A stretch of 64,000 nucleotides of DNA from Nocardioides sp. Root240 (GTDB taxonomy: Bacteria; Actinomycetota; Actinomycetes; Propionibacteriales; Nocardioidaceae): positions 1 to 64,000 of the forward strand of contig NZ_LMIT01000001.1 of NCBI RefSeq assembly GCF_001428825.1, given 5' to 3'. Both the position numbers and the translations under genes were made by a program. This document shows positions 1 to 64,000 of the stretch, in pieces; position 1 is the first letter of the stretch, and every line of letters starts with the position of its first letter. The notes beneath the pieces were generated by a model. The model was not told the DNA's origin. It searched no databases and saw nothing but the letters and a program-made list of their open reading frames with translations.

Positions 1-139
1 GCACACAAACGTCACAAACAATCTATGCATGACACACTGTTGAGTTCTCAAACATCACACGCTCTCGCGCCTCAGCCCTTCTGGGCCTCGGTCGCGGGGC
101 AACCTGTGAAACGTTACTGGTTCGGATCTTGCTCGTCAA
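1..139 (-). promoter_or_regulatory. putative rRNA operon promoter and leader, transcribed out of the left edge
   Basis: Read on the minus strand there is a strong sigma70-like promoter: -35 TTGACG (134-139), a 17-nt spacer and -10 TAACGT (111-116). This places the start near 104, with transcription running leftwards. Further on, 38-54 reads TGTTTGAGAACTCAACA, a motif that I recall from the leader just upstream of 16S rRNA in many actinobacteria (boxA/processing region). No credible protein is encoded here. I infer that a 16S gene lies just outside the window to the left; the gene itself is not visible. Confidence 0.6.
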
Positions 140-172
140 CTCCGGGGAACCGGAGCCTCGGACCGGAGTCCG
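140..172. terminator. two small perfect hairpins upstream of the putative rrn promoter
   Basis: Two adjacent perfect stem-loops: 140-155 (CTCCGG, loop GGAA, CCGGAG) and 159-172 (CGGAC, loop CGGA, GTCCG). They lie between the end of argH and the -35 box of the putative rRNA promoter. They could insulate that promoter from read-through or be part of its upstream region. Confidence 0.35.
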
Positions 173-191
173 AACCAAGCTGCGGGCACAC

Positions 192-231
192 CGAAAACCT
201 CTTGTTTGGGCCCTTGGCCCGGAGGTTTTCG
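192..231 (-). terminator. inverted repeat downstream of argH
   Basis: A 10-bp perfect inverted repeat, CGAAAACCTC (192-201) and GAGGTTTTCG (222-231), with a 20-nt GC-rich loop. It lies 68 nt past the argH stop on the minus strand, where the long arg operon should end. There is no U-tract after it, which is common for actinobacterial terminators. The stem's own T-run would give a weak rU-dA stretch. Confidence 0.5.
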
Positions 232-298
232 CTGCGTTCCCCGCAACGAGAAGAACATTAACAGCACACGTCCCCCCCGTTGCAAATCGGGGTGCCCC

Positions 299-4172
<3,874 letters not shown>

Positions 4173-4176
<4 letters not shown>

Positions 4177-5090
4177 GACAGGTCCTGCAACCACTTCATG
4201 ATCGCCTTCTGGGCGTGCCGGCGGTTCTCGGCCTCGTCCCAGACGACGCTCTGCGGGCCGTCGATCACCTCGGCGGCGATCTCGGAGCCCCGGTACGCCG
4301 GCAGGCAGTGCATCACGATCGCGTCGGGCTTGGCGTGGGCGACCAGCTCGGTGGTCAGCGCGTAGGGGCCGAAGACCTCGTGACGTGCGGCGGCCTCGTC
4401 CTCCTTGCCCATCGAGACCCAGGTGTCGGTGACGACGACGTCGACACCGCCGACGGCGGCGACGGGGTCGTCGAACACCGAGACCGTGCCGCCCGTCCTG
4501 AGCGCCGAGGCCTGCGCGAGCACCTCAGCGTCGGGGGCGTAGCCCTCGGGGCAGCCGAAGCGGACGTGCATGCCGGCGGTGACGCCCGCCAGCGCCCACG
4601 AGTTGCCCATGTTGCAGGCGGCGTCGCCGACGAAGGCGACCGTCAGGCCCGCGAGCGTGCCCTTGTGCTCCTGGACGGTCAGCAGGTCCGCGAGGAGCTG
4701 GCAGGGGTGGAACTCGTCGGTCAGCGCGTTGATGACGGGAACGCCGGAGAAGGCGGCCATCTCGTCGAGGTCGGCCTGGGCGTAGGTGCGCCACACGATC
4801 TGCGAGGCCTGCCGGCCCAGGACCCGCGCGACGTCGGCGACCGACTCGCGCTTGCCGATGCCGGCGAGGTGGCCGTCCACGAGCATCGGGTGGCCACCCA
4901 GCTCGGCGATACCGGCGGCGAACGATGCCTGGGTGCGCAGGGTCGGCTTGTCGAAGACCATCGCGACCGTGCGCGGGCCGGCGAGCGGCTTGTGGTCGTA
5001 GGGCTCGGCCTTGAGCTTCGCGGCCAGGGCGAGCACCTCGGCCTGCTCGGCCGCGGCGAGGTCGTCGTCGCGGAGGAAGGAGCGGATCAT
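4173..5090 (-). CDS. argF: ornithine carbamoyltransferase
   Basis: Makes citrulline from ornithine and carbamoyl phosphate. Of 305 residues from ATG 5090, which overlaps the argD stop as ATGA. Family landmarks: HPCQ at 128-131, the ornithine-binding TDTWVSMG loop, and HCLPAYRG near 263-270. One oddity: the carbamoyl-phosphate loop, normally STRTR, reads PTLRTQ at residues 49-54, so the first Ser is Thr and the last Arg is Gln. All other motifs are intact, so I expect an active enzyme, but its kinetics or exact carbamoyl acceptor deserve attention. An upstream in-frame extension (to 5126) is rejected because it runs into argD. Confidence 0.94.
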
Positions 5091-6283
5091 GCCTGCACCC
5101 CCGCGTGGTCGAGGATCGAGGACCACGCCGCCGCGAACGCGTCGATGTCCGCATCGGTCAGCACCAGCGGCGGCGCCATCCGGACCCGCTCGGGCGTCGC
5201 GCCGTTGACGATGAACCCGGCGTCCTGCGCAGCGCTGACGACCTCGGCCGACTTCGGCTCGGCCAGGGTGAGCCCGACGAGCAGCCCCGCGCCCCGGGTC
5301 TCCACGACCCGCGCGTCAGCGGCGGCAGCGGCCTTGAGCCGCTCCCCCGCCTCGGTGACCCGGGCGAGGAAGCCGTCCTCGGCGATGACGTCGAGCACGG
5401 CGAGTGCGGCGGCGGCCGCGACCGGGTTGCCGCCGAAGGTGGTGCCGTGGTTGCCGGGGTCGAAGAGCTTCCCGGCGCCGTGGGTCGCGAGGCAGGCACC
5501 GATCGGGATGCCGCCCGCGAGGCCCTTGGCGAGGGTCACGATGTCGGGGACCACGGGCTCCGACACCAGCGCGGGGTTCTGGTGCGCGTACCAAGCGCCG
5601 GTGCGGCCGATGCCGGTCTGGATCTCGTCGAGCCAGAGCAGCGCCCCGTGCTCGTGGGCGATCCGCTGCGCGGCCGGGAGGTAGTCGCGCGGCGGGACGA
5701 TGACGCCCGCCTCGCCCTGGACCGGCTCGACCAGCACGGCTGCCGTCGTGTCGTCGACCGCCGCATCGAGGGCAGCGATGTCGCCGTACTCGACGAAGGT
5801 GACGTCGCCGGGCAGCGGCTCGAAGGGTTCGCGGTAGGCCTGCTTCGAGGTCAGCGCGAGTGCGCCCATCGTGCGGCCGTGGAAGGAGCCGGCGGTCGCC
5901 ACGATCCTCGTGCGACCGGTACGACGGGTCAGCTTGAAGGCCGCCTCGTTGGCCTCGGCGCCGGAGTTCGTGAAGAACACCCGCGCCTCGGTGCCGAGCA
6001 GCCCCACGAGCCGTTCGGCGAGGGCGATCTGCGGCTCGCTGGCGAAGAAGTTCGAGACGTGGCCGAGGGTCTGCAGCTGCGTGGTGACCGCCTCGACGAG
6101 CCGCGGATGGGCGTGGCCGAGGGCGTTGACGGCGATGCCGCCCAGCAGGTCGACGTACTCGCGGCCGTCGGCGTCCCAGACATGGGCACCCTGCCCCCGG
6201 GTCAGCACCAGCTTCGGCGGACCGAAGGTGTTCATCAGCGAGCCGGCGTACCGCTCGGTCCACTCGGCGTTGGTCGCGCTCAC
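5087..6283 (-). CDS. argD: acetylornithine aminotransferase
   Basis: PLP-dependent class III aminotransferase that converts N-acetylglutamate semialdehyde to N-acetylornithine. Starts at GTG 6283, overlapping the argB stop as GTGA, giving 398 residues. Visible motifs are [16 protein letters not shown] (phosphate/PLP binding), [15 protein letters not shown] (the aspartate that contacts the pyridine nitrogen) and the Schiff-base lysine in TLAKGLAGG. The longer open frame up to 6442 is low-complexity Arg/Gly sequence lying over argB and is not real. Confidence 0.95.
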
Positions 6284-7227
6284 TTCAGGATCTCCCGGGC
6301 CTTGCGGGTCTTCGTCGTCACGCCGGGCAGCACCTGGGTGCCGACGCCCTCGTCCGTGAACAGCTCCAGCAGCACGGCGTGCGCCTGACGGCCGTCGACG
6401 ACCGTGGCGCGGCCGACGCCCCCGCGCACGGCCTGCAGGCACGCGCTCATCTTGGGGATCATGCCGCTGGCCAGCGTCGGGAGGATGTCCTCCAGCGCCT
6501 CGGGGCTGATCTCGCCGATGACCTCCTCGGGGTCCGGCCAGTCGAGGTAGAGGCCCTCGACGTCGGTGAGGACGAGGAGCTTCTCGGCGCCGAGCGCGAC
6601 AGCGAGCGACGCGGCGGCGGAGTCGGCGTTCACGTTGTGCACGACGCCGTCGATGTCGGGCGCGACGCTGGAGACGACGGGGATCCGGCCGGCCTCGATG
6701 AGGTCGAGGACCGCCTCGGGCCGCACGTGGGCGACCTCGCCGACGAGGCCGAGATCGACCTCCTCACCGTCGACGATCGTGCCGGTGGCCTCGGCCGTGA
6801 ACAGGTGGGCGTCCTCCCCCGACAGGCCGACGGCCAACGGGCCGTGCTCGTTGATCAGGCCGACCAGCTCGCGCTGGACCTGGCCCACGAGGACCATCCG
6901 CACGACGTCCATCGCCTCGGGCGTCGTGACCCGGAGCCCTCCGCGGAACTCGGACTCGATGCCGAGCCGGTCGAGCATCTGCGAGATCTGCGGGCCACCG
7001 CCGTGCACGACGACCGGGCGGAAGCCGGCGAAGCGCAGGAAGGCGATGTCCTCGGCGAACGCCCGCTTCAGGGTGTCGTCGGTCATGGCGTTGCCGCCGT
7101 ACTTCACCACCACGACCTTGCCGTGGTAGGCCTTCAGCCACGGCAGCGCACCCGCGAGGGTCGCTGCCTTGTAGGGGTCCGGCTTGCCGGGCTCGCTGGT
7201 CATGTCGTTGCTCGCGTCGGTGCTCAT
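6280..7227 (-). CDS. argB: acetylglutamate kinase
   Basis: Phosphorylates N-acetylglutamate; in many bacteria it is the arginine-inhibited control step. It belongs to the amino acid kinase fold: [11 protein letters not shown] near residues 37-47 (phosphate-binding), [13 protein letters not shown] (substrate loop) and [14 protein letters not shown] (nucleotide site). 315 residues from ATG 7227, which overlaps the argJ stop (ATGA); an internal ATG at 7203 is an alternative start. The length and N-terminal extension suit an arginine-sensitive hexameric form, but that is inference. Confidence 0.95.
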
Positions 7228-8375
7228 GAGGAGTAGGCGCTGTTCTCGTGGACGTAGGCGTGGGTCAGGTCGTTGGTCCAGACGGTGGCCTCGGCATCGC
7301 CTGCCTTGAGGTCGATCGTCACCGTGACCTTGCGGTCGGAGAGGTCGACGAGCGCCGGGTCCTCGGCGGGGGTGCTGTTGCGGCACACCCACACCCCGTT
7401 CATCGCGACGTCGAGGTTCGCCGGGTCGAAGGCGGCGCTCGTCGTACCGATGGAGGCGAGGACGCGGCCCCAGTTGGGGTCCTTGCCGAACACGGCGGCC
7501 TTGAACAGGTTGCTCCGCGCGACGCTCCGGCCGACCTCGACCGCCTCGTCCTCGGTGGCGGCGTTGACCGCGGTGATCGCGATCTCGTGGTCGGCGCCCT
7601 CGGCGTCGGCCAGCAGCTGCTGGGCGAGGTCGGTGCAGAGCTCGGTGAGCGCTGCGGTGAACTGCTCGGTCGTCGGCGTGACCCCGGAGGCACCGCTCGC
7701 CATGAGGGTCACCGTGTCGTTGGTCGACTGGCAGCCGTCCGAGTCGAGCCGGTCGAAGCTGACCCGGGTCGCGGCCCGCAGCGCCTTGTCGAGCTCGGAG
7801 GCAGGGACCACGGCGTCGGTCGTGATGACGACGAGCATCGTGGCGAGCGCGGGCGCCAGCATGCCGGCACCCTTCGCCATGCCGCCGATCGACCAGCCGT
7901 CTCCTTCGACCACGACCTGCTTGGAGACGGTGTCGGTGGTCATGATCGCCTCGGCCGCGTCGTTGCCGCCGTCGGCCGACAGCTGCGCGTGGAGGACGTG
8001 CACGCCGTCGAGCAGCTTCTGCCGGTCGTTGGCCAGGCCGATCAGGCCGGTGGAGCAGACGACGACGTCGCCGGCACCGATGTCGAGCACCTTGCCGACC
8101 TCCTCGGCCACCTGGTGGGTGGTGAGGAAGCCGTCGGGGCCGGTGTAGCAGTTGGCGCCGCCGGAGTTGAGGACGACGGCGCGCACGACGCCGTCCTTGA
8201 CGACCTGCTCGCTCCACAGCACCGGGTTGGCCTTGCAGCGGTTGCTGGTGAAGACGGTGGCCGAGTCGGCGGTGGGGCCCTGGTTGACGACGAGGGCGAA
8301 GTCCTTGTTGCCGCTGGCCTTGAGGCCGATGGCTGCGCCGGCGGCGGCGAAGCCGGCGGGGTGGGTGACGCTCAT
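7224..8375 (-). CDS. argJ: glutamate N-acetyltransferase / amino-acid acetyltransferase
   Basis: Recycles the acetyl group from N-acetylornithine to glutamate. It cleaves itself into two subunits at Ala-Thr within PALATMLVV; here the break would fall at A178/T179, with Thr179 as nucleophile. 383 residues from ATG 8375, a normal ArgJ length. 46 nt separate it from the ACT-domain gene, the widest gap in the upstream half of the operon. The in-frame extension to 8492 overlaps that gene and lacks similarity, so it is rejected. With ArgJ present the operon uses the cyclic acetyl route, and no argA/argE is needed. Confidence 0.95.
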
Positions 8376-8421
8376 GGGTTCGACTTTCTCGGGGGAGGTA
8401 CGAGCGCGCGAGCTCGCGACC

Positions 8422-12436
<4,015 letters not shown>

Positions 12437-12437
12437 C

Positions 12438-13556
12438 TCAGAGCTCGCTTCCGAATGCCGTGGTGAAGCGCACGTCGCCCTCGAAGAGGGTGCGCAGGTC
12501 CTCGAGGCCGTGCCGGAACATCAGCGTCCGGTCGATGCCCATGCCGAACGCGAAGCCGGAGTAGCGGGTCGAGTCGACGCCGCACGCCTGGAGCACGCGC
12601 GGGTTGACGATGCCGCAGCCGCCCCACTCGATCCAGCCCTCGCCGCGACAGGTGCGGCAGACGCCCTTGTCGTCGTGTCCGACACCGCGGCAGACAAAAC
12701 AAATGAGGTCCACCTCGGCGGAGGGCTCGGTGAAGGGGAAGTACGACGGGCGGAAGCGCGTCGTGATGCCCTCGCCGAACATCTGGCTCGCGAAGTGGTC
12801 GAGGGTGCCCTTGAGGTGCGCCATCGAGATGCCCTCGTCGATGGCGAGGCCCTCGACCTGGTGGAACATCGGCGAGTGGGTGGCGTCGTACTCGTCGGTG
12901 CGGAACACGCGGCCGGGGCACACGACGTAGATGGGGGCCCCCTCACTGACACCGCGGGTGAGCATGGTGCGCGCCTGGACCGGGCTGGTGTGCGTGCGCA
13001 GGACGAGGTGATCCTCGCCCGGGTCGGTCCAGAAGGTGTCCTGCATGGTGCGCGCCGGGTGGTCCGGGCCCAGGTTGAGCGCGTCGAAGTTCAGCCACTC
13101 CGCCTCGATGACGGGGCCCTCCGCGACCTCCCAGCCCATCGCGACGAAGATGTCGGCGATCAGCTCGGCGCCGGTGGTCAGCGGGTGCCGGGCACCGACC
13201 GGGTCGCGGTCAGTCGGCAGCGTGACGTCGACGGCCTCCTCGACGAGGATCCGCGCCTCGTTGTCGGCCTCGAGCTCGACCTGCCGGGCGGCCAGCGCCT
13301 GGTTGACGGCGCCGCGAGCCTGACCCACGCGCTGACCCGCCTCCTTGCGGGCCTGGGGCGGCAGCGCACCGATCTCGCGGTTGGCGAGCGCCAGCGGCGA
13401 ACGGTCACCCGCGTGCTCGGTGCGCACCGCCTTGAGCTGCTCCAGGTCGGCGGCGGCGGCGATCGCGGCCAGTGCGGCGTCGCGCGCGGCCTCCACCTCG
13501 GCAGGGCTCACGGCGGCGACCTCCACGGGGTCGTAGTCAGTGTTAGGGCCAGACAT
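12438..13556 (-). CDS. pheS: phenylalanyl-tRNA synthetase alpha subunit
   Basis: Catalytic subunit of PheRS, class II aminoacyl-tRNA synthetase. 372 residues. N-terminal coiled-coil (about 15-100) followed by the catalytic core: motif 2 region [19 protein letters not shown] and motif 3 [15 protein letters not shown] CxxCxGxG-like cluster [19 protein letters not shown] lies around residues 275-295; such cysteine pairs occur in several bacterial PheS. Its promoter is the TAGACT box 9 nt upstream of ATG 13556. No T-box or attenuator peptide is evident in the 46-nt gap to the DinB-like gene. Confidence 0.97.
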
Positions 13557-13565
13557 ATCGGGCCA

Positions 13566-13571
13566 AGTCTA
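13566..13571 (-). promoter_or_regulatory. -10 box of pheST
   Basis: TAGACT on the minus strand with 9 nt to the pheS ATG, implying a leader of only one to three nucleotides. A hairpin GGCAGG, GGA, CCTGCC (13577-13591 on the plus strand: GGCAGGTCCCCTGCC) sits just upstream and may terminate the DinB-like transcript. Confidence 0.5.
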
Positions 13572-13602
13572 GGAAGGCAGGTCCCCTGCCCGCGAACCGG
13601 TA

Positions 13603-14214
13603 TCAGCGGGCGGCGTCGTCGGGGAACTGCGTGGCGATCGCGGTCAGCCGCTCGACGTACGACGGCCAGCCCTCCGCGTCCGGCAGGTTGGACACCGCCG
13701 GCGTGTACCCGGCCGCCCCGTCGAGCTGCTCGCGGAGGATGTCGGCGTGGCCCGCGTGGCGGTGCAGGTCGGTCATCACGTGGACCGCGATCCGGTGCAG
13801 CGTGGTCGTCGCGCGCTCCTGGGGCCACCACGGCACCCGGCCCACCGTGTCGAGCGGGAGATCGGCGAGGGCGGCGTCCACGAACTGGCCGACCCGGGCG
13901 TAGAAGGCCACCAGCTCGGCCGTCGAGACCTCCGCCGGCACGGTCCAGTCGGCCTGCGGGTCGGTGTCGTAGGCGTCCTCGGGGACGAACGCGGGGTGGT
14001 CCGTCTCGGGCCATACCCGGCCGAACGTGGCGCCGAAGTAGCCGATCTCGACGTTCGCGCAGTGCAGCACGATGCCGAGCAGGCTGGTGCCCGTCGGGGT
14101 CCGGGGCAGCCGGACCGCGCGCGCACCCAGGCCGTCGAGCTTCCAGACCAGCGCCTCCCGGGCCCGGCCCAGGTAGGTGCGCAGAACGTCGGCGGGCAGG
14201 TCGAGGGTGGTCAT
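13603..14214 (-). CDS. DinB / DUF664 family protein
   Basis: 203 residues resembling the DinB-like four-helix bundle family (DUF664), a fold shared with mycothiol-dependent enzymes. Three histidines at the expected spacing for a metal site are visible: in GIVLHCANVE (about residue 51) and in HRIAVHVMTDLHRHAGHAD (about 140-158). Function in this organism is unknown; possible roles are mycothiol-dependent detoxification or a stress-induced metalloprotein. It starts 4 nt after the histidine kinase stop, so it is likely cotranscribed with it. Confidence 0.85.
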   Translation of the reverse strand: MTTLDLPADVLRTYLGRAREALVWKLDGLGARAVRLPRTPTGTSLLGIVLHCANVEIGYFGATFGRVWPETDHPAFVPEDAYDTDPQADWTVPAEVSTAELVAFYARVGQFVDAALADLPLDTVGRVPWWPQERATTTLHRIAVHVMTDLHRHAGHADILREQLDGAAGYTPAVSNLPDAEGWPSYVERLTAIATQFPDDAAR

Positions 14215-14218
14215 CGCG

Positions 14219-15253
14219 TCATTCTGCCTGCGGCCACGCGGTCAGGACACGTGCTCCCCCGCCGGGCCGGTCGTCGACCGTGACCGTGCCGCCGTGGGCC
14301 TTCACCAGGCCGCGCACGATGTAGAGGCCGAGGCCCGAGCCGCTCCGGGCGCTCCCGGTCCAGAACTTGGTGAAGATCCGCTTGCGCAGCTCCTCGGGGA
14401 TGCCCTCGCCCTCGTCGGTGACGGTCACCGCGACGTACGACGGGTCGTCGGCCCAGCGGCCGACGTGGATCCGCACCGGTCCGCTGCCGTGGCGCACCGC
14501 GTTCTCCACGAGGTTGGTGACCACCTGGATCACCTTGTCGGGGTCGGCGTCGATCAACGGCAGGTCGGCCTCGGCGTCCACCTCGACCGGGGTCGAGGTC
14601 GCGACGCTGATCGACTCCTGGACCCGGAGCACCTTCTTGACCACGTCGGTCGGGCGTCGGTGCAGCTGGAGGCGCCCGGTGTCGATGCGGGCCACGTCGA
14701 GGAGCTCGGTGATGAGGCGGCTGAGCCGGTCGGCGTCGGCGCTCGCCATCGTCAGCATCAGCTTCTTCTGCTCGTCGGTCAGCTTGTCCCACCGGGCCAG
14801 CAACGCCTGCACGAAGCCCTTGACCCCGGTCAGGGGCGAGCGCAGCTCGTGGGCGAGCGTGGCCACGAGGTCGGAGCGGTCCCGGTCGAGACGGGCCCGG
14901 CCGCGACCGGAGCGCAGTGAGATCGCGACCGACGCGACCGGACCGATCCGGACCGGCCGGTGCAGGCGCGCGGTCACCAGGACCTCGGTGCCGTCGGGGA
15001 GCAGCCACGCCTGCTCGGGCACGGCCTTGCGGGTCGGCAGGCCGTCGTACGGCGCGTTGGCGTCGGTCCACGCCTGGCCGTCGTGGTCGGTCAGGGCCAG
15101 CACCTCGGCCAGCGGCCGGCCGACGACCTGCGCCGGCGGACCGGCGTCGAGCATCCCGGCGGCGACCGCGTTGATCGCCGTCACCGTGCCCTCGGCATCG
15201 GCGACGACCACTCCGTCGGGGAGGAGGTCGAGGTGGTCGGGGTGCTCCGTCAC
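14219..15253 (-). CDS. PAS-domain sensor histidine kinase (soluble)
   Basis: 344 residues from GTG 15253, which overlaps the methyltransferase stop (GTGA). N-terminal PAS domain (about 8-115; LLPDGVVVADAEGTVTAIN), then HisKA with phosphorylated His in LVATLAHELRSPLTGVKG (His at about 135), and an HATPase_c domain (about 240-340) with N-box NLVENAVRHG, G1 DEGEGIP and G2 GSGLGLYIVRGL. No transmembrane segment is present, so it is cytoplasmic. No response regulator gene is adjacent, so it is an orphan kinase here. Neighbours are a SpoU methyltransferase and a DinB-like gene. Confidence 0.93.
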   Translation of the reverse strand: MTEHPDHLDLLPDGVVVADAEGTVTAINAVAAGMLDAGPPAQVVGRPLAEVLALTDHDGQAWTDANAPYDGLPTRKAVPEQAWLLPDGTEVLVTARLHRPVRIGPVASVAISLRSGRGRARLDRDRSDLVATLAHELRSPLTGVKGFVQALLARWDKLTDEQKKLMLTMASADADRLSRLITELLDVARIDTGRLQLHRRPTDVVKKVLRVQESISVATSTPVEVDAEADLPLIDADPDKVIQVVTNLVENAVRHGSGPVRIHVGRWADDPSYVAVTVTDEGEGIPEELRKRIFTKFWTGSARSGSGLGLYIVRGLVKAHGGTVTVDDRPGGGARVLTAWPQAE

Positions 15254-16032
15254 CCGTTCATCATGGCGCGCGCGCTGGCGTAGAGGCACACCGCAGCCGC
15301 CGTGGCGAGGTTCAGGGACTCCGCCCGGCCCGGGATCGGGATGCGCACCCGGTGGTCGGCGAGGGCACCGAGCTCGTCGGGAAGGCCCCACGCCTCGTTG
15401 CCGAACAGCCAGGCGGTCGGGCGGGCGAGGAGCTCGTCGGCCTCGAACAGGTCGACCTCTCCCCCGCCGTCGGCGGCGAGCACGACGAGGCCCGCGGCCT
15501 GCGCCGCGCGGACGGCGGCCGCCGGGTCGCGCTCGGTGACGACGGGCAGGTGGAACAGGCTGCCCACACTGGCGCGGACCGCCTTGGGGTTGTAGGCGTC
15601 GACCGCGTCGCCGGCGAGGACGACGCCGTCGCCACCGGCCGCGTCGGTGGTGCGGACGAGGTTGCCGGCGTTGCCCGGGTCGCGCACGTCGGCCGCGATG
15701 GTGAGCAACCGTGGCGCCTCGGGCAGCTGGCGGTCGAGGAACCGGCACACGGCGACGAGGCCGGCCGGGTTGACGCTGTCGCTGAGACCGCCCAGGGCGC
15801 GGTCGTCGACGAGGGTCACCGGGGCGCCGACCAGCAGGTCGGCGTACTGCCGCGCCGCGTCGGGGGTCACGAAGACCTCCACGACGACACCGGCGCCGAG
15901 CGCGCCCTCGACGGCCTTGGGACCGTCAGCAAGGAAACACCGCCGCCCGGATCGCTCCGGACGGCGGTGCAGCTTGCGTGCCTCCTTGACCCTGCTGTTT
16001 CCAGCGGTCAGGGGCACAGCCTGATCCGGCAT
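15250..16032 (-). CDS. SpoU/TrmH-family RNA 2'-O-methyltransferase
   Basis: SAM-dependent 2'-O-methylation of rRNA or tRNA. 260 residues, normal for the family. The N-terminal substrate-binding part starts with SRVKEARKL. SPOUT motifs follow: ADVRDPGNAGNLVRTTDAAG (motif 1), WLFGNEAWGLPDE (motif 2) and IPIPGRAESLNLATAAAV (motif 3, the knot that binds SAM). ATG 16032 is 2 nt after the rplT stop. Codons 22-32 contain a strong terminator-like hairpin (15938-15969), so expression may depend on read-through from the infC operon. The exact target nucleotide is not known. Confidence 0.92.
   Translation of the reverse strand: MPDQAVPLTAGNSRVKEARKLHRRPERSGRRCFLADGPKAVEGALGAGVVVEVFVTPDAARQYADLLVGAPVTLVDDRALGGLSDSVNPAGLVAVCRFLDRQLPEAPRLLTIAADVRDPGNAGNLVRTTDAAGGDGVVLAGDAVDAYNPKAVRASVGSLFHLPVVTERDPAAAVRAAQAAGLVVLAADGGGEVDLFEADELLARPTAWLFGNEAWGLPDELGALADHRVRIPIPGRAESLNLATAAAVCLYASARAMMNG
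15938..15969 (-). terminator. intrinsic-terminator-like hairpin inside the methyltransferase gene
   Basis: Stem of 8 bp (CACCGCCG 15938-15945 with CGGCGGTG 15962-15969), one C/A mismatch, then 5 bp (CCGGA with TCCGG) and a TCGC loop. On the minus strand the stem is followed by TTTCCTT. It begins about 66 nt past the rplT stop, where the ribosomal-protein transcript would be expected to end, yet it is coding sequence of the next gene. Confidence 0.6.
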
Positions 16033-16034
16033 GG

Positions 16035-16421
16035 TCAGGCAGAGACCTTGGGCGCGTTGACGTCCTCGGGCAGCGCGGCCTTGGCCTGCGCGACGAGGGC
16101 GGAGAACGCGGCCGGCTCGTTGACGGCCAGGTCGGCGAGGATCTTGCGGTCGACCTCGATGCCCGCCAGGTTCAGGCCCTGGATGAAGCGGTTGTAGGTC
16201 ATGCCCTCGGCGCGGGCGGCCGCGTTGATCCGCTGGATCCACAGGCGGCGGAAGTTGCCCTTGTTCTTCTTGCGGTCGTTGTAGCTGTAGACCAGGGAGT
16301 GGGTGACCTGCTCCTTGGCCTTGCGGTACAGCCGCGAGCGCTGGCCGCGGTAGCCGGCGGCCCGCTCGAGGGTGGTACGACGCTTCTTCTGCGCGTTCAC
16401 TGCGCGCTTGACGCGTGCCAT
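16035..16421 (-). CDS. rplT: 50S ribosomal protein L20
   Basis: 128 residues with the family's basic N-terminal helix ([19 protein letters not shown]) and the [12 protein letters not shown] segment. It binds 23S rRNA early in 50S assembly and in several bacteria represses its own operon. Third gene of infC-rpmI-rplT, 40 nt after rpmI. Confidence 0.98.
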
Positions 16422-16461
16422 CTTCTAACTCCTTGTTTCAGTGCTCAGGTGCGAGGGCCGG

Positions 16462-16656
16462 TCAGAGACCGAGCATCTTCTTCGCGCGCGGGACGTCGTT
16501 CTTGGCAACCTCGACCGTGCCGGTCAGGCGGCGGGTGACCTTCGAGGCCTTCTTCTCGAGGTTGTGGCGCTTGCCGGCCTTCTCGCGCAGGATCTTGCCG
16601 CTGCCCGTGACCTTGAACCGCTTGCTGGCACCGGAGTGCGTCTTGTTCTTCGGCAT
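16462..16656 (-). CDS. rpmI: 50S ribosomal protein L35
   Basis: 64 residues: [20 protein letters not shown] at the N-terminus is the classic L35 opening. Small basic structural protein of the 50S subunit. Lies 30 nt after infC and 40 nt before rplT, the standard order. Confidence 0.98.
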
Positions 16657-16686
16657 GTCGTCTCTTCCTTGTGTCGTTCGTCGGTC

Positions 16687-17370
16687 TCAGGCGTCGATCT
16701 CGGGATCGAGGTTCTCCGAGCGACCACGTTCCTTCTTCTGAGCCGCCGGCTTCTGGGCGACCCGCTCCGCCTGGGCGGCGGCGTCCATGGCCGCCTCGGC
16801 CTCGCGCTCGGCGCGACGCTCCTCCTTGGCGGCCTGGACCTCGGCCTTGGCCTCGGCCTTCTTCTTGTGCGGACCGAGGACCATGACCATGTTGCGGCCG
16901 TCCTGCTTGGGGTTGGACTCGATGAAGCCCAGCTCCTGGACGTCCTCGGCCAGCTTCTGCAGCAGTCGGTAGCCCAGCTCGGGGCGGTGCTGCTCGCGGC
17001 CGCGGAACATGATCGTGATCTTGACCTTGTCGCCTGCCTTGAGGAAACGAACGACGTGACCCTTCTTGGTGTCGTAGTCGTGCGCGTCGATCTTCGGCCG
17101 GAGCTTCATCTCCTTGATGATGACGTTGGTCTGGTTCCGTCGTGCCTCACGGGCCTTCTGGGCGTTCTCGTACTTGAACTTCCCGTAGTCCATGAGCTTG
17201 CAGACAGGGGGCTTCCCCATCGGGGCGATCTCCACCAGGTCCAGGTCGGCCTCTTGCGCCAGCTTGAGGGCCTGATCGGTGGGGACGATGCCGACGGTCT
17301 CGCCGTTGGGTCCCACGAGCCGGACCTCGGGAACCCGGATCCGCTCGTTGATGCGCAGCTCGGTGCTGAT
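16687..17370 (-). CDS. infC: translation initiation factor IF-3, with an ATC start
   Basis: IF-3 binds 30S, blocks early 50S joining and checks the start codon. The protein starts [19 protein letters not shown], the usual IF-3 N-terminus, after the ATC at 17368-17370. That ATC is preceded by GGAGG with 4 nt between, and no ATG/GTG/TTG is suitably placed; the only upstream start in frame (GTG 17439) would add 23 unrelated residues through the leader hairpin. N-domain about 1-75, linker with [12 protein letters not shown]-domain about 85-165, then a long charged Ala/Glu/Lys tail (about 170-227) seen in many actinobacterial IF-3s. A rare start codon would allow IF-3 to repress itself, as AUU does in E. 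coli. Confidence 0.93.
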
Positions 17371-17423
17371 GTGTCCTCCAAATTCGTTCGGCCGGGAGGT
17401 CTTCAGCCCTGCAAATGAGAAGA

Positions 17424-17486
17424 GGCTCCCGCTAGTCACAAGCGGAAGCCAGTCATGAGCCCCCGACCGAAATCAGTCGTGGGCTC
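17424..17486 (-). promoter_or_regulatory. infC operon leader with two hairpins
   Basis: Two stem-loops lie in the leader: 17457-17486 (GAGCCC and CGAC pairing with GTCG and GGGCTC, one mismatch) and 17424-17450 (GGCT and CCGCT pairing with AGCGG and AGCC, one mismatch). On the minus strand the second is followed by the T-rich TCTTCTCATTT. Such an arrangement suits transcription attenuation of a ribosomal-protein operon. The rest of 17487-17628 probably holds the promoter, but no box is convincing. Confidence 0.5.
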
Positions 17487-17628
17487 TCCATGGACCGGAC
17501 CCGACGACCTGGCGGCCGATGCGGGTGGGAGACGATGGTGCTGGTCCCCGCTTGTGGGATCTGCCATCCCCTCGCGGGCATGACGGATCGGTCAACGCCA
17601 GATGCTACCCGGTTTGTTCCCGGGCGTG

Positions 17629-18159
17629 CTAATCGCCGGCGGACTCGTCCGTCGAGCCCAGCCAGGCCCAGTCGCCGTCGTCGACCCGGACCGGACGCCA
17701 GCCGGCGGCGATCCGGTGCAGGTCGTCCCCGGACAGCACGAACCGGCGCGGGCCGGCCAGGTCCACGACGAGCGCGTCGGCCCCCTCCTGCACCGCGGTC
17801 TGGGCCGCCAGGTCGGCGCGCACCGGCACCGGGCGGGCCTGCGGGTCCCAACCCGCCAGGGTGCTCATCGCGGAGAACGCCAGCAGCGCCAGCCGACCGT
17901 CGGCGCCAGTCAGCAGCACGGCGGCCATGTCGCTGCTCTTGTCGCGCGCCAGTCCGTCGTCACCGACCTCGACCTCGCCCAGCAGGGCCACGACCGGCAC
18001 CAGCAGGCGGGCGCCGGCCAGCACGCCGAGCACCTCGGGGTACGACGCTGTGCCGTCGTCGTACCCGATGAGGGCGGCGGCGAGGGCCGGGTCGGCGGAA
18101 CCGTCGTCGTCGACGTACTCGGAACCCTGCAGACGGCGCTGCTCCGGCGGTTCGGTCAC
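17629..18159 (-). CDS. SseB-family protein
   Basis: 176 residues from GTG 18159, similar to the SseB N-terminal-domain family found next to infC in actinobacteria. Acidic, soluble, with no catalytic motif; the middle has AVLLTGADGRLALLAFSAM and the tail VLSGDDLHRIAAGW. Role unknown. Divergent from the plus-strand aldolase gene, 26 nt away, and separated from infC by the infC leader, so probably transcribed on its own. Confidence 0.85.
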   Translation of the reverse strand: MTEPPEQRRLQGSEYVDDDGSADPALAAALIGYDDGTASYPEVLGVLAGARLLVPVVALLGEVEVGDDGLARDKSSDMAAVLLTGADGRLALLAFSAMSTLAGWDPQARPVPVRADLAAQTAVQEGADALVVDLAGPRRFVLSGDDLHRIAAGWRPVRVDDGDWAWLGSTDESAGD

Positions 18160-18185
18160 TGATCGATTCTCGCATCCGTGGAAGC

Positions 18186-19430
18186 ATGGCCGACGTGCAC
18201 CACTCGTTCGTCGCTCGGAACCGCCTCTGGCGGAGACTGGGTGAGGCCGTGCAGGCCTGGCCCGAGCCCCTGACCACCCCGACCTTCGTGGTCGACCTCG
18301 ACGCCTTCGACGCCAACGCAGCGGACCTGGTCCGCCGTGCGGGCGGCAAGCCGATCCGGGTCGCCTCGAAGTCGCTGCGCGTGCCTGCGCTGGTCAGCCG
18401 CGCGCTGGCCACGCCAGGGTTCGAGGGGGTGCTGGCCTACACCCTCGCCGAGGCGCTGTGGCTGGTGGAGCAGGACGTGTGCGACGACGTGGTGGTCGCC
18501 TACCCCAGTGTCGACCGCGCCGCCCTCGCTGCCCTGGTCGCCTCGCCCCGCGCCGCCTCGCGGATCACGATCATGGTCGACGACGTCGCCCACCTCGACG
18601 CCGTGGACGCACTGCGCGCCTCGACGGCGGTGCCCGTCCGGATCGCCCTCGACGTCGACGCAGGGCTGCGCTGGGGTGGGCAGCAGGTCGGTCCGCGGCG
18701 CTCGCCGCTGTTCGACGTGGGCGCGATCGCGGAGCTCGCGCGGGCGGTGATCGACCGGCCGGGCTTCCAGCTCGTCGGGGTCATGACGTACGAGGGCCAG
18801 GTGGCCGGCGTACCGGACGACGTGCCGACGCAGCGCGCGAAGTCGGCGGTGGTCCGCAAGATCAAGCAGCTCTCCGTGGCGCAGCTCGAGGTCCGTCGTA
18901 CCGCCATCGGGGAGGCGCTCGACGCGCTCGCCGGGCACGGCGACTTCACCGGCCTCACCTTCTGGAACGCGGGCGGCTCGGGCTCGTTGGAGAGCTCCGC
19001 CGCCGACCCGGTCGTCACCGAGGTGACCGCCGGCTCGGGGCTCTTCGGGCCGACCCTCTTCGACCACTACCGCGCGTTCGCGCCCCAACCGGCCGCCTTC
19101 TTCGGGCTGCCGGTGACGCGGCGACCCTCGGCCGACGTCGCGACCGTGCACGGCGGCGGGCTGATCGCCTCCGGTCCCACCGGCGCCGACAGGGCACCGA
19201 CGCCGTGGGCCCCTGCGGGACTGCGTCTCACGGGCCTCGAGGGGGCAGGCGAGGTGCAGACCCCGCTCGTCGGGACCAATGCAGGCACGCTGGGGATCGG
19301 CGACCTGGTGTGGTTCCGGCACGCGAAGTCGGGCGAGCCCTTCGAGCACGGACGCACGGTGCTGCTGGCGCAGGGCGACCGGTTCGTCGAGGAGGTCCCG
19401 ACCTACCGTGGGCACGGCGTCGCCTTCTGA
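18186..19430 (+). CDS. PLP-dependent amino acid deaminase/aldolase (D-threonine-aldolase-like)
   Basis: 414 residues. N-terminal alanine-racemase-type TIM barrel: FVVDLDAFDANAADL, then RVASKSLRVPAL carrying the PLP lysine (about residue 59), IALDVDAGLRWGG and VMTYEGQV. The C-terminal part (about 300-405) is the D-serine dehydratase-like domain with HGGGLIASGP. The family includes D-threonine aldolases and D-serine dehydratases, so a D-amino acid is the likely substrate; which one cannot be told. It overlaps the following P-loop gene by 23 nt. Confidence 0.85.
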   Translation: MADVHHSFVARNRLWRRLGEAVQAWPEPLTTPTFVVDLDAFDANAADLVRRAGGKPIRVASKSLRVPALVSRALATPGFEGVLAYTLAEALWLVEQDVCDDVVVAYPSVDRAALAALVASPRAASRITIMVDDVAHLDAVDALRASTAVPVRIALDVDAGLRWGGQQVGPRRSPLFDVGAIAELARAVIDRPGFQLVGVMTYEGQVAGVPDDVPTQRAKSAVVRKIKQLSVAQLEVRRTAIGEALDALAGHGDFTGLTFWNAGGSGSLESSAADPVVTEVTAGSGLFGPTLFDHYRAFAPQPAAFFGLPVTRRPSADVATVHGGGLIASGPTGADRAPTPWAPAGLRLTGLEGAGEVQTPLVGTNAGTLGIGDLVWFRHAKSGEPFEHGRTVLLAQGDRFVEEVPTYRGHGVAF

Positions 19431-19968
19431 GCCCCTCTCCCCCGCCGCGATCCTGTCGCTCGCGCTGTCGCGGCCGCCGACGCTCGGTGCAGGACGACTG
19501 ATCTGCATCGACGGGCTCGCCGGCTCGGGCAAGACGACTCTCGCTCGTTCGCTGGCCACCCTCGCACCCGAGGCCGTCGTGCTCGGTACCGACGAGATGC
19601 TCGAAGGGTGGCGTGGACTGCCCGGCCTGGGCGCCTCCGTCGAGGCGTTGCTGCGGCCACTGGCCGCGGGTGCTCCGGGCAGCTACCGCCGGTGGGACTG
19701 GTACGCCGACCGCTGGGCCGAGTCGGTGACCGTCGAGCCCGCTCCCCTGCTGGTCGTCGAGGGCGTGGGATCGGCCGCTTCGTCGTACCGGGACCTGGTG
19801 ACCATCCTGGTCTGGGTCGAGGCGGACCGCGACGTCCGCCTGGCCCGGTGGCTCGAGCGCGACGGCGAGGACCAGCGGCCGCACTGGGCGGACTGGCTGG
19901 CCGACGAGGAGGCGCTGCACCTGCGGGAGGGGACGCGGGCGCGGGCCGACGTGGTGGTCGCGACCTAG
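19408..19968 (+). CDS. P-loop kinase (uridine kinase-like)
   Basis: 186 residues from GTG 19408, preceded by GGAGG 12 nt upstream and overlapping the previous gene by 23 nt. Walker A GLAGSGKTTLARSL is near residues 35-48, VLGTDEM provides a catalytic-type Asp, and LLVVEGVGSAASSY precedes a lid-like region RLARWLERDGED. This resembles the uridine kinase/AAA_18 group of small-molecule kinases. The substrate is unknown. Cotranscription with the deaminase/aldolase is likely. Confidence 0.8.
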   Translation: MGTASPSEPLSPAAILSLALSRPPTLGAGRLICIDGLAGSGKTTLARSLATLAPEAVVLGTDEMLEGWRGLPGLGASVEALLRPLAAGAPGSYRRWDWYADRWAESVTVEPAPLLVVEGVGSAASSYRDLVTILVWVEADRDVRLARWLERDGEDQRPHWADWLADEEALHLREGTRARADVVVAT

Positions 19969-19975
19969 CCGCTCC

Positions 19976-19981
19976 TAGGCT
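19976..19981 (+). promoter_or_regulatory. -10 box of a leaderless aldose epimerase mRNA
   Basis: TAGGCT followed by 7 nt and the GTG start at 19989, so transcription would begin at or next to the start codon. There is no Shine-Dalgarno sequence. Confidence 0.6.
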
Positions 19982-19988
19982 TCGGGCC

Positions 19989-20873
19989 GTGAACGCACCC
20001 ACCGGAGAGCAGTACGCCATCGCGTCCCACGGCTACGAGGCGGTGGTCACCCAGAGTGGCGTCCTGCGCCGGCTCCGGTACGACGGCCGCGACCTCGTCG
20101 ACGGATTCGACGCGGACGCGATGCCGGCCGGAGGCCGCAGCCAGCTGCTCGTGCCGTGGCCGAACCGGCTGCGCGACGGCCGCTACGAGTTCGGCGGCGC
20201 GACCCACCAGCTCGCGCTGACCGAGCCGAAGCGCGGCAACGCCTCCCACGGCCTGGTGCGGTGGGTGTCATGGACCGTCGCCCGGCACGAGGCCGACGTC
20301 ATCGAGCTGCGGTACTTCCTGCCGGCCCAGACCGGCTACCCGTGGGCGCTCTCCCTGACGGTGACCTACGCGCTCGGTGCGGACGGGCTCACCGTGACGC
20401 AGGGCGCGACCAACGAGGCGGACTCCCCCGCGCCCTACGCCTCCGGCGCGCACCCGTACCTGCTGGCAGGTCCCGGTCCCTGCGACGGCTGGGAGCTCGA
20501 GCTGCCGGCGTCGACGTACCTGACGGTGGATGACGAGCGACTGCTGCCGACCGGTCGGGCACCCTTCGCCGGCGTGGTCGCGTCGCCGCTGGGCGGGACC
20601 GTGCTCAACCACGCGGTGACCGACCTCGAGCGGGACGCGGACGGGGTCGCGACGGTACGGCTGAGGGCCGGCGGGACCGGGGTAACGCTGTGGGTCGACG
20701 GGCACCACCGGTGGCTGCAGGTCTACACCGGCGACGACACCCCGACGCCGCGGGTGAGTGTGGCCGTGGAGCCGATGACCGCTCCGCCGGATGCCTTCAA
20801 CTCGGGCGAGGACCTGGTCGTGCTGGAGCCGGGGGCGAGCTCTTCGGCGTCCTGGGGCATCCGGGCGATCTGA
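19989..20873 (+). CDS. aldose 1-epimerase family protein
   Basis: 294 residues. Galactose-mutarotase fold with family residues visible: LVPWPNRLRDGRYEF (substrate arginine), NASHGLVR (catalytic His), SGAHPYLLAGPG (second His region) and VAVEPMTAPPDAFNSGED (the Glu base). It interconverts alpha and beta anomers of a sugar or sugar phosphate; the substrate is not determinable. Its start is GTG 19989 with the leaderless -10 in front. It ends convergently with the PH-domain gene, with the repeat-containing 274-nt gap between them. Confidence 0.9.
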   Translation: MNAPTGEQYAIASHGYEAVVTQSGVLRRLRYDGRDLVDGFDADAMPAGGRSQLLVPWPNRLRDGRYEFGGATHQLALTEPKRGNASHGLVRWVSWTVARHEADVIELRYFLPAQTGYPWALSLTVTYALGADGLTVTQGATNEADSPAPYASGAHPYLLAGPGPCDGWELELPASTYLTVDDERLLPTGRAPFAGVVASPLGGTVLNHAVTDLERDADGVATVRLRAGGTGVTLWVDGHHRWLQVYTGDDTPTPRVSVAVEPMTAPPDAFNSGEDLVVLEPGASSSASWGIRAI

Positions 20874-20945
20874 GCCCGGCGGGCTGGGTGGCCCGACGCC
20901 GGCCACGGGGACGAGGCGGATCAGTCGATGACGTCGGGGCGTCGG

Positions 20946-21003
20946 TTGGGCGGAAACCGCATGCCGCACCGGCGTGTCGTCTGCGGTTTGGGACCAAACC
21001 GCA
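20946..21003. repeat. repeat A copy 1 (58-nt palindromic element)
   Basis: Begins TTGGGC, then GGAAACCGCATG, a variable hexamer, the invariant CGGCGTGTCG and ends in a perfect hairpin: TGCGGTTTGG, GA, CCAAACCGCA (20982-21003). The left AACCGCA can also pair with the central TGCGGTT, so two mutually exclusive hairpins are possible. The same element recurs at 21068 and 33618, always 58 nt. Confidence 0.9.
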
Positions 21004-21067
21004 ACACTCGCGGGTGTCGGTGGCGGGATCTCCGCGGGATCCGGCCCCAGCGAGGACCGGGCACCGT

Positions 21068-21125
21068 TTGGGCGGAAACCGCATGGCCCATCGGCGTGTC
21101 GCCTGCGGTTTGGGACCAAACCGCA
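21068..21125. repeat. repeat A copy 2
   Basis: Same 58-nt layout and orientation as copy 1, 122 nt downstream. The terminal hairpin at 21104-21125 is identical; differences are confined to the variable hexamer and the base before the hairpin. It ends 23 nt before the end of the PH-domain gene. Confidence 0.9.
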
Positions 21126-21147
21126 GGGCGAAGCGGACCCGGAGCTG

Positions 21148-21603
21148 TCAGGCGGTGTGCTCTGCGACGACGGCGCGCAACTGCCGGACCGCGGTGGCGG
21201 CACGACCGCCGTCGGAGGTGTGGATGCCCATGATCGGGATGCGGGAGTCCTCGCCCTGCTCGAGGTGCGGCCACGGGGCGCCCTGGGGCATCCGGAAGGT
21301 GCCGACCTCGGACCACGCGAGCCGGCGCGTCCGGTAGCCGTTGACGATCGTGAGGCCCTCGGGCGTGGCGACGACACGCGAACGGGCCAGGCCGTTGAGC
21401 AGGACGAGGCCGCCGAGGACGATCGCGATCACGGTGCCGCGCTCGTAGACGTTGACGCTCGCCTTGGTGCCGTCGTCGAAGGTGATCCAGAGCCACGCGA
21501 AGCCCGCGACCAGTACGACGCCGAAGACCGCCGCCGCCATCCGCGGCCCGAACGGCCGCCAGGTGTGCGGCAGGGCGGGCGCGGTGACGGGCTGCTGGGA
21601 CAT
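21148..21603 (-). CDS. PH-domain membrane protein
   Basis: 151 residues. Two hydrophobic segments (about 20-42, AAAVFGVVLVAGFAWLWI, and 55-75, GTVIAIVLGGLVLLNG) are followed by a bacterial PH-like domain (about 78-125; RVVATPEGLTIVNGYRTRRLAWSEV, split by loops). It resembles the bPH_6 family found beside hisG in several actinobacteria. Its ATG overlaps the hisG stop (TGATG), so it is made with HisG. The role is unknown. Confidence 0.85.
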   Translation of the reverse strand: MSQQPVTAPALPHTWRPFGPRMAAAVFGVVLVAGFAWLWITFDDGTKASVNVYERGTVIAIVLGGLVLLNGLARSRVVATPEGLTIVNGYRTRRLAWSEVGTFRMPQGAPWPHLEQGEDSRIPIMGIHTSDGGRAATAVRQLRAVVAEHTA

Positions 21604-22445
21604 CAGAGCCGGCATGCGTGGATGTCGGTGGTCAGGATGGCTCGCGCGCCGAGCGCGAACAGCTCGTCCATGACCCGCTGCGCCGTGGCCCGCTTCACCA
21701 TCGAGCGGACCGCGACCCACCCCTCGCGGTGGAGCGGGCTGACGGTGGGACTCTCGATGCCGGGGGTCAGGGCGATGGCCTGCTCGACCTTCTCGGCCCG
21801 GATGTCGTAGTCCATCATCACGTAGGCGCGGGCGACCAGGACGCCCTGCAGCCGGCGGGTGAAGATCTCGAGGCCGGCCTCGTCGGCGCCCTGGCGGGTG
21901 ATCATCACGGCCTCGGACTCGAGGATGACGTCGCCGAAGACCTCCAAGCCCGCGTTGCGCAGGGTGCTGCCCGTCTCCACGACGTCGGCGATCACGTCGG
22001 CGACACCGAGCTGGATGCTGGTCTCGACCGCGCCGTCGAGGCGGACGACGGAGGCCTCGATGCCCTGCTCGGCGAGGTAGCGCTTCACCACGCCGTCGTA
22101 CGACGTCGCGATCCGCTTGCCCGCCAGGTCGGCCACCGACGTGGCGGTGCCGGGACGCGCGGCGAAGCGGAACTTGGACCGGCCGAAGCCGAGCTGGAGC
22201 GACTCCGCGGCGGTGGCGTGGGAGTCGAGGAGCAGGTCTCGGCCGGTGATCCCGGCGTCGAGGGTGCCCTCGCCGACGTACAGCGCGATGTCGCGCGGAC
22301 GCAGGTAGAAGAACTCGACCTCGTTGTCGGGGTCGAGCTTGGTGAGCTGCTTGGACTCCGAGCGCTGGGCGTAGCCAGCCTCCCGGAGCATGCCCGAGGC
22401 GGCCTCGGACAGGGCGCCCTTGTTGGGCACGGCGATCTTCAGCAT
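21603..22445 (-). CDS. hisG: ATP phosphoribosyltransferase, long form
   Basis: First histidine-biosynthesis enzyme: ATP plus PRPP gives phosphoribosyl-ATP. 280 residues, the long HisG type with its own C-terminal histidine-binding regulatory domain (about 208-280). Markers: PNKGALSEAASGML at the N-terminus, and DVIADVVETGSTLRNAGL (PRPP-binding region) near residues 150-170. It follows hisE by 13 nt. No other his genes are in the window. Confidence 0.96.
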   Translation of the reverse strand: MLKIAVPNKGALSEAASGMLREAGYAQRSESKQLTKLDPDNEVEFFYLRPRDIALYVGEGTLDAGITGRDLLLDSHATAAESLQLGFGRSKFRFAARPGTATSVADLAGKRIATSYDGVVKRYLAEQGIEASVVRLDGAVETSIQLGVADVIADVVETGSTLRNAGLEVFGDVILESEAVMITRQGADEAGLEIFTRRLQGVLVARAYVMMDYDIRAEKVEQAIALTPGIESPTVSPLHREGWVAVRSMVKRATAQRVMDELFALGARAILTTDIHACRL

Positions 22446-22458
22446 GGGAAGTGCTTCC

Positions 22459-22722
22459 TCAGAGGTTGGCGTAGACGTCCTCGAGCGAGAGTCCGCTCGC
22501 GATCATGAGGACCTGGGCGTGGTAGAGCAGCTGGCTGATCTCCAGCGCGGTGGCTTCCCGGCCCTCGTGCTCGGCGGCCATCCAGGACTCAGCGGCCTCC
22601 TCGATCAGCTTCTTGCCGATCGCATGGACGCCGGCGTCGAGCGCCCGGACGGTACCGGACCCCTCGGGCCGCGTCTGTGCCTTCTCGCTGAGCTCTGCGA
22701 ACAGCTCGTCGAACGTCTTCAC
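22459..22722 (-). CDS. hisE: phosphoribosyl-ATP pyrophosphatase
   Basis: Second step of histidine synthesis. 87 residues, all-alpha MazG-like fold, with [16 protein letters not shown] carrying the metal-binding Glu residues and [16 protein letters not shown] start at 22722; TAGGCT lies 8 nt upstream, so the hisE-hisG-PH unit probably has its own nearly leaderless promoter in the 59-nt gap after ribH. Confidence 0.95.
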
Positions 22723-22730
22723 AGGGGTGG

Positions 22731-22736
22731 AGCCTA
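22731..22736 (-). promoter_or_regulatory. -10 box of hisE-hisG
   Basis: TAGGCT on the minus strand, 8 nt before the hisE GTG. It fits the same spacing as other leaderless promoters in this window. Confidence 0.5.
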
Positions 22737-22781
22737 CGGCGTCGCGGCGGACCGTCCCGCACCGGTCTCACCCCGGCGGAG

Positions 22782-23270
22782 TCAGCCGGTGTAGCCCCGG
22801 CTGCGCACCTTCTTCAGCGTGGCGGCGGTCTGCAGCGCCGCCGAAGCGGCCTCGTAGCCCTTGTCCTCGTGGGACCCCTCGAGGCCCGCGCGGTCCAGGG
22901 CCTGCTCCTCGTTGTCACACGTGAGCACGCCGAAGCCGACCGGGGTGTGGTGGTCGAGCGAGACCCGGGTGAGGCCGTCGGTCGCGGCGTTGCAGACGTA
23001 GTCGAAGTGCGGCGTACCGCCGCGGATGACCACGCCCAGCGCGATCACGGCGTCGTACGACGGCGCGAGGGCCGCCGCCGTGACGGGCAGCTCGAACACG
23101 CCGGGCACCCGCACCACGACCGGCGCCTCGAGCTTGTGGTCGGCGAACGCACGCTGCGCGCCGGCGATCAGTCCGTCCATCACCACGCTGTGCCAGCTGG
23201 CCGCGACGACCGCGACGCGGAGGTCGTGACAGTCGACGGGGGCGATGTCGGGGGCGCCGTGTCCGGCCAT
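22782..23270 (-). CDS. ribH: 6,7-dimethyl-8-ribityllumazine synthase
   Basis: Penultimate riboflavin step, forming a large icosahedral or pentameric capsid. 162 residues; markers VVAASWH (pyrimidinedione-binding), [31 protein letters not shown] and the phosphate-binding [14 protein letters not shown] with [10 protein letters not shown]. The usual T-x-E in the last motif is replaced by C-D-N-E-E, a variant seen in several actinobacteria. It starts 1 nt after ribBA. Confidence 0.95.
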
Positions 23271-23271
23271 G

Positions 23272-24519
23272 TCAGAGGTCTCCTTCGAGGTCGTTCAGTC
23301 CGGGCAGCTGGTGGCCCATGCGGTCGCGCTTGGTGAGCAGGTAGGCGAGGTTGTGGCCGTTGGGGTGCGGCGTCAGGGGCACCCGCTCGGCGACCTTGAT
23401 GCCGTAGTCCTCCAGCGAGCTGACCTTGTCGGGGTTGTTGGTCAGCAGGCGGACCTCGTCGACGCCCAGGTCCTTGAGGATCTGGGTCGCGGCGCCGTAG
23501 TGGCGCGCGTCGGCCGGGAGGCCGAGGTCGAGGTTGGCGTCGACGGTGTCGCGGCCGCCGTCCTGCAGCTGGTAGGCCTGCAGCTTGGCGACCAGGCCGA
23601 TCCCCCGGCCCTCGTGGCCGCGCAGGTAGACCACCACGCCGCTGCCGTTCTCGACGATGCGGTCCATCGCCTCCTCGAGCTGCGGGCCGCAGTCGCACCG
23701 GCTGCTGCCGAAGACGTCGCCCGTGAGGCACTCGGAGTGGACCCGGGTCAGGACCGGGCCGCTCTCGCCGAGGGTCTCCGGGTCGCCGTAGACCAGCGCG
23801 ACGTGCTCGCTGCCGTCGACGGTGATGGTGTAGCCGATGGCCGTGAAGTCACCGTGGCTGGTCGGCAGACTGGTCTCGGCCTCGCGGACGACGTGGCGCT
23901 CGACGCGACGGCGGTAGCGGACCAGGTCCTCGATGGAGATCATCGCGAGGCCGTGCTCGTCGGCGAAGGCGCGCAGCTCGGGCGCGCGCTTCATGGTGCC
24001 GTCGTCGTTGACGACCTCGACCAGGACGCCGGTCGGCGTCAGGCCGGCGAGGCGGCACAGGTCGACGGCGGCCTCGGTGTGGCCGCGGCGGACCAGGACG
24101 CCGCCCTCGCGGTAGCGCAGCGGGAACACGTGGCCGGGGCGGGTGAGCTCCCACGGCTCGGTGGCCGAGTCGGCGAGGGTGCGCACGGTGCGGGCACGGT
24201 CCGCGGCGGAGATGCCGGTCGTCGTACCGTCGCGGGCGTCCACGGAGATCGTGTACGCCGTACGGTAGGCGTCCTTGTTGTGGGGGGTCATCAGCGGGAT
24301 CTCGAGCCGGTCGAGCATGGCCCCCGGCATCGGCGCGCAGATCACGCCGCTGGAGTAGCGGATCGTCCAGGCCATCAGCTCCGGCGTCGCCTTGCTGGCG
24401 GCGAAGATGATGTCGCCCTCGTTCTCGCGGTCCTCGTCGTCGACGACCACCACGGCCTTGCCGGCGGCGATGTCGGCGATCGCGCGCTCGACGTCGTCGA
24501 GCCTGACCTTGTCACTCAT
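23272..24519 (-). CDS. ribBA: bifunctional DHBP synthase / GTP cyclohydrolase II
   Basis: Supplies both riboflavin precursors. N-terminal RibB domain (about 1-205): [15 protein letters not shown] (metal site) and [17 protein letters not shown]-terminal RibA domain (about 210-405): [20 protein letters not shown] with the three zinc cysteines, and [12 protein letters not shown]. 415 residues with both domains' catalytic motifs intact, so both activities are expected. Its ATG overlaps the ribE stop (ATGA). Confidence 0.97.
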
Positions 24520-25124
24520 GCGTTGTTCTCCTTGGTGTACGCACGGACCAGCTTCTCCACGTGCTTGGCGATGACGTCGACCTCGAGGTTCACGCGGTCG
24601 CCGGGCGACCGGAAGCCGAGGGTGGTGCGGGCGAGGGTCTCGGGGATGAGGCTCACCGTGAAGCTGTCGTCGCCGGCCTCGACGACCGTCAGCGAGATGC
24701 CGTCGACGGTGATCGACCCCTTGTCGACGAGGTAGCGGCCCATCTCGGCGGGCATGGAGATCTCGACGACCTCCCAGTGCTCGCTGGGCGTACGGCGTAC
24801 GACCTGGCCGACGCCGTCGACGTGGCCCTGGACGATGTGGCCACCCAGCCGCTTCTCGGCGGTGACCGCTCGCTCGAGGTTGACCCGGTCGCCGACCGCG
24901 AGGTCGCCGAGGCTGGTCTTCGCCAGGCTCTCGGCCATCACATCGGCCGTCCAGGTGCCGTCCGTGCGCTCCGCGACGGTCAGGCAGCAGCCGTTGACGG
25001 CGATCGAGTCACCGAGGCCCGCGTCGGACAACGTGATGTCGGAGGCGATGGTCAGGCGGATCGCGTCGCCTTGGTCCTCGATGGCCTCGATGGTGCCGAA
25101 TTCCTCGACGATGCCGGTGAACAC
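24516..25124 (-). CDS. ribE: riboflavin synthase alpha chain
   Basis: Dismutates two lumazines into riboflavin. 202 residues with the two tandem lumazine-binding barrels: [13 protein letters not shown] opens barrel 1, [20 protein letters not shown] marks the domain junction, and barrel 2 ends with [14 protein letters not shown]. Starts at GTG 25124 with GAGGAG 7 nt upstream, 1 nt after the ribD stop. Confidence 0.96.
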
Positions 25125-25125
25125 G

Positions 25126-26223
25126 TCATTGCTCCTCTCGGTGGTTGAGGTGCGAGCTCGTGAGCCTCGAAACCTCGTGGACCGGGCGCAGGACCAGGCG
25201 GACGTTGGCGTCGGCGCCCTCCCCGACCACGGTCGTGTCGGTGATCTCGAGGCGCAACGCCTTGTCGATCGATCGGATTCCGAGCCGGCCGACGGCCGAC
25301 CTGCCGCTGCCGAGCAGCAGCGGTGCGACGTAGGTGATCACCTCGTCGACGACGCCCGCCTTGAGGAAGGCCGCGGCCAGGGTCGGGCCGCCCTCGAGGA
25401 AGACGTGGTGGCGGTCGTGCTCGGAGTACAGGGTCCGCAGCGCGTCGAGCGGGTCGTGGGTGCGCAGATGCAGCGTCTCGGCGGCGTCGTCGAAGATGCG
25501 TCGATCGGCCGGGAGGTCGCGGTCACCGACGACCACACGCAGCGGCTGGTGGGCCAGCGGCTGGTCGTCGTCGTCGCGGACGGTCAGCTGGGGGTCGTCG
25601 ACCTCGACCGTGCCGGTGCCGACCATCATCGTGTCGCACAGCGCGCGCAGCAGGTGGGTGTCGCGGCGCGCGGGCAGGGACGAGACCCAGCGCGAGCTGC
25701 CGTCGGAGGCCGCACTGCGGCCGTCGAGGGTGGTCGCGAACTTCCACGTCACGAAGGGGCGGCCGTTGAGGTGCGCGAAGGTCCACGCGCGGTTGAGCGC
25801 GGCGGCCTCGTCGGCCAGCAACCCGTCCTCGACCTCGACGCCCGCCTCGAGCAGGGTCTCCCGGCCACCGCCCGCCAGCGGGTTCGGGTCGCGCTGGGCG
25901 ACGACGACCCGTCGTACGCCGGCGGCGATGAGGGCCTGCGCGCAGGGGCCGGTGCGGCCGGTGTGGTTGCACGGCTCGAGGGTGACCACAGCGGTGGCCC
26001 CACGGGTCCGGTCGCCCGCGACCGCGAGCGCCTCGACCTCGGCGTGCGGCGTGCCCGCGCCGTGGTGGTAGCCCTCGCCGACGACGGTGCCGTCCTCGGC
26101 GAGCAGCACGCAGCCGACGCGCGGGTTGGGGTGCAGCGGCACGCCCGGGCTCGCCGCCAGGGCGATCGCACGACGCATCGCGTCGTACTCCCGGGCGAAG
26201 CTCCCGGCCGATGTGCTGGTCAC
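25126..26223 (-). CDS. ribD: bifunctional riboflavin deaminase/reductase
   Basis: N-terminal deaminase (about 10-150) with zinc motif HAEVEALAVAGD and the PCNHTGRTGPC cysteine pair; C-terminal NADPH-dependent reductase (about 155-350; FVTWKFATTLDGRSA and LEGGPTLAAAFL). 365 residues from GTG 26223, preceded by GAGAGG 6 nt upstream. The frame is open to 26367 but that part overlaps the riboswitch and is not translated. The last 18 residues (from HEVSRLTSSHLNHREEQ) are encoded by a REP-like repeat (25140-25174), so the native end has been replaced or extended. First gene of the rib operon. Confidence 0.95.
   Translation of the reverse strand: MTSTSAGSFAREYDAMRRAIALAASPGVPLHPNPRVGCVLLAEDGTVVGEGYHHGAGTPHAEVEALAVAGDRTRGATAVVTLEPCNHTGRTGPCAQALIAAGVRRVVVAQRDPNPLAGGGRETLLEAGVEVEDGLLADEAAALNRAWTFAHLNGRPFVTWKFATTLDGRSAASDGSSRWVSSLPARRDTHLLRALCDTMMVGTGTVEVDDPQLTVRDDDDQPLAHQPLRVVVGDRDLPADRRIFDDAAETLHLRTHDPLDALRTLYSEHDRHHVFLEGGPTLAAAFLKAGVVDEVITYVAPLLLGSGRSAVGRLGIRSIDKALRLEITDTTVVGEGADANVRLVLRPVHEVSRLTSSHLNHREEQ
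25140..25174. repeat. repeat D copy 1, inside the 3' end of ribD
   Basis: On the minus strand it reads GGTTTCGAGGCTCACGAGCT followed by CGCACCTCAACCACC. This is a diverged copy of the element at 38575-38617 and looks like a REP-type sequence widespread in actinobacterial genomes. It supplies the final codons of RibD and ends just before the ribE ribosome binding site. Confidence 0.75.
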
Positions 26224-26327
26224 TGCTGGCCTCTCGTGGTCCGTTGCTGCGGACTCCGGGGCTTGCAGGACGTCGGTCGGACGGAGGACCCGAAGCGGGC
26301 TTGCGCGTCCGACGACGCTTGCGTGCA
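26224..26327 (-). promoter_or_regulatory. expression platform between the FMN riboswitch and ribD
   Basis: Holds a strong imperfect stem (CGTCG and CGGACG pairing with CGTCCG and CGACG on the minus strand) followed by a G/C-rich stretch and the ribD ribosome binding site GAGAGG. There is no U-tract, so control is more likely at ribosome access or by Rho-type termination than by an intrinsic terminator. Upstream of the riboswitch, 26444-26518 shows no clear promoter box. Confidence 0.55.
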
Positions 26328-26443
26328 CTTCCCATCCGGACTTTGACCGTCGGTCCAGGAATTCCACCTGGTCAACCGATCACTGGCTGCGATCGGGTCG
26401 CGGACTTTCACCGCCGGCTCGGATTTTCACCGACCCCAGAGCA
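26328..26443 (-). ncRNA. FMN riboswitch (RFN element)
   Basis: On the minus strand the conserved RFN blocks occur in order: GGGGTCGGTGAAAATCCGAG, CCGGCGGTGAAAGTCCGCGA, CCAGGTGGAATTCCTGG, and ACCGACGGTC with AAAGTCCGGATGGGAAG. These correspond to the closing P1 stem and the six-stem junction that binds FMN. It lies about 105 nt before the ribD start, so FMN would shut down riboflavin synthesis. Confidence 0.97.
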
Positions 26444-26518
26444 CGCGAGCTCTTGAGGACATGGTGGCACAGCGGCGTGGGTTTGCGGATGTGGGCCCCC
26501 TCACGTGGACACGCGGGC

Positions 26519-26524
26519 TACCGT
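26519..26524 (+). promoter_or_regulatory. -10 box of the 47-residue membrane protein gene
   Basis: TACCGT with 6 nt to ATG 26531, again a leaderless arrangement. Confidence 0.55.
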
Positions 26525-26530
26525 CGAGGG

Positions 26531-26674
26531 ATGAACTGGCAGGCCCTCGGACTCGGATGCCTGGCCGGCGTGCTGCTGTGGTTCACGACCGACCGTTTCC
26601 TCCTGCTGCTCCTCGGGGTGCTGCTCGGCATCGCCTTCGGGATCGGGTTGGGCAACGGCACGAAATCCGAGTGA
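26531..26674 (+). CDS. small hydrophobic membrane protein (47 residues)
   Basis: MNWQALGLGCLAGVLLWFTT begins the protein. It has two closely spaced hydrophobic segments (about 4-19 and 22-40, FLLLLLGVLLGIAFGIGLG) and ends NGTKSE. A TACCGT box 6 nt upstream and the separate position between the rib operon and the cupin gene support a real small gene. No family is recognised. Its function is unknown. Confidence 0.65.
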   Translation: MNWQALGLGCLAGVLLWFTTDRFLLLLLGVLLGIAFGIGLGNGTKSE

Positions 26675-26691
26675 CCCGGCCACCCCGGGCA

Positions 26692-26697
26692 TAGCGT
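26692..26697 (+). promoter_or_regulatory. -10 box of the cupin gene
   Basis: TAGCGT with 6 nt to ATG 26704; leaderless pattern. Confidence 0.55.
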
Positions 26698-26703
26698 GGC
26701 GGC

Positions 26704-27201
26704 ATGTCGTATCCCCCACCCCTGTACGACGGCGACGGCGAGGTCTCGGCGTGGGCCCGGCCCGGTGACGCACTGCCCGACCTCGTCTACCCCAACGGCA
26801 ACCGGGTCCACCACCTCGCCCGCGGCGAGACGACCGGCGGGCTCTTCGGGCTCTACCGCTGGGAGTTCTCCGAGGCGGTGAGCGGCCCCGGGCTGCACTT
26901 CCACCGCTCGATGGCCGAGTCGTTCTACGTCCTGGACGGCGAGATCCGGATCCACGACGGCGTCGAGTGGGTCCGCGCCCGGTCCGGCGACTTCGTGCAC
27001 GTGCCGCCGGGCGGCCTGCACGGCTTCCGCAACGAGTCCGGGGCGCGGGCGTCGATGCTGCTGCACTTCTCCCCCGGCGCCCCTCGTGAGCCCTACTTCG
27101 ACGGCCTCGACCGGCTGGCGCGCGGCGAGCAGTGGACGCCCGAGGAGTACGACGCGTTCATGGCCGAGCACGACAACGTCTGGGTCGAGGACCCGTCCTG
27201 A
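26704..27201 (+). CDS. cupin-domain protein
   Basis: 165 residues, a single double-stranded beta-helix. The cupin motifs are visible: LHFHRSMAESFYVLDGEIRI (metal-binding H-x-H ... E) and DFVHVPPGGLHGFRNES (second His). Possible metalloenzyme or sugar/ligand-binding protein; the substrate is unknown. It starts with ATG 26704 in leaderless configuration. The DUF817 gene follows immediately. Confidence 0.88.
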   Translation: MSYPPPLYDGDGEVSAWARPGDALPDLVYPNGNRVHHLARGETTGGLFGLYRWEFSEAVSGPGLHFHRSMAESFYVLDGEIRIHDGVEWVRARSGDFVHVPPGGLHGFRNESGARASMLLHFSPGAPREPYFDGLDRLARGEQWTPEEYDAFMAEHDNVWVEDPS

Positions 27202-27227
27202 CCGTACGACGGCTCGTCACGCAGCTG

Positions 27228-27995
27228 GTGCGCTTCGGATGGCTCGAGCTGCAGTCGTGCGCCTTCGCGATCGGCGTGTTCGCAGGACTGGCCCTGGCCT
27301 TCGTCGTACCGCTCCCGGTGGCGAGGTACGACGCCCTCCTGGTCTGGTGCGTGGCGTTGACCCTCGGCTTCTGGGCGGTCGGGCTGGAGACCTGGCGCGA
27401 GGTGCTGGTGATCGTGGCCTTCCACGCACTCGGGCTCGGCCTCGAGCTGTTCAAGGTGCACGTCGGCTCGTGGGTCTACCCCGGCGACGCGGTGACCAAG
27501 GTCGGCGGGGTGCCGCTGTCCTCCGGCTTCATGTACGCCGCCGTGGGCTCCTACATCTGCCAGGCGTGGCGCCGCTTCGACCTGCGCGTCTCCCACTACC
27601 CACCCGTGCCGGTCACGCTCGTGGCGATCGGCATCTACGCCAACTTCTTCACCCACCACTGGATCGTCGACCTGCGGGTGGTGCTGGCGGTCGTCGGCCT
27701 GTGGGTGCTGCGCCGCTGCCAGGTCCACTTCACCGTCGGCGACGCCCGCTACCGGATGCCGCTGTCGCTGTCGTTCCTGCTGATCGGCTTCTTCCTCTGG
27801 CTCGCCGAGAACCTGGCGACCCTGCTGAACGCCTGGCGCTACCCCGGGCAGGTCGAGGTGTGGGAGGTCGTGCACACGTCGAAGCTCGGGGCGTGGGCGC
27901 TGCTGGTGACGATGAGCTTCGTGCTCGTCGCCACCGTGAAGGCGCAGGAGGGGCGGCTCTACCACGTGCCGGGCGAGCCGCACGTCACGCGCTGA
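27228..27995 (+). CDS. DUF817 integral membrane protein
   Basis: 255 residues with about eight hydrophobic segments and conserved polar patches such as FKVHVGSWVYPGDAVTKVGG and FTHHWIVDLR, as in the DUF817 family of unknown function. The start is uncertain: GTG 27228 is chosen; a CTG at 27198 overlapping the cupin stop, or GTG 27132, would extend it. It ends convergently with ltp2, overlapping by 11 nt. Confidence 0.8.
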   Translation: MRFGWLELQSCAFAIGVFAGLALAFVVPLPVARYDALLVWCVALTLGFWAVGLETWREVLVIVAFHALGLGLELFKVHVGSWVYPGDAVTKVGGVPLSSGFMYAAVGSYICQAWRRFDLRVSHYPPVPVTLVAIGIYANFFTHHWIVDLRVVLAVVGLWVLRRCQVHFTVGDARYRMPLSLSFLLIGFFLWLAENLATLLNAWRYPGQVEVWEVVHTSKLGAWALLVTMSFVLVATVKAQEGRLYHVPGEPHVTR

Positions 27996-29157
27996 GGATC
28001 AACCCGCTCGTCGGCACACCCGTGCCCGCCGTGACGAGGACGTTCTCCACGTCCGCGACCGGGTTGACCGACGTACCGCGGACCTGGCGCACGCCTTCGG
28101 CGATGCCGTTCATGCCGTGGATGTAGGCCTCGCCGAGCTGGCCGCCGTGGGTGTTGATCGGGAGGCGACCACCGACCTCGAGGGCGCCGTCCCTCACGAA
28201 GTCCTTGGCCTCACCGCGGCCGCAGAAGCCGAGCTCCTCGAGCTGCATGAGGACGTACGGCGTGAAGTGGTCGTAGAGGATCGCCATCGGCAGGTCGGCG
28301 GGCGTGAGGCCGGACTGCTTCCAGAGCTCGCGACCGACGACGCCGATCTCCGGGATGCCGATGTCCTCGCGGTAGTACGAGGTCATCACGAACTGGTCCT
28401 TGCCCGAGCCCTGCGCGGCGGCGGTGATGTACGCCGGCTTCTGGGCCAGGTCGCGGGCGCGCTCGGCGGAAACGACGACGATCGCGACGGCGCCGTCCGA
28501 CTCCTGGCAGCAGTCGAGCAGGTGCAGCGGGTCGGCGATCATCCGGGAGGCCTGGTGCTCCTCGAGGGTGATCGGCTTGCCGAAGAAGAACGCGGCAGGG
28601 TTGGTGGCGGCGTGGCGGCGGTCGGCGACGGCGACGCGGCCGAAGTCCTCGGAGGTGGCGCCGTACTCGTGCATGTAGCGGCGGGCCTGCATGGCGACCG
28701 TCGCCGCGGGCGTGGAGAGGCCGAGGGGGTAGGTCCACGCGTTGTCGAGGCCGTTGGTGTTGACCTGCGCGGCGGCCCAGTTGGAGACCTGGCCGAAACG
28801 GTCGCCGGAGCGCTCGTTGAAGCCGCGGTAGGCGACCACGACGTCCGCGACGCCCGTGGCGACGGCCATCGCAGCCTGCTGGACGGTGGCGCACGCGGCG
28901 CCACCGCCGTAGTTGATGCGGCTGAAGAAGCGCAGCTCCGGGATGCCGAGCTCGCGGGCGACCGCGATCTCCGAGGAGGTGTCCATCGTGAAGGTCACCA
29001 GGCCGTCGACGTCCGCGGGCGTGAGGCCGCAGTCGGTGAGGGCGTGGCGGACCGCCTCGACGGAGAGCTGGAGCTCGGAGCGGCCGGACTCCTTGGAGAA
29101 CTCCGTGGCGCCGATGCCGGCGATCGCGGCCTTGCCGGAGAGGGTGCGCTCGCTCAT
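27985..29157 (-). CDS. ltp2: Ltp2-type steroid side-chain retro-aldolase (thiolase fold)
   Basis: 390 residues of the thiolase/SCP-x superfamily but without the usual catalytic Cys of thiolases (the N-terminal site reads RINYGGGAACATVQQAAMAV). This and the order of neighbours match Ltp2 (Rv3540c in M. tuberculosis), the aldolase that releases propionyl-CoA from the 17-hydroxy-20-carboxyl-CoA sterol intermediate. C-terminal segments with candidate catalytic tyrosines are FVMTSYYREDIG and HGGQLGEAYIHGMNG. Last gene of the igr-like operon; its ATG overlaps the chsH1 stop. In known systems Ltp2 works only in complex with the DUF35 domain of ChsH2, encoded here by a separate gene. Confidence 0.88.
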   Translation of the reverse strand: MSERTLSGKAAIAGIGATEFSKESGRSELQLSVEAVRHALTDCGLTPADVDGLVTFTMDTSSEIAVARELGIPELRFFSRINYGGGAACATVQQAAMAVATGVADVVVAYRGFNERSGDRFGQVSNWAAAQVNTNGLDNAWTYPLGLSTPAATVAMQARRYMHEYGATSEDFGRVAVADRRHAATNPAAFFFGKPITLEEHQASRMIADPLHLLDCCQESDGAVAIVVVSAERARDLAQKPAYITAAAQGSGKDQFVMTSYYREDIGIPEIGVVGRELWKQSGLTPADLPMAILYDHFTPYVLMQLEELGFCGRGEAKDFVRDGALEVGGRLPINTHGGQLGEAYIHGMNGIAEGVRQVRGTSVNPVADVENVLVTAGTGVPTSGLILSA

Positions 29158-29543
29158 GCGGCCACCTTGACCGTTCCGATGACGTGGTCACCGAGGGACA
29201 CCGCGCCGACCACCTTGATGGTGGCAACGCCGTCCTCGACCTCGGTCACCTCGCCGGTGAACGTGAAGGTGTCGTAGGGGTACGCCGGCGCCCCGAGCCG
29301 GATCGCGATGCCCCGGATCTGCACGTCGGGGCCGGCCCAGTCGGTCACGTAGCGCTCGCACAGCGCCGTCGAGGTCAGGATGTTGACGAAGATGTCCTTC
29401 GAGCCGGCCGCCTGCGCGATGTCGCGGTCGTGGTGGACGTCCTGGAAGTCGCGGGTCGCGATGGCGGTCGAGACGACCAGGGTCGGGGTGATGGGCAGGC
29501 TCCAATCGGGCAGCCGGTCCCCCACCTTCAGCGCGCTGCTCAT
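29154..29543 (-). CDS. chsH1: MaoC-like enoyl-CoA hydratase subunit ChsH1
   Basis: 129 residues, a single hot-dog MaoC domain. The hydratase motif region reads ATRDFQDVHHDRDIAQAAG (catalytic Asp/His) followed by FVNILTSTALCERYV. In M. tuberculosis ChsH1 (Rv3541c) pairs with the MaoC part of ChsH2 to hydrate the three-carbon sterol side chain. ATG 29543 overlaps the DUF35 stop (ATGA); the longer open frame to 30032 is out-of-frame shadow over the DUF35 gene. Confidence 0.88.
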   Translation of the reverse strand: MSSALKVGDRLPDWSLPITPTLVVSTAIATRDFQDVHHDRDIAQAAGSKDIFVNILTSTALCERYVTDWAGPDVQIRGIAIRLGAPAYPYDTFTFTGEVTEVEDGVATIKVVGAVSLGDHVIGTVKVAA

Positions 29544-29929
29544 CGGTCCACCTTCGTCCAGATCGGGAGGGTCAGGTCGTCGTCGATCACGTTCCAGCCG
29601 ACGTTCGCGCGGTCGCCGATCTCGACGGGTCCGGTCATCTCGGCCACCATCCGCACGCCCTCGTCGAGGTCGAGCAGCGCGATGACCAGCGGCAGCTCCT
29701 TGCCGGGCACCTGTGGGGCGTGGTGGACGAGGTACGAGAACACCGTCCCCTCGCCGGCGGACACGACGTAGCCGCGGTCGAACGCGCCGCAGTCCGGGCA
29801 GGCTGGGCCGGGAGGGTGGCGCAGGACGCCACACTGGTTGCACTTCTGGATGCGCAGCTCGCGGTTCGCCGTACCTTCGAAGAAGTAGGCGTTGTCCCGG
29901 TTGACGACCGGGCGCACCGGGCCGCTCAT
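29540..29929 (-). CDS. DUF35 / OB-fold protein, separated C-terminal half of ChsH2
   Basis: 129 residues with a rubredoxin-like zinc ribbon CNQCGVLRHPPGPACPDCG (about 31-49) followed by an OB-fold. In M. tuberculosis this domain is fused to the MaoC domain of ChsH2 (Rv3542c) and is needed for Ltp2 aldolase activity. Here it is a stand-alone gene placed exactly between the MaoC gene and chsH1, with 4-nt overlaps on both sides, so it is very likely the Ltp2 partner and acyl-CoA-binding subunit. Confidence 0.88.
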   Translation of the reverse strand: MSGPVRPVVNRDNAYFFEGTANRELRIQKCNQCGVLRHPPGPACPDCGAFDRGYVVSAGEGTVFSYLVHHAPQVPGKELPLVIALLDLDEGVRMVAEMTGPVEIGDRANVGWNVIDDDLTLPIWTKVDR

Positions 29930-30450
29930 GAGTCCCCCTTGGGGATGAACTTGAGGACCCGGAACAGCATGGTCGCCACCCGCTCGTCACCGACGTACCA
30001 GGTGTTGCGGGAGGTGACGAAGTACCCGACACCCATGCCGGTGGCCTTCGGTCCGACGACGGAGTCGAGCGCGGTGGTCACCCGGAGCTGCTCGCCCACC
30101 GTGAGGTAGCGGTCGTAGGCCTGTTCGCAGTTGGTGCCGAGGACGGCGGTGAAGCCGGCGTCGGTCAGCGCGCGCATCATCGCGTGCAGCGGGTCGTCCT
30201 CGGACGGCCTCCCGCCGAGGCCGTACATCGTCCAGACCTGGGCCATGGACGGCGGTGCCTCGCCCGCCTTGAAGCGGGGGTTGTCGACACCCATCGCCTC
30301 GAGCCAGTTGTTGATCGTCGGCTGGTTGACCTCGTCGCGGGCGTACCGCTCGGCGGCCTCGCCCCACGCCTTGATCCGCTCCGCCTCCGCCATCACCTTC
30401 TCGTGGACGGCCGGGTCCACCAGCTGCTGCGGCTCGACCGGGGCGCTCAT
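29926..30450 (-). CDS. chsH2: MaoC-like hydratase subunit ChsH2 (MaoC half only)
   Basis: 174 residues matching the N-terminal MaoC-like (FAS1-DH region) half of ChsH2: helical start with EAERIKAWGEAAERYARDEV, then the hot-dog domain (about 70-170). In characterised ChsH1-ChsH2 heterodimers this half shapes the steroid pocket and lacks the catalytic Asp/His, which are also absent here. Starts at ATG 30450, overlapping the dehydrogenase stop. Confidence 0.86.
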   Translation of the reverse strand: MSAPVEPQQLVDPAVHEKVMAEAERIKAWGEAAERYARDEVNQPTINNWLEAMGVDNPRFKAGEAPPSMAQVWTMYGLGGRPSEDDPLHAMMRALTDAGFTAVLGTNCEQAYDRYLTVGEQLRVTTALDSVVGPKATGMGVGYFVTSRNTWYVGDERVATMLFRVLKFIPKGDS

Positions 30451-32618
30451 CGAGGAACCCGCGGCAGGCCGAGGCCGAACATCGAGATCAGCTCGCGCTG
30501 GACCTCCTGGACACCGCCACCGAAGGTGATGACGAGGTTCCGCTTGGCCTGGCCGTCGAGGTAGTCGAGCAGGTCACGGGTCGCCGGGTCACCGGGATCG
30601 CCGTGGCGGTGGACCAGGGAGACCAGGTCGGCGAGCAGGTGCTGGACCTGGTCGGAGGCGAACACCTTGGACGACGACGCGTCGGCCACCTGGAGCTCGC
30701 CCGAGGCCGCGGCGCGCGCGACCTCCCAGTTGAGCAGCTCGTTGATGCGGAAGACCGCGGTGGTCTTGCCGAGCAGGTCGCGGACGTCGGGCTCGTCACG
30801 CACGCCTGCGGCGTCGGCCCACCGGATGACGCGGTCGCGCAGGCCCTCGATCCGGCCGGCCGGGCCGAGCATGACCCGCTCGTGGTTGAGCTGCGTCGTG
30901 ATCAGCTTCCAGCCCTGGTTCTCCTCGCCGACGAGCATGTCGACGGGGACGCGCACGTCGTTGAAGTAGGTCGCGTTGACGTGGTGCGAGCCGTCGGCCG
31001 TGATGATCGGCGTCCAGCTGTAGCCGGGGTCCGAGGTGTCGACGATGAGGATCGAGATCCCCTTGTGCTTCGGGGCGTCGGGATCGGTGCGCACCGCGAG
31101 CCACAGGTAGTCGGCGTGGTGGCCGCCGGTGGTCCACATCTTCTGGCCGTTGACGACGTAGTGGTCGCCGTCCCGCCTGGCCGTCGTCCGCAGCGAGGCG
31201 AGGTCGGTGCCGGCGTCGGGCTCGCTGTAGCCGATGGCGAAGTGCACGTCGCCCTTGAGGATCCGCTCCAGGAACAGGTCCTTCTGCTTCTGCGTGCCGT
31301 AGCGGATCAGGGTCGGGCCGACGGTCTGCAGCGTGACGGACGGCAGGTGCACGTCGGCGTACTGCGCCTCGTTGGCGAAGATCGTCTGCTCGATCTCGCC
31401 GAGTCCGTGGCCGCCGTACTCCTTGGGCCAGCCGACGCCCATCCAGCCGTCGGTGCCGAGCTGCCGGATCAGGCGGGAGTACGTCGGGCCGTGGCGGTCC
31501 CACGCGCCCTCGACCGGGTCGGGGTCGTGCAGGCCCTCGTACTGCGCGGCGACGCCACCGAAGTACGCGCGCAGGCGGTCCTTGAGGTCGCGCTGCTCGG
31601 CGGTGAGCTCGAGGTTCTTGGCGTCCCTGGACTCGACGGGAACCTGTGCGGCCGTCGTGTCGAGCGCGTGGGCGAGGTCGGTGCCCCACGTGGTGAACCC
31701 GACGAGCGGGTAGGTGATGTCGACACCCATGCCGCCGTGGAGGTGGTGGCAGGTGCGGAAGGCGTAGGGCGCGACCTGGCTCGCCCAGTACCCGGCGACC
31801 GCCAGGTCCTCGGCGGCCGGGAGGCCCTCGGCGACCCGCCAGACGGCGTTGTCGGCGGCGAGGTCGAGGGTGCGGGAGGCGACGTAGACGTCGGCCATCT
31901 GCAGCGACACGGCCTGGAACTCGGCAAGCGCACGGCCGAACTGCTGGCGCCCCTTGACGTAGCCGGCGGTCAGGTCGCGTGCACCGCAGAGCACGCCGGC
32001 GGCGGTGACGGCGAGGCCGGCCCGGGCGAGGTCCCGGAGGCGGGCCGCGGCGCCGTCCTCGAGCACCTCGGCGGGCGCCCCATCGAGGACGACGGTGTGC
32101 TGCGGAGCCGCGCTGGACGCGCTCGACGGCAGCAGCTCGACGCCCTCGCCACGCGGGTCGACGAGCACGACGACCTCGCGGTCGCCCTCGGTGGCGACGA
32201 CGAGGAGGCGGTGGGCGGCCTCGACATGGGTCACGGCCAGCTTGCGGCCGGTGACCCGGCTGCCGTCGTACACAGCGTCGCCGCGGAGGGCGGGCGTGAC
32301 GACCAGCTCGCCGGTCGCGATGCCGGGCAGCAGGTCCTTGCGCTGCACCTCGGTGCCGTACGACGCCAGGGTGAGCGCGCCGCAGCAGAGCGTCTCCCAC
32401 GCCGGCACCTGCACCGCGTGGCGGCCGGCCTCGCGGAGCAGCACGGCCACCTCGGTCAGGCCCAGGCCCTCCCCGCCGTGCTCCTCGGGAACGGGGAGCG
32501 CGGTCAGGCCGGCAGCGGCCCAGGCCGCCCACTCACGGGCGTCCGACTCGCGCTCGAGGACCTCGGCGACGACGGCGCGGACTGCCTCGCCCGCCTCATT
32601 GTTTGACTCAGCATCCAC
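30447..32618 (-). CDS. fused acyl-CoA dehydrogenase (FadE28-FadE29-like)
   Basis: 723 residues, twice the usual length: two acyl-CoA dehydrogenase modules in one chain. Module 1 (about 1-335) ends with YVKGRQQFGRALAEFQAVSL and HHLHGGMGVDITYPL; module 2 (about 345-723) has GWMGVGWPKEYGG, GYSEPDAGTDLASLRTTARR and QKMWTTGGHH. In M. tuberculosis the same operon position holds fadE28 and fadE29, whose products form a heterotetramer (ChsE1-ChsE2) that oxidises the three-carbon sterol side chain; here they appear joined. GTG 32618 is chosen: TACAGT lies 7 nt upstream and the KstR box overlaps it. First gene of the igr-like operon. Confidence 0.88.
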   Translation of the reverse strand: MDAESNNEAGEAVRAVVAEVLERESDAREWAAWAAAGLTALPVPEEHGGEGLGLTEVAVLLREAGRHAVQVPAWETLCCGALTLASYGTEVQRKDLLPGIATGELVVTPALRGDAVYDGSRVTGRKLAVTHVEAAHRLLVVATEGDREVVVLVDPRGEGVELLPSSASSAAPQHTVVLDGAPAEVLEDGAAARLRDLARAGLAVTAAGVLCGARDLTAGYVKGRQQFGRALAEFQAVSLQMADVYVASRTLDLAADNAVWRVAEGLPAAEDLAVAGYWASQVAPYAFRTCHHLHGGMGVDITYPLVGFTTWGTDLAHALDTTAAQVPVESRDAKNLELTAEQRDLKDRLRAYFGGVAAQYEGLHDPDPVEGAWDRHGPTYSRLIRQLGTDGWMGVGWPKEYGGHGLGEIEQTIFANEAQYADVHLPSVTLQTVGPTLIRYGTQKQKDLFLERILKGDVHFAIGYSEPDAGTDLASLRTTARRDGDHYVVNGQKMWTTGGHHADYLWLAVRTDPDAPKHKGISILIVDTSDPGYSWTPIITADGSHHVNATYFNDVRVPVDMLVGEENQGWKLITTQLNHERVMLGPAGRIEGLRDRVIRWADAAGVRDEPDVRDLLGKTTAVFRINELLNWEVARAAASGELQVADASSSKVFASDQVQHLLADLVSLVHRHGDPGDPATRDLLDYLDGQAKRNLVITFGGGVQEVQRELISMFGLGLPRVPR

Positions 32619-32625
32619 GATGCAA

Positions 32626-32645
32626 ACTGTAACGTGTTCTAGTCT
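32626..32645. promoter_or_regulatory. KstR operator with two divergent leaderless promoters
   Basis: TGTAACGTGTTCTA (32628-32641) is an exact match to the KstR consensus TNNAACNNGTTNNA. It overlaps two -10 boxes pointing away from each other: TACAGT (minus, 32626-32631, 7 nt before the dehydrogenase GTG) and TAGTCT (plus, 32640-32645, 7 nt before the hydrolase ATG). One bound KstR dimer would block both. Confidence 0.88.
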
Positions 32646-32652
32646 TGAGCGC

Positions 32653-33570
32653 ATGGGGGTCGTCTCACTGGCAGAGGTCGCGCGCAACCGGGTCTACATC
32701 CCGTGGGTGCCGATCCCTCCGGGACGGATGGTCGAGCTGCCCGGACGCGGCGGCGCGACGTACGTGACCGACACGCCGGGGCCGAGCCCCGACTCCCCCA
32801 CCATCGTCCTGCTCCACGCGCTGGGGACGACCGGGCTGCTGACCTGGTTCCCCGCGATCCAGCCCCTGTCGAAGCGGTTCCGCGTCGTCACCCTCGACCA
32901 ACGCTGGCACGGGCAGGGCATCCGCAGCGAGGAGTTCTCGCTCACGGACTGCGCCGACGACGTCGCCGCGCTGATCGACGTGCTCGAACTGCGCGACGTG
33001 GTCGTCGGCGGCTACTCGATGGGGTCGATCGTCGCCCAGCGGGTCTGGCGCCAGCACCCCGACAAGGTCGACGGGCTGGTGCTCGGCGCCACCACCGACC
33101 GCTTCCAGCTCAACGCTGCCGAGCGCGGCTTCTTCCTCGGGATGGGCTCGACCATGCTCGCGCTGCGCGGCGTGTCGCGCTCCCGGACCGCTCTCAAGGC
33201 CGGGCGGCTCGCCGCCCGCGGCGGTCTGGCTCCCTCGGACATGCACGAGTGGGCGCTGCGGGAGTTCCGCTCGACCAGCCCGTGGGCCGTCGGCCAGGCC
33301 CTCGCGGCGCTCGGGCGGCACCACTCGCGACCGTGGATCGGCCGGATCGACGTACCGACGGCGGTGGTGGTGATGATGCGCGACCGGGTCATCCCGACCT
33401 CACGCCAGATCGCGCTGGCGCGCTCGATCCCCGGCGCGACCATCCACGAGGTCGACGACGGGCACGCCGGGTGCGTGCTGGCGTCGGAGAAGTTCGTGCC
33501 GAGGTTCGTCGAGGCCGCCGCGACGGTGAACGCGCGGCGGCGCGACTTCAGGCGGCCGGAGCCGCGCTGA
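32653..33570 (+). CDS. alpha/beta hydrolase under KstR control
   Basis: 305 residues. Oxyanion region VLLHALGTTG, nucleophile elbow GYSMGS (Ser at about residue 120), acid Asp probably in MMRDRVIPTS and His in DDGHAGCVLA. A typical single-domain hydrolase, substrate unknown; steroid-derived esters or meta-cleavage products are plausible because its promoter shares the KstR operator with the igr-like operon. No signal peptide. Ends convergently with the WS/DGAT gene. Confidence 0.87.
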   Translation: MGVVSLAEVARNRVYIPWVPIPPGRMVELPGRGGATYVTDTPGPSPDSPTIVLLHALGTTGLLTWFPAIQPLSKRFRVVTLDQRWHGQGIRSEEFSLTDCADDVAALIDVLELRDVVVGGYSMGSIVAQRVWRQHPDKVDGLVLGATTDRFQLNAAERGFFLGMGSTMLALRGVSRSRTALKAGRLAARGGLAPSDMHEWALREFRSTSPWAVGQALAALGRHHSRPWIGRIDVPTAVVVMMRDRVIPTSRQIALARSIPGATIHEVDDGHAGCVLASEKFVPRFVEAAATVNARRRDFRRPEPR

Positions 33571-33617
33571 GGATCCGGGCGCGGTAATCCGGGCGGCGTG
33601 AACCGGACGGGCCTCGA

Positions 33618-33675
33618 TTGGGCACGAACCGCATGCCCGCACGGCGTGTCGCATGCGGTTTGGGACCAAACCGCA
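33618..33675. repeat. repeat A copy 3 at a convergent gene end
   Basis: 58 nt, same layout as the copies at 20946 and 21068; the last 22 nt (33654-33675) are identical. Here the left arm AACCGCATG and the centre CATGCGGTT are fully complementary (9 bp), strengthening the alternative hairpin. It sits in the 131-nt gap between the stops of the hydrolase (plus) and WS/DGAT (minus), so it could serve as a two-way terminator. Confidence 0.9.
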
Positions 33676-33701
33676 ACCACTTCGGGCGGGACGAAGCGCA
33701 C

Positions 33702-35111
33702 TCAGCCCAGCGCGTCGACCGCAGCGGTGAGCCGCTCGAGCTCTGCCGGGAAGTGCCGGACGAGCGCGTCGGTGTCGGGCATCGACTCGCGGCAGGCGAT
33801 GGCGCCGACGTGCATCCTGCCGGCGTTCGACATCACCGTGACGTTGAGGCCGGCTCCGTGGAAGACGGGGCCGAGCGGGCACAGCGCCTCGATCCGCGCG
33901 CCCATGAAGTAGAGCGGGATCGGCGGGCCGGGCACGTTGGAGATGACCAGGTTGTGCACCACGGGGTGCCGCTCGGCGAGGCGCAGGTTGGCGTAGGTGC
34001 GGACGGCGAGCCCGAAGGTCCGCGGAGCGGCGAACTCCGCCCAGTCCTGCAGCGCGTCGGCGCTGATCGCGTTGTGGTGCTCCTTGGCGTGCTGGTTGCG
34101 CTCGGCGAGCATCCGCAGTCGATCGAGCGGGTCGCCGATGTCGGTACCGAGCTTCGTGAACAGCGCGGAGACCTTGTTGGCGCCGCTGGAGCGGCGTGAG
34201 CTGTCGCGGACGCTGACCGGGACGGTCGCCAGCAGGGAGGACGTCGGCAGCTCGTCGCGCTCGGCGAGGTAGGCGCGCAGCGCCCCGCCGGCGACGGCGA
34301 GGACGACGTCGTTGACGGTCGTTCCAGTCGCCTTCTTGATGCGGCGGATCTCGTCGAGGTCGAGGTCGGCCATGGCGATCGAGCGGTGCGAGGTGATGGT
34401 GCCGTTGAAGGAGGTGCGCGGCGCGGAGAAGGGTGCGGCCATGGCGGTGCCTTGGCGGGCCCGGCCGATGCTCTTGGTGATCAGCTGGGCCGACGGCTTG
34501 AGGACCTTGACGAGGGTGACCGGGCGGGCCGCCGTACCGATGACGGCGCGACCGAGCAGCTCGCCCCGGCCGGGGTCACGCGGGTGCCGCTGCTCGGTGG
34601 GGACCAAGGGGGCCGCGCCCGGCTCGATGGAGCACAGGTGGGAGATCAGGTTCGCGCCGGAGACCCCATCGACCGTGGCGTGGTGCATCTTGGCGAAGAC
34701 GACGACCTTCTCGGCGTCCTCACCCTCGGGCCGGTAGCCCTCGATGACCCACATCTCCCACAGTGGCCGAGAGCGGTCCAGCGGCAACGAGGCGAGGTGG
34801 GCGCACAGGTCCATCAGCTCGGCGTACCCGCCGGGGGTCGGCAGGGCCAGGCGGTGCACGTGGCGCTCGATGTCGAAGTTGCGGTCGCGGACCCAGACCG
34901 GGTGGTCGAGGCCCAGGGGGACGCCCCGGATCTTGCGGGTGAAGCCCGGGACGTCGTGGACCGACTCACCGATGCGCGCCTGGATCGCGTCGAAGGAGTA
35001 CGGCGACGTCATCGTCTCCGGGTCGAGGACCATGACCGCGCACACGTGCATGAGCTGCGCCGGGGTCTCGAGGTACAGGAAGCTCGCGTCGAGCCCGGAC
35101 AGCCGATCCAT
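33702..35111 (-). CDS. wax ester synthase / diacylglycerol acyltransferase (WS/DGAT)
   Basis: 469 residues starting MDRLSGLDASFLYLETPAQL. The HHxxxDG catalytic motif is present in FAKMHHATVDGVSGANL (about residues 134-140), and the C-terminal family block ISNVPGPPIPLYFMGARIEA is intact. It esterifies acyl-CoA with a fatty alcohol or diacylglycerol to make storage lipid. ATG 35111 has GGGGG 8 nt upstream. A KstR-like site with one core mismatch lies in its promoter region, and a LipC-like hydrolase is divergently placed; the same two families are neighbours in M. tuberculosis (Rv0220-Rv0221, from memory). Confidence 0.93.
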   Translation of the reverse strand: MDRLSGLDASFLYLETPAQLMHVCAVMVLDPETMTSPYSFDAIQARIGESVHDVPGFTRKIRGVPLGLDHPVWVRDRNFDIERHVHRLALPTPGGYAELMDLCAHLASLPLDRSRPLWEMWVIEGYRPEGEDAEKVVVFAKMHHATVDGVSGANLISHLCSIEPGAAPLVPTEQRHPRDPGRGELLGRAVIGTAARPVTLVKVLKPSAQLITKSIGRARQGTAMAAPFSAPRTSFNGTITSHRSIAMADLDLDEIRRIKKATGTTVNDVVLAVAGGALRAYLAERDELPTSSLLATVPVSVRDSSRRSSGANKVSALFTKLGTDIGDPLDRLRMLAERNQHAKEHHNAISADALQDWAEFAAPRTFGLAVRTYANLRLAERHPVVHNLVISNVPGPPIPLYFMGARIEALCPLGPVFHGAGLNVTVMSNAGRMHVGAIACRESMPDTDALVRHFPAELERLTAAVDALG

Positions 35112-35132
35112 TCGTTGACCCCCATGGAAAAC

Positions 35133-35146
35133 TAGAACGAGTACCA
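35133..35146. promoter_or_regulatory. degenerate KstR-like site
   Basis: TAGAACGAGTACCA keeps T, AAC, GT and A of the KstR consensus but has A instead of T in the GTT half-site. It lies between the divergent WS/DGAT and LipC-like genes. Weaker than the other sites; regulation by KstR is uncertain. Confidence 0.4.
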
Positions 35147-35166
35147 GTTTCTCACAACGAGCCGGA

Positions 35167-35172
35167 TATCCT
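35167..35172 (+). promoter_or_regulatory. -10 box of the LipC-like gene
   Basis: TATCCT with 6 nt to ATG 35179; leaderless pattern. Confidence 0.6.
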
Positions 35173-35178
35173 CGGGTC

Positions 35179-36462
35179 ATGGGATTCGTACGGCGCCAGG
35201 CGATCACCGCAGCGCTGACCGCCAACGCCATCCGGCCCCTGCCCGGCTTCCGCGCCGGCATCCCGGCCTTCTTCGCCGGCTGGATCACCGGTGAGCTGGC
35301 CCCGCACCTGCTCGGCCTCACCGCCGCCGACGCGGCCGCCCACCTGAGCCGGTCTCGACGCGACTGGCGCGGACTCGCGCTCGCCGGGGGCTCGGCCGCC
35401 GGGCTCGCGTACCTGATCGGCCAGAGCCGACAGGCCGTGAAGGATGCCGAGGACGCGCTGGTCGAGGGTCTCGGTGTCGACTACGTCGAGCAGCTCGACG
35501 CCAAGCCCACCCCGGCCGACCTGGCCACGCCGTGGCGGAGCCTCGTCAACCCGTTCGCCTTCGGGCGGGCAGCGCGACGAGCCGGCATCGAGGTCCACCG
35601 CGACATCCGCTACACGTCGTACGGGCGCCGAGGTCTGCTGGACGTCTACACCTCCGAGGTGACCCCTGCATCGGGAGCTCCCGTGCTCCTGCAGGTGCAC
35701 GGCGGCGGCTGGACGATCGGCAACAAGGACCAGCAGGGCCTGCCGCTCATGCAGCACATGGCGGCCAAGGGGTGGATCTGCGTCGCGATCAACTACCGGC
35801 TCGCGCCCCGCGACCCGTGGCCCGCGCAGATCGTCGACGTCAAGGCCGCGATCGCCTGGATCAAGGACAACATCGCGGACTACGGCGGCGATCCCGACTA
35901 CGTCGCCATCACGGGAGGCTCGGCCGGCGGGCACCTGACCGCCCTCGCCGCCACGACGCCCAACGCGCCGGAGTTCCAGCCGGGCTTCGAGTCCGCCGAC
36001 ACCTCGGTCGAGGCGGCTGTGCCCTACTACGGCGTCTACGACTGGGCGGGAGTGTCCGGGCTGCGCTCCGCCGCGCTGATGCGGGACAAGTTCATCGCCC
36101 CCCGGGTGGTCAAGCGGCGCTTCCGCGACGAGCCCGAGGTCTTCGAGCAGGCCTCTCCCCTGCTGCGCGTCACCCCCGACGACCCGGACTTCTTCGTGAT
36201 CCACGGCTCCCGCGACACCCTCGTCGACCCCGGCCAGGCGCGCGCCTTCGTCGCCGCCCTGCGCCAGACCTCCAAGCGCACCGTCGTCTACGCCGAGCTC
36301 CCGGGCGCCCAGCACGCCTTCGACATCTTCCCGTCGATCAGGTCGCAGCACCTGGTCCGGGCCACGGACCGCTTCCTGACCTGGCACTGGAACAACTGGC
36401 GCCGCGAGCGGTTGTCCGCAGGCGCGGCGGACCCGATGGATCCGGCCGCCGACGCGAGGTAG
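35179..36462 (+). CDS. LipC-like alpha/beta-hydrolase (esterase/lipase)
   Basis: 427 residues. N-terminal hydrophobic stretches (about 24-40 and 65-82) may anchor it to the membrane. The hormone-sensitive-lipase signature is clear: HGGGW (about 174-178), GGSAGGH with nucleophile Ser (about 252-258), acid in HGSRDTLVDP and His in GAQHAFD. It resembles mycobacterial LipC. A likely role is hydrolysis of stored or imported lipid esters, including sterol esters, given the WS/DGAT partner; the substrate is inferred. Confidence 0.9.
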   Translation: MGFVRRQAITAALTANAIRPLPGFRAGIPAFFAGWITGELAPHLLGLTAADAAAHLSRSRRDWRGLALAGGSAAGLAYLIGQSRQAVKDAEDALVEGLGVDYVEQLDAKPTPADLATPWRSLVNPFAFGRAARRAGIEVHRDIRYTSYGRRGLLDVYTSEVTPASGAPVLLQVHGGGWTIGNKDQQGLPLMQHMAAKGWICVAINYRLAPRDPWPAQIVDVKAAIAWIKDNIADYGGDPDYVAITGGSAGGHLTALAATTPNAPEFQPGFESADTSVEAAVPYYGVYDWAGVSGLRSAALMRDKFIAPRVVKRRFRDEPEVFEQASPLLRVTPDDPDFFVIHGSRDTLVDPGQARAFVAALRQTSKRTVVYAELPGAQHAFDIFPSIRSQHLVRATDRFLTWHWNNWRRERLSAGAADPMDPAADAR

Positions 36463-36514
36463 CGGCACCGCACGACCAACCCCAAGGGGCGTCCTCGCCA
36501 CCGCGGACGACCGA

Positions 36515-38560
36515 CTAGCGGGGCAACCCGAGGATCCGCTCGCCCGCGACATTGCGCAGGATCTGCGTCGTCCCGCCCGCGATCGACAGGCAACGGGTGT
36601 TGAGCTGCTCCCACAGGTCCGCCGCCAGCGGTACGTCGGACGCCTTGCCGATCACGTCGAGCAGGGCCAGGTTGTCGCCCTGCAGGCGGACGACCAGCTC
36701 CGAGGAGTCCTGGCGGCTGCGGACACCGAGCAGCTTGGCGACACTCGACTCGGCACCGGGGCCGTGCCCGCCGAGGGCGCGCAGCGTCGTACGGACACCC
36801 AGGAGGGCACAGACGGTGGCGAGGGCGACCTGGTGGCCGACCTGGACCCGGGCGACGGGGCCGACCTCGCCGGCGGCGGCCAGCTCGACGGCCCGCTCGA
36901 CGCTCCTGGTGAGGCGGGCACTGGCCATGGCGACGCGCTCGTTGGCGAGGGTGGTGCGGGCCAGGCGCCAGCCGTCACCGGGCTCGGCGACCACGCACTC
37001 GTCGGGGACGAAGACGTCGTCGAGGAAGACCTCGTTGAAGAGCGCCTCGCCGGTGATCTCGCGCAGCGGGCGGACCTCGATGCCGGACGACCTCATGTCG
37101 ACGAGGAAGTAGGTGATGCCCTTGTGCTGCGGGGCGTCGGGGTCGGTGCGGGCCAGGCAGATACCCCAGTCGGCGCGCTCGGCTACCGAGGTCCACACCT
37201 TCTGGCCGGTCAGCGACCAGCCACCGTCGACCTTGACCGCGCGGGTGCGCAGCGAGGCGAGGTCGGAGCCGGAGCCGGGCTCGGAGAACAGCTGGCACCA
37301 GGTCAGCTCGCCGAGCAGCGAGGGCCGCACGAAGCGCTCGCGCTGCGCGTCGGTGCCGTGCGAGAGGATCGTCGGGACCGCCCAGCCGGCGATCACCAGG
37401 TCCGGCCGTACGACGCCCGCGCGACCGAGCTCCTGGTCGATCACGATCTGCAGCGTGGGGTCGGCGCCGAGTCCGTAGGGCGTCGGCCAGTGCGGCGTGA
37501 GGTAGCCCGCGTCGACGAGGGCGGCGCGCTGCTCCCCCGCCGGCAGCGCGGCGATCCGTTCGGCGGTGGCGCGGGCGTCGGGCCGGACCACCTCGTCGCG
37601 GCCCTCGAGGTCGACGTCGACCTGGCGCCGGACGCCCGCCACGGCGGCGGCGGTCAGTCGCTCGGCCGCGTCGTCGGCCGAGCCGACGAGGGCGCGCAGG
37701 GTGAGCGCCCGGCGGAGGTAGAGGTGGGCGTCGTGCTCGTAGGTGAAGCCGATGCCGCCGAGCACCTGGATGCACGACTTGGCGACCTCGACGGCGCCGT
37801 CGAAGCAGGTCGCCTGGGCGACGTCGACGGCGAAGGCCCACTGCACGTCGTCGCCCTCCCCCTCGTCGAGCGCCGTGGCCGCGGCCGCGGCGTCCCACGC
37901 GGCGGCGGTCACGGACTCGGCGGTCTCGAGCATCTGGGCGCAGAGGTGCTTGATCGCCTGGAAGGCGCCGATCCTCTGGCCGAACTGCTCGCGCACCTTG
38001 GCGTAGTCGACGGCGGTCTCGAGGCACCAGCGGGCGACGCCGGCCGCCTCGGCGGCGGCGAGCGTCACGGCCAGCAGGCGCCGACGCTCGTCGCCAGTGT
38101 CGCCGTTGCCGCCGTTGCCGCCGGCGACCGACGCATGCCGGCTGCCGAGGTCGACGCCGAGGGCGACGGCCAGCGGGCCCTCGTCGAGGAGCAGCTGCTC
38201 GTCGGCCGTACCGCCGTCCCAGACGACGCCGCCGGGGCGCACCTGCACGCCGTACCGGCCCGGGCGTCCGGTGAGCGTCGCCCCGATCGCGGCGCCGAGC
38301 AGTCCGCCCGGCACCAGCTCCCGGGCGCAGGCCTCGAGCGCGACCGCCTGGTCGAGCACCGTGCCACCCCCACCGCCGGCGGACTCCGGGACCGCGATGG
38401 CCGCGATGCCCATCTCCTCGGCGGCGGACCAGACCGCAGCGAAGTCCGCGGCGACGTCGCCCTCGGCCGCGCGCGCGGCCTCCAGCGGACCGAGGCTCGC
38501 GGCCCACTTGCGCAGGCTGTCGGCGAGCTCGACCTGCTCGTCGGTGATGCCGATCGACAT
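36515..38560 (-). CDS. fadE34: fused acyl-CoA dehydrogenase, FadE34/ChsE3-like
   Basis: 681 residues with two acyl-CoA dehydrogenase modules: module 1 (about 1-315) contains KVREQFGQRIGAFQAIKHL and VLGGIGFTYEHDAHLYL; module 2 (about 340-681) contains LFSEPGSGSDLASLRTRA, QKVWTSVAERADWG and the C-terminal IAGGTTQILRNVAGERILGL. M. tuberculosis FadE34 (ChsE3) is a single chain of this type that oxidises the five-carbon sterol side chain. ATG 38560 is chosen for its homologous start; the longer frame runs through a repeat. An exact KstR operator lies 58 nt upstream, and repeat D fills the presumed 5' UTR. Confidence 0.85.
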   Translation of the reverse strand: MSIGITDEQVELADSLRKWAASLGPLEAARAAEGDVAADFAAVWSAAEEMGIAAIAVPESAGGGGGTVLDQAVALEACARELVPGGLLGAAIGATLTGRPGRYGVQVRPGGVVWDGGTADEQLLLDEGPLAVALGVDLGSRHASVAGGNGGNGDTGDERRRLLAVTLAAAEAAGVARWCLETAVDYAKVREQFGQRIGAFQAIKHLCAQMLETAESVTAAAWDAAAAATALDEGEGDDVQWAFAVDVAQATCFDGAVEVAKSCIQVLGGIGFTYEHDAHLYLRRALTLRALVGSADDAAERLTAAAVAGVRRQVDVDLEGRDEVVRPDARATAERIAALPAGEQRAALVDAGYLTPHWPTPYGLGADPTLQIVIDQELGRAGVVRPDLVIAGWAVPTILSHGTDAQRERFVRPSLLGELTWCQLFSEPGSGSDLASLRTRAVKVDGGWSLTGQKVWTSVAERADWGICLARTDPDAPQHKGITYFLVDMRSSGIEVRPLREITGEALFNEVFLDDVFVPDECVVAEPGDGWRLARTTLANERVAMASARLTRSVERAVELAAAGEVGPVARVQVGHQVALATVCALLGVRTTLRALGGHGPGAESSVAKLLGVRSRQDSSELVVRLQGDNLALLDVIGKASDVPLAADLWEQLNTRCLSIAGGTTQILRNVAGERILGLPR

Positions 38561-38574
38561 GGTGCCGCCTATCC

Positions 38575-38617
38575 GGTGGTTGAGGAGCTCGCGAGGAACG
38601 AGCGAGCGTCTCGAAAC
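38575..38617. repeat. repeat D copy 2 in the 5' region of the fadE34-like gene
   Basis: On the minus strand: GTTTCGAGACGCTCGCTCGT then TCCTCGCGAGCTCCTCAACC and ACC. It is a REP-like element related to the ribD tail (25140-25174). The presumed -10 (TAGTTT, 38614-38619) is just outside it, so nearly the whole transcript leader before the ribosome binding site is repeat sequence, which can fold on itself (GCGAG/CTCGC). Confidence 0.8.
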
Positions 38618-38631
38618 TAGAACGCGTTCTA
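38618..38631. promoter_or_regulatory. KstR operator, fully palindromic
   Basis: TAGAACGCGTTCTA, an exact and perfectly symmetrical match to TNNAACNNGTTNNA. It lies between the fadE34-like gene (minus) and a methyltransferase (plus), touching the presumed minus-strand -10 TAGTTT and lying 8 nt before the plus-strand -10 TAGAGT (38639-38644). Confidence 0.9.
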
Positions 38632-38638
38632 ACTCTAC

Positions 38639-38644
38639 TAGAGT
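38639..38644 (+). promoter_or_regulatory. -10 box of the Methyltransf_24 gene
   Basis: TAGAGT with 6 nt to GTG 38651; leaderless. The KstR operator just upstream could cover its -35 region. Confidence 0.6.
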
Positions 38645-38650
38645 GGTCGG

Positions 38651-39325
38651 GTGACCGACACCATGCCGTCCGACCTGCTGGACCACGCCCGGCTAGCCAA
38701 GGGCTTCATGCCCGAGAACGAGGGCGACCTCCTGTTCCGGATCGCGCTCGAGCGCCTGCCTCATGGCCCCGCACTCGAGGTCGGCACCTACTGCGGCAAG
38801 TCCGGGATCTACCTGGGTGCGGCCGCACAGCAGGTCACCGCCGCCACCGGTACGACGGCCGTCGTCTTCACCGTCGACCACCACCGCGGCTCCGAGGAGA
38901 ACCAGGCCGGCTGGGAGCACCACGACTCCAGCGTGGTCGACCCGGAGCTCGGGCTGATGGACACGCTCGGCCAGTTCCGCAAGAACATCGCGCGCGCCGG
39001 CCTCGAGGACCACGTCGTCGCCGTCGTCGGGCAGTCCACCACGGTGTCGGCGCACTGGCGCACGCCGCTGTCGCTGCTGTTCATCGACGGCGGGCACGGC
39101 GAGCAGCCCGCGCGCGACGACTTCGCCGGCTGGGCCCACTGGGTCGAGGCGGGCGGCTACCTCGCCATCCACGACGTCTTCCCGGACCCGGCCGACGGGG
39201 GACGTCCGCCGTACGAGCTGATCTACCTGCCGGCGCTCGCCAGCGGGCAGTTCACGGAGGTCACCAGCACCGGCTCCCTCCGTGTCCTGCAGCGCACCTC
39301 AGGCGCGGCCGGCGACCCGCTCTGA
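38651..39325 (+). CDS. class I SAM-dependent methyltransferase (Methyltransf_24 type)
   Basis: 224 residues from GTG 38651. Motif I is ALEVGTYCGKSGIYLGAA, with VDHHRG as the acidic loop and LLFIDGGHGEQPARDDF and LAIHDVFPDPADGG as the later conserved blocks, typical of the Methyltransf_24 group. The substrate is unknown. The KstR operator upstream is shared with the divergent fadE34-like gene, which suggests a steroid link. Ends in front of the repeat B array. Confidence 0.85.
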   Translation: MTDTMPSDLLDHARLAKGFMPENEGDLLFRIALERLPHGPALEVGTYCGKSGIYLGAAAQQVTAATGTTAVVFTVDHHRGSEENQAGWEHHDSSVVDPELGLMDTLGQFRKNIARAGLEDHVVAVVGQSTTVSAHWRTPLSLLFIDGGHGEQPARDDFAGWAHWVEAGGYLAIHDVFPDPADGGRPPYELIYLPALASGQFTEVTSTGSLRVLQRTSGAAGDPL

Positions 39326-39516
39326 CCCCACGAACCGTGCCAAGTGGCACCACGAACCGTCGATGATGGCTCTCCGAGCCGTTGCTCGTGGCACCACGAC
39401 CAGTCAGTGATGGTGCAGCGAACCTGGCGTCACGTGACACGGTTCGTCGTGCCACGAGGCACGGTTCGTCGTGCCACGAGGCACGGTTCGTGGTGCCACG
39501 AGGCACGGTTCGTGGT
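39326..39516. repeat. repeat B array: direct and inverted copies between convergent genes
   Basis: About 190 nt between two convergent stops. The right half has a 22-nt unit, GCACGGTTCGTCGTGCCACG plus AG, in tandem at 39437, 39459 and 39481, with a partial fourth at 39503 that runs into the stop of the prenyltransferase-like gene. The left half has inverted cores CCACGAACCGTGCC (39328-39341) and CCACGAACCGT (39350-39360) and a decayed one near 39385. GTGCC and GGCAC of neighbouring units can pair. There are no spacers, so this is not a CRISPR array. Confidence 0.9.
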
Positions 39517-40649
39517 CAGCGGACCGGCGTGGAGGTGCAGTCGCACTCGAGCGCGATCTCGTCGAAGTGCGGGGCGAGGGACGTGCCGCGCATGATCCCC
39601 GAGCCCGGGGTGGCGTGGCCGTAGGTCTCTCCCAGCGCGTCGACGGCGAGCAGCACCGCGGCGGCGGTGTAGGTCGTGTGCTCGTGGGGCCAGTGCACGT
39701 TGCGCGGCTCGTCGGCCGGTGCCGGACGGCTCGGGTCGTCGTAGACCCAGCCGGTCCAGTAGCGGCCGTCGTCCTCGCGCAGGTGCTGCATGTCGGTCAG
39801 CAGGGTCAGCGCGGAGCGCTGGTCGCCGAGCACGTCGAGCGCCATCGCGAGCTCGCAGGTCTCCGCGCCGGTCACCCACGGGTTGGTGTCGACGCAGTGG
39901 ATGCCGAGGCCGGGGACGACGAACTGGTCCCACCGCTTCGACAGCAGCGACCGGGCGGCGTCGCCGCGGACCGGGCCGCCGAGGACCGGGTAGTACCAGT
40001 CCATGGAGTACGTCGACTTGTCCTCGAACAGGTCGGCGTGCGAGCGCACGGCGTGGCCGAGCCGGCCCCCGGCGAGCTCCCACTCAGGCTGCGGGTCGTC
40101 CATCAGGTCCGCGAGGGCGACGCCGGCGCGCAGCGAGTGGTAGATCGAGGAGTTGCCGGTCAGCAGGCAGAAGTCGTCGACCGGCGTCCAGCGGATGCCG
40201 CCGAAGGGCTCCTGGAGCGAGACCACGAAGTCGAGCCCGGCCCGCACCGAGGGCCAGTAGCGCTCGACGAAGCGGATGTCGCGACGCACCAGCCAGTGGT
40301 GCCACACGCCGACGGCGAAGTACGCCGACATGTTGACCTCGCCGCGCTCGTCGTCGGCGACGCCGCCCACGATCTTCATCGGCCAGGAGCCGTCGGCGCG
40401 CTGCATGGTGGGCACCCAGGCGTAGGCGCGCTCGGCGGCCTCGACCTGGCCGCCGACGAGCATCGCCATCGCGGCCTCGACGTGGTTCCAGATGTCGACG
40501 TGCTCACCGGTGGTCCACGGCACGGCGCCCCACGGCTCCTGCATGGCCGCGATGGCTGCCGCGGTGTCGGCGACCTGCTGCGCGGAGAGAACGCCCTCGA
40601 CGTACGGCAGGCGGCTCAGCGGGACCTCGGGCACGGCTCCGCGCGTCAC
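39516..40649 (-). CDS. prenyltransferase/squalene-cyclase-fold protein
   Basis: 377 residues of alpha/alpha-toroid type, similar to proteins annotated as prenyltransferase or glycosidase-like. Repeated helices with aromatic motifs: VPTMQRADGSWPMKI, CVDTNPWVTGAETCELAMA, HWPHEHTTYTAAAVLLAV. The DDTA-like motif of cyclases is not seen, so the enzyme activity is open. GTG 40649 overlaps the methyltransferase stop (GTGA). Third gene of the glycosyltransferase-methyltransferase-prenyltransferase operon next to kstR. Confidence 0.75.
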   Translation of the reverse strand: MTRGAVPEVPLSRLPYVEGVLSAQQVADTAAAIAAMQEPWGAVPWTTGEHVDIWNHVEAAMAMLVGGQVEAAERAYAWVPTMQRADGSWPMKIVGGVADDERGEVNMSAYFAVGVWHHWLVRRDIRFVERYWPSVRAGLDFVVSLQEPFGGIRWTPVDDFCLLTGNSSIYHSLRAGVALADLMDDPQPEWELAGGRLGHAVRSHADLFEDKSTYSMDWYYPVLGGPVRGDAARSLLSKRWDQFVVPGLGIHCVDTNPWVTGAETCELAMALDVLGDQRSALTLLTDMQHLREDDGRYWTGWVYDDPSRPAPADEPRNVHWPHEHTTYTAAAVLLAVDALGETYGHATPGSGIMRGTSLAPHFDEIALECDCTSTPVR

Positions 40650-41395
40650 AGGCTCTCCGGCTTCCGGAAGTACAGCACCATGCTCTTGCCGATCATCGGG
40701 TCGAGCACCTTGCCCGCCAGCTGGAGGGCCCTGGGCTGCTTCATGATCTCCCAGACCAGCAGCTTGTGGTACGCCTTCGCCAGCGGGTGGTTGTCGTTCT
40801 CGACGCCGACGGCGCACTTGATCCACCAGTACGGCGCGTGCAGGCCGTGCGTGTAGGACTTGCCCTCGAAGACCATGGCCTCACCGGGCGTGCCGTCGTT
40901 GAACCGGCCGCCCTTGGTGACCTTGTCGACCAGCTCGTGGTCGGTGTAGATGCGGATGTGGCCGCCCTCGGCGTTGTGGTAGTCGGCCGACAGGCGCCAG
41001 TTGATGACCTCGGGCAGCCACCGGGGCACCGTCACGGCGAGGGTGCCGCCGGGACGCAGCACGCGGATCAGCTCGCGGATCGCCGCGACGTCGTCGTGGA
41101 TGTGCTCGAGCACCTCGGAGCAGACGATCCGGTCGAACTCGCCGTCGGCGAAGGGCAGCGCGAGCGCGTCACCCTGCTTGACGTCGGCCTCGGCGCCCTC
41201 GGGCACCTCCCCGGCCTCCTTCATCGCGACGAACAGGTCGCGGACGCCCTCGAGCTCGTCGGCATCGAGGTCGAACGCGATCACGTCGGCGCCGCGGCGG
41301 TACATCTCGAAGCTGTGACGACCGGCACCGGCGCCCATGTCGAGGACGCGGTCACCGGCCCGCAGGCCCAGGCGGTCGAAGTCAACGGTCAGCAT
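40646..41395 (-). CDS. class I SAM-dependent methyltransferase (Methyltransf_11 type)
   Basis: 249 residues. Motif I is VLDMGAGAGRHSFEMYRRGA (about 18-37), FDLDADEL the acidic loop, and FDRIVCSEVLEHIHDD followed by LRPGGTLAVTVPRWLPE the later motifs. Resembles small-molecule or lipid methyltransferases. Between the glycosyltransferase (12 nt gap) and the prenyltransferase-like gene (4-nt overlap). Confidence 0.9.
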   Translation of the reverse strand: MLTVDFDRLGLRAGDRVLDMGAGAGRHSFEMYRRGADVIAFDLDADELEGVRDLFVAMKEAGEVPEGAEADVKQGDALALPFADGEFDRIVCSEVLEHIHDDVAAIRELIRVLRPGGTLAVTVPRWLPEVINWRLSADYHNAEGGHIRIYTDHELVDKVTKGGRFNDGTPGEAMVFEGKSYTHGLHAPYWWIKCAVGVENDNHPLAKAYHKLLVWEIMKQPRALQLAGKVLDPMIGKSMVLYFRKPESL

Positions 41396-41407
41396 CTCTG
41401 TTCTCCC

Positions 41408-42682
41408 TCAGGCCTTCTCGGCCTTGTATTCGGCGATCACGTCTTCGAGTACGGCGGCGGTGCTCGCCGCGACGGCGGTCCAGCTGAAGAGCTCCTTGAC
41501 CCGGCGACGCCCGGCAGCACCCATCTCGGCGCGTCGGGCGGGGTCGTCGAGCAGCGCCGCGACGGCACTCGTCAGGGCACCGACGTCGCCGGGCTCGACG
41601 ACGTCCGCGCAGAGGCCGTCGGGACCGACGACCTCGGGGATGGCACCGGCGCGCGAGACGACGAGCGGGGTCTCGCAGGCCATCAGCTCGGCGGTCGGCA
41701 GCGAGAAGCCCTCGTAGAGCGAGGGGACGCAGGCCAGCTCGGCCGAGCCCATCAACGCGACGAGCTCGTCGTCGGTGAGGCCGTTGGCGAAGGAGACGCG
41801 GTCGACGATGCCGAGCCGGTCGATGAGCTTCTCGGTGACGCCACCCGCCTTGGGCTTGGTCACCAGCACCAGCTCGAGGTCGCGCTCGACGACGAGCTTG
41901 GCGAAGGCCTCGAGGAGCACCGAGATGCCCTTGAGCGGCGCGTCGGCGCTGGCCATCGCGAGGATCCGGCCGGGCACGCGGGGCTCGGTCGGCGGGACGA
42001 AGCGGTCGTCGACGCCGAGCAGGATCGTCTCGATCCGCGCCGGGTCGACGCCGAACTCGCGCACGACGTCGCGCTTCGACGACTCCGACGGCACGACGAC
42101 GCGGCGCAGCCTCGGCGCCGTGCGCTTCTGCTCGGTGAGGAAGGAGTACCAGCGCCAGACGCCGATCTTCGGCAGCTCGAAGCGCCACTTCGAGCCGGCC
42201 TTGCGCTTGGCCCAGACCGCGGCGGCGAGCTCGATGCGGCGGTCCATCGTGATCGGGTGGTGGATCGTGGCCGCGAGCGGCAGGCCCAGGTCCTCGACGC
42301 CGAGCAGCGGGGTGGCGAGGGTCTGGTTGTCGAAGACGATGTCGAAGTCGTCCACGCGCCGCTTGAGCACCTTGACCACGCGCTTGCTGAAGGTCATCGG
42401 CTCCGGGAAGGCGCCGCTGCGCATGGTCAGCCACTCCTCGACGTCGATCAGGTCGCGGTACTCGCTCGGGCGCGGGTTCCGGAACTCGTCGCCGGGGCGG
42501 TAGAGGTCGAGGCTCGGCACCTTGGTGAGGGTGACGCCCTCGTCGAGCTCGGGGTAGGGCTGGCCGGAGAACACCTCGACCGTGTGGCCGAGCGCCACGA
42601 GCTCCCGGGTCAGCCGCCGGATGTAGATCCCCTGGCCGCCCACGTGGGGCTTGCTGCGGTAGGACAGCATCGCGATTCGCAT
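41408..42682 (-). CDS. GT-B glycosyltransferase, family 4
   Basis: 424 residues from ATG 42682. Two Rossmann-like domains: the N-terminal one opens MRIAMLSYRSKPHVGGQGIY, and the C-terminal one has GVDDRFVPP, then the donor-binding segment CVPSLYEGFSLPTAELMACE with the EX7E motif. Donor and acceptor are unknown. The gene starts 57 nt from an exact KstR operator on the other side of which lies kstR, so the three-gene operon may be under KstR control. Confidence 0.9.
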   Translation of the reverse strand: MRIAMLSYRSKPHVGGQGIYIRRLTRELVALGHTVEVFSGQPYPELDEGVTLTKVPSLDLYRPGDEFRNPRPSEYRDLIDVEEWLTMRSGAFPEPMTFSKRVVKVLKRRVDDFDIVFDNQTLATPLLGVEDLGLPLAATIHHPITMDRRIELAAAVWAKRKAGSKWRFELPKIGVWRWYSFLTEQKRTAPRLRRVVVPSESSKRDVVREFGVDPARIETILLGVDDRFVPPTEPRVPGRILAMASADAPLKGISVLLEAFAKLVVERDLELVLVTKPKAGGVTEKLIDRLGIVDRVSFANGLTDDELVALMGSAELACVPSLYEGFSLPTAELMACETPLVVSRAGAIPEVVGPDGLCADVVEPGDVGALTSAVAALLDDPARRAEMGAAGRRRVKELFSWTAVAASTAAVLEDVIAEYKAEKA

Positions 42683-42738
42683 CAGGTGGTTCTCCCCAAG
42701 TCGTGCTCCCGGGGAGCAGGGTTGTAACAAAATCGTGG

Positions 42739-42752
42739 TGGAACGTGTTCCA
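42739..42752. promoter_or_regulatory. KstR operator in front of kstR and the glycosyltransferase operon
   Basis: TGGAACGTGTTCCA, an exact and symmetrical consensus match, in the 151-nt divergent region between the glycosyltransferase and kstR. This is the expected autoregulatory site. The -10 boxes here are less clear (candidates TATGCG and TAGCCT on the plus strand). Confidence 0.88.
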
Positions 42753-42833
42753 AATTATGCGCTACCTGCCGGTAGCCTATCGACTGGGTCCTCAACAACC
42801 CGCCTCGTCATCTTCACCCCAGGGGGACATTCC

Positions 42834-43445
42834 GTGAGCATCGCGAACTCGGCCACGTCCGAGGACCTCGGATCCGCCGCGCAGCGCGAGCGCCGCAAGC
42901 GGATCCTCGACGCGACCTACGAGCTGGCCAAGTCCGGCGGCTTCGACGCCGTGCAGATGCGCGCCGTGGCCGAGCAGGCCGACGTCGCCCTCGGCACGCT
43001 CTACCGTTACTTCCCGTCGAAGATCCACCTGCTGGTCAGCGCCCTGGGCCGCCAGTTCGACGAGGCCTCGGTCCGCCTCAACGACCGAGAGATCCCCGGC
43101 GACACCCAGGCCGACCGCGTGCTCTACGTGCTCAAGCGGATGGCGCGCGGCATGCAGGGCGATCCCAAGCTCACCGAGGCCCTGACCCGTGCCTTCATGT
43201 TCGCCGACAGCAGCGTGGCCAACGAGATCCACGTCGTCGGCATGGCGATGACCTCGATCGTCACGCACGCCATGCACGGCGGCGTGCCCGCCGAGGGCGC
43301 GCTGACCGACCAGGACGTCGCCGTCGCGCGGGTCCTGGGCGACGTGTGGCTGTCCGCCCTGGTGGCGTGGGTGACCGGCCGCTCCACGGCCGCGGAGACC
43401 GCGGCGCACATGGAGACGGCCGTTCACCTGATCCTCCGCGACTGA
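42834..43445 (+). CDS. kstR: TetR-family steroid-catabolism repressor KstR
   Basis: 203 residues from GTG 42834, with AGGGGG upstream. The N-terminal region LGSAAQRERRKRILDATYEL and the helix-turn-helix VQMRAVAEQADVALGTLYRY, followed by FPSKIHLLVSALGR, are nearly the same as I remember for M. tuberculosis KstR (Rv3574). The C-terminal part (DVWLSALVAWVTGRS) also fits. In mycobacteria KstR releases DNA when it binds a CoA thioester of a cholesterol side-chain intermediate. The exact operator in front of the gene and the others in this window support the assignment. Confidence 0.95.
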   Translation: MSIANSATSEDLGSAAQRERRKRILDATYELAKSGGFDAVQMRAVAEQADVALGTLYRYFPSKIHLLVSALGRQFDEASVRLNDREIPGDTQADRVLYVLKRMARGMQGDPKLTEALTRAFMFADSSVANEIHVVGMAMTSIVTHAMHGGVPAEGALTDQDVAVARVLGDVWLSALVAWVTGRSTAAETAAHMETAVHLILRD

Positions 43446-43446
43446 C

Positions 43447-44223
43447 TCAGGCACCGAAGGCGTGCGTCGACGTCACGCCGCCGTCCACCGCGATCTCCGC
43501 ACCGTTGATGTACGACGACTCGTCGCTGGCGAGGAAGACGTAGACGGGCGCGATGTCCTCGGGCAGGCCGACCCGGCGCAGCGGCACCTTGCTGGCGCCG
43601 TACTCCATCGCGGCGTCGCCACCGTGCACGCGGGTCATCGGGGTGTCGATCATGCCGGGGTGCACGGAGTTGACCCGGATGCCCTTCGGGCCGAGCTCCA
43701 TCGCCGCGCACTTGGTCATGCCGCGGATCGCCCACTTGGTGGCGGCGTACGCCGTGCACGACGGCATACCGGCCAGGCCCTCGACCGACGAGGCGTTGAT
43801 GATCGAGCCGCCGCCGTTCTTGCGCATGGTGCGGGCCACGGCTTGCATGCCGAGGAAGACACCGAGCTGGTTGACCCGCCAGACCAGCTCGACCTCGGCA
43901 GCCGGCATCCGCTCGATGTCGCCGAAGCGGAGGATGCCGGCGTTGTTCGCGAGCACGTCGACCGGACCGAAGCGGGTGTTGGTGTCCTCGACCAGCGCGG
44001 TCCACGACGCCTCGTCGCTCACGTCGTGGTGGGCGAAGTGCGCGTTCGCGCCCCCCGAGGTCCGGCACAGCTCGTCGGCGAGCGCCTGGCCCTCGTCCTT
44101 CGCCACGTCGGCGATGACGACCTTGGCACCCTCCGCGACGTAGGCGCGCGCGATCGCGGCACCCTGGCCCTGCGCGCCGCCGGTCACGATCGCGACCTTG
44201 TTGTCCAGTCGTCCCATGGTCAC
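43447..44223 (-). CDS. short-chain dehydrogenase/reductase (3-alpha/20-beta-HSD-like)
   Basis: 258 residues from GTG 44223, overlapping the hsd4A stop. Classical SDR: VTGGAQGQGAAIARAYV for NAD(P), NNAG, catalytic Ser in IINASSVEGLAG, and YAATK with Tyr/Lys. Similar in type to actinobacterial FabG3 / 20-beta-hydroxysteroid dehydrogenases. A steroid substrate is inferred from its operon. Only 1 nt separates its stop from that of the convergent kstR. Confidence 0.88.
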   Translation of the reverse strand: MTMGRLDNKVAIVTGGAQGQGAAIARAYVAEGAKVVIADVAKDEGQALADELCRTSGGANAHFAHHDVSDEASWTALVEDTNTRFGPVDVLANNAGILRFGDIERMPAAEVELVWRVNQLGVFLGMQAVARTMRKNGGGSIINASSVEGLAGMPSCTAYAATKWAIRGMTKCAAMELGPKGIRVNSVHPGMIDTPMTRVHGGDAAMEYGASKVPLRRVGLPEDIAPVYVFLASDESSYINGAEIAVDGGVTSTHAFGA

Positions 44224-45131
44224 ACCGTCAGCTTCATGATCGTGTCGGCCGCGAAGCCGACGTGGGGGTCGCGGTCGGCGAAGAAGCCACCGAGCTGCTT
44301 GTCGAGGTCGTCACCGGTCCACAGGTCACCCGAGGCGTCGAAGCGCTGCTCGACGACCGGGGCAGCGACCAGGGCCACCATGCCGCCGTACACGACGAAG
44401 ACCTGGCCGGTGATCCGCTCGGCGGCCGGCGAGGCGAGGTAGGCCACCAGCGGCGCGACGTGCTCGGCGGAGTACGGGTCGACGCTCTGGCCGGACTCGT
44501 CCTCGCCGAAGACGGCGGCGGTCATCGCGGTGCGTGCCCGCGGGCAGATGGCGTTGGCGCGGACGCCGATCTTCGCCAGGCCGCGTGCGGTCGACAGGGT
44601 CAGGGCTGCGATGCCGGCCTTGGCCGCGGCGTAGTTGGCCTGGCCGGGCGAGCCGCCGAGGAAGGCCTCGGATGCGGTGTTGACGATGCTGCCGTAGACC
44701 GTGCCGGACTCGCTCAGCCTCGACTGCTCGCGCCAGTACGACGCGGCGTTGCGCGAGAGCAGGAAGTGGCCGCGCAGGTGGACCGCGATGACCGCGTCCC
44801 ACTCGTCGTCGGACAGGTTGAAGAGCATCCGGTCGCGGGTCATGCCGGCGTTGTTGACGACGATGTCGAGCCCGCCGAGCTGATCGACGGCGGCGGCCAT
44901 CATCGCGTCGGCCGTCTCGCGCCGGCTCACGTCACCCGGTACGACGAGAGCCTCGCCCCCGAAGGAGCGGATCTCCTCGACCGCGTCGTCGCCCGCACCC
45001 GGCAGGTCGTTGACGACCACCCGGGCACCGGCCCGGGCCAGGGCGAGTGCCTCGGCGCGGCCGAGACCGGCACCGGCACCGGTGACGATCGCGACCTTGC
45101 CCTCCAGGGACGTGCCCTGATCCATGCTCAC
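44220..45131 (-). CDS. hsd4A: 17-beta-hydroxysteroid dehydrogenase-type SDR (Hsd4A-like)
   Basis: 303 residues. VTGAGAGLGRAEALALARAG for cofactor, NNAGMTRDRMLFNLSDDEWD (a hallmark of the MFE-2/17-beta-HSD4 branch), the Ser in SIVNTASEAFLG and YAAAKAGI. In M. tuberculosis hsd4A (Rv3502c) lies directly after the ferredoxin gene fdxD (Rv3503c), as here, and acts on the 22-hydroxy sterol-CoA in side-chain beta-oxidation. GTG 45131 overlaps the ferredoxin stop. Assignment rests on both sequence and gene order. Confidence 0.82.
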   Translation of the reverse strand: MSMDQGTSLEGKVAIVTGAGAGLGRAEALALARAGARVVVNDLPGAGDDAVEEIRSFGGEALVVPGDVSRRETADAMMAAAVDQLGGLDIVVNNAGMTRDRMLFNLSDDEWDAVIAVHLRGHFLLSRNAASYWREQSRLSESGTVYGSIVNTASEAFLGGSPGQANYAAAKAGIAALTLSTARGLAKIGVRANAICPRARTAMTAAVFGEDESGQSVDPYSAEHVAPLVAYLASPAAERITGQVFVVYGGMVALVAAPVVEQRFDASGDLWTGDDLDKQLGGFFADRDPHVGFAADTIMKLTV

Positions 45132-45322
45132 TCCTCCACCAGCGTGATCGCGGCCCGCGGACAGGCCGCGACCGCACGCCGGACGTTGTCGATGTTCTCG
45201 TCGGTGGTCTGCTCGGTGTGCAGCTGGAGGAAGTCGTCGTCATCCAGCTCGAACACCTCGGGCGCCATGGCCTCGCACAGGCCGTTGGACTCGCAGAGGT
45301 CGAAGTCGACCTTGATCTTCAT
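45128..45322 (-). CDS. [3Fe-4S] ferredoxin (FdxD-like)
   Basis: 64 residues. Three cluster cysteines: two in FDLCESNGLCEAM (residues 10 and 16) and one in VAACPRAA (about 54). The fourth site of a [4Fe-4S] cluster is missing, as in P450-type [3Fe-4S] ferredoxins. Probably carries electrons from the FNR gene in this operon to a cytochrome P450 or other oxygenase of the steroid pathway; no P450 gene lies in the window. Confidence 0.93.
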   Translation of the reverse strand: MKIKVDFDLCESNGLCEAMAPEVFELDDDDFLQLHTEQTTDENIDNVRRAVAACPRAAITLVEE

Positions 45323-45333
45323 CAGGTGGCCTT

Positions 45334-45801
45334 TCAGGTCATCTTCCGGTGGTCCCAGGACGCGACCCGGTCCGGGTGGATGATCACGCCCACCCGCTTG
45401 GTCGCCTGCTTCTCGACGGCCTGGACGCCGAACTCGCCGAGCTCCTCGAAGGAGCCGACCCCGGCCATCCGGGTCGCGACTGCCGAGCCGATCTCGAAGA
45501 TCGTGTCGCGGTCGCGGACGATCTCGGCCCGGCCCTCGATCGACACGCCCCGCAGCTCGAAGTAGTCCACGCCGTCCTCGACGAGCGCGGTCACGTGGGG
45601 GTCGCGTTCGAGGTTGACGATCTTCTGGCTGCGGCCGTAGGTCCAGAACGCGATCCTCCCGTCGCGCACGACGTAGAAGAGCGTGGTCAGGTGCGGAAAG
45701 CCGTCCTTGCCGTTGGCGGCCACCTGGACCTTCAGGTTCTCCTCGAGGAGGGCCTGCACCTCTTCGTCGGTCAGCTTGACCTGGTTGCGTCCGCTGCTCA
45801 T
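45334..45801 (-). CDS. PPOX-class split-barrel protein (FMN/F420-dependent oxidoreductase family)
   Basis: 155 residues of the pyridoxamine 5'-phosphate oxidase-like split barrel: LLEENLKVQVAANGKDGFPH, YVVRDGRIAFWTYGRSQK and VTALVEDGVDYFELRGVSIE. Actinobacterial members often use F420 or FMN. The substrate is unknown. It lies 1 nt after the reductase gene and 11 nt before the ferredoxin gene, so it belongs to the KstR-controlled redox operon. Confidence 0.87.
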   Translation of the reverse strand: MSSGRNQVKLTDEEVQALLEENLKVQVAANGKDGFPHLTTLFYVVRDGRIAFWTYGRSQKIVNLERDPHVTALVEDGVDYFELRGVSIEGRAEIVRDRDTIFEIGSAVATRMAGVGSFEELGEFGVQAVEKQATKRVGVIIHPDRVASWDHRKMT

Positions 45802-45802
45802 C

Positions 45803-46795
45803 TCAGGATCCTTCCGAGGAGTGGCCCGGGAACACGTGGGCCGTCGGGTCCACGACGACGGCGGCGTTGTTGACGGCGGTCGCCGCCTCGCCGAAGCCGA
45901 CCGCGATCAGGCGGACCTTGCCGTCGTACTCGGTGATGTCGCCGGCCGCGAAGACGCGCGGCAGGTTGGTGCGCATGGCGCCGTCGACGACGACGTGGCG
46001 GCGGTGGGTCTCGAGGCCCCACTGCTGGAGCGGGCCGAGGTCGGCGACGAAGCCGAGCGCGGCGACAATCGCCTGCGCGGGCCGGGTCGTGGCCTCGCCG
46101 TCGACCGTGATCTCGATCTCGGCGAGCTCGCCGGCCGCTCCCCCGGCGGCGTCGCGCAGGGCGGTGACCTCCGCGCGGGTGACGATCTCGACCGACGACG
46201 CCTGGACCTGCTCGACCGTGCGCTGGTGCGCACGGAAGGCGTCGCGGCGGTGGACCAGGGTGACCGAGCGGGCGATCGGCTCCAGGTGGTGCGCCCAGTC
46301 GAAGGCGCTGTCGCCGCCGCCGACGATGACGACGTCCTTGCCGGCGTACGGGGCGAAGCTCGGCACGAAGAACTCGACGCCGCGGCCCACCCAGCCCTCG
46401 GCGGCCGGGAGCGGGCGTGGGCTGAACTTGCCGATGCCGGCGGTGATGATCAGGGCCTTGGCCTGGACCAGCGTGCCGTCGTCGAGGGTGAGCTCGACAC
46501 CGGTCTCCTCGTCGACCTTCAGTCCGCTGGCCGTGCGGCCCAGCAGCTGGACCGGGTCGGCGGTGAGCGCCTGCGCGACCAGGCCGTCGACGAGCTCGCG
46601 CCCCTTGACGGTCGGGAAGCCGGCGACGTCGAGTATCGCCTTCTCCGGGTACATCGCGGTGACCTGGCCGCCCAGCTCGGGCAACGAGTCGACCAGCGCG
46701 ACCCGGAGGCCGCGGAAGCCCGCGTAGTACGTCGCGAACAGGCCTGACGGGCCGGCTCCGATGACGGCGACGTCGCAGTCCACAGGGGTGCTCAC
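45803..46795 (-). CDS. ferredoxin-NADP reductase, thioredoxin-reductase-like type
   Basis: 330 residues from GTG 46795. FAD motif DVAVIGAGPSGLFATYYAG (about 6-24) and NADPH motif VVIVGGGDSAFDWAHHL (about 154-170), with no CxxC redox pair, and a C-terminal FAD motif VFAAGDITEYDGK. This fits the TrxR-like FNR group (YumC). It presumably reduces the ferredoxin of the same operon. TACAGT is 7 nt upstream, so the mRNA is leaderless, with the KstR operator over the promoter. First gene of FNR-PPOX-ferredoxin-hsd4A-SDR. Confidence 0.93.
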   Translation of the reverse strand: MSTPVDCDVAVIGAGPSGLFATYYAGFRGLRVALVDSLPELGGQVTAMYPEKAILDVAGFPTVKGRELVDGLVAQALTADPVQLLGRTASGLKVDEETGVELTLDDGTLVQAKALIITAGIGKFSPRPLPAAEGWVGRGVEFFVPSFAPYAGKDVVIVGGGDSAFDWAHHLEPIARSVTLVHRRDAFRAHQRTVEQVQASSVEIVTRAEVTALRDAAGGAAGELAEIEITVDGEATTRPAQAIVAALGFVADLGPLQQWGLETHRRHVVVDGAMRTNLPRVFAAGDITEYDGKVRLIAVGFGEAATAVNNAAVVVDPTAHVFPGHSSEGS

Positions 46796-46802
46796 ACCCC
46801 GA

Positions 46803-46818
46803 ACTGTAACGTGTTCTA
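46803..46818. promoter_or_regulatory. KstR operator and -10 of the FNR-ferredoxin-hsd4A operon
   Basis: TGTAACGTGTTCTA (46805-46818) is an exact consensus match, identical to the one at 32628. The minus-strand -10 TACAGT (46803-46808) overlaps it and lies 7 nt before the FNR GTG. The operator also covers the last codon of the Mce-associated gene upstream. Confidence 0.88.
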
Positions 46819-47634
46819 GTTGTTCTTGTCTCGTGTCCCGTCGGTGTCGAGACCATCGACGAACCAACCCTGGTCGGTGTGGACCATCGTGACGAGCACC
46901 TTGTAGGGGGTCACGACGGTCTCCGGCTTGCCGTTGCGCTCGCGCACGACCGCCTGGTTGAGGAAGACCAGCGCCTGCAGCCGGGTCCGGTTCGCGCGAA
47001 CGACGGCCTGCGCCACGACCGGCGCCTGCACGATCGTCTTGTTGGCGACGAACTCGTCCTCGATGTCGCCCGCGGTCCGTCGGTACTGGGTCTCGAACGA
47101 CGACGTCATCAGGTCGGCGGCGTCGTCGACCTCCTCGTCGTACTTCTTGTAGTCGACCGAGACGATCTCCTGCGCAGCCTTCGCAGCGGCGTCGACGCCC
47201 TCCTTGACGTCGAGGTCGTCGGCGATGACGGGCCGGCCGTCAGGCACGGTGACCTGCCCGTCGTTGTCGGCGGCCTCGACCTTCGGGTCGTCGTCACCGA
47301 CCTTGTCGACGACCAGCATCGCGGCCTCGAGACCGAGGGCGAGAGCGACCAGGACGAGCGTGGCGATCAGCACGCGGGTCGTCTTCTGGCGGGCCAGGAC
47401 GCTGGGGCGCACCGGGCCGGCGGGCTCGTCGGGGCCCGACAGTGCGGGAGGCGGGGTGGGTACGACGGCCTGCTTGCGCAGCCGGACGCCGGGCTCGACC
47501 GTCGCGTCCTCCGTGGTCGCGGTGCCGGTGGCCTCGTCCTCGGGACGGGTCGCGCCTGCCTGCCCGGCGATCTTGCGCGGGCGTTGCGTGCCCCCACGGG
47601 AGGTGGCGGGACGGCGGGGGGTGGGTCGCGTCAT
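46816..47634 (-). CDS. Mce-associated membrane protein (Mam4B-like)
   Basis: 272 residues. A long, Pro/Thr-rich cytoplasmic N-terminus (about 1-85), one transmembrane helix (about 87-110, VLIATLVLVALALGLEAAML) and an exported C-terminal domain of the Mce-associated/NTF2-like type (about 145-265). Last gene of the mce4-type operon; in Mycobacterium, the two Mce-associated genes at the same place help stabilise the import complex. 8 nt after the preceding gene. Confidence 0.85.
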   Translation of the reverse strand: MTRPTPRRPATSRGGTQRPRKIAGQAGATRPEDEATGTATTEDATVEPGVRLRKQAVVPTPPPALSGPDEPAGPVRPSVLARQKTTRVLIATLVLVALALGLEAAMLVVDKVGDDDPKVEAADNDGQVTVPDGRPVIADDLDVKEGVDAAAKAAQEIVSVDYKKYDEEVDDAADLMTSSFETQYRRTAGDIEDEFVANKTIVQAPVVAQAVVRANRTRLQALVFLNQAVVRERNGKPETVVTPYKVLVTMVHTDQGWFVDGLDTDGTRDKNN

Positions 47635-47642
47635 CGTCTTCC

Positions 47643-48257
47643 TCAGGGAACGTACTGGAGGTCGGAGGTGAGCCAGGCGCCCTTGTCGAGGACGAGCTCC
47701 ACCTGCATCCGGTAGTTCCGGGCCTCTTCCTTGAACTCGGTGGTCTTGCTGGCCGCCGTGCCGGTGGCCGCGACGATCACCGTGGCGGAGTCCTTGTCAC
47801 CGGACACCAGTCCGGTCCAGACCACGTCGCCCTTGGTCGTCGACTGGGCCCGCTCGGCCAGCGACTTCACGTTGGCGCTCGCCTTGTCCCACTGGTCGAG
47901 GAAGGTTCCGGTCGCCAGGCCGCGCACGGCCTCGATGTCGTCGTCGACCGTCTTGTAGTCGAGGTTGACCATCGCGTCCACGACCTTGGTCGCCGCGTCG
48001 AGCTGGGCCGCGACCCGCTCCTGGTCGGCCTCGTCGGCCGCGTCGAGCGCGGTCACCACGCCGCGGCCGGTGTCCTGGCCCACGCCCGGCGTCGTCGACG
48101 ACGCGTCGTCGTCCTTCCAGAACGCGAGGTCGAGGTCGCTGCGCTGGATCACGATGCCGAGGAAGATCGCGACGCACCCCAGCAGCACCGTGGCTGCGTA
48201 GAGCGTGACGTTGAGCCGGATCCGGCCTGCCTCCTCCGACGACGTCGCCGGGGTCAC
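47643..48257 (-). CDS. Mce-associated membrane protein (Mam4A-like)
   Basis: 204 residues from GTG 48257, overlapping the mce4F stop. One N-terminal transmembrane helix (about 17-40, LYAATVLLGCVAIFLGIVI) and an exported alpha/beta domain (about 75-204) with WTGLVSGDKDSATVIVAATG, like the other Mce-associated protein next to it. No enzymatic motif. Supports the Mce4 transporter. Confidence 0.85.
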   Translation of the reverse strand: MTPATSSEEAGRIRLNVTLYAATVLLGCVAIFLGIVIQRSDLDLAFWKDDDASSTTPGVGQDTGRGVVTALDAADEADQERVAAQLDAATKVVDAMVNLDYKTVDDDIEAVRGLATGTFLDQWDKASANVKSLAERAQSTTKGDVVWTGLVSGDKDSATVIVAATGTAASKTTEFKEEARNYRMQVELVLDKGAWLTSDLQYVP

Positions 48258-49525
48258 CGGCTCGCCACCGGACCGATCAGCAGCCACTTCCACGCATCCC
48301 CTCCCAGGACCGACAGGTCCTCCTGCCCCTTGAGCCGCACCGGGTTCCCGGCGTTGTCCTCGAGCCCCGGCACCGACCCGGTCACCGGATCGTAGACGCC
48401 ACTGTAGACGCGGGCCGGGGAGGCGTGGTTGCGGCGGTTGCCGGGGGCGTACTTGCTGCCCCGCATGTTGTACGGCGGACCCGCGGTGCAGCTCACCTCG
48501 GCGGCGGTGGCATCCGTCAGGGTCTGGGTGGAGCGCCAGTCCTCGGGCTTCACGTAGCCCTGGGTGCACGGCGGCACGCTGTAGTCGAACTGCAGGTTGA
48601 CGTGGCCCCAGCCGTCAGCCGTGCTTCCGCTCGGACCTCCGGAGATCAGGGCGGGATAGGTCACCAGCAGCTGCTCGATGCCATCGAGCTCGCTGACCAG
48701 GATCTGGTTGGTGGTGACCAGGTTGCCGAGCAGCACCGGCAGCGTGGGCTCGAGCTCCTTGAGCAGCTGGTCGACCGCGCGCGCCGCTCCGGGCGTCTGG
48801 CTGAGCACCGTCCGCAGGTTCTTGTCCTGCCCGCGCAGGGCCGTCGTGATCGTGTTCAGGTCGGCGGCGAAGCTGCGGATGTTCTCCTTCTGCCCGCGCT
48901 GGGTCCTCAGCACGGTCAGGCTGTTGTCGAGCAACGCGATGGTCTCGTCGGTGTGCTCGCTCGCCTCGGCGATGAAGGTGGAGCCACCGTCGAGCAACCG
49001 CTGGAGGTCCCGACCGGTGTCGCCGAACATGACGCCGAGCTCCTTGACGACCTTCTGCAGGCTCTCCTTGTCGACGGAGTCGACGAACCGGCTCAGGTCG
49101 ACCAGCAGGTCGCCCTCGTCGACGGGCAGCGAGTCGGCGTTCCCCTGGTAGTGGGCGCCGTCCGCGGCGTACGGGCCGTCGGCGTTCTTCGGCTGGAAGT
49201 CGAGGTACTGCTCGCCGACCGCGGAGAGGTTGTGGACGAAGACCTGCGCGTCGAGCGGCAGCTCGGTGCCGTGCTCCAGCTCGAGCTTCAGGTCGACGCC
49301 CTCCTCGGTCGGCTCCATGCTGGAGACCTTGCCGACCTTGACGCCTCGGTAGGTGACCTCGCTGCCCTCGAACAGGCCGCCGGAGCCGGGCAGACTGGCG
49401 GTGACGGTGATGTTGCGGCCGGTCACCCGGTCGACGACGCCGAGGTAGCTGGCCGTGATGTAGGTGATGCCGACCGCACTGAGGACGACGAACGCCATCA
49501 ACCGGATCCGTACGCCCCTGCTCAT
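48254..49525 (-). CDS. mce4F: Mce4F-like substrate-binding protein
   Basis: 423 residues. Membrane anchor at about 9-30 and MCE domain at about 37-115 (ITVTASLPGSGGLFEGSEVT, YRGVKVGKV), then a long helical region (about 145-295) and a C-terminal extension with CTQG and SCTAGPP. One of six Mce chains expected to form a hetero-oligomeric tunnel carrying sterol across the periplasm. ATGA overlap with mce4E; sixth in the array. Confidence 0.9.
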   Translation of the reverse strand: MSRGVRIRLMAFVVLSAVGITYITASYLGVVDRVTGRNITVTASLPGSGGLFEGSEVTYRGVKVGKVSSMEPTEEGVDLKLELEHGTELPLDAQVFVHNLSAVGEQYLDFQPKNADGPYAADGAHYQGNADSLPVDEGDLLVDLSRFVDSVDKESLQKVVKELGVMFGDTGRDLQRLLDGGSTFIAEASEHTDETIALLDNSLTVLRTQRGQKENIRSFAADLNTITTALRGQDKNLRTVLSQTPGAARAVDQLLKELEPTLPVLLGNLVTTNQILVSELDGIEQLLVTYPALISGGPSGSTADGWGHVNLQFDYSVPPCTQGYVKPEDWRSTQTLTDATAAEVSCTAGPPYNMRGSKYAPGNRRNHASPARVYSGVYDPVTGSVPGLEDNAGNPVRLKGQEDLSVLGGDAWKWLLIGPVASR

Positions 49526-50862
49526 GCTGTCGCTCCCAGCAGCTGCTTCGTCGTTCCGCCACCCGTGGACCCGGACGGGGCGAGCCCACCGGTCAGCCCG
49601 GACAGCAGCCCGTTGGGACCGAGCAGGCCGCCGTTCAGCAGCTGGCTCAGGTCGAGGTTCGGCAGCGAGTTGAGCAGCTTGCAGACCGGGCTGCCCTTCA
49701 GCGCGACCTTCTTGCAGTCGGCCTTCATCTGCTTGAGCAGGTCGAGGTCGCTGAGCACCCTGGCGCAGGCCGTGCTGGTCAGGCTGCCGCTCTTGAGGCA
49801 GCGACCGACCTGGTCCAGCACCTGACCGAGGTCGGGCAGCTGGATGGCCGGCAGGCCCAAGGTGTGGAACAGGTTCGTGAGGTCGATGTCGACGCGGGCG
49901 ATGGTGTCGGCGTAGTCGCCCTGGACGATGTCGTTGGCCGACTGGGGGAAGGGGAAGCTCACCAGCAGGTTGAGCCCCGGTGCCAGCTGCTCGTCGGCCT
50001 GACGGAGGCGGCGCAGGATCGGGCTCAGGTCCTCCAGGATCGCGAGCACGTCCTCCTTGCTCGCGTTGATCACCCTCGTGCCGACCTTGCCGAGCCGGTC
50101 GAGTGCGCCGAGCATGTCGATCAGCTCGTCGTGCTGGGCCGAGAGGACCTCGATCGCCGGGCCCGTCGCGTCGAGCGCGTCGCTGATCGTCTGCTTCTCG
50201 GAGTTCAGCGTGGAGGTCAGGTTGTTGAGCGACTCGAGGGCGTTGATGATCTGGACCTTCTGCTGGTCCACGGTGCCCACGACCGAGTCGAGCGAGGACA
50301 GCAGGTTGCGCAGCCGGTCCTCCCGACCGGACATCACCTGGTTGGCCTCGCGGGTGATGGTGCCGAGCTGGGCCACGCCGCCGCCGCTGAGCAGGAAGGA
50401 CAGTGCGCCGAGCACCTCCTCGACCTCGGGGTTGCGCCCGGTCTTGGCGAGGTCGATCGTGTCGCCCTCGGCCAGCCGACCCGTCGGCGCCTCCTCCTTC
50501 GGCGCCTCCAGGGCGACGTACTTCTCGCCGAGGAGCGACACCTGACGGATGTCCGCGATCGCGTTGTCGGGCAGCTCGACGTCCTTGCGGATCAGCAGCT
50601 TGACCTTGGCGTTCCAGCCGGAACGCTCCACCTCGGACACCTCGCCGACGGTGACGTCGTCGACCATCACCGGCGAGCGCGGCACGACGTTGAGGACGTC
50701 CTTGAAGTAGACCGTGATCTCGAAGGCGTCGTCCGCGTCGACCTCGTGGCCGGGCAGCGGCAGGTCATAGGCGCCGTCGAAGCTGCTGCAGCCCGTCAGG
50801 ACGGCGAGCCCCAGCAGTCCCGCCAGAGCGGAACGCCAGCTGCGGATCGATCGGGTCATCAC
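49522..50862 (-). CDS. mce4E: Mce4E-like lipoprotein
   Basis: 446 residues. The signal sequence ends in a lipobox, LAVLTGCSS, so Cys is lipidated; the fifth mce gene is a lipoprotein in other mce operons too. MCE domain about 45-125 (ITVYFKDVLNVVPRSPVMVD), helical region about 150-310 and a Gly-rich C-terminus (GGGTTKQLLGA). GTG 50862 overlaps the mce4D stop as GTGA; ATG 50859 is an equal alternative one codon later. Confidence 0.9.
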   Translation of the reverse strand: MMTRSIRSWRSALAGLLGLAVLTGCSSFDGAYDLPLPGHEVDADDAFEITVYFKDVLNVVPRSPVMVDDVTVGEVSEVERSGWNAKVKLLIRKDVELPDNAIADIRQVSLLGEKYVALEAPKEEAPTGRLAEGDTIDLAKTGRNPEVEEVLGALSFLLSGGGVAQLGTITREANQVMSGREDRLRNLLSSLDSVVGTVDQQKVQIINALESLNNLTSTLNSEKQTISDALDATGPAIEVLSAQHDELIDMLGALDRLGKVGTRVINASKEDVLAILEDLSPILRRLRQADEQLAPGLNLLVSFPFPQSANDIVQGDYADTIARVDIDLTNLFHTLGLPAIQLPDLGQVLDQVGRCLKSGSLTSTACARVLSDLDLLKQMKADCKKVALKGSPVCKLLNSLPNLDLSQLLNGGLLGPNGLLSGLTGGLAPSGSTGGGTTKQLLGATA

Positions 50863-52112
50863 GAGCCACCTCCGAGCAGGGTCGCCATGGAGACACCGTC
50901 TCCGCTCATGTACGACACCGGCATCGCACCGGGAAGCTGGATCCCTCGGCTCGTGTCGGCCCCTGCCTGCTTGGCCTTGGGCAGGTACGACTTGTACTCC
51001 GGCGGGAGCCAGGGAAGCTTGGTGAGCACCGGCTCGAGCACCTTCTCGACGAGGGCGCACGCGGTGTCCTTGAGGGCCGGCGGCATCGCGGGGTTCTGCT
51101 GGATGACGGCACAGATGAACCCGTCGGCGTCCCACACGTAGCCACCGATGCCGATCCTGCTGTTCTGCGAGTCGCTCACGTGGTCGAAGCCGGCCTGCAG
51201 GTTGGCCATCGCGGTCGGCGCGGCGCGCATCGCCCGGGCCAGGCTGTCCTTCTCGGAGACGATCGTGTTCATCACGTCGGTGAGCTTGCGGACGTCGGTC
51301 ACGAACGCGTCGCGGTTCTTGGTCACGAAGCCCTTCACGCTGCCGACGGCCTGGGCCACGGAGGCCACGGCCCGCTCGAGCTCGTCGCTCTCCTCGGCCA
51401 GCATCCCCGACACCCCGGCCAGGTCCTTCATGAAGGCCCGGACCAGCTTGTCGTTCTTCGCGAGGGTGTCGGTGAACTCGGCGAGCTGGGTCACGGTCTC
51501 GAACAGCGGCCCCGCGCCGTTGCCGAAGGTCTCGGCGGCGTCGGCGAGGTCGTGGATCATCTGGTTGCCCTGGGCCCCCTGGCCGTCGAAGGCCTTCTCC
51601 CCCGCCTCGAGCAGGTGGTCGAGGGTGCCGTCCTTGTTCACGCCGTTCGGGCCGAGGGCCCGGGTCAGCGTCTGGAGGCTGTTGTAGATCCGGTCCAGCT
51701 CGACCGGCACGCCGGTCTGCTGGAGCGCGATGTCCGCTCCGTCGGCCATTGCCTTGTCGCCGTCACCGAAGACCGGGGTCAGCTGGACGAAGCGGTCCGC
51801 GACGAGCGTCGGGGTCACGATGACCGCCTGGGCGTCGGCGGGGATCTGGTACTGCGCGTCGTACTCCATCTCGACGCGCACCGAGTTGCCCTCGGGGATC
51901 ACGGCGGTCACCTTGCCGACGTTGACGCCGAGCACGCGCACGTCGGTGCCCTCGTAGACACTGACAGCGCGCGGGAAGTGCGCGGTCACGGTCTTGATCT
52001 CGGCCGGCGAGCGGAGCAGGTTGACCGTCACGGCGACGAGCAGGAGCACGGCGAGGCCGGCCAGCACGCGGCGTTCGATGCGCTTGAGGATCGTGGTCAC
52101 CATCGTCATCAC
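50859..52112 (-). CDS. mce4D: Mce4D-like substrate-binding protein
   Basis: 417 residues from GTG 52112 (GTGA overlap with mce4C). Transmembrane anchor at about 16-35 (LAGLAVLLLVAVTVNLL), MCE domain about 42-120 (VTAHFPRAVSVYEGTDVRVL and GVNVGKVTAV), helical region about 140-300, and a C-terminal extension about 315-417. No enzymatic residues. Fourth Mce chain. Confidence 0.9.
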   Translation of the reverse strand: MMTMVTTILKRIERRVLAGLAVLLLVAVTVNLLRSPAEIKTVTAHFPRAVSVYEGTDVRVLGVNVGKVTAVIPEGNSVRVEMEYDAQYQIPADAQAVIVTPTLVADRFVQLTPVFGDGDKAMADGADIALQQTGVPVELDRIYNSLQTLTRALGPNGVNKDGTLDHLLEAGEKAFDGQGAQGNQMIHDLADAAETFGNGAGPLFETVTQLAEFTDTLAKNDKLVRAFMKDLAGVSGMLAEESDELERAVASVAQAVGSVKGFVTKNRDAFVTDVRKLTDVMNTIVSEKDSLARAMRAAPTAMANLQAGFDHVSDSQNSRIGIGGYVWDADGFICAVIQQNPAMPPALKDTACALVEKVLEPVLTKLPWLPPEYKSYLPKAKQAGADTSRGIQLPGAMPVSYMSGDGVSMATLLGGGS

Positions 52113-53089
52113 TCCACGAACCCGGGTACGAACTCGCCGGTCGGCAGGGCCAGCAGGTTGGACGCGTAGGCGTCGAACCACGGGCCGGTGCCGACGATGT
52201 TGCCGAGGATGTCGACGTAGGGGCCGAGCGCCGCGAGCGTCTCCTTGAGCTTCTTCTTCTTCGAGACGAGGAAGCTGACGAGTCCGTCGACCTCCTTGAG
52301 GGCCGGGCCGATCTGCTTCTCGTTGTCCTTGACCAGGCCTCGGAGCTCGACGGCGAGGCTGCGGGCGTTGACCAGCAGGTCGTGCACGGCGGCCTTGCGC
52401 TTGGTCAGCTCCTGGAAGACGAGGTCGCTGTTCTTCATCAGGCCCACGATGTCGCCGCTGCGGTCGGCCAGGACCTTGCTGACGTCCTTCGAGCTGTCGA
52501 GCAGCGTCTGCAGCTCCTCGTCGCGGGAGGCCACGCTCCGCGAGAGACGGGCGATGCCGTCGAACGAGGCCTGGATCTCGGGCGCGGAGACGTCGAGGGT
52601 GTCGGCCACCGTGTCCAGCGCCTTCGAGAGCTGCTCGGTGTCGATCTTCTCGGTCGTGGAGGCCAGGTCGCCGAACACGCCCACGATGTCGTACGCCGAC
52701 TCCGTCCGCTCGAGCGGGATGGTCCCACCCGCCGCCAGCTGGCCACTGCCGCCCGGCTGGACGTCGAGGAACTTCTCGCCGAGCAGGTTCAGCACCTCGA
52801 TCGAGGCCGCACTGTCCTTGCCGAACTCGACGTCGCCGTCGAGCTCGAACTTGACCTTCACCCGGTCGCCGGCGAGGGCCACCTGGGTGACGCGGCCGAC
52901 CCGGATGCCGCCCACCTGGACGATGTTGCCCTTGTGGATGCCGCTGGCGTCGCTGAACTCGGCGTAGTAGGTCGTCCCGCGGAAACCGGGGAACTTGCCG
53001 AGGTTGAAGGTGGCCGCGGAGATCACGGCCATCAGCACGAGGGTGATCGTGCCGAGCCGGAGGATGCGGGCCTCGCTCGTGTTCGCCAT
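52109..53089 (-). CDS. mce4C: Mce4C-like substrate-binding protein
   Basis: 326 residues, the shortest of the six. Transmembrane anchor about 11-28 (LGTITLVLMAVISAATF), MCE domain about 37-115 (YYAEFSDASGIHKGNIVQVG, GIRVGRVTQV), then a helical region to about 310. The short C-terminus is a real feature: no Pro-rich tail as in some Mce4C. ATG 53089 shares one base with the mce4B stop (TGATG). The long open frame that continues upstream is a shadow over mce4B. Confidence 0.9.
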   Translation of the reverse strand: MANTSEARILRLGTITLVLMAVISAATFNLGKFPGFRGTTYYAEFSDASGIHKGNIVQVGGIRVGRVTQVALAGDRVKVKFELDGDVEFGKDSAASIEVLNLLGEKFLDVQPGGSGQLAAGGTIPLERTESAYDIVGVFGDLASTTEKIDTEQLSKALDTVADTLDVSAPEIQASFDGIARLSRSVASRDEELQTLLDSSKDVSKVLADRSGDIVGLMKNSDLVFQELTKRKAAVHDLLVNARSLAVELRGLVKDNEKQIGPALKEVDGLVSFLVSKKKKLKETLAALGPYVDILGNIVGTGPWFDAYASNLLALPTGEFVPGFVE

Positions 53090-54192
53090 CAGTGGTCCTG
53101 GCACCGGGGAGCGGTGGACTTGAACGAGAAGTTCTCGATGTACTTGGTGATCTGCTTCAGCAGCGCCTGCTCGCCGATGATGGGCAGCTTGATCGTGGCC
53201 GAGACCCCACAGATGTAGTACTGGTACCAGGAGCCGTAGGTCCCGGTTCGAGTCTGGTCGTCCATGGTCTCCGGCATCCGGTCGAGCAGCTGACCGAGGT
53301 TCTTGCGGTTCTCCGGCCGGTTGAGCAGCTTCGCGAGGTCGCGCAGCGCGGCGATGTCCTCCTTGAGGAGCGGCCGGCCGCGACGGAGCAGGTCGGCCAC
53401 CGTCACGGTGAGCTGCGAGATGTTGTCGAGGGAGGAGCCGATCGTGTCCCGGTCCCTGGCGAGGTCGGTCATCCAGTCCTTGAGCTCGACGACGAGGGAG
53501 CTGAGCTGCTCGTGGCGGTCGTCGACGGTCTTCAGCGTGGTGCTGAGGTTGCCGATGACCTCGCCGATCAGCTGGTCGCGGTTGGCCAGCGAGGTCGTCA
53601 GGGACGCGGTGTGGGCCAGCAGGCTCTTGACCGTGCCGCCCTCGCCCTGGAGCACCTGGACCAGGTTCATGCTCAGCTCGTTGACCTGGTCGGGCGTGAG
53701 CGCCGCGAACAGCGGCTTGAAGCCGTCGAAGAGGACGGTCAGGTCGAGCGCCGGCTTGGTGTTGCCGACCGGGATGGTCGCACCGTCGGCGAGCGCCTTC
53801 GCACCGTCGGCGCCGGAGCCCTCCTCGAGCGCCAGGTAGCGGTCCCCGACGAGGTTGAGGAAGCGGATCTCGGCCCGCGAGGCGGTGGTCATCTCGACCC
53901 CCGCGTCGACCTTGAAGGTCACCTTCGCCATCGAGCGCTGGTAGTGCTCGACCTTCTTGACCTCGCCGACGTTGACGCCGGCGACCCGGACGTCGTCGCC
54001 CTTCTCGAGCATCGTGGCGTTGGTGAAGATCGCCTGGTACTCGTTGCGCTCGCCGAAGCCGACGTTGCCCATGATCACGACGAGCACGCCGGTGACCAGG
54101 ATCGAGACGGCCGTGAAGATGCCGAGCTTGATCGCAGCCGCGGTGGTGACCGCGTTGCGGCGGTTGAGCAGGTGGCCCGCGTTGTCGCTCAT
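53089..54192 (-). CDS. mce4B: Mce4B-like substrate-binding protein
   Basis: 367 residues. Transmembrane anchor about 20-42 (IKLGIFTAVSILVTGVLVVI), MCE domain about 50-130 (YQAIFTNATMLEKGDDVRVA, GVNVGEVKKV), helical region about 150-310, C-terminus with two Cys (YYICGVSATIK and APRCQDH). ATG 54192 overlaps the mce4A stop. Second Mce chain. Confidence 0.9.
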   Translation of the reverse strand: MSDNAGHLLNRRNAVTTAAAIKLGIFTAVSILVTGVLVVIMGNVGFGERNEYQAIFTNATMLEKGDDVRVAGVNVGEVKKVEHYQRSMAKVTFKVDAGVEMTTASRAEIRFLNLVGDRYLALEEGSGADGAKALADGATIPVGNTKPALDLTVLFDGFKPLFAALTPDQVNELSMNLVQVLQGEGGTVKSLLAHTASLTTSLANRDQLIGEVIGNLSTTLKTVDDRHEQLSSLVVELKDWMTDLARDRDTIGSSLDNISQLTVTVADLLRRGRPLLKEDIAALRDLAKLLNRPENRKNLGQLLDRMPETMDDQTRTGTYGSWYQYYICGVSATIKLPIIGEQALLKQITKYIENFSFKSTAPRCQDH

Positions 54193-55508
54193 CCGGCAGC
54201 CCTCCCCTCACGCACGACCGGGCCGTAGAGCAGCGTGCCCAGGGAGCCGTACGACGCCGGGTCGTGCCCGCTCTTGTCGGCGAGGATCGCGTTGACCACC
54301 TTCTGCTCGGGGGCGCTGCCGGCGTACCCGCTGTTGATGCCGATCGGGTTCGGGTTCTCCAGCCCGGGGATCGGGAACGGCAGGTAGCCGCCCTTCTCGT
54401 CGAGGTCGGTGCCCTGGTCGAGCGGCACCGGCGGCGCCGGCACGGTGAACTTCGGCAGGCCCAGGCACCACGGTCCGTGTCCGACCTCGCCGTAGGTCGG
54501 CAGGTCGCGCTCGTCGAAGGCGCGGAACTGCGGCGAGCCGAGCTCGATCTTCTGCCTGACCCAGTTGCCCTCGAAGGTCTTGGAGAGGATCGGCTCGTAG
54601 TTGGCCGCACCGCGAATCAGGCACGGGAACTCCGGCGAGTAGTCCGCGAGCAGCCCGATGACGGGCTCGGTCACCTCGCCCATCCGGATCAGGTTCTGCT
54701 CGTTGGTCGCCAGCAGGCGGGTCGACGTCTTCGCGAGGCCGGTGAGGTCGGAGAAGAAGACGTCGAGGTCCTCGGACTTCTGCGTGATCGTCTTGCTGGT
54801 GACCGTGACGTTGTCGAGGACGTCGAGCAGGTCGGGCGCCGCGACGTCGTAGGCGTCGGCGACGTCGGCCAGCGCGATCAGGTCCTCCTTGAGCGTGGGC
54901 AGCGAGTCGTCGATGGCGCCGATGTACTGGCCGAGCTGGTCCATCGTCTCGCCGAGCTCGTTGCCGCGACCCTCGAGCGCGGTGGCCACGGCGCTCAGGG
55001 TCATGTTGAGGTCGGCCGGGCGCACCGCGCGCAGCAGCGGGAACAGGTCGGCGAGCACCTGGCTCAGCTCGACGTTGGTCTCGACCCGGTCGGACGGGAT
55101 GACGTCACCGTCGCGGAGCTCGCCGGAGGCACCCGTCTCGGGGCGGACAAGGGCCACGAACTTCTGGCCGAAGAGGGTGGTCGGCAGGATCTGGACGGTC
55201 ACGTTGGCCGGGATCTTCTTCGCGGCATCCGGCTCGAGGTCGAGGGTGATCGAGGCCTGCTTGCCGTCCTGGTCGATCTTCGCGACGCGGCCGACGAGGA
55301 CGCCGTTGATGCGGACGTCGCCGAACTTGGCGAGCTGCAGGCCCGCTCGGTCGGCCTTGACCGTGATCGTCGTGGTGCTGTCGAAGGCCTTGTTGTAGAT
55401 CGAGACCGACAGCCACACGAGCAGGGCGATGGCGGTCAGGAAGCCGATGCCGGCGACCAGGAGCCGGTTGTGCTCCCGGGCGCTGTCGTGGTGGATGTTG
55501 ACGAGCAT
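54189..55508 (-). CDS. mce4A: Mce4A-like substrate-binding protein
   Basis: 439 residues. Transmembrane anchor about 17-37 (LVAGIGFLTAIALLVWLSV), MCE domain about 45-125 (ITVKADRAGLQLAKFGDVRI, NGVLVGRVAKI), helical region about 150-290, and a long C-terminal domain with Pro-rich segments (FTVPAPPVPLDQGTDLDE). First Mce chain, 15 nt after yrbE4B. Confidence 0.9.
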   Translation of the reverse strand: MLVNIHHDSAREHNRLLVAGIGFLTAIALLVWLSVSIYNKAFDSTTTITVKADRAGLQLAKFGDVRINGVLVGRVAKIDQDGKQASITLDLEPDAAKKIPANVTVQILPTTLFGQKFVALVRPETGASGELRDGDVIPSDRVETNVELSQVLADLFPLLRAVRPADLNMTLSAVATALEGRGNELGETMDQLGQYIGAIDDSLPTLKEDLIALADVADAYDVAAPDLLDVLDNVTVTSKTITQKSEDLDVFFSDLTGLAKTSTRLLATNEQNLIRMGEVTEPVIGLLADYSPEFPCLIRGAANYEPILSKTFEGNWVRQKIELGSPQFRAFDERDLPTYGEVGHGPWCLGLPKFTVPAPPVPLDQGTDLDEKGGYLPFPIPGLENPNPIGINSGYAGSAPEQKVVNAILADKSGHDPASYGSLGTLLYGPVVREGRAAG

Positions 55509-55523
55509 CAGCCGATCACCCCC

Positions 55524-56363
55524 TCATCCCGTGATCCGGACGGTGGTGGTCGAGCCCCAGATGGCGAAGCTCAGGAAGAAGTCCGCGACCACGATGGTCA
55601 CGATGCTGGTCCGGATCGCCTTGCCGACCGCGCGGCCCACGCCCGCCGGTCCCCCGGAGGCGGTGTAGCCGTAGTAGCAGTGGATGAGGATCACCGCGAC
55701 GGCCAGGAAGAGCAGCTTGAAGAACGACCAGATCATGTCGATCGGCGGCAGGAACTGCAGGAAGTAGTGGTCGTAGGTGCCACCGGACTGGCCGTAGATG
55801 TAGACCACGATCAGCCGCGGCGAGAGGTACGACGCGCACAGCGCCACGATGTAGAGCGGGATGACGGCGACGAAGGCGGCGATCATCCGGGTGGTCACCA
55901 GGAAGGGCAGGGACGGGATGCCCATCACCTCGAGCGCGTCGATCTCCTCCGAGATCCGCATCGCGCCGAGGCGGGCGGTGTAGCCGCAGCCCACCGTCGC
56001 GGCGAGCGCGATCGACGAGACCAGCGGAGCCACCTCGCGGGTGTTGAAGTACGCCGAGATGAACGCGCTGAACTTCGCGACGCCGATCTGGCTGAGCGAG
56101 GCGTAGCCCTGGATGCCGACCTCGGTGCCGGCGAAGAAGGCCATGAACGCGATGACGCCGACCGAGCCGAGGATCAGGCTCAGGCCGCCCGCGCCGAAGG
56201 CGACCTCGGCGAGGGTGTTGCTGATCTCGCGGGGGTAGCGGCGGATCGCGCGGGGCGCCCAGGCGAGGGCCTTGGCGTAGAAGAGCAGCTGGTCGCCGTA
56301 CCCCTCGAGGGTGGAGCGCCCGCTCTTGTAGGCATCGCCCGCCACCTGGCCCACGACCGCCAT
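55524..56363 (-). CDS. yrbE4B: YrbE4B-like permease (MlaE family)
   Basis: 279 residues with six or so hydrophobic segments and the MlaE signature: TARLGAMRISEEIDALEVMG (EQ-loop that contacts the ATPase) at about 130-149. ABC permease half of the Mce4 importer. The ATPase (MceG/Mkl) is normally encoded elsewhere and is not in the window. TGATG-type overlap with yrbE4A. Confidence 0.93.
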   Translation of the reverse strand: MAVVGQVAGDAYKSGRSTLEGYGDQLLFYAKALAWAPRAIRRYPREISNTLAEVAFGAGGLSLILGSVGVIAFMAFFAGTEVGIQGYASLSQIGVAKFSAFISAYFNTREVAPLVSSIALAATVGCGYTARLGAMRISEEIDALEVMGIPSLPFLVTTRMIAAFVAVIPLYIVALCASYLSPRLIVVYIYGQSGGTYDHYFLQFLPPIDMIWSFFKLLFLAVAVILIHCYYGYTASGGPAGVGRAVGKAIRTSIVTIVVADFFLSFAIWGSTTTVRITG

Positions 56364-57136
56364 CAGAGGCCCACCGGCGGAGCGACCTGGAAGTAGATGG
56401 CCGTGATGACGGCGTTCAGGAAGAACAGCGCCATGAAGGCGATGATGACCGACTCGTTGACCGCGCGGCCCACACCGCTCGGGCCGCCGCCGGCGTTGAG
56501 GCCCTTGTAGGCACCGATGATCGCGGCGAGCCAGCCGAAGATGAGCGCCTTGACCATCGCGATGTAGAGGTCGGGCAGCGAGGCGAGTGCGGTGAACGAG
56601 GAGAGGAAGGCGCCGGCGGAGCCGCCCTGGACGATCACCGTGAAGAAGTAGCCGCCACCGATGCCGGTGCCGATCACGATGCCGTTGATCATCAGCGCGA
56701 CGAACATGGTCGCGACCACCCGGGGGGCGACGAGTCGCTCGAGCGGGTCGATGCCGAGGACCTCCATGGCATCGATCTCCTCACGGATCTTGCGCGCCCC
56801 GAGGTCGGAGCAGATCGCCGACCCTGCGGCCCCGGCGATGATCATCGCGGCCGCCATGGGAGCCGCCTCACGGACCGTCGCGAGCACGGCCGTCGCGCCG
56901 GCGAAGGACTGGGCGCCGAGCTGGCCGGTCAGGTTGCCGACCTGCAGCGAGATCACTGCGCCGAACGGGATCGAGACCATGATCGTCGGCATCAGCGTGA
57001 CGCTGGTGACGAACCAGGCCTGCTCGAGGAACTCCCGGAACTGGAAGGGGCGGGTGAAGATCCGCTTGGTGACCTCGACCACCATCAACGCGATCTCACC
57101 GGGGCCGCGCACGACCGATACGGCGTTGAACGCCAC
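56363..57136 (-). CDS. yrbE4A: YrbE4A-like permease (MlaE family)
   Basis: 257 residues from GTG 57136, with AGGAG 8 nt upstream. Contains FLEQAWFVTSVTLMPTIMVS and the EQ-loop DLGARKIREEIDAMEVLGID (about 113-132). Forms the permease pair with YrbE4B. First gene of the mce4-type operon, about 60 nt from a near-perfect KstR site; TACTAT (57196-57201) is the likely -10, leaving a leader of about 53 nt. The open frame up to 57394 is non-coding leader. Confidence 0.92.
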   Translation of the reverse strand: MAFNAVSVVRGPGEIALMVVEVTKRIFTRPFQFREFLEQAWFVTSVTLMPTIMVSIPFGAVISLQVGNLTGQLGAQSFAGATAVLATVREAAPMAAAMIIAGAAGSAICSDLGARKIREEIDAMEVLGIDPLERLVAPRVVATMFVALMINGIVIGTGIGGGYFFTVIVQGGSAGAFLSSFTALASLPDLYIAMVKALIFGWLAAIIGAYKGLNAGGGPSGVGRAVNESVIIAFMALFFLNAVITAIYFQVAPPVGL

Positions 57137-57195
57137 GCCCCGACTCCTCTCCCCGACTCCCCCATGGACCAGGCCCCCGGAGGAGCCGACGCGCC

Positions 57196-57213
57196 ATAGT
57201 AGAACACGTTCTC
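57196..57213 (-). promoter_or_regulatory. KstR operator and -10 of the mce4-type operon
   Basis: TAGAACACGTTCTC (57200-57213) matches the KstR consensus except for the last base (C for A). On the minus strand the -10 TACTAT (57196-57201) partly overlaps it. Sterol uptake would therefore be derepressed together with the catabolic genes. Confidence 0.82.
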
Positions 57214-57328
57214 GTTGTGACCAATGCGACACCCTGTGACGGGAGCCACATCCGGTCACCACCGGGCTCAACGGGCCTCCGGCGGACCGGGTCACGCCGC
57301 GCCCCGGCTTTCCCGGGCGCGGCCTGCA

Positions 57329-57334
57329 TAGGAT
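57329..57334 (+). promoter_or_regulatory. -10 box of the ion channel gene
   Basis: TAGGAT with 6 nt to GTG 57341; leaderless pattern. Between this and the mce4 promoter (57214-57328) nothing else stands out. Confidence 0.55.
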
Positions 57335-57340
57335 CGCCCC

Positions 57341-58027
57341 GTGCCGCCGTCCCCGTCCCGCCTTCCGGAACCCCTGCGGGCGATCGGGAGCCACCCGTCC
57401 GCGGTCCTGCTCGGCGCCCAGCTGGTCCTGGTGCTGGCCTACCCCGCGTTGCAGGAGTCGACGGTCGGCCGGGCGTTCGCGGGCGTCGCGCAGATGGTGG
57501 TCGTGCTGAGCGCGGTGTGGGCCGTGCGTCGTACCGAGGTGCTGACCTGGGTCGCGCTCCTGCTCGGCGCGCCGGCGGTCGTGCTGGCCGTGGCCGAGGC
57601 GGTGCAGCCCGAGGTCGGCTGGGTCGTGGTCGTCTCAGCGGCCTTCCACGTGCCCTTCTACTTCTTCGTCTCCTACGCCCTGATCCGCTACCTCTTCCAC
57701 GACGAGAAGGTCACCCGCGACGAGCTCTTCGCCACCGGCGCCGCCTTCACGGTGGTCGCGTGGGGCTTCGCCTACCTGTACGCCGCCGCGCAGGTCGTGT
57801 GGCCCGGGTCCTTCGTGGGCTGGTCCAGCCCCGACGGCAGCGCGGACCTCCCGTGGTTCGAGCTGCTCTACCTGTCGTTCACCACGCTCACCAGCGTGGG
57901 CCTCTCCGACGTCTACCCGGTCCTCGCGCACGCCCGGTCGCTGGTCATGATCGAGCAGGTGGCCGGCGTGTTCTACGTGGCGCTGGTGGTCGCCCGCCTC
58001 GTGGGGCTCACGGCCCGCCGGGGCTGA
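57341..58027 (+). CDS. two-pore-helix ion channel family protein
   Basis: 228 residues with about six hydrophobic segments, the last two framing a pore loop: FELLYLSFTTLTSVGLSDVY (about 168-187). The filter reads TSVGLSD instead of the potassium signature TVGYGD, so K+ selectivity is not certain. It has no cytoplasmic ligand-binding domain. Ends convergently with the MFS gene, overlapping by 20 nt. Confidence 0.83.
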   Translation: MPPSPSRLPEPLRAIGSHPSAVLLGAQLVLVLAYPALQESTVGRAFAGVAQMVVVLSAVWAVRRTEVLTWVALLLGAPAVVLAVAEAVQPEVGWVVVVSAAFHVPFYFFVSYALIRYLFHDEKVTRDELFATGAAFTVVAWGFAYLYAAAQVVWPGSFVGWSSPDGSADLPWFELLYLSFTTLTSVGLSDVYPVLAHARSLVMIEQVAGVFYVALVVARLVGLTARRG

Positions 58028-59333
58028 CCGGGTCGGGGCCGACCTCGACCATCGTGTTGCCGCCGGCCACCTGCTCGCGGGTGGTGAGCGAGCGGATCCG
58101 GCGCCGGTAGCGCAGGATCTGGATGCTGCCCAGCGCCCAGAGGACGTACTGGACGGCCATCGCCCAGCGGAAGGCCTCCGGGGTGTAGGAGCCGTCGCCG
58201 CCGGAGAGCGCGTCGAGCACGATGCCGACGCCCACGATGACCAGCAGCGAGGACGTGAACCCGCCGACGTTGATGATCCCGCTGGCGCTGGCCGAGCGGT
58301 GGTCGGGGTTGCTGGTGCGGGCGACGTCGAAGCCGACCATCGAGCCCGGTCCCCCGGCCCCGACCACGACGATCAGCACGACCAGCAGCCAGAGCGGGGC
58401 GTCGCCGGGCCACAGCAGCACCGCGGCCCAGACCGTCGCCATCGCCGCGACGATGGTGAGGCCGAGCGTCGAGCGGTGCCACGGGTGACGGCCGACCAGC
58501 CAGCCCATCAGCGGGCCGTAGGCCAGGTTGGTCAGGAACAGCACGGAGATCAGCGCGCCCGCCGTCGCCTCCGAGCGGTGCTCGGCGCTCACCAGGAACG
58601 GGAAGCCCCACAGCAGGCCCAGCAGCGCCGGGCTGAACGGGGTCGAGAAGTGGATCCACAGGCCGAGCCGGGTACCGGGCTGCTCCCAGGACGCGGCCAG
58701 GCTGCGTGCCAGGGCGCGAGCGGTCATCGGTACGCCGCGCAGGTGGGCCTGCGTCGGGCTGTCGTGGAGCACGAGGCGCAGCACGACGAGCATGACCAGG
58801 CCGGCGATCGCACCCGCCAGGTAGGACCGGGTCCAGCCGAGCTCGCCGAGCGCCCAGGTCATCGGCGCCGCGGCAGCCAGGGCGCCGAGCTGACCGAGGT
58901 TGCCGGTCAGCTGGCTGACCAGCGGGACCTGTCCGCGCGGGAACCACGACGTCACCAGGCGCAGCACGCAGATGAAGGTCATCGCATCGCCCACCCCGAC
59001 CAGGGCGCGGGCGAGCAGCGCGGTCGGGTAGTCGTCGGCGAACGCGAAGGCCGCCTGCCCGGTGCTGACCACGGTGACCGCGACGGTCAGCACGGTGCGC
59101 GAGCCGAACCGGTCGACCATCAGCCCGACCGGGATCTGCATCGAGGCGTAGACGAGCAGCTGGAGCATCGTGAACGACGCGAGCTGGCTGGCCGAGATGT
59201 CGAAGCGCTCGGTCGCGGCCAGGCCGGCGACCGCGAGGCTGCTGCGGTGAAAGACCGCGAGGGCGTAGACGCCGAGCCCGACGGCCCAGACGGTGTAGCG
59301 CCGCCCGGGTGTCGACCCAGGCTCACCGCTCAC
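58008..59333 (-). CDS. MFS transporter
   Basis: 441 residues with twelve predicted membrane segments. The motif-A region between helices 2 and 3 reads GLMVDRFGSRTVL, and PTALLARALVGVGDAMTFIC follows. Resembles nitrate/hexuronate-type or drug-proton families, but the substrate is unknown. GTG 59333 has TAGCCT 6 nt upstream (59340-59345), so it is probably leaderless. Confidence 0.9.
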   Translation of the reverse strand: MSGEPGSTPGRRYTVWAVGLGVYALAVFHRSSLAVAGLAATERFDISASQLASFTMLQLLVYASMQIPVGLMVDRFGSRTVLTVAVTVVSTGQAAFAFADDYPTALLARALVGVGDAMTFICVLRLVTSWFPRGQVPLVSQLTGNLGQLGALAAAAPMTWALGELGWTRSYLAGAIAGLVMLVVLRLVLHDSPTQAHLRGVPMTARALARSLAASWEQPGTRLGLWIHFSTPFSPALLGLLWGFPFLVSAEHRSEATAGALISVLFLTNLAYGPLMGWLVGRHPWHRSTLGLTIVAAMATVWAAVLLWPGDAPLWLLVVLIVVVGAGGPGSMVGFDVARTSNPDHRSASASGIINVGGFTSSLLVIVGVGIVLDALSGGDGSYTPEAFRWAMAVQYVLWALGSIQILRYRRRIRSLTTREQVAGGNTMVEVGPDPVSPGGP

Positions 59334-59339
59334 GTCCGC

Positions 59340-59345
59340 AGGCTA
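59340..59345 (-). promoter_or_regulatory. -10 box of the MFS gene
   Basis: TAGCCT on the minus strand, 6 nt before the GTG at 59333. Confidence 0.6.
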
Positions 59346-59444
59346 CTCCCGCGCCTCGTGGCGGGCCGACTTCGCGACGACGTGCGCCGGCTCACGCGCC
59401 GGTGGACACAGCCGCGGGTGCGCTCGCGCAGGGCGGGAGTTTTC

Positions 59445-59568
59445 TCGTCCAAGCGTGAGTTTCACCGGCCGGCCGGTGAATCTCCCCGGCCTGGACGACG
59501 AAACTCATGCTTGGACGACGAAGTTTCCTCGTCCAAGCATGAGTTTCACCGGCCGGCCGGTGAAACTC
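59445..59568. repeat. repeat C: two 40-nt palindromic units joined by a 19-bp hairpin
   Basis: Unit TCGTCCAAGC, (A/G)TGAGTTTCACC, GGCCGGCCGGTGAA(A/T)CTC occurs at 59445-59484 and 59529-59568. Unit 2 contains a perfect 28-bp palindrome (59541-59568: GAGTTTCACCGGCC and its complement); unit 1 has one mismatch. Between them an inverted partial copy makes a perfect 19-bp stem (59500-59518 with 59529-59547, 10-nt loop). This fills a 353-nt gap between two minus-strand genes; the rest (59569-59646) has only GC-rich sequence. Confidence 0.92.
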
Positions 59569-59646
59569 ACGCCCAAGGAAAACGCCGCGAGCTCGCCTCA
59601 CTTCGTCGCCTGCGCTCGCTGGCGCTCGCGCGCTCCCGCGTTCGTC

Positions 59647-59683
59647 GGGCGTGCCTCGAGCTCGTTCCTCGCTCGGCACGCCC
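59647..59683 (-). terminator. hairpin after uvrB
   Basis: Perfect 9-bp stem GGGCGTGCC (59647-59655) and GGCACGCCC (59675-59683) with a 19-nt loop, ending 3 nt before the uvrB stop codon. No U-tract. Probably the uvrB transcript terminator. Confidence 0.55.
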
Positions 59684-59686
59684 TCC

Positions 59687-61816
59687 TCACTTGGTCGCTT
59701 CCATCATCTGGCGGAGCTCCTTCTTGAGCTCGCCGATCTCGTCGCGCAGGCGGGCGGCCAGCTCGAACTGCAGCTCGGCGGCGGCGCCCTTCATCTGGTC
59801 GGTCAGGTCCTGGATCAGCTGGGCCAGGTCGGCGCTCGGCATGCCGGCGAGCTCGGCGGCATGGCCGCCGATGTCGGTGGAGCGCAGCTGCGGGGTCGGC
59901 GACTTCTTCGCCTTCACGCCGCCTGCGCGACCCTTGATGCCGGCGTCGGCCCAGGTCTGGAGCAGCTCCTGGGTCGTCTCGTCCTCGCGGGCCAGCATCT
60001 CGGTGATGTCGGCGATCTTCTTGCGCAGCGGCTGCGGGTCGATGCCGTGGGCCTCGTTGTAGGCGACCTGCCGCGCGCGCCGGCGGTTGGTCTCGTCGAT
60101 GGCCGACTCCATCGACGGGGTGATCTTGTCGGCGTACATGTGGACCTCGCCGGACACGTTGCGGGCCGCGCGACCGATGGTCTGGATCAGCGACTTGTCG
60201 GAGCGCAGGAAGCCCTCCTTGTCGGCGTCGAGGATCGCGACCAGCGACACCTCGGGCAAGTCGAGGCCCTCACGGAGCAGGTTGATGCCGACGAGGACGT
60301 CGTAGAGGCCGAGCCGGAGGTCGCGCAGCAGCTCGATGCGCTTGAGGGTGTCGACCTCGGAGTGGAGGTAGCGGGTGCGGATGCCCGCGTCGAGGAGGTA
60401 GTCGGTGAGGTCCTCGGACATCTTCTTGGTCAGCGTCGTGACCAGGACCCGCTCGTTCTTCTCCGCACGGGTGCGGATCTCGTGGATCAGGTCGTCGATC
60501 TGGCCCTTGGTCGGCTTCACGACGACCTCGGGGTCGACCAGACCGGTCGGACGGATGATCTGCTCGACCACGTCGCCCTGGACCTTGTCGAGCTCGTAGT
60601 CGCCCGGCGTCGCGGAGAGGTAGACGGTCTGGCCGATCCGCTCGAGGAACTCCTCCCAGCGCAGCGGCCGGTTGTCCATCGCGCTGGGCAGGCGGAAGCC
60701 GTGCTCGACGAGGTTGCGCTTGCGCGACATGTCGCCCTCGTACATGCCGCCGACCTGCGGGACCGCGACGTGCGACTCGTCGACGACGAGCACGAAGTCC
60801 TCGGGGAAGTAGTCGAGCAGCGTGTTGGGCGCGGTGCCGCGGCCGCGGCCGTCCATGTGCATCGAGTAGTTCTCGATGCCGGAGCAGGAGCCGACCTGGC
60901 GCATCATCTCGACGTCGTAGGTCGTGCGCATCCGCAGCCGCTGCGCCTCGAGCATCTTGCCCTGGCGCTCGAAGGTCGCGAGCTGCTCGGCGAGCTCGGC
61001 CTCGATGCCCCTGATCGCGCGCTCCATCCGCTCCGGGCCGGCGATGTAGTGGCTGGCCGGGAAGACGTAGAGCTCCTGGTCCTCGGTGAGCACCTCGCCG
61101 GTCACCGGGTGCAGCGTCATCAGCCGCTCGATCTCGTCGCCGAAGAACTCGATGCGCACCGCGAGCTCCTCGTAGACCGGGAAGATCTCGAGGGTGTCGC
61201 CGCGGACCCGGAAGGTGCCGCGGGTGAAGGCGAGGTCGTTGCGGGTGTACTGGATCTCGACGAGCCGGCGCAGCACGGAGTCGCGGTCGTGCTCCTCGCC
61301 GACGCGGAGCCGCACCATGCGGTCGACGTACTCCTGCGGGGTGCCGAGGCCGTAGATGCACGACACCGTCGACACCACGATCACGTCGCGGCGGGTGAGC
61401 AGGCTGTTGGTCGCCGAGTGGCGCAGCCGCTCCACCTCCTCGTTGATGGAGGAGTCCTTCTCGATGTAGGTGTCGGTCTGGGGGACGTAGGCCTCGGGCT
61501 GGTAGTAGTCGTAGTAGGAGACGAAGTACTCGACCGCGTTGCCCGGGAAGAGCTGGCGCAGCTCGTTGGCGAACTGCGCGGCCAGGGTCTTGTTGGGCTG
61601 CAGCACCAGCATCGGGCGCTGCACCTGCTCGGCCACCCAGGCCACGGTCGCGGTCTTGCCCGTGCCGGTCGCGCCGAGCAGGACGACGTCCTGGACGCCG
61701 TCGTTGAGACGCTTGGTGATCTCGGCGATCGCTGCCGGCTGGTCGCCGGACGGGGAGTAGTCGGACTGCACGTGGAAGGGCGCGACGCGACGCTCGAGAT
61801 CGGTGACCGGACGCAT
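59687..61816 (-). CDS. uvrB: excinuclease ABC subunit B
   Basis: Damage-verification helicase of nucleotide excision repair. 709 residues. Walker [14 protein letters not shown] (about 48-60), the beta-hairpin [20 protein letters not shown] that probes DNA, DEAD-like DESHVAVPQ, helicase motif VI region [10 protein letters not shown], and a C-terminal UVR domain (about 660-700, [20 protein letters not shown]) that contacts UvrA/UvrC. ATG 61816 with TACGCT 6 nt upstream (61823-61828): leaderless. Confidence 0.98.
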
Positions 61817-61822
61817 GCCTGC

Positions 61823-61828
61823 AGCGTA
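61823..61828 (-). promoter_or_regulatory. -10 box of uvrB
   Basis: TACGCT on the minus strand with 6 nt to the uvrB ATG. No SOS (LexA) palindrome is evident around it. Confidence 0.55.
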
Positions 61829-61867
61829 CGGCCGGCCACCGACAACGGCCCGGGCGACCGCCGGGGA

Positions 61868-63139
61868 TCAGCAGCCCAGCAGTCCCCCGAGGAGCCCTCC
61901 GAGCAGGTCGCACAGCAGGCCCGACACCGCCGCGAGCGGGTTCAGAGGTACGACGAACGTCCCGCCGCTGACGCCGTTCAGCAGGCCGGTGATGGTCCCG
62001 GTGAGCGTGTCGAGCTGGCCGGCGCCCAGGTCGTCACCCCCGAGGATGCCCAGCAGCTGCGCCGGGTCGAGCGTGCTCGCACCGAGCCCGCCGACCTGGC
62101 CCGTGAGCTGCCCGAGGCCCACGACGTCGGCCTGCTCGAAGGCACCGAGCAACGTGGTCCGCACGTCGAGGGGCAGCGAGGACGCGCCCGGGAACAGCCC
62201 GTCGAGCAGGCTGGTGAACTCGCCGAGCGACAGGCCGGGGATCGCGCCGCCGTTTCCGGCGGCGGTCAACAGGCCGAGCAGCGTGCCCAGGACCTCGGTC
62301 GGGTCAGCGAGCAGCCCGCCGAGCAGGTCGGTGACCAGGTCGAGGACGTCCGCCGGGCCGGTGAGGCCGGTGCCGCCGAGGGTGCCCAGGATGCCGGTGA
62401 CCGAGCCGACGAGCGCGGTGAGCTGCGCCGGGTCGAGGTCCCCGCTCCCGAGCAGCGCCAGCAGCTGGGCCGGGTCGAGGGCACTGCCGCCGAGGCCGCC
62501 GAGCAGGCCGGTCAGGGCCGCGAGGTCGAGGTCGTCCGCGCCGGTGAAGCCGCTCAGGATGCCGGTCAGCTCCGTCGGGTCGAGCGCACTGCCGACGCCG
62601 GGGTAGAGGCCGTTCAGCAGGCCGAGCAGCTGGGCCGGGTCGAGGCTCGGGACGCTGCCGCCGTTGCCCGCGGCCGTCAGCAGGCCGAGCAGGCTGCCGA
62701 GCGTGGAGGCCTTCGACGGCGTACCGGTGCCGCCACCCGTGCCACCGCCCGTGCCACCACCCGTGCCACCACCCGTGCCGCCGGTCCCGCCACCGCCGGG
62801 GGCGGCGCAGGCAGTGTCCCGGTGCGCTCGCGCGGTGCGGAGCGCGGTGACCGAGCGCCGGTGGGTCCGGGTCCGGGTGACGACGACCCGCTTGGCCTTG
62901 CGGACCTTCGCCGCACGGTGCGACTTCTTGGCCTTGACGAGCGCCTTGCGGGCGCTCGCGAGCGCGACCCGGGCCCGCGCCTCGGCGCGGACCGCGCGCG
63001 TGACCTGGTCCCTGGCGGCGGTGCACTCGGCGGTGTCGGCGACCCGTGCTCCGGCCGGTGACGCCGGTGCGACGCTGACGAGGCCGACGAGCAGGGCGAC
63101 CACGCCCACACTCGTGATCAACCGTCGGACGATGTTCAT
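61868..63139 (-). CDS. secreted Leu/Gly-rich repeat protein
   Basis: 423 residues. Signal peptide about 1-32 (IVRRLITSVGVVALLVGLVS ... PAGARVAD), then a charged Ala/Arg/Lys helical region (about 38-112), a Gly/Thr linker (about 113-138, repeats of GGGT), and a long region of degenerate modules built on LDPAQLLGLL (about 140-423). LLGLLTAAGNGG occurs twice (about 151-162 and 289-300), indicating an internal duplication. The protein ends LLGGLLGGLLGC. AGGAGGG lies 7 nt before ATG 63139. No family is recognised; an adhesive, cell-surface or matrix role is a guess. Confidence 0.85.
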   Translation of the reverse strand: MNIVRRLITSVGVVALLVGLVSVAPASPAGARVADTAECTAARDQVTRAVRAEARARVALASARKALVKAKKSHRAAKVRKAKRVVVTRTRTHRRSVTALRTARAHRDTACAAPGGGGTGGTGGGTGGGTGGGTGGGTGTPSKASTLGSLLGLLTAAGNGGSVPSLDPAQLLGLLNGLYPGVGSALDPTELTGILSGFTGADDLDLAALTGLLGGLGGSALDPAQLLALLGSGDLDPAQLTALVGSVTGILGTLGGTGLTGPADVLDLVTDLLGGLLADPTEVLGTLLGLLTAAGNGGAIPGLSLGEFTSLLDGLFPGASSLPLDVRTTLLGAFEQADVVGLGQLTGQVGGLGASTLDPAQLLGILGGDDLGAGQLDTLTGTITGLLNGVSGGTFVVPLNPLAAVSGLLCDLLGGLLGGLLGC

Positions 63140-63258
63140 GGGGTGTCCCTCCTGGACGCCGTGCTCCGGACCGCCACGCGCAGCAGCGGCCACGTCGACC
63201 CGACGACGCAGGAGGCGCATCGGCCGTCGGCCGGCGGAACCGAGCCGAACGGCCCGAA

Positions 63259-63293
63259 CCGGGAGGGGGTCCCGGGTCAGGGAGTGGCTCCCT
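63259..63293. terminator. two hairpins after the CMD-like gene
   Basis: AGGGAG, TGG, CTCCCT (63279-63293) overlaps the stop codon of the CMD-like gene; CCGGGA, GGGGG, TCCCGG (63259-63275) follows in the minus direction. They would end that transcript before the secreted-protein gene. The rest of the gap (63140-63258) shows no other motif. Confidence 0.5.
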
Positions 63294-63852
63294 ACCGCGG
63301 CCGGTCCGGCCGGACCCGCAGGGCGTGCAGCGCGGTGGCGAGCATCGCGTAGTGGCCGACGAGCATCAGGACCTCGATCCGCTCGCGGTCGTCGAAGTGC
63401 TCCCCGAGCTCGGCCCACAGCGGGTCGCCGAGGTCGTCGGTCGCGAGCAGCTCGTCGGTCGCCCGCAGCAGCAGCCGCTCGCGCGCGCTGAAGGTGCCCT
63501 CGGTCTCCCCCGCCTCGATGGCGGCCACCTCGTCCGCTGCCAGCCCGGCACGACGGGCCAGGCGCCGGTGCTGCGTCAGCTCGTACGACGACCCGCGGCG
63601 ACTCGCGACCCGGACGATCACCAGCTCGGACTCCCGCCGCGACAGCCGGCCGCCCGGCATCAGCCGGCCCGCGAAGTGCAGCCAGCCCCAGAACAGCCGG
63701 CGGTGCCGGCCCAGCGTCAGGAACACCGCGGGCGGCTCGGTGCCCTGGACCCGTCCGGCGATGCGGGCGAAGCCGGCCACGAACGGACCCACGTCACGCC
63801 AGCCGCCCGGCTGGATCCGCGGCTCGCCGTGATCCTCGAGCGGCCCGCTCAT
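63292..63852 (-). CDS. carboxymuconolactone decarboxylase-like (AhpD fold) protein
   Basis: 186 residues, helical. The core ELVIVRVASRRGSSYELTQH and, further on, RLARRAGLAADEVAAIEAGE match the CMD/AhpD-like family; the CxxC pair of peroxidase-type members is absent, so it is unlikely to be an active AhpD. ATG 63852 overlaps the stop of the upstream gene. TAG stop lies in a hairpin. Function unknown. Confidence 0.88.
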   Translation of the reverse strand: MSGPLEDHGEPRIQPGGWRDVGPFVAGFARIAGRVQGTEPPAVFLTLGRHRRLFWGWLHFAGRLMPGGRLSRRESELVIVRVASRRGSSYELTQHRRLARRAGLAADEVAAIEAGETEGTFSARERLLLRATDELLATDDLGDPLWAELGEHFDDRERIEVLMLVGHYAMLATALHALRVRPDRPR

Positions 63853-64000
63853 GCCAGGTCCGAGCGCCGGGCCTGCTCCACGGCGGGGAGCACGCGGTTG
63901 GCGCCGTAGTTGAAGACGCGCATCGCGACGGCGTACCCGGGCGGGAACCAGCGCTGCAGCAGGTGGACCAGCCGGATGTCGGCCGAGGTGTAGACCCAGT
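63849..64000 (-). CDS. 3' end of a gene cut by the right edge (possibly SDR family)
   Basis: Only the last 49 complete codons are in the window, ending at TGA 63849-63851 with an ATGA overlap onto the CMD-like gene. The peptide includes WVYTSADIRLVHLLQRWFPP, AVAMRVFNYGANRVL and the end PAVEQARRSDLA. This resembles the C-terminus of long actinobacterial short-chain dehydrogenases, but the identification is weak because all motifs lie outside. The open frame and the 4-nt overlap make a real gene likely. Confidence 0.6.
   Translation of the reverse strand, partial: WVYTSADIRLVHLLQRWFPPGYAVAMRVFNYGANRVLPAVEQARRSDLA

Follow-up and report, generated by a model that had tools for sequence, protein, structure and literature searches.

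The sterol gene cluster in the 64-kb window (i.e., the whole stretch of 64,000 nucleotides of Nocardioides sp. Root240 that was analyzed) very probably represents the Nocardioides 'cluster B' of a genome-wide KstR regulon, in which KstR, as judged from sequence, would repress its targets until a sterol-derived ligand binds. This extends a well-known sterol regulon to a further species of Nocardioides. The original prediction had described genes for sterol import and side-chain breakdown, and gene annotation supports this content (Table 1).

Table 1. Genes and KstR operators of the segment (window positions).
Feature	Position	Strand	Evidence or context
ltp2-type thiolase/aldol lyase	27985..29157	-	NF005892 'lipid-transfer protein' 708.4 bits, cutoff 469
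chsH1-like MaoC hydratase	29154..29543	-	PF01575, residues 178-278 of longer ORF; gene call
Separate zinc-ribbon/OB protein, resembling C-terminal half of ChsH2	29540..29929	-	PF01796, PF12172
chsH2-like hydratase domain	29926..30450	-	4w78 and 4wnb (hydratase ChsH1 and ChsH2), E ~1e-43
Fused acyl-CoA dehydrogenase of igr-like operon, 723 aa	30447..32618	-	6wy8 chains A and B, 4x28
KstR operator TGTAACGTGTTCTA	32628..32641		Exact; common to igr-like operon (-) and alpha/beta hydrolase (+)
alpha/beta hydrolase	32653..33570	+	PF00561
WS/DGAT acyltransferase	33702..35111	-	TIGR02946 490.1 bits, cutoff 309.95 (scored on longer ORF)
KstR operator, one mismatch	35133..35146		Matrix score 20.8; between WS/DGAT gene (-) and lipQ-like esterase (+)
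LipQ-like esterase	35179..36462	+	NF052354 340.2 bits, below cutoff 700; PF20434
FadE34-like fused acyl-CoA dehydrogenase	36515..38560	-	Two-domain; 681 aa from predicted start
KstR operator TAGAACGCGTTCTA	38618..38631		Exact; between FadE34-like fused dehydrogenase (-) and methyltransferase (+)
Methyltransferase (Methyltransf_24)	38651..39325	+	PF13578 68.6 bits
Operon: GT4 glycosyltransferase, methyltransferase, protein without Pfam match	39516..42682	-	
KstR operator	42739..42752		Exact; between GT4 glycosyltransferase operon (-) and kstR (+)
kstR repressor	42834..43445	+	NF033703 259.5 bits; PDB 5ua2 KstR, E 4.7e-56
Redox operon: Pyr_redox flavoprotein, PPOX-class protein, 4Fe-4S ferredoxin, hsd4A-like SDR, second SDR	43447..46783	-	
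KstR operator	46805..46818		Exact; in front of redox/hsd4A operon
mce operon: two yrbE, six mce, two further genes	46816..57136	-	TIGR00996, TIGR00056
KstR operator, one mismatch	57200..57213		Matrix score 23.9; upstream of mce operon

Igr-type side-chain operons combine a dehydrogenase pair, ChsH1/ChsH2, Ltp2 and cyp125. The operon found here contains the acyl-CoA dehydrogenase pair (fused), the ChsH1/ChsH2 hydratase (ChsH2 split) and the Ltp2 lyase; cyp125 is absent from it, and the CYP125 gene lies on a second contig (C2), opposite a FadA5-type gene. The top PDB match of the ltp2-type protein was 6ok1 ('Lipid-transfer protein', E 7.9e-180), and both Pfam families matched by the zinc-ribbon/OB protein carry ChsH2 in their names. 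In the 723-aa fusion, which we take to be comparable to FadE28/FadE29, residues 14-324 resemble chain A of 6wy8 (Tcur3481) and residues 339-721 resemble its chain B (Tcur3483) and 4x28. The single fused acyl-CoA dehydrogenase predicted earlier is present, but the segment contains two such proteins, as the igr-like operon itself starts with a gene for a fusion; the name FadE34/ChsE3 of the other is adopted provisionally from its position and the N. simplex cluster. In the redox operon, the SDR at 44220-45125 reached the NF005862 cutoff (453.2 vs. 414), and the PPOX-class protein stayed below that of TIGR03618 (64.0, cutoff 79.05); the name hsd4A likewise follows the N. simplex cluster. All six Mce proteins exceeded the TIGR00996 cutoff, and both YrbE matches fell below that of TIGR00056. 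The two further genes of the mce operon are taken as Mce-associated by position, and from the operator and position we infer that the operon is of the mce4 type and serves sterol import. The segment also carries a lipase-like gene, a WS/DGAT gene and a glycosyltransferase/methyltransferase operon.

The four exact and two one-mismatch operators predicted at gene starts were borne out. The window contained exact TNNAACNNGTTNNA sites at 32628, 38618, 42739 and 46805, compared to a mean of 0.04 in 100 dinucleotide shuffles, and one-mismatch sites at 35133 and 57200. Allowing up to one mismatch, there were 10 matches in all, the exact ones included (shuffle mean 2.47). An operator matrix trained on 37 exact sites, with 35133 and 57200 outside the training set, gave these two the scores in Table 1, while every position of a 408-kb reversed-sequence control scored below 16. 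The one-mismatch matches at 7501, 29583 and 44809 (scores below 8) and at 49865 (10.1) were rejected as operators and are probably chance matches.

The operators and the gene order recur across Nocardioides. An operator was found between the two divergent genes flanking the 32628 position in 54 of 54 relatives, at the 35133 position in 45 of 49, and at the 38618 position in all 30 relatives having both neighbors; none of 78 control windows placed within ltp2 had one. Upstream of kstR, a site with a matrix score of at least 14 was present in 29 of 30 genus loci (13.5 in the remaining one), many of these sites having one mismatch to TNNAACNNGTTNNA. The 42 of 59 genus genomes with KstR had a median of 40 sites (range 9-59), and the 17 without it a median of 12 (range 5-18), with reversed-pattern medians of 6.5 and 6, respectively; five of the 42 had only 9-16 sites, inside the range of genomes without KstR. 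In nine more distant loci (L110-L118), no operator was found within 150 bp upstream of the igr-type dehydrogenase gene, and operators occurred at other places in these loci.

A less uniformly distributed operator precedes the gene for FO synthase (cofGH, F420 precursor) in this genome and some relatives, i.e., 7 of 46 other copies and two of six further genomes; its presence in some relatives and not in others is possibly new. Such a site could quite conceivably have arisen by chance or be a functionless relic, in line with its limited occurrence and its absence from Pimelobacter simplex ATCC 6946 and the close relative G014. However, the operator lies 31-36 bp before the protein-match start in 8 of 10 sequences, that of this genome counted, while its inner bases vary between genomes; in the other two the distance is 50 and 66 bp, and the 50-bp case has an ATG 32 bp after the operator. 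Moreover, the gene upstream of FO synthase in this genome is co-directional and ends before the operator, and therefore no divergent gene can own the site. Somewhat more tentatively, KstR may have taken over F420 supply in a Nocardioides subclade through the cofGH operator, which would make sterol breakdown F420-dependent. With the same reserve, cofactor synthesis may be coupled to several oxidoreductases of the same regulon, of the luciferase family and the F420 type; the enrichment of the luciferase family is only indicative, as the regulon was taken to span 1.2-3% of genes, and the counts of cofGH/KstR co-occurrence ignore the relatedness of the genomes. If this link is real, control of a cofactor pathway has passed to a catabolic repressor, and F420-dependent steps are predicted in sterol breakdown.

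A genome-wide scan found 47 exact TNNAACNNGTTNNA sites (reversed-pattern control, 10), of which 38 were at gene starts, on 10 contigs, and nine inside genes. These results bear on the proposal that the segment forms a module dedicated to import and side-chain breakdown, with regulation and inheritance as one unit apart from ring degradation. In agreement with that proposal, no kstD, ksh, cyp125 or ring gene was found among the annotated genes at 27985-59333, as originally noted, and the published 'cluster B' consists, by its description, of side-chain beta-oxidation genes of the KstR regulon (PMC7593942). Contig C2, however, carries a second cluster with the same operator type, which includes the ring genes kstD, kshA and hsaADC as well as further side-chain genes, i.e., cyp125, fadA5, echA19 and an acyl-CoA synthetase gene. 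Operator targets include KstD, an HsaE-type hydratase, a FadA5-type thiolase, CYP125, KshA and EchA19; HsaA/HsaD/HsaC are preceded by a one-mismatch site, and the only match to the HsaC-type family TIGR03213 in the genome is on C2. The cluster also varies in relatives: L048-L051 and L076 have the second SDR gene and kstR directly before fadE34, and the WS/DGAT and alpha/beta hydrolase genes were not detected in them. A common operator type precedes side-chain, transport and ring genes, and while the module's content stands, a fully self-contained one was rejected and a separately regulated and inherited unit is improbable. The missing ring genes are attributed to the window borders and the published Nocardioides cluster A/B split; what looks like a module is for the most part an effect of the window's limits. 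The KstR2 motif AnCAAGnnCTTGnT (as in PMC3068626) had no exact match in the genome (control, 2), and its core CAAGNNCTTG was absent from the window and the C2 stretches read.

On sequence grounds, the TetR protein encoded at 42834-43445 is KstR, as predicted earlier: its HTH is near-identical to that of 5ua2. Compared with five PDB sequences, its best four matches had E-values of 4.7e-56 to 1.7e-55, three of them named KstR and 3mnl named only TetR-family, and the fifth was a different TetR (3.5e-23). Its score below the NF033703 equivalog cutoff of 280 bits is read as that of a diverged KstR ortholog. Although further TetR proteins are encoded in the genome (the closest KstR-like one, at C15:383341, is 33% identical) and one operator adjoins another TetR gene (L027:3895-4470), it is very improbable that one of these rather than the kstR product mainly binds the palindromes, given this HTH, the binding of the motif by M. 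tuberculosis KstR (PMC1995591), the tracking of site number with KstR presence among the 59 genomes, and the operator upstream of kstR itself at 42739 and in 29 of 30 loci.

As originally predicted, operators overlap -10-like boxes (TANNNT); at 32628, such a box lies on either side, each 7 nt from its start codon. A start-proximal TANNNT was found in 25 of 49 operator-linked genes, compared to 32 of 152 in the background; the 49 omit L002 and the plus-strand genes of L007 and L009, whose starts are probably miscalled because the operators overlap the called start codons by 7 bases. The excess comes wholly from 18 tight cases, in which a box located 6-7 nt ahead of the start codon takes its TA from the operator; the other 31 genes resemble the background (7 with TANNNT). 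This tight layout, which suggests leaderless promoters, is possibly new. It is not general at the igr-like operon: among 69 relatives, 31 have their first in-frame start 30-46 bp past the operator, and a TANNNT located 5-7 nt ahead of the first start occurs in only 23. Operator-to-start distances form a ladder near 10-11, 21-23 and 55-59 bp, which might reflect helical phasing; the periodicity is weak once the first peak is left out (top Rayleigh value 5.29, five periods tried, uncorrected).

We propose that KstR, a TetR-family protein, would occupy its 14-bp palindrome at six places in the segment and at over 30 others across the genome, blocking RNA polymerase when sterols are absent. In the tightest class, the operator would provide the TA of the -10 box, mostly as its last two bases, with the start codon 6-7 nt on, and as operator bases lie within the box, polymerase and KstR would compete at a probably leaderless promoter. 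By analogy with what is reported for mycobacteria, a sterol side-chain acid or CoA ester would bind KstR, and the mce operon, the side-chain operons, kstR and the ring operons of C2 would be released together.

In M. tuberculosis, the igr-type dehydrogenases are separate and ChsH2 is fused, whereas here the former are fused and the latter is split. Between this genome and P. simplex ATCC 6946, presumably the same species as N. simplex, the igr-type dehydrogenases share 84% identity; the species studied here differs from P. simplex, also in having the FO synthase operator. The two-cluster layout has been published for N. simplex, and its 'cluster B' matches the window. Cluster B of N. simplex VKM Ac-2033D (KR76_12190-12345; PMC7593942; PMC7807495), like the segment, has predicted KstR sites and contains mce, hsd4A, a second SDR gene, chsE3/fadE34, chsE2, chsH2, casN, chsH1 and ltp2, while kshA, kstD3 and cyp125 are in cluster A, apart from B. 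On phytosterol, only 27 of 71 N. simplex operons with predicted KstR sites rose (PMC7807495), and some sites here may therefore be inactive. The repressor is related by sequence to mycobacterial KstR, whose regulon in M. tuberculosis and M. smegmatis shares the motif, autoregulation and a large set of lipid genes, with an operator at kstR/fadE34 that covers part of the -10 region (PMC1995591). Many targets in M. tuberculosis are gathered in a single large region, Rv3492c-Rv3574 (PMC1995591), in contrast to at least two clusters and scattered genes here. A report on Rhodococcus ruber (PMC5348764) describes a divergent hsaE/kstD pair (kstD3-hsaE) with KstR boxes and proposes kstD3 to be leaderless; a like pair occurs here (L006), 33 bp apart, with one operator found instead of the R. 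ruber tandem of two.

The TetR-family gene at 42834-43445, which was originally predicted to encode a KstR-like repressor, matched the solved KstR chain 5ua2 (E 4.7e-56; next match outside the KstR group, E 3.5e-23), and the alignment was nearly identical in the helix-turn-helix stretch through GTLYRYFPSK, although the product fell below the NCBIfam KstR cutoff (259.5 vs. 280). Four exact KstR-type palindromes were found in the window, compared to 0.04 expected by chance. A matrix trained without the two one-mismatch sites scored both of them like true operators, and all six sites were at the starts of genes called with a codon model. The original observation of operators in front of genes is sound and, at the level of sequence, so is the reading of the segment as a KstR regulon.

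In the minus-strand igr-like operon, a fused acyl-CoA dehydrogenase gene is followed by those for a hydratase domain, a separate zinc-ribbon/OB protein, a second MaoC hydratase and an Ltp2-type lyase. The two halves of the dehydrogenase matched different chains of 6wy8 (Tcur3481 and Tcur3483), and its closest relatives, among the best 80 of at least 583 matches, were from Nocardioides and Pimelobacter loci. The mce operon contains two YrbE genes, six Mce genes and two further genes. The segment further encodes a WS/DGAT, a LipQ-like esterase and an alpha/beta hydrolase; a methyltransferase gene faces fadE34 and a glycosyltransferase/methyltransferase operon faces kstR. Many Nocardioides loci, and one from Saccharopolyspora, contain the latter type of operon.

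The original prediction regarded the segment as a dedicated import and side-chain module. The Root240 genome (5.13 Mb, 16 contigs) was searched with the exact operator pattern, which yielded 47 sites vs. 10 for the reversed pattern. Genes were called around all 43 exact sites outside the window; 38 of the 47 sites were at gene starts (four of them in the window) and nine within genes. In addition, a one-mismatch site at C2:496173 precedes an operon of HsaA-, HsaD- and HsaC-like genes and a fourth gene (218 aa) that is perhaps hsaB. Given that KstD, KshA, HsaA/D/C-like, CYP125 and EchA19 genes are predicted targets, ring and side-chain genes are under one operator type. No ring gene was found among those annotated at 27985-59333; their cluster simply lies beyond the reach of the window, and the claim of a dedicated module stems largely from where the window ends. 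The published KstR2 motif had no exact match in the whole Root240 genome; 29 KstR2 operons are reported as predicted for N. simplex. Other operators adjoin genes of varied predicted function (see table), among them a potassium/proton antiporter gene; reports on M. tuberculosis link cholesterol with potassium (PMC12136442, PMC10843139).

Features of the Root240 segment and of operator loci elsewhere in the genome
Feature	Position	Description
Second fused dehydrogenase	36515-38560	taken as FadE34
Operon opposite kstR	39516-42682	GT4 glycosyltransferase, methyltransferase, protein without Pfam match
Ring locus	L006	one operator common to KstD and HsaE-type hydratase genes
CYP125 locus	L007	CYP125, steroid 3-ketoacyl-CoA thiolase
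Side-chain locus	L008	EchA19 hydratase, acyl-CoA synthetase
KshA locus	L009	KshA
Antiporter locus	L025:2528-5599 (C10)	one operator between potassium/proton antiporter (48 bp) and FAD-binding protein (10 bp) genes
GH5 gene	L020:4329-5780	endoglycoceramidase-like; operator 23 bp ahead of predicted TTG start
Oxidoreductase locus	L036:3359-6006	one operator common to choline-dehydrogenase-like oxidoreductase and pyridoxal kinase genes
Sigma-70-like locus	L027:12388-14632	protein with BACON domain divergent from SnoaL-like gene, one operator between
cofGH	C13:596240; L033:4241-6834	exact operator 33 bp before gene
Luciferase-family genes behind operators	C2:539353, C11:67590, C12:58369, C10:410728, C4:218

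Overlap of operators with the -10 box had also been proposed. Forty-nine genes had an exact operator no more than 80 bp away. In 18 of them, forming a tight class, the operator ended 9-11 nt upstream of the start codon, and each of these had a TANNNT that began within the operator and ended 6-7 nt ahead of the start codon, which agrees with the proposal at the level of sequence prediction. A TANNNT was found 5-8 nt before the start in 25/49 operator genes vs. 32/152 operator-free genes with upstream gaps of >40 bp (Fisher p 9e-5); the operator-free counts were 11/37 for gaps of 16-40 bp and 3/112 for gaps up to 15 bp. The excess rests on the 18 tight cases, as the remaining genes (7/31) were at background. 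In the tight class the operator itself supplies the TA but dictates neither the T at position six nor the fixed spacing. Repressor and polymerase would compete for the -10 box of such putative leaderless promoters. An operator overlapping the -10 is reported for mycobacterial kstR/fadE34 (PMC1995591), and R. ruber kstD3 was proposed to be leaderless (PMC5348764). The tight layout is not fixed, as 31 of 69 relatives retained the igr operator with the first in-frame start 30-46 bp away.

The FO synthase gene cofGH, identified by NF006687 (1474.6 bits vs. a cutoff of 1018), also follows an operator. An operator was near the cofGH start in 7 of 46 upstream stretches from other genus genomes, 31-36 bp from the protein match in five and 50 and 66 bp in the other two. 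An eighth site (score 14.2, 353 bp upstream) was not counted; the same stretch recurs at 11.9 in four other genomes. Of nine named relatives, three duplicated this set; among the six new ones the operator was found in N. albidus and Nocardioides sp. Root682 and was absent from four, including P. simplex. The cofGH operator is confined to a subset of relatives. Across the 59 genus genomes cofGH and KstR tend to co-occur, cofGH (best copy at least 78% identical) being found in 37/42 genomes with KstR and 2/17 without, counts that ignore relatedness and include G041 (fragments only) and G039 (two pieces). Five of the 27 luciferase-family genes of Root240 sit first or apparently second behind an operator, as does one of four F420H2-quinone-reductase-type genes; the luciferase-family proteins may use FMN rather than F420. 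In M. tuberculosis, Rv3520c is reported to tie F420 to cholesterol breakdown (PMC12855090). No KstR control of FO synthase was found in literature on KstR/F420, F420/steroid/Nocardioides or FO synthase/cholesterol regulon, covered mostly by title and the start of the abstract. The findings that merit experimental testing are the leaderless geometry and the FO synthase operator.

A KstR ortholog was identified in 42 of the 59 genomes (E 4.2e-52 or better; best E in the other 17, 1.7e-10). The median number of operator sites was 40 with KstR vs. 12 without (controls, 6.5 and 6), and five of the 42 had only 9-16 sites. The operator was found between the hydrolase gene and igr-like operon in 54/54 loci, lipQ and WS/DGAT in 45/49, methyltransferase gene and fadE34 in 30/30, and kstR and the GT4 gene in 5/5; it was upstream of kstR in 29/30 loci and before the igr-like dehydrogenase in 69 of the 78 with enough upstream sequence. 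In N. simplex VKM Ac-2033D, 71 operons with predicted KstR sites were reported, of which 27 rose on phytosterol, and the published "cluster B" is the same cluster as that of the window (PMC7807495, PMC7593942). The window cluster is a further example of this published cluster.
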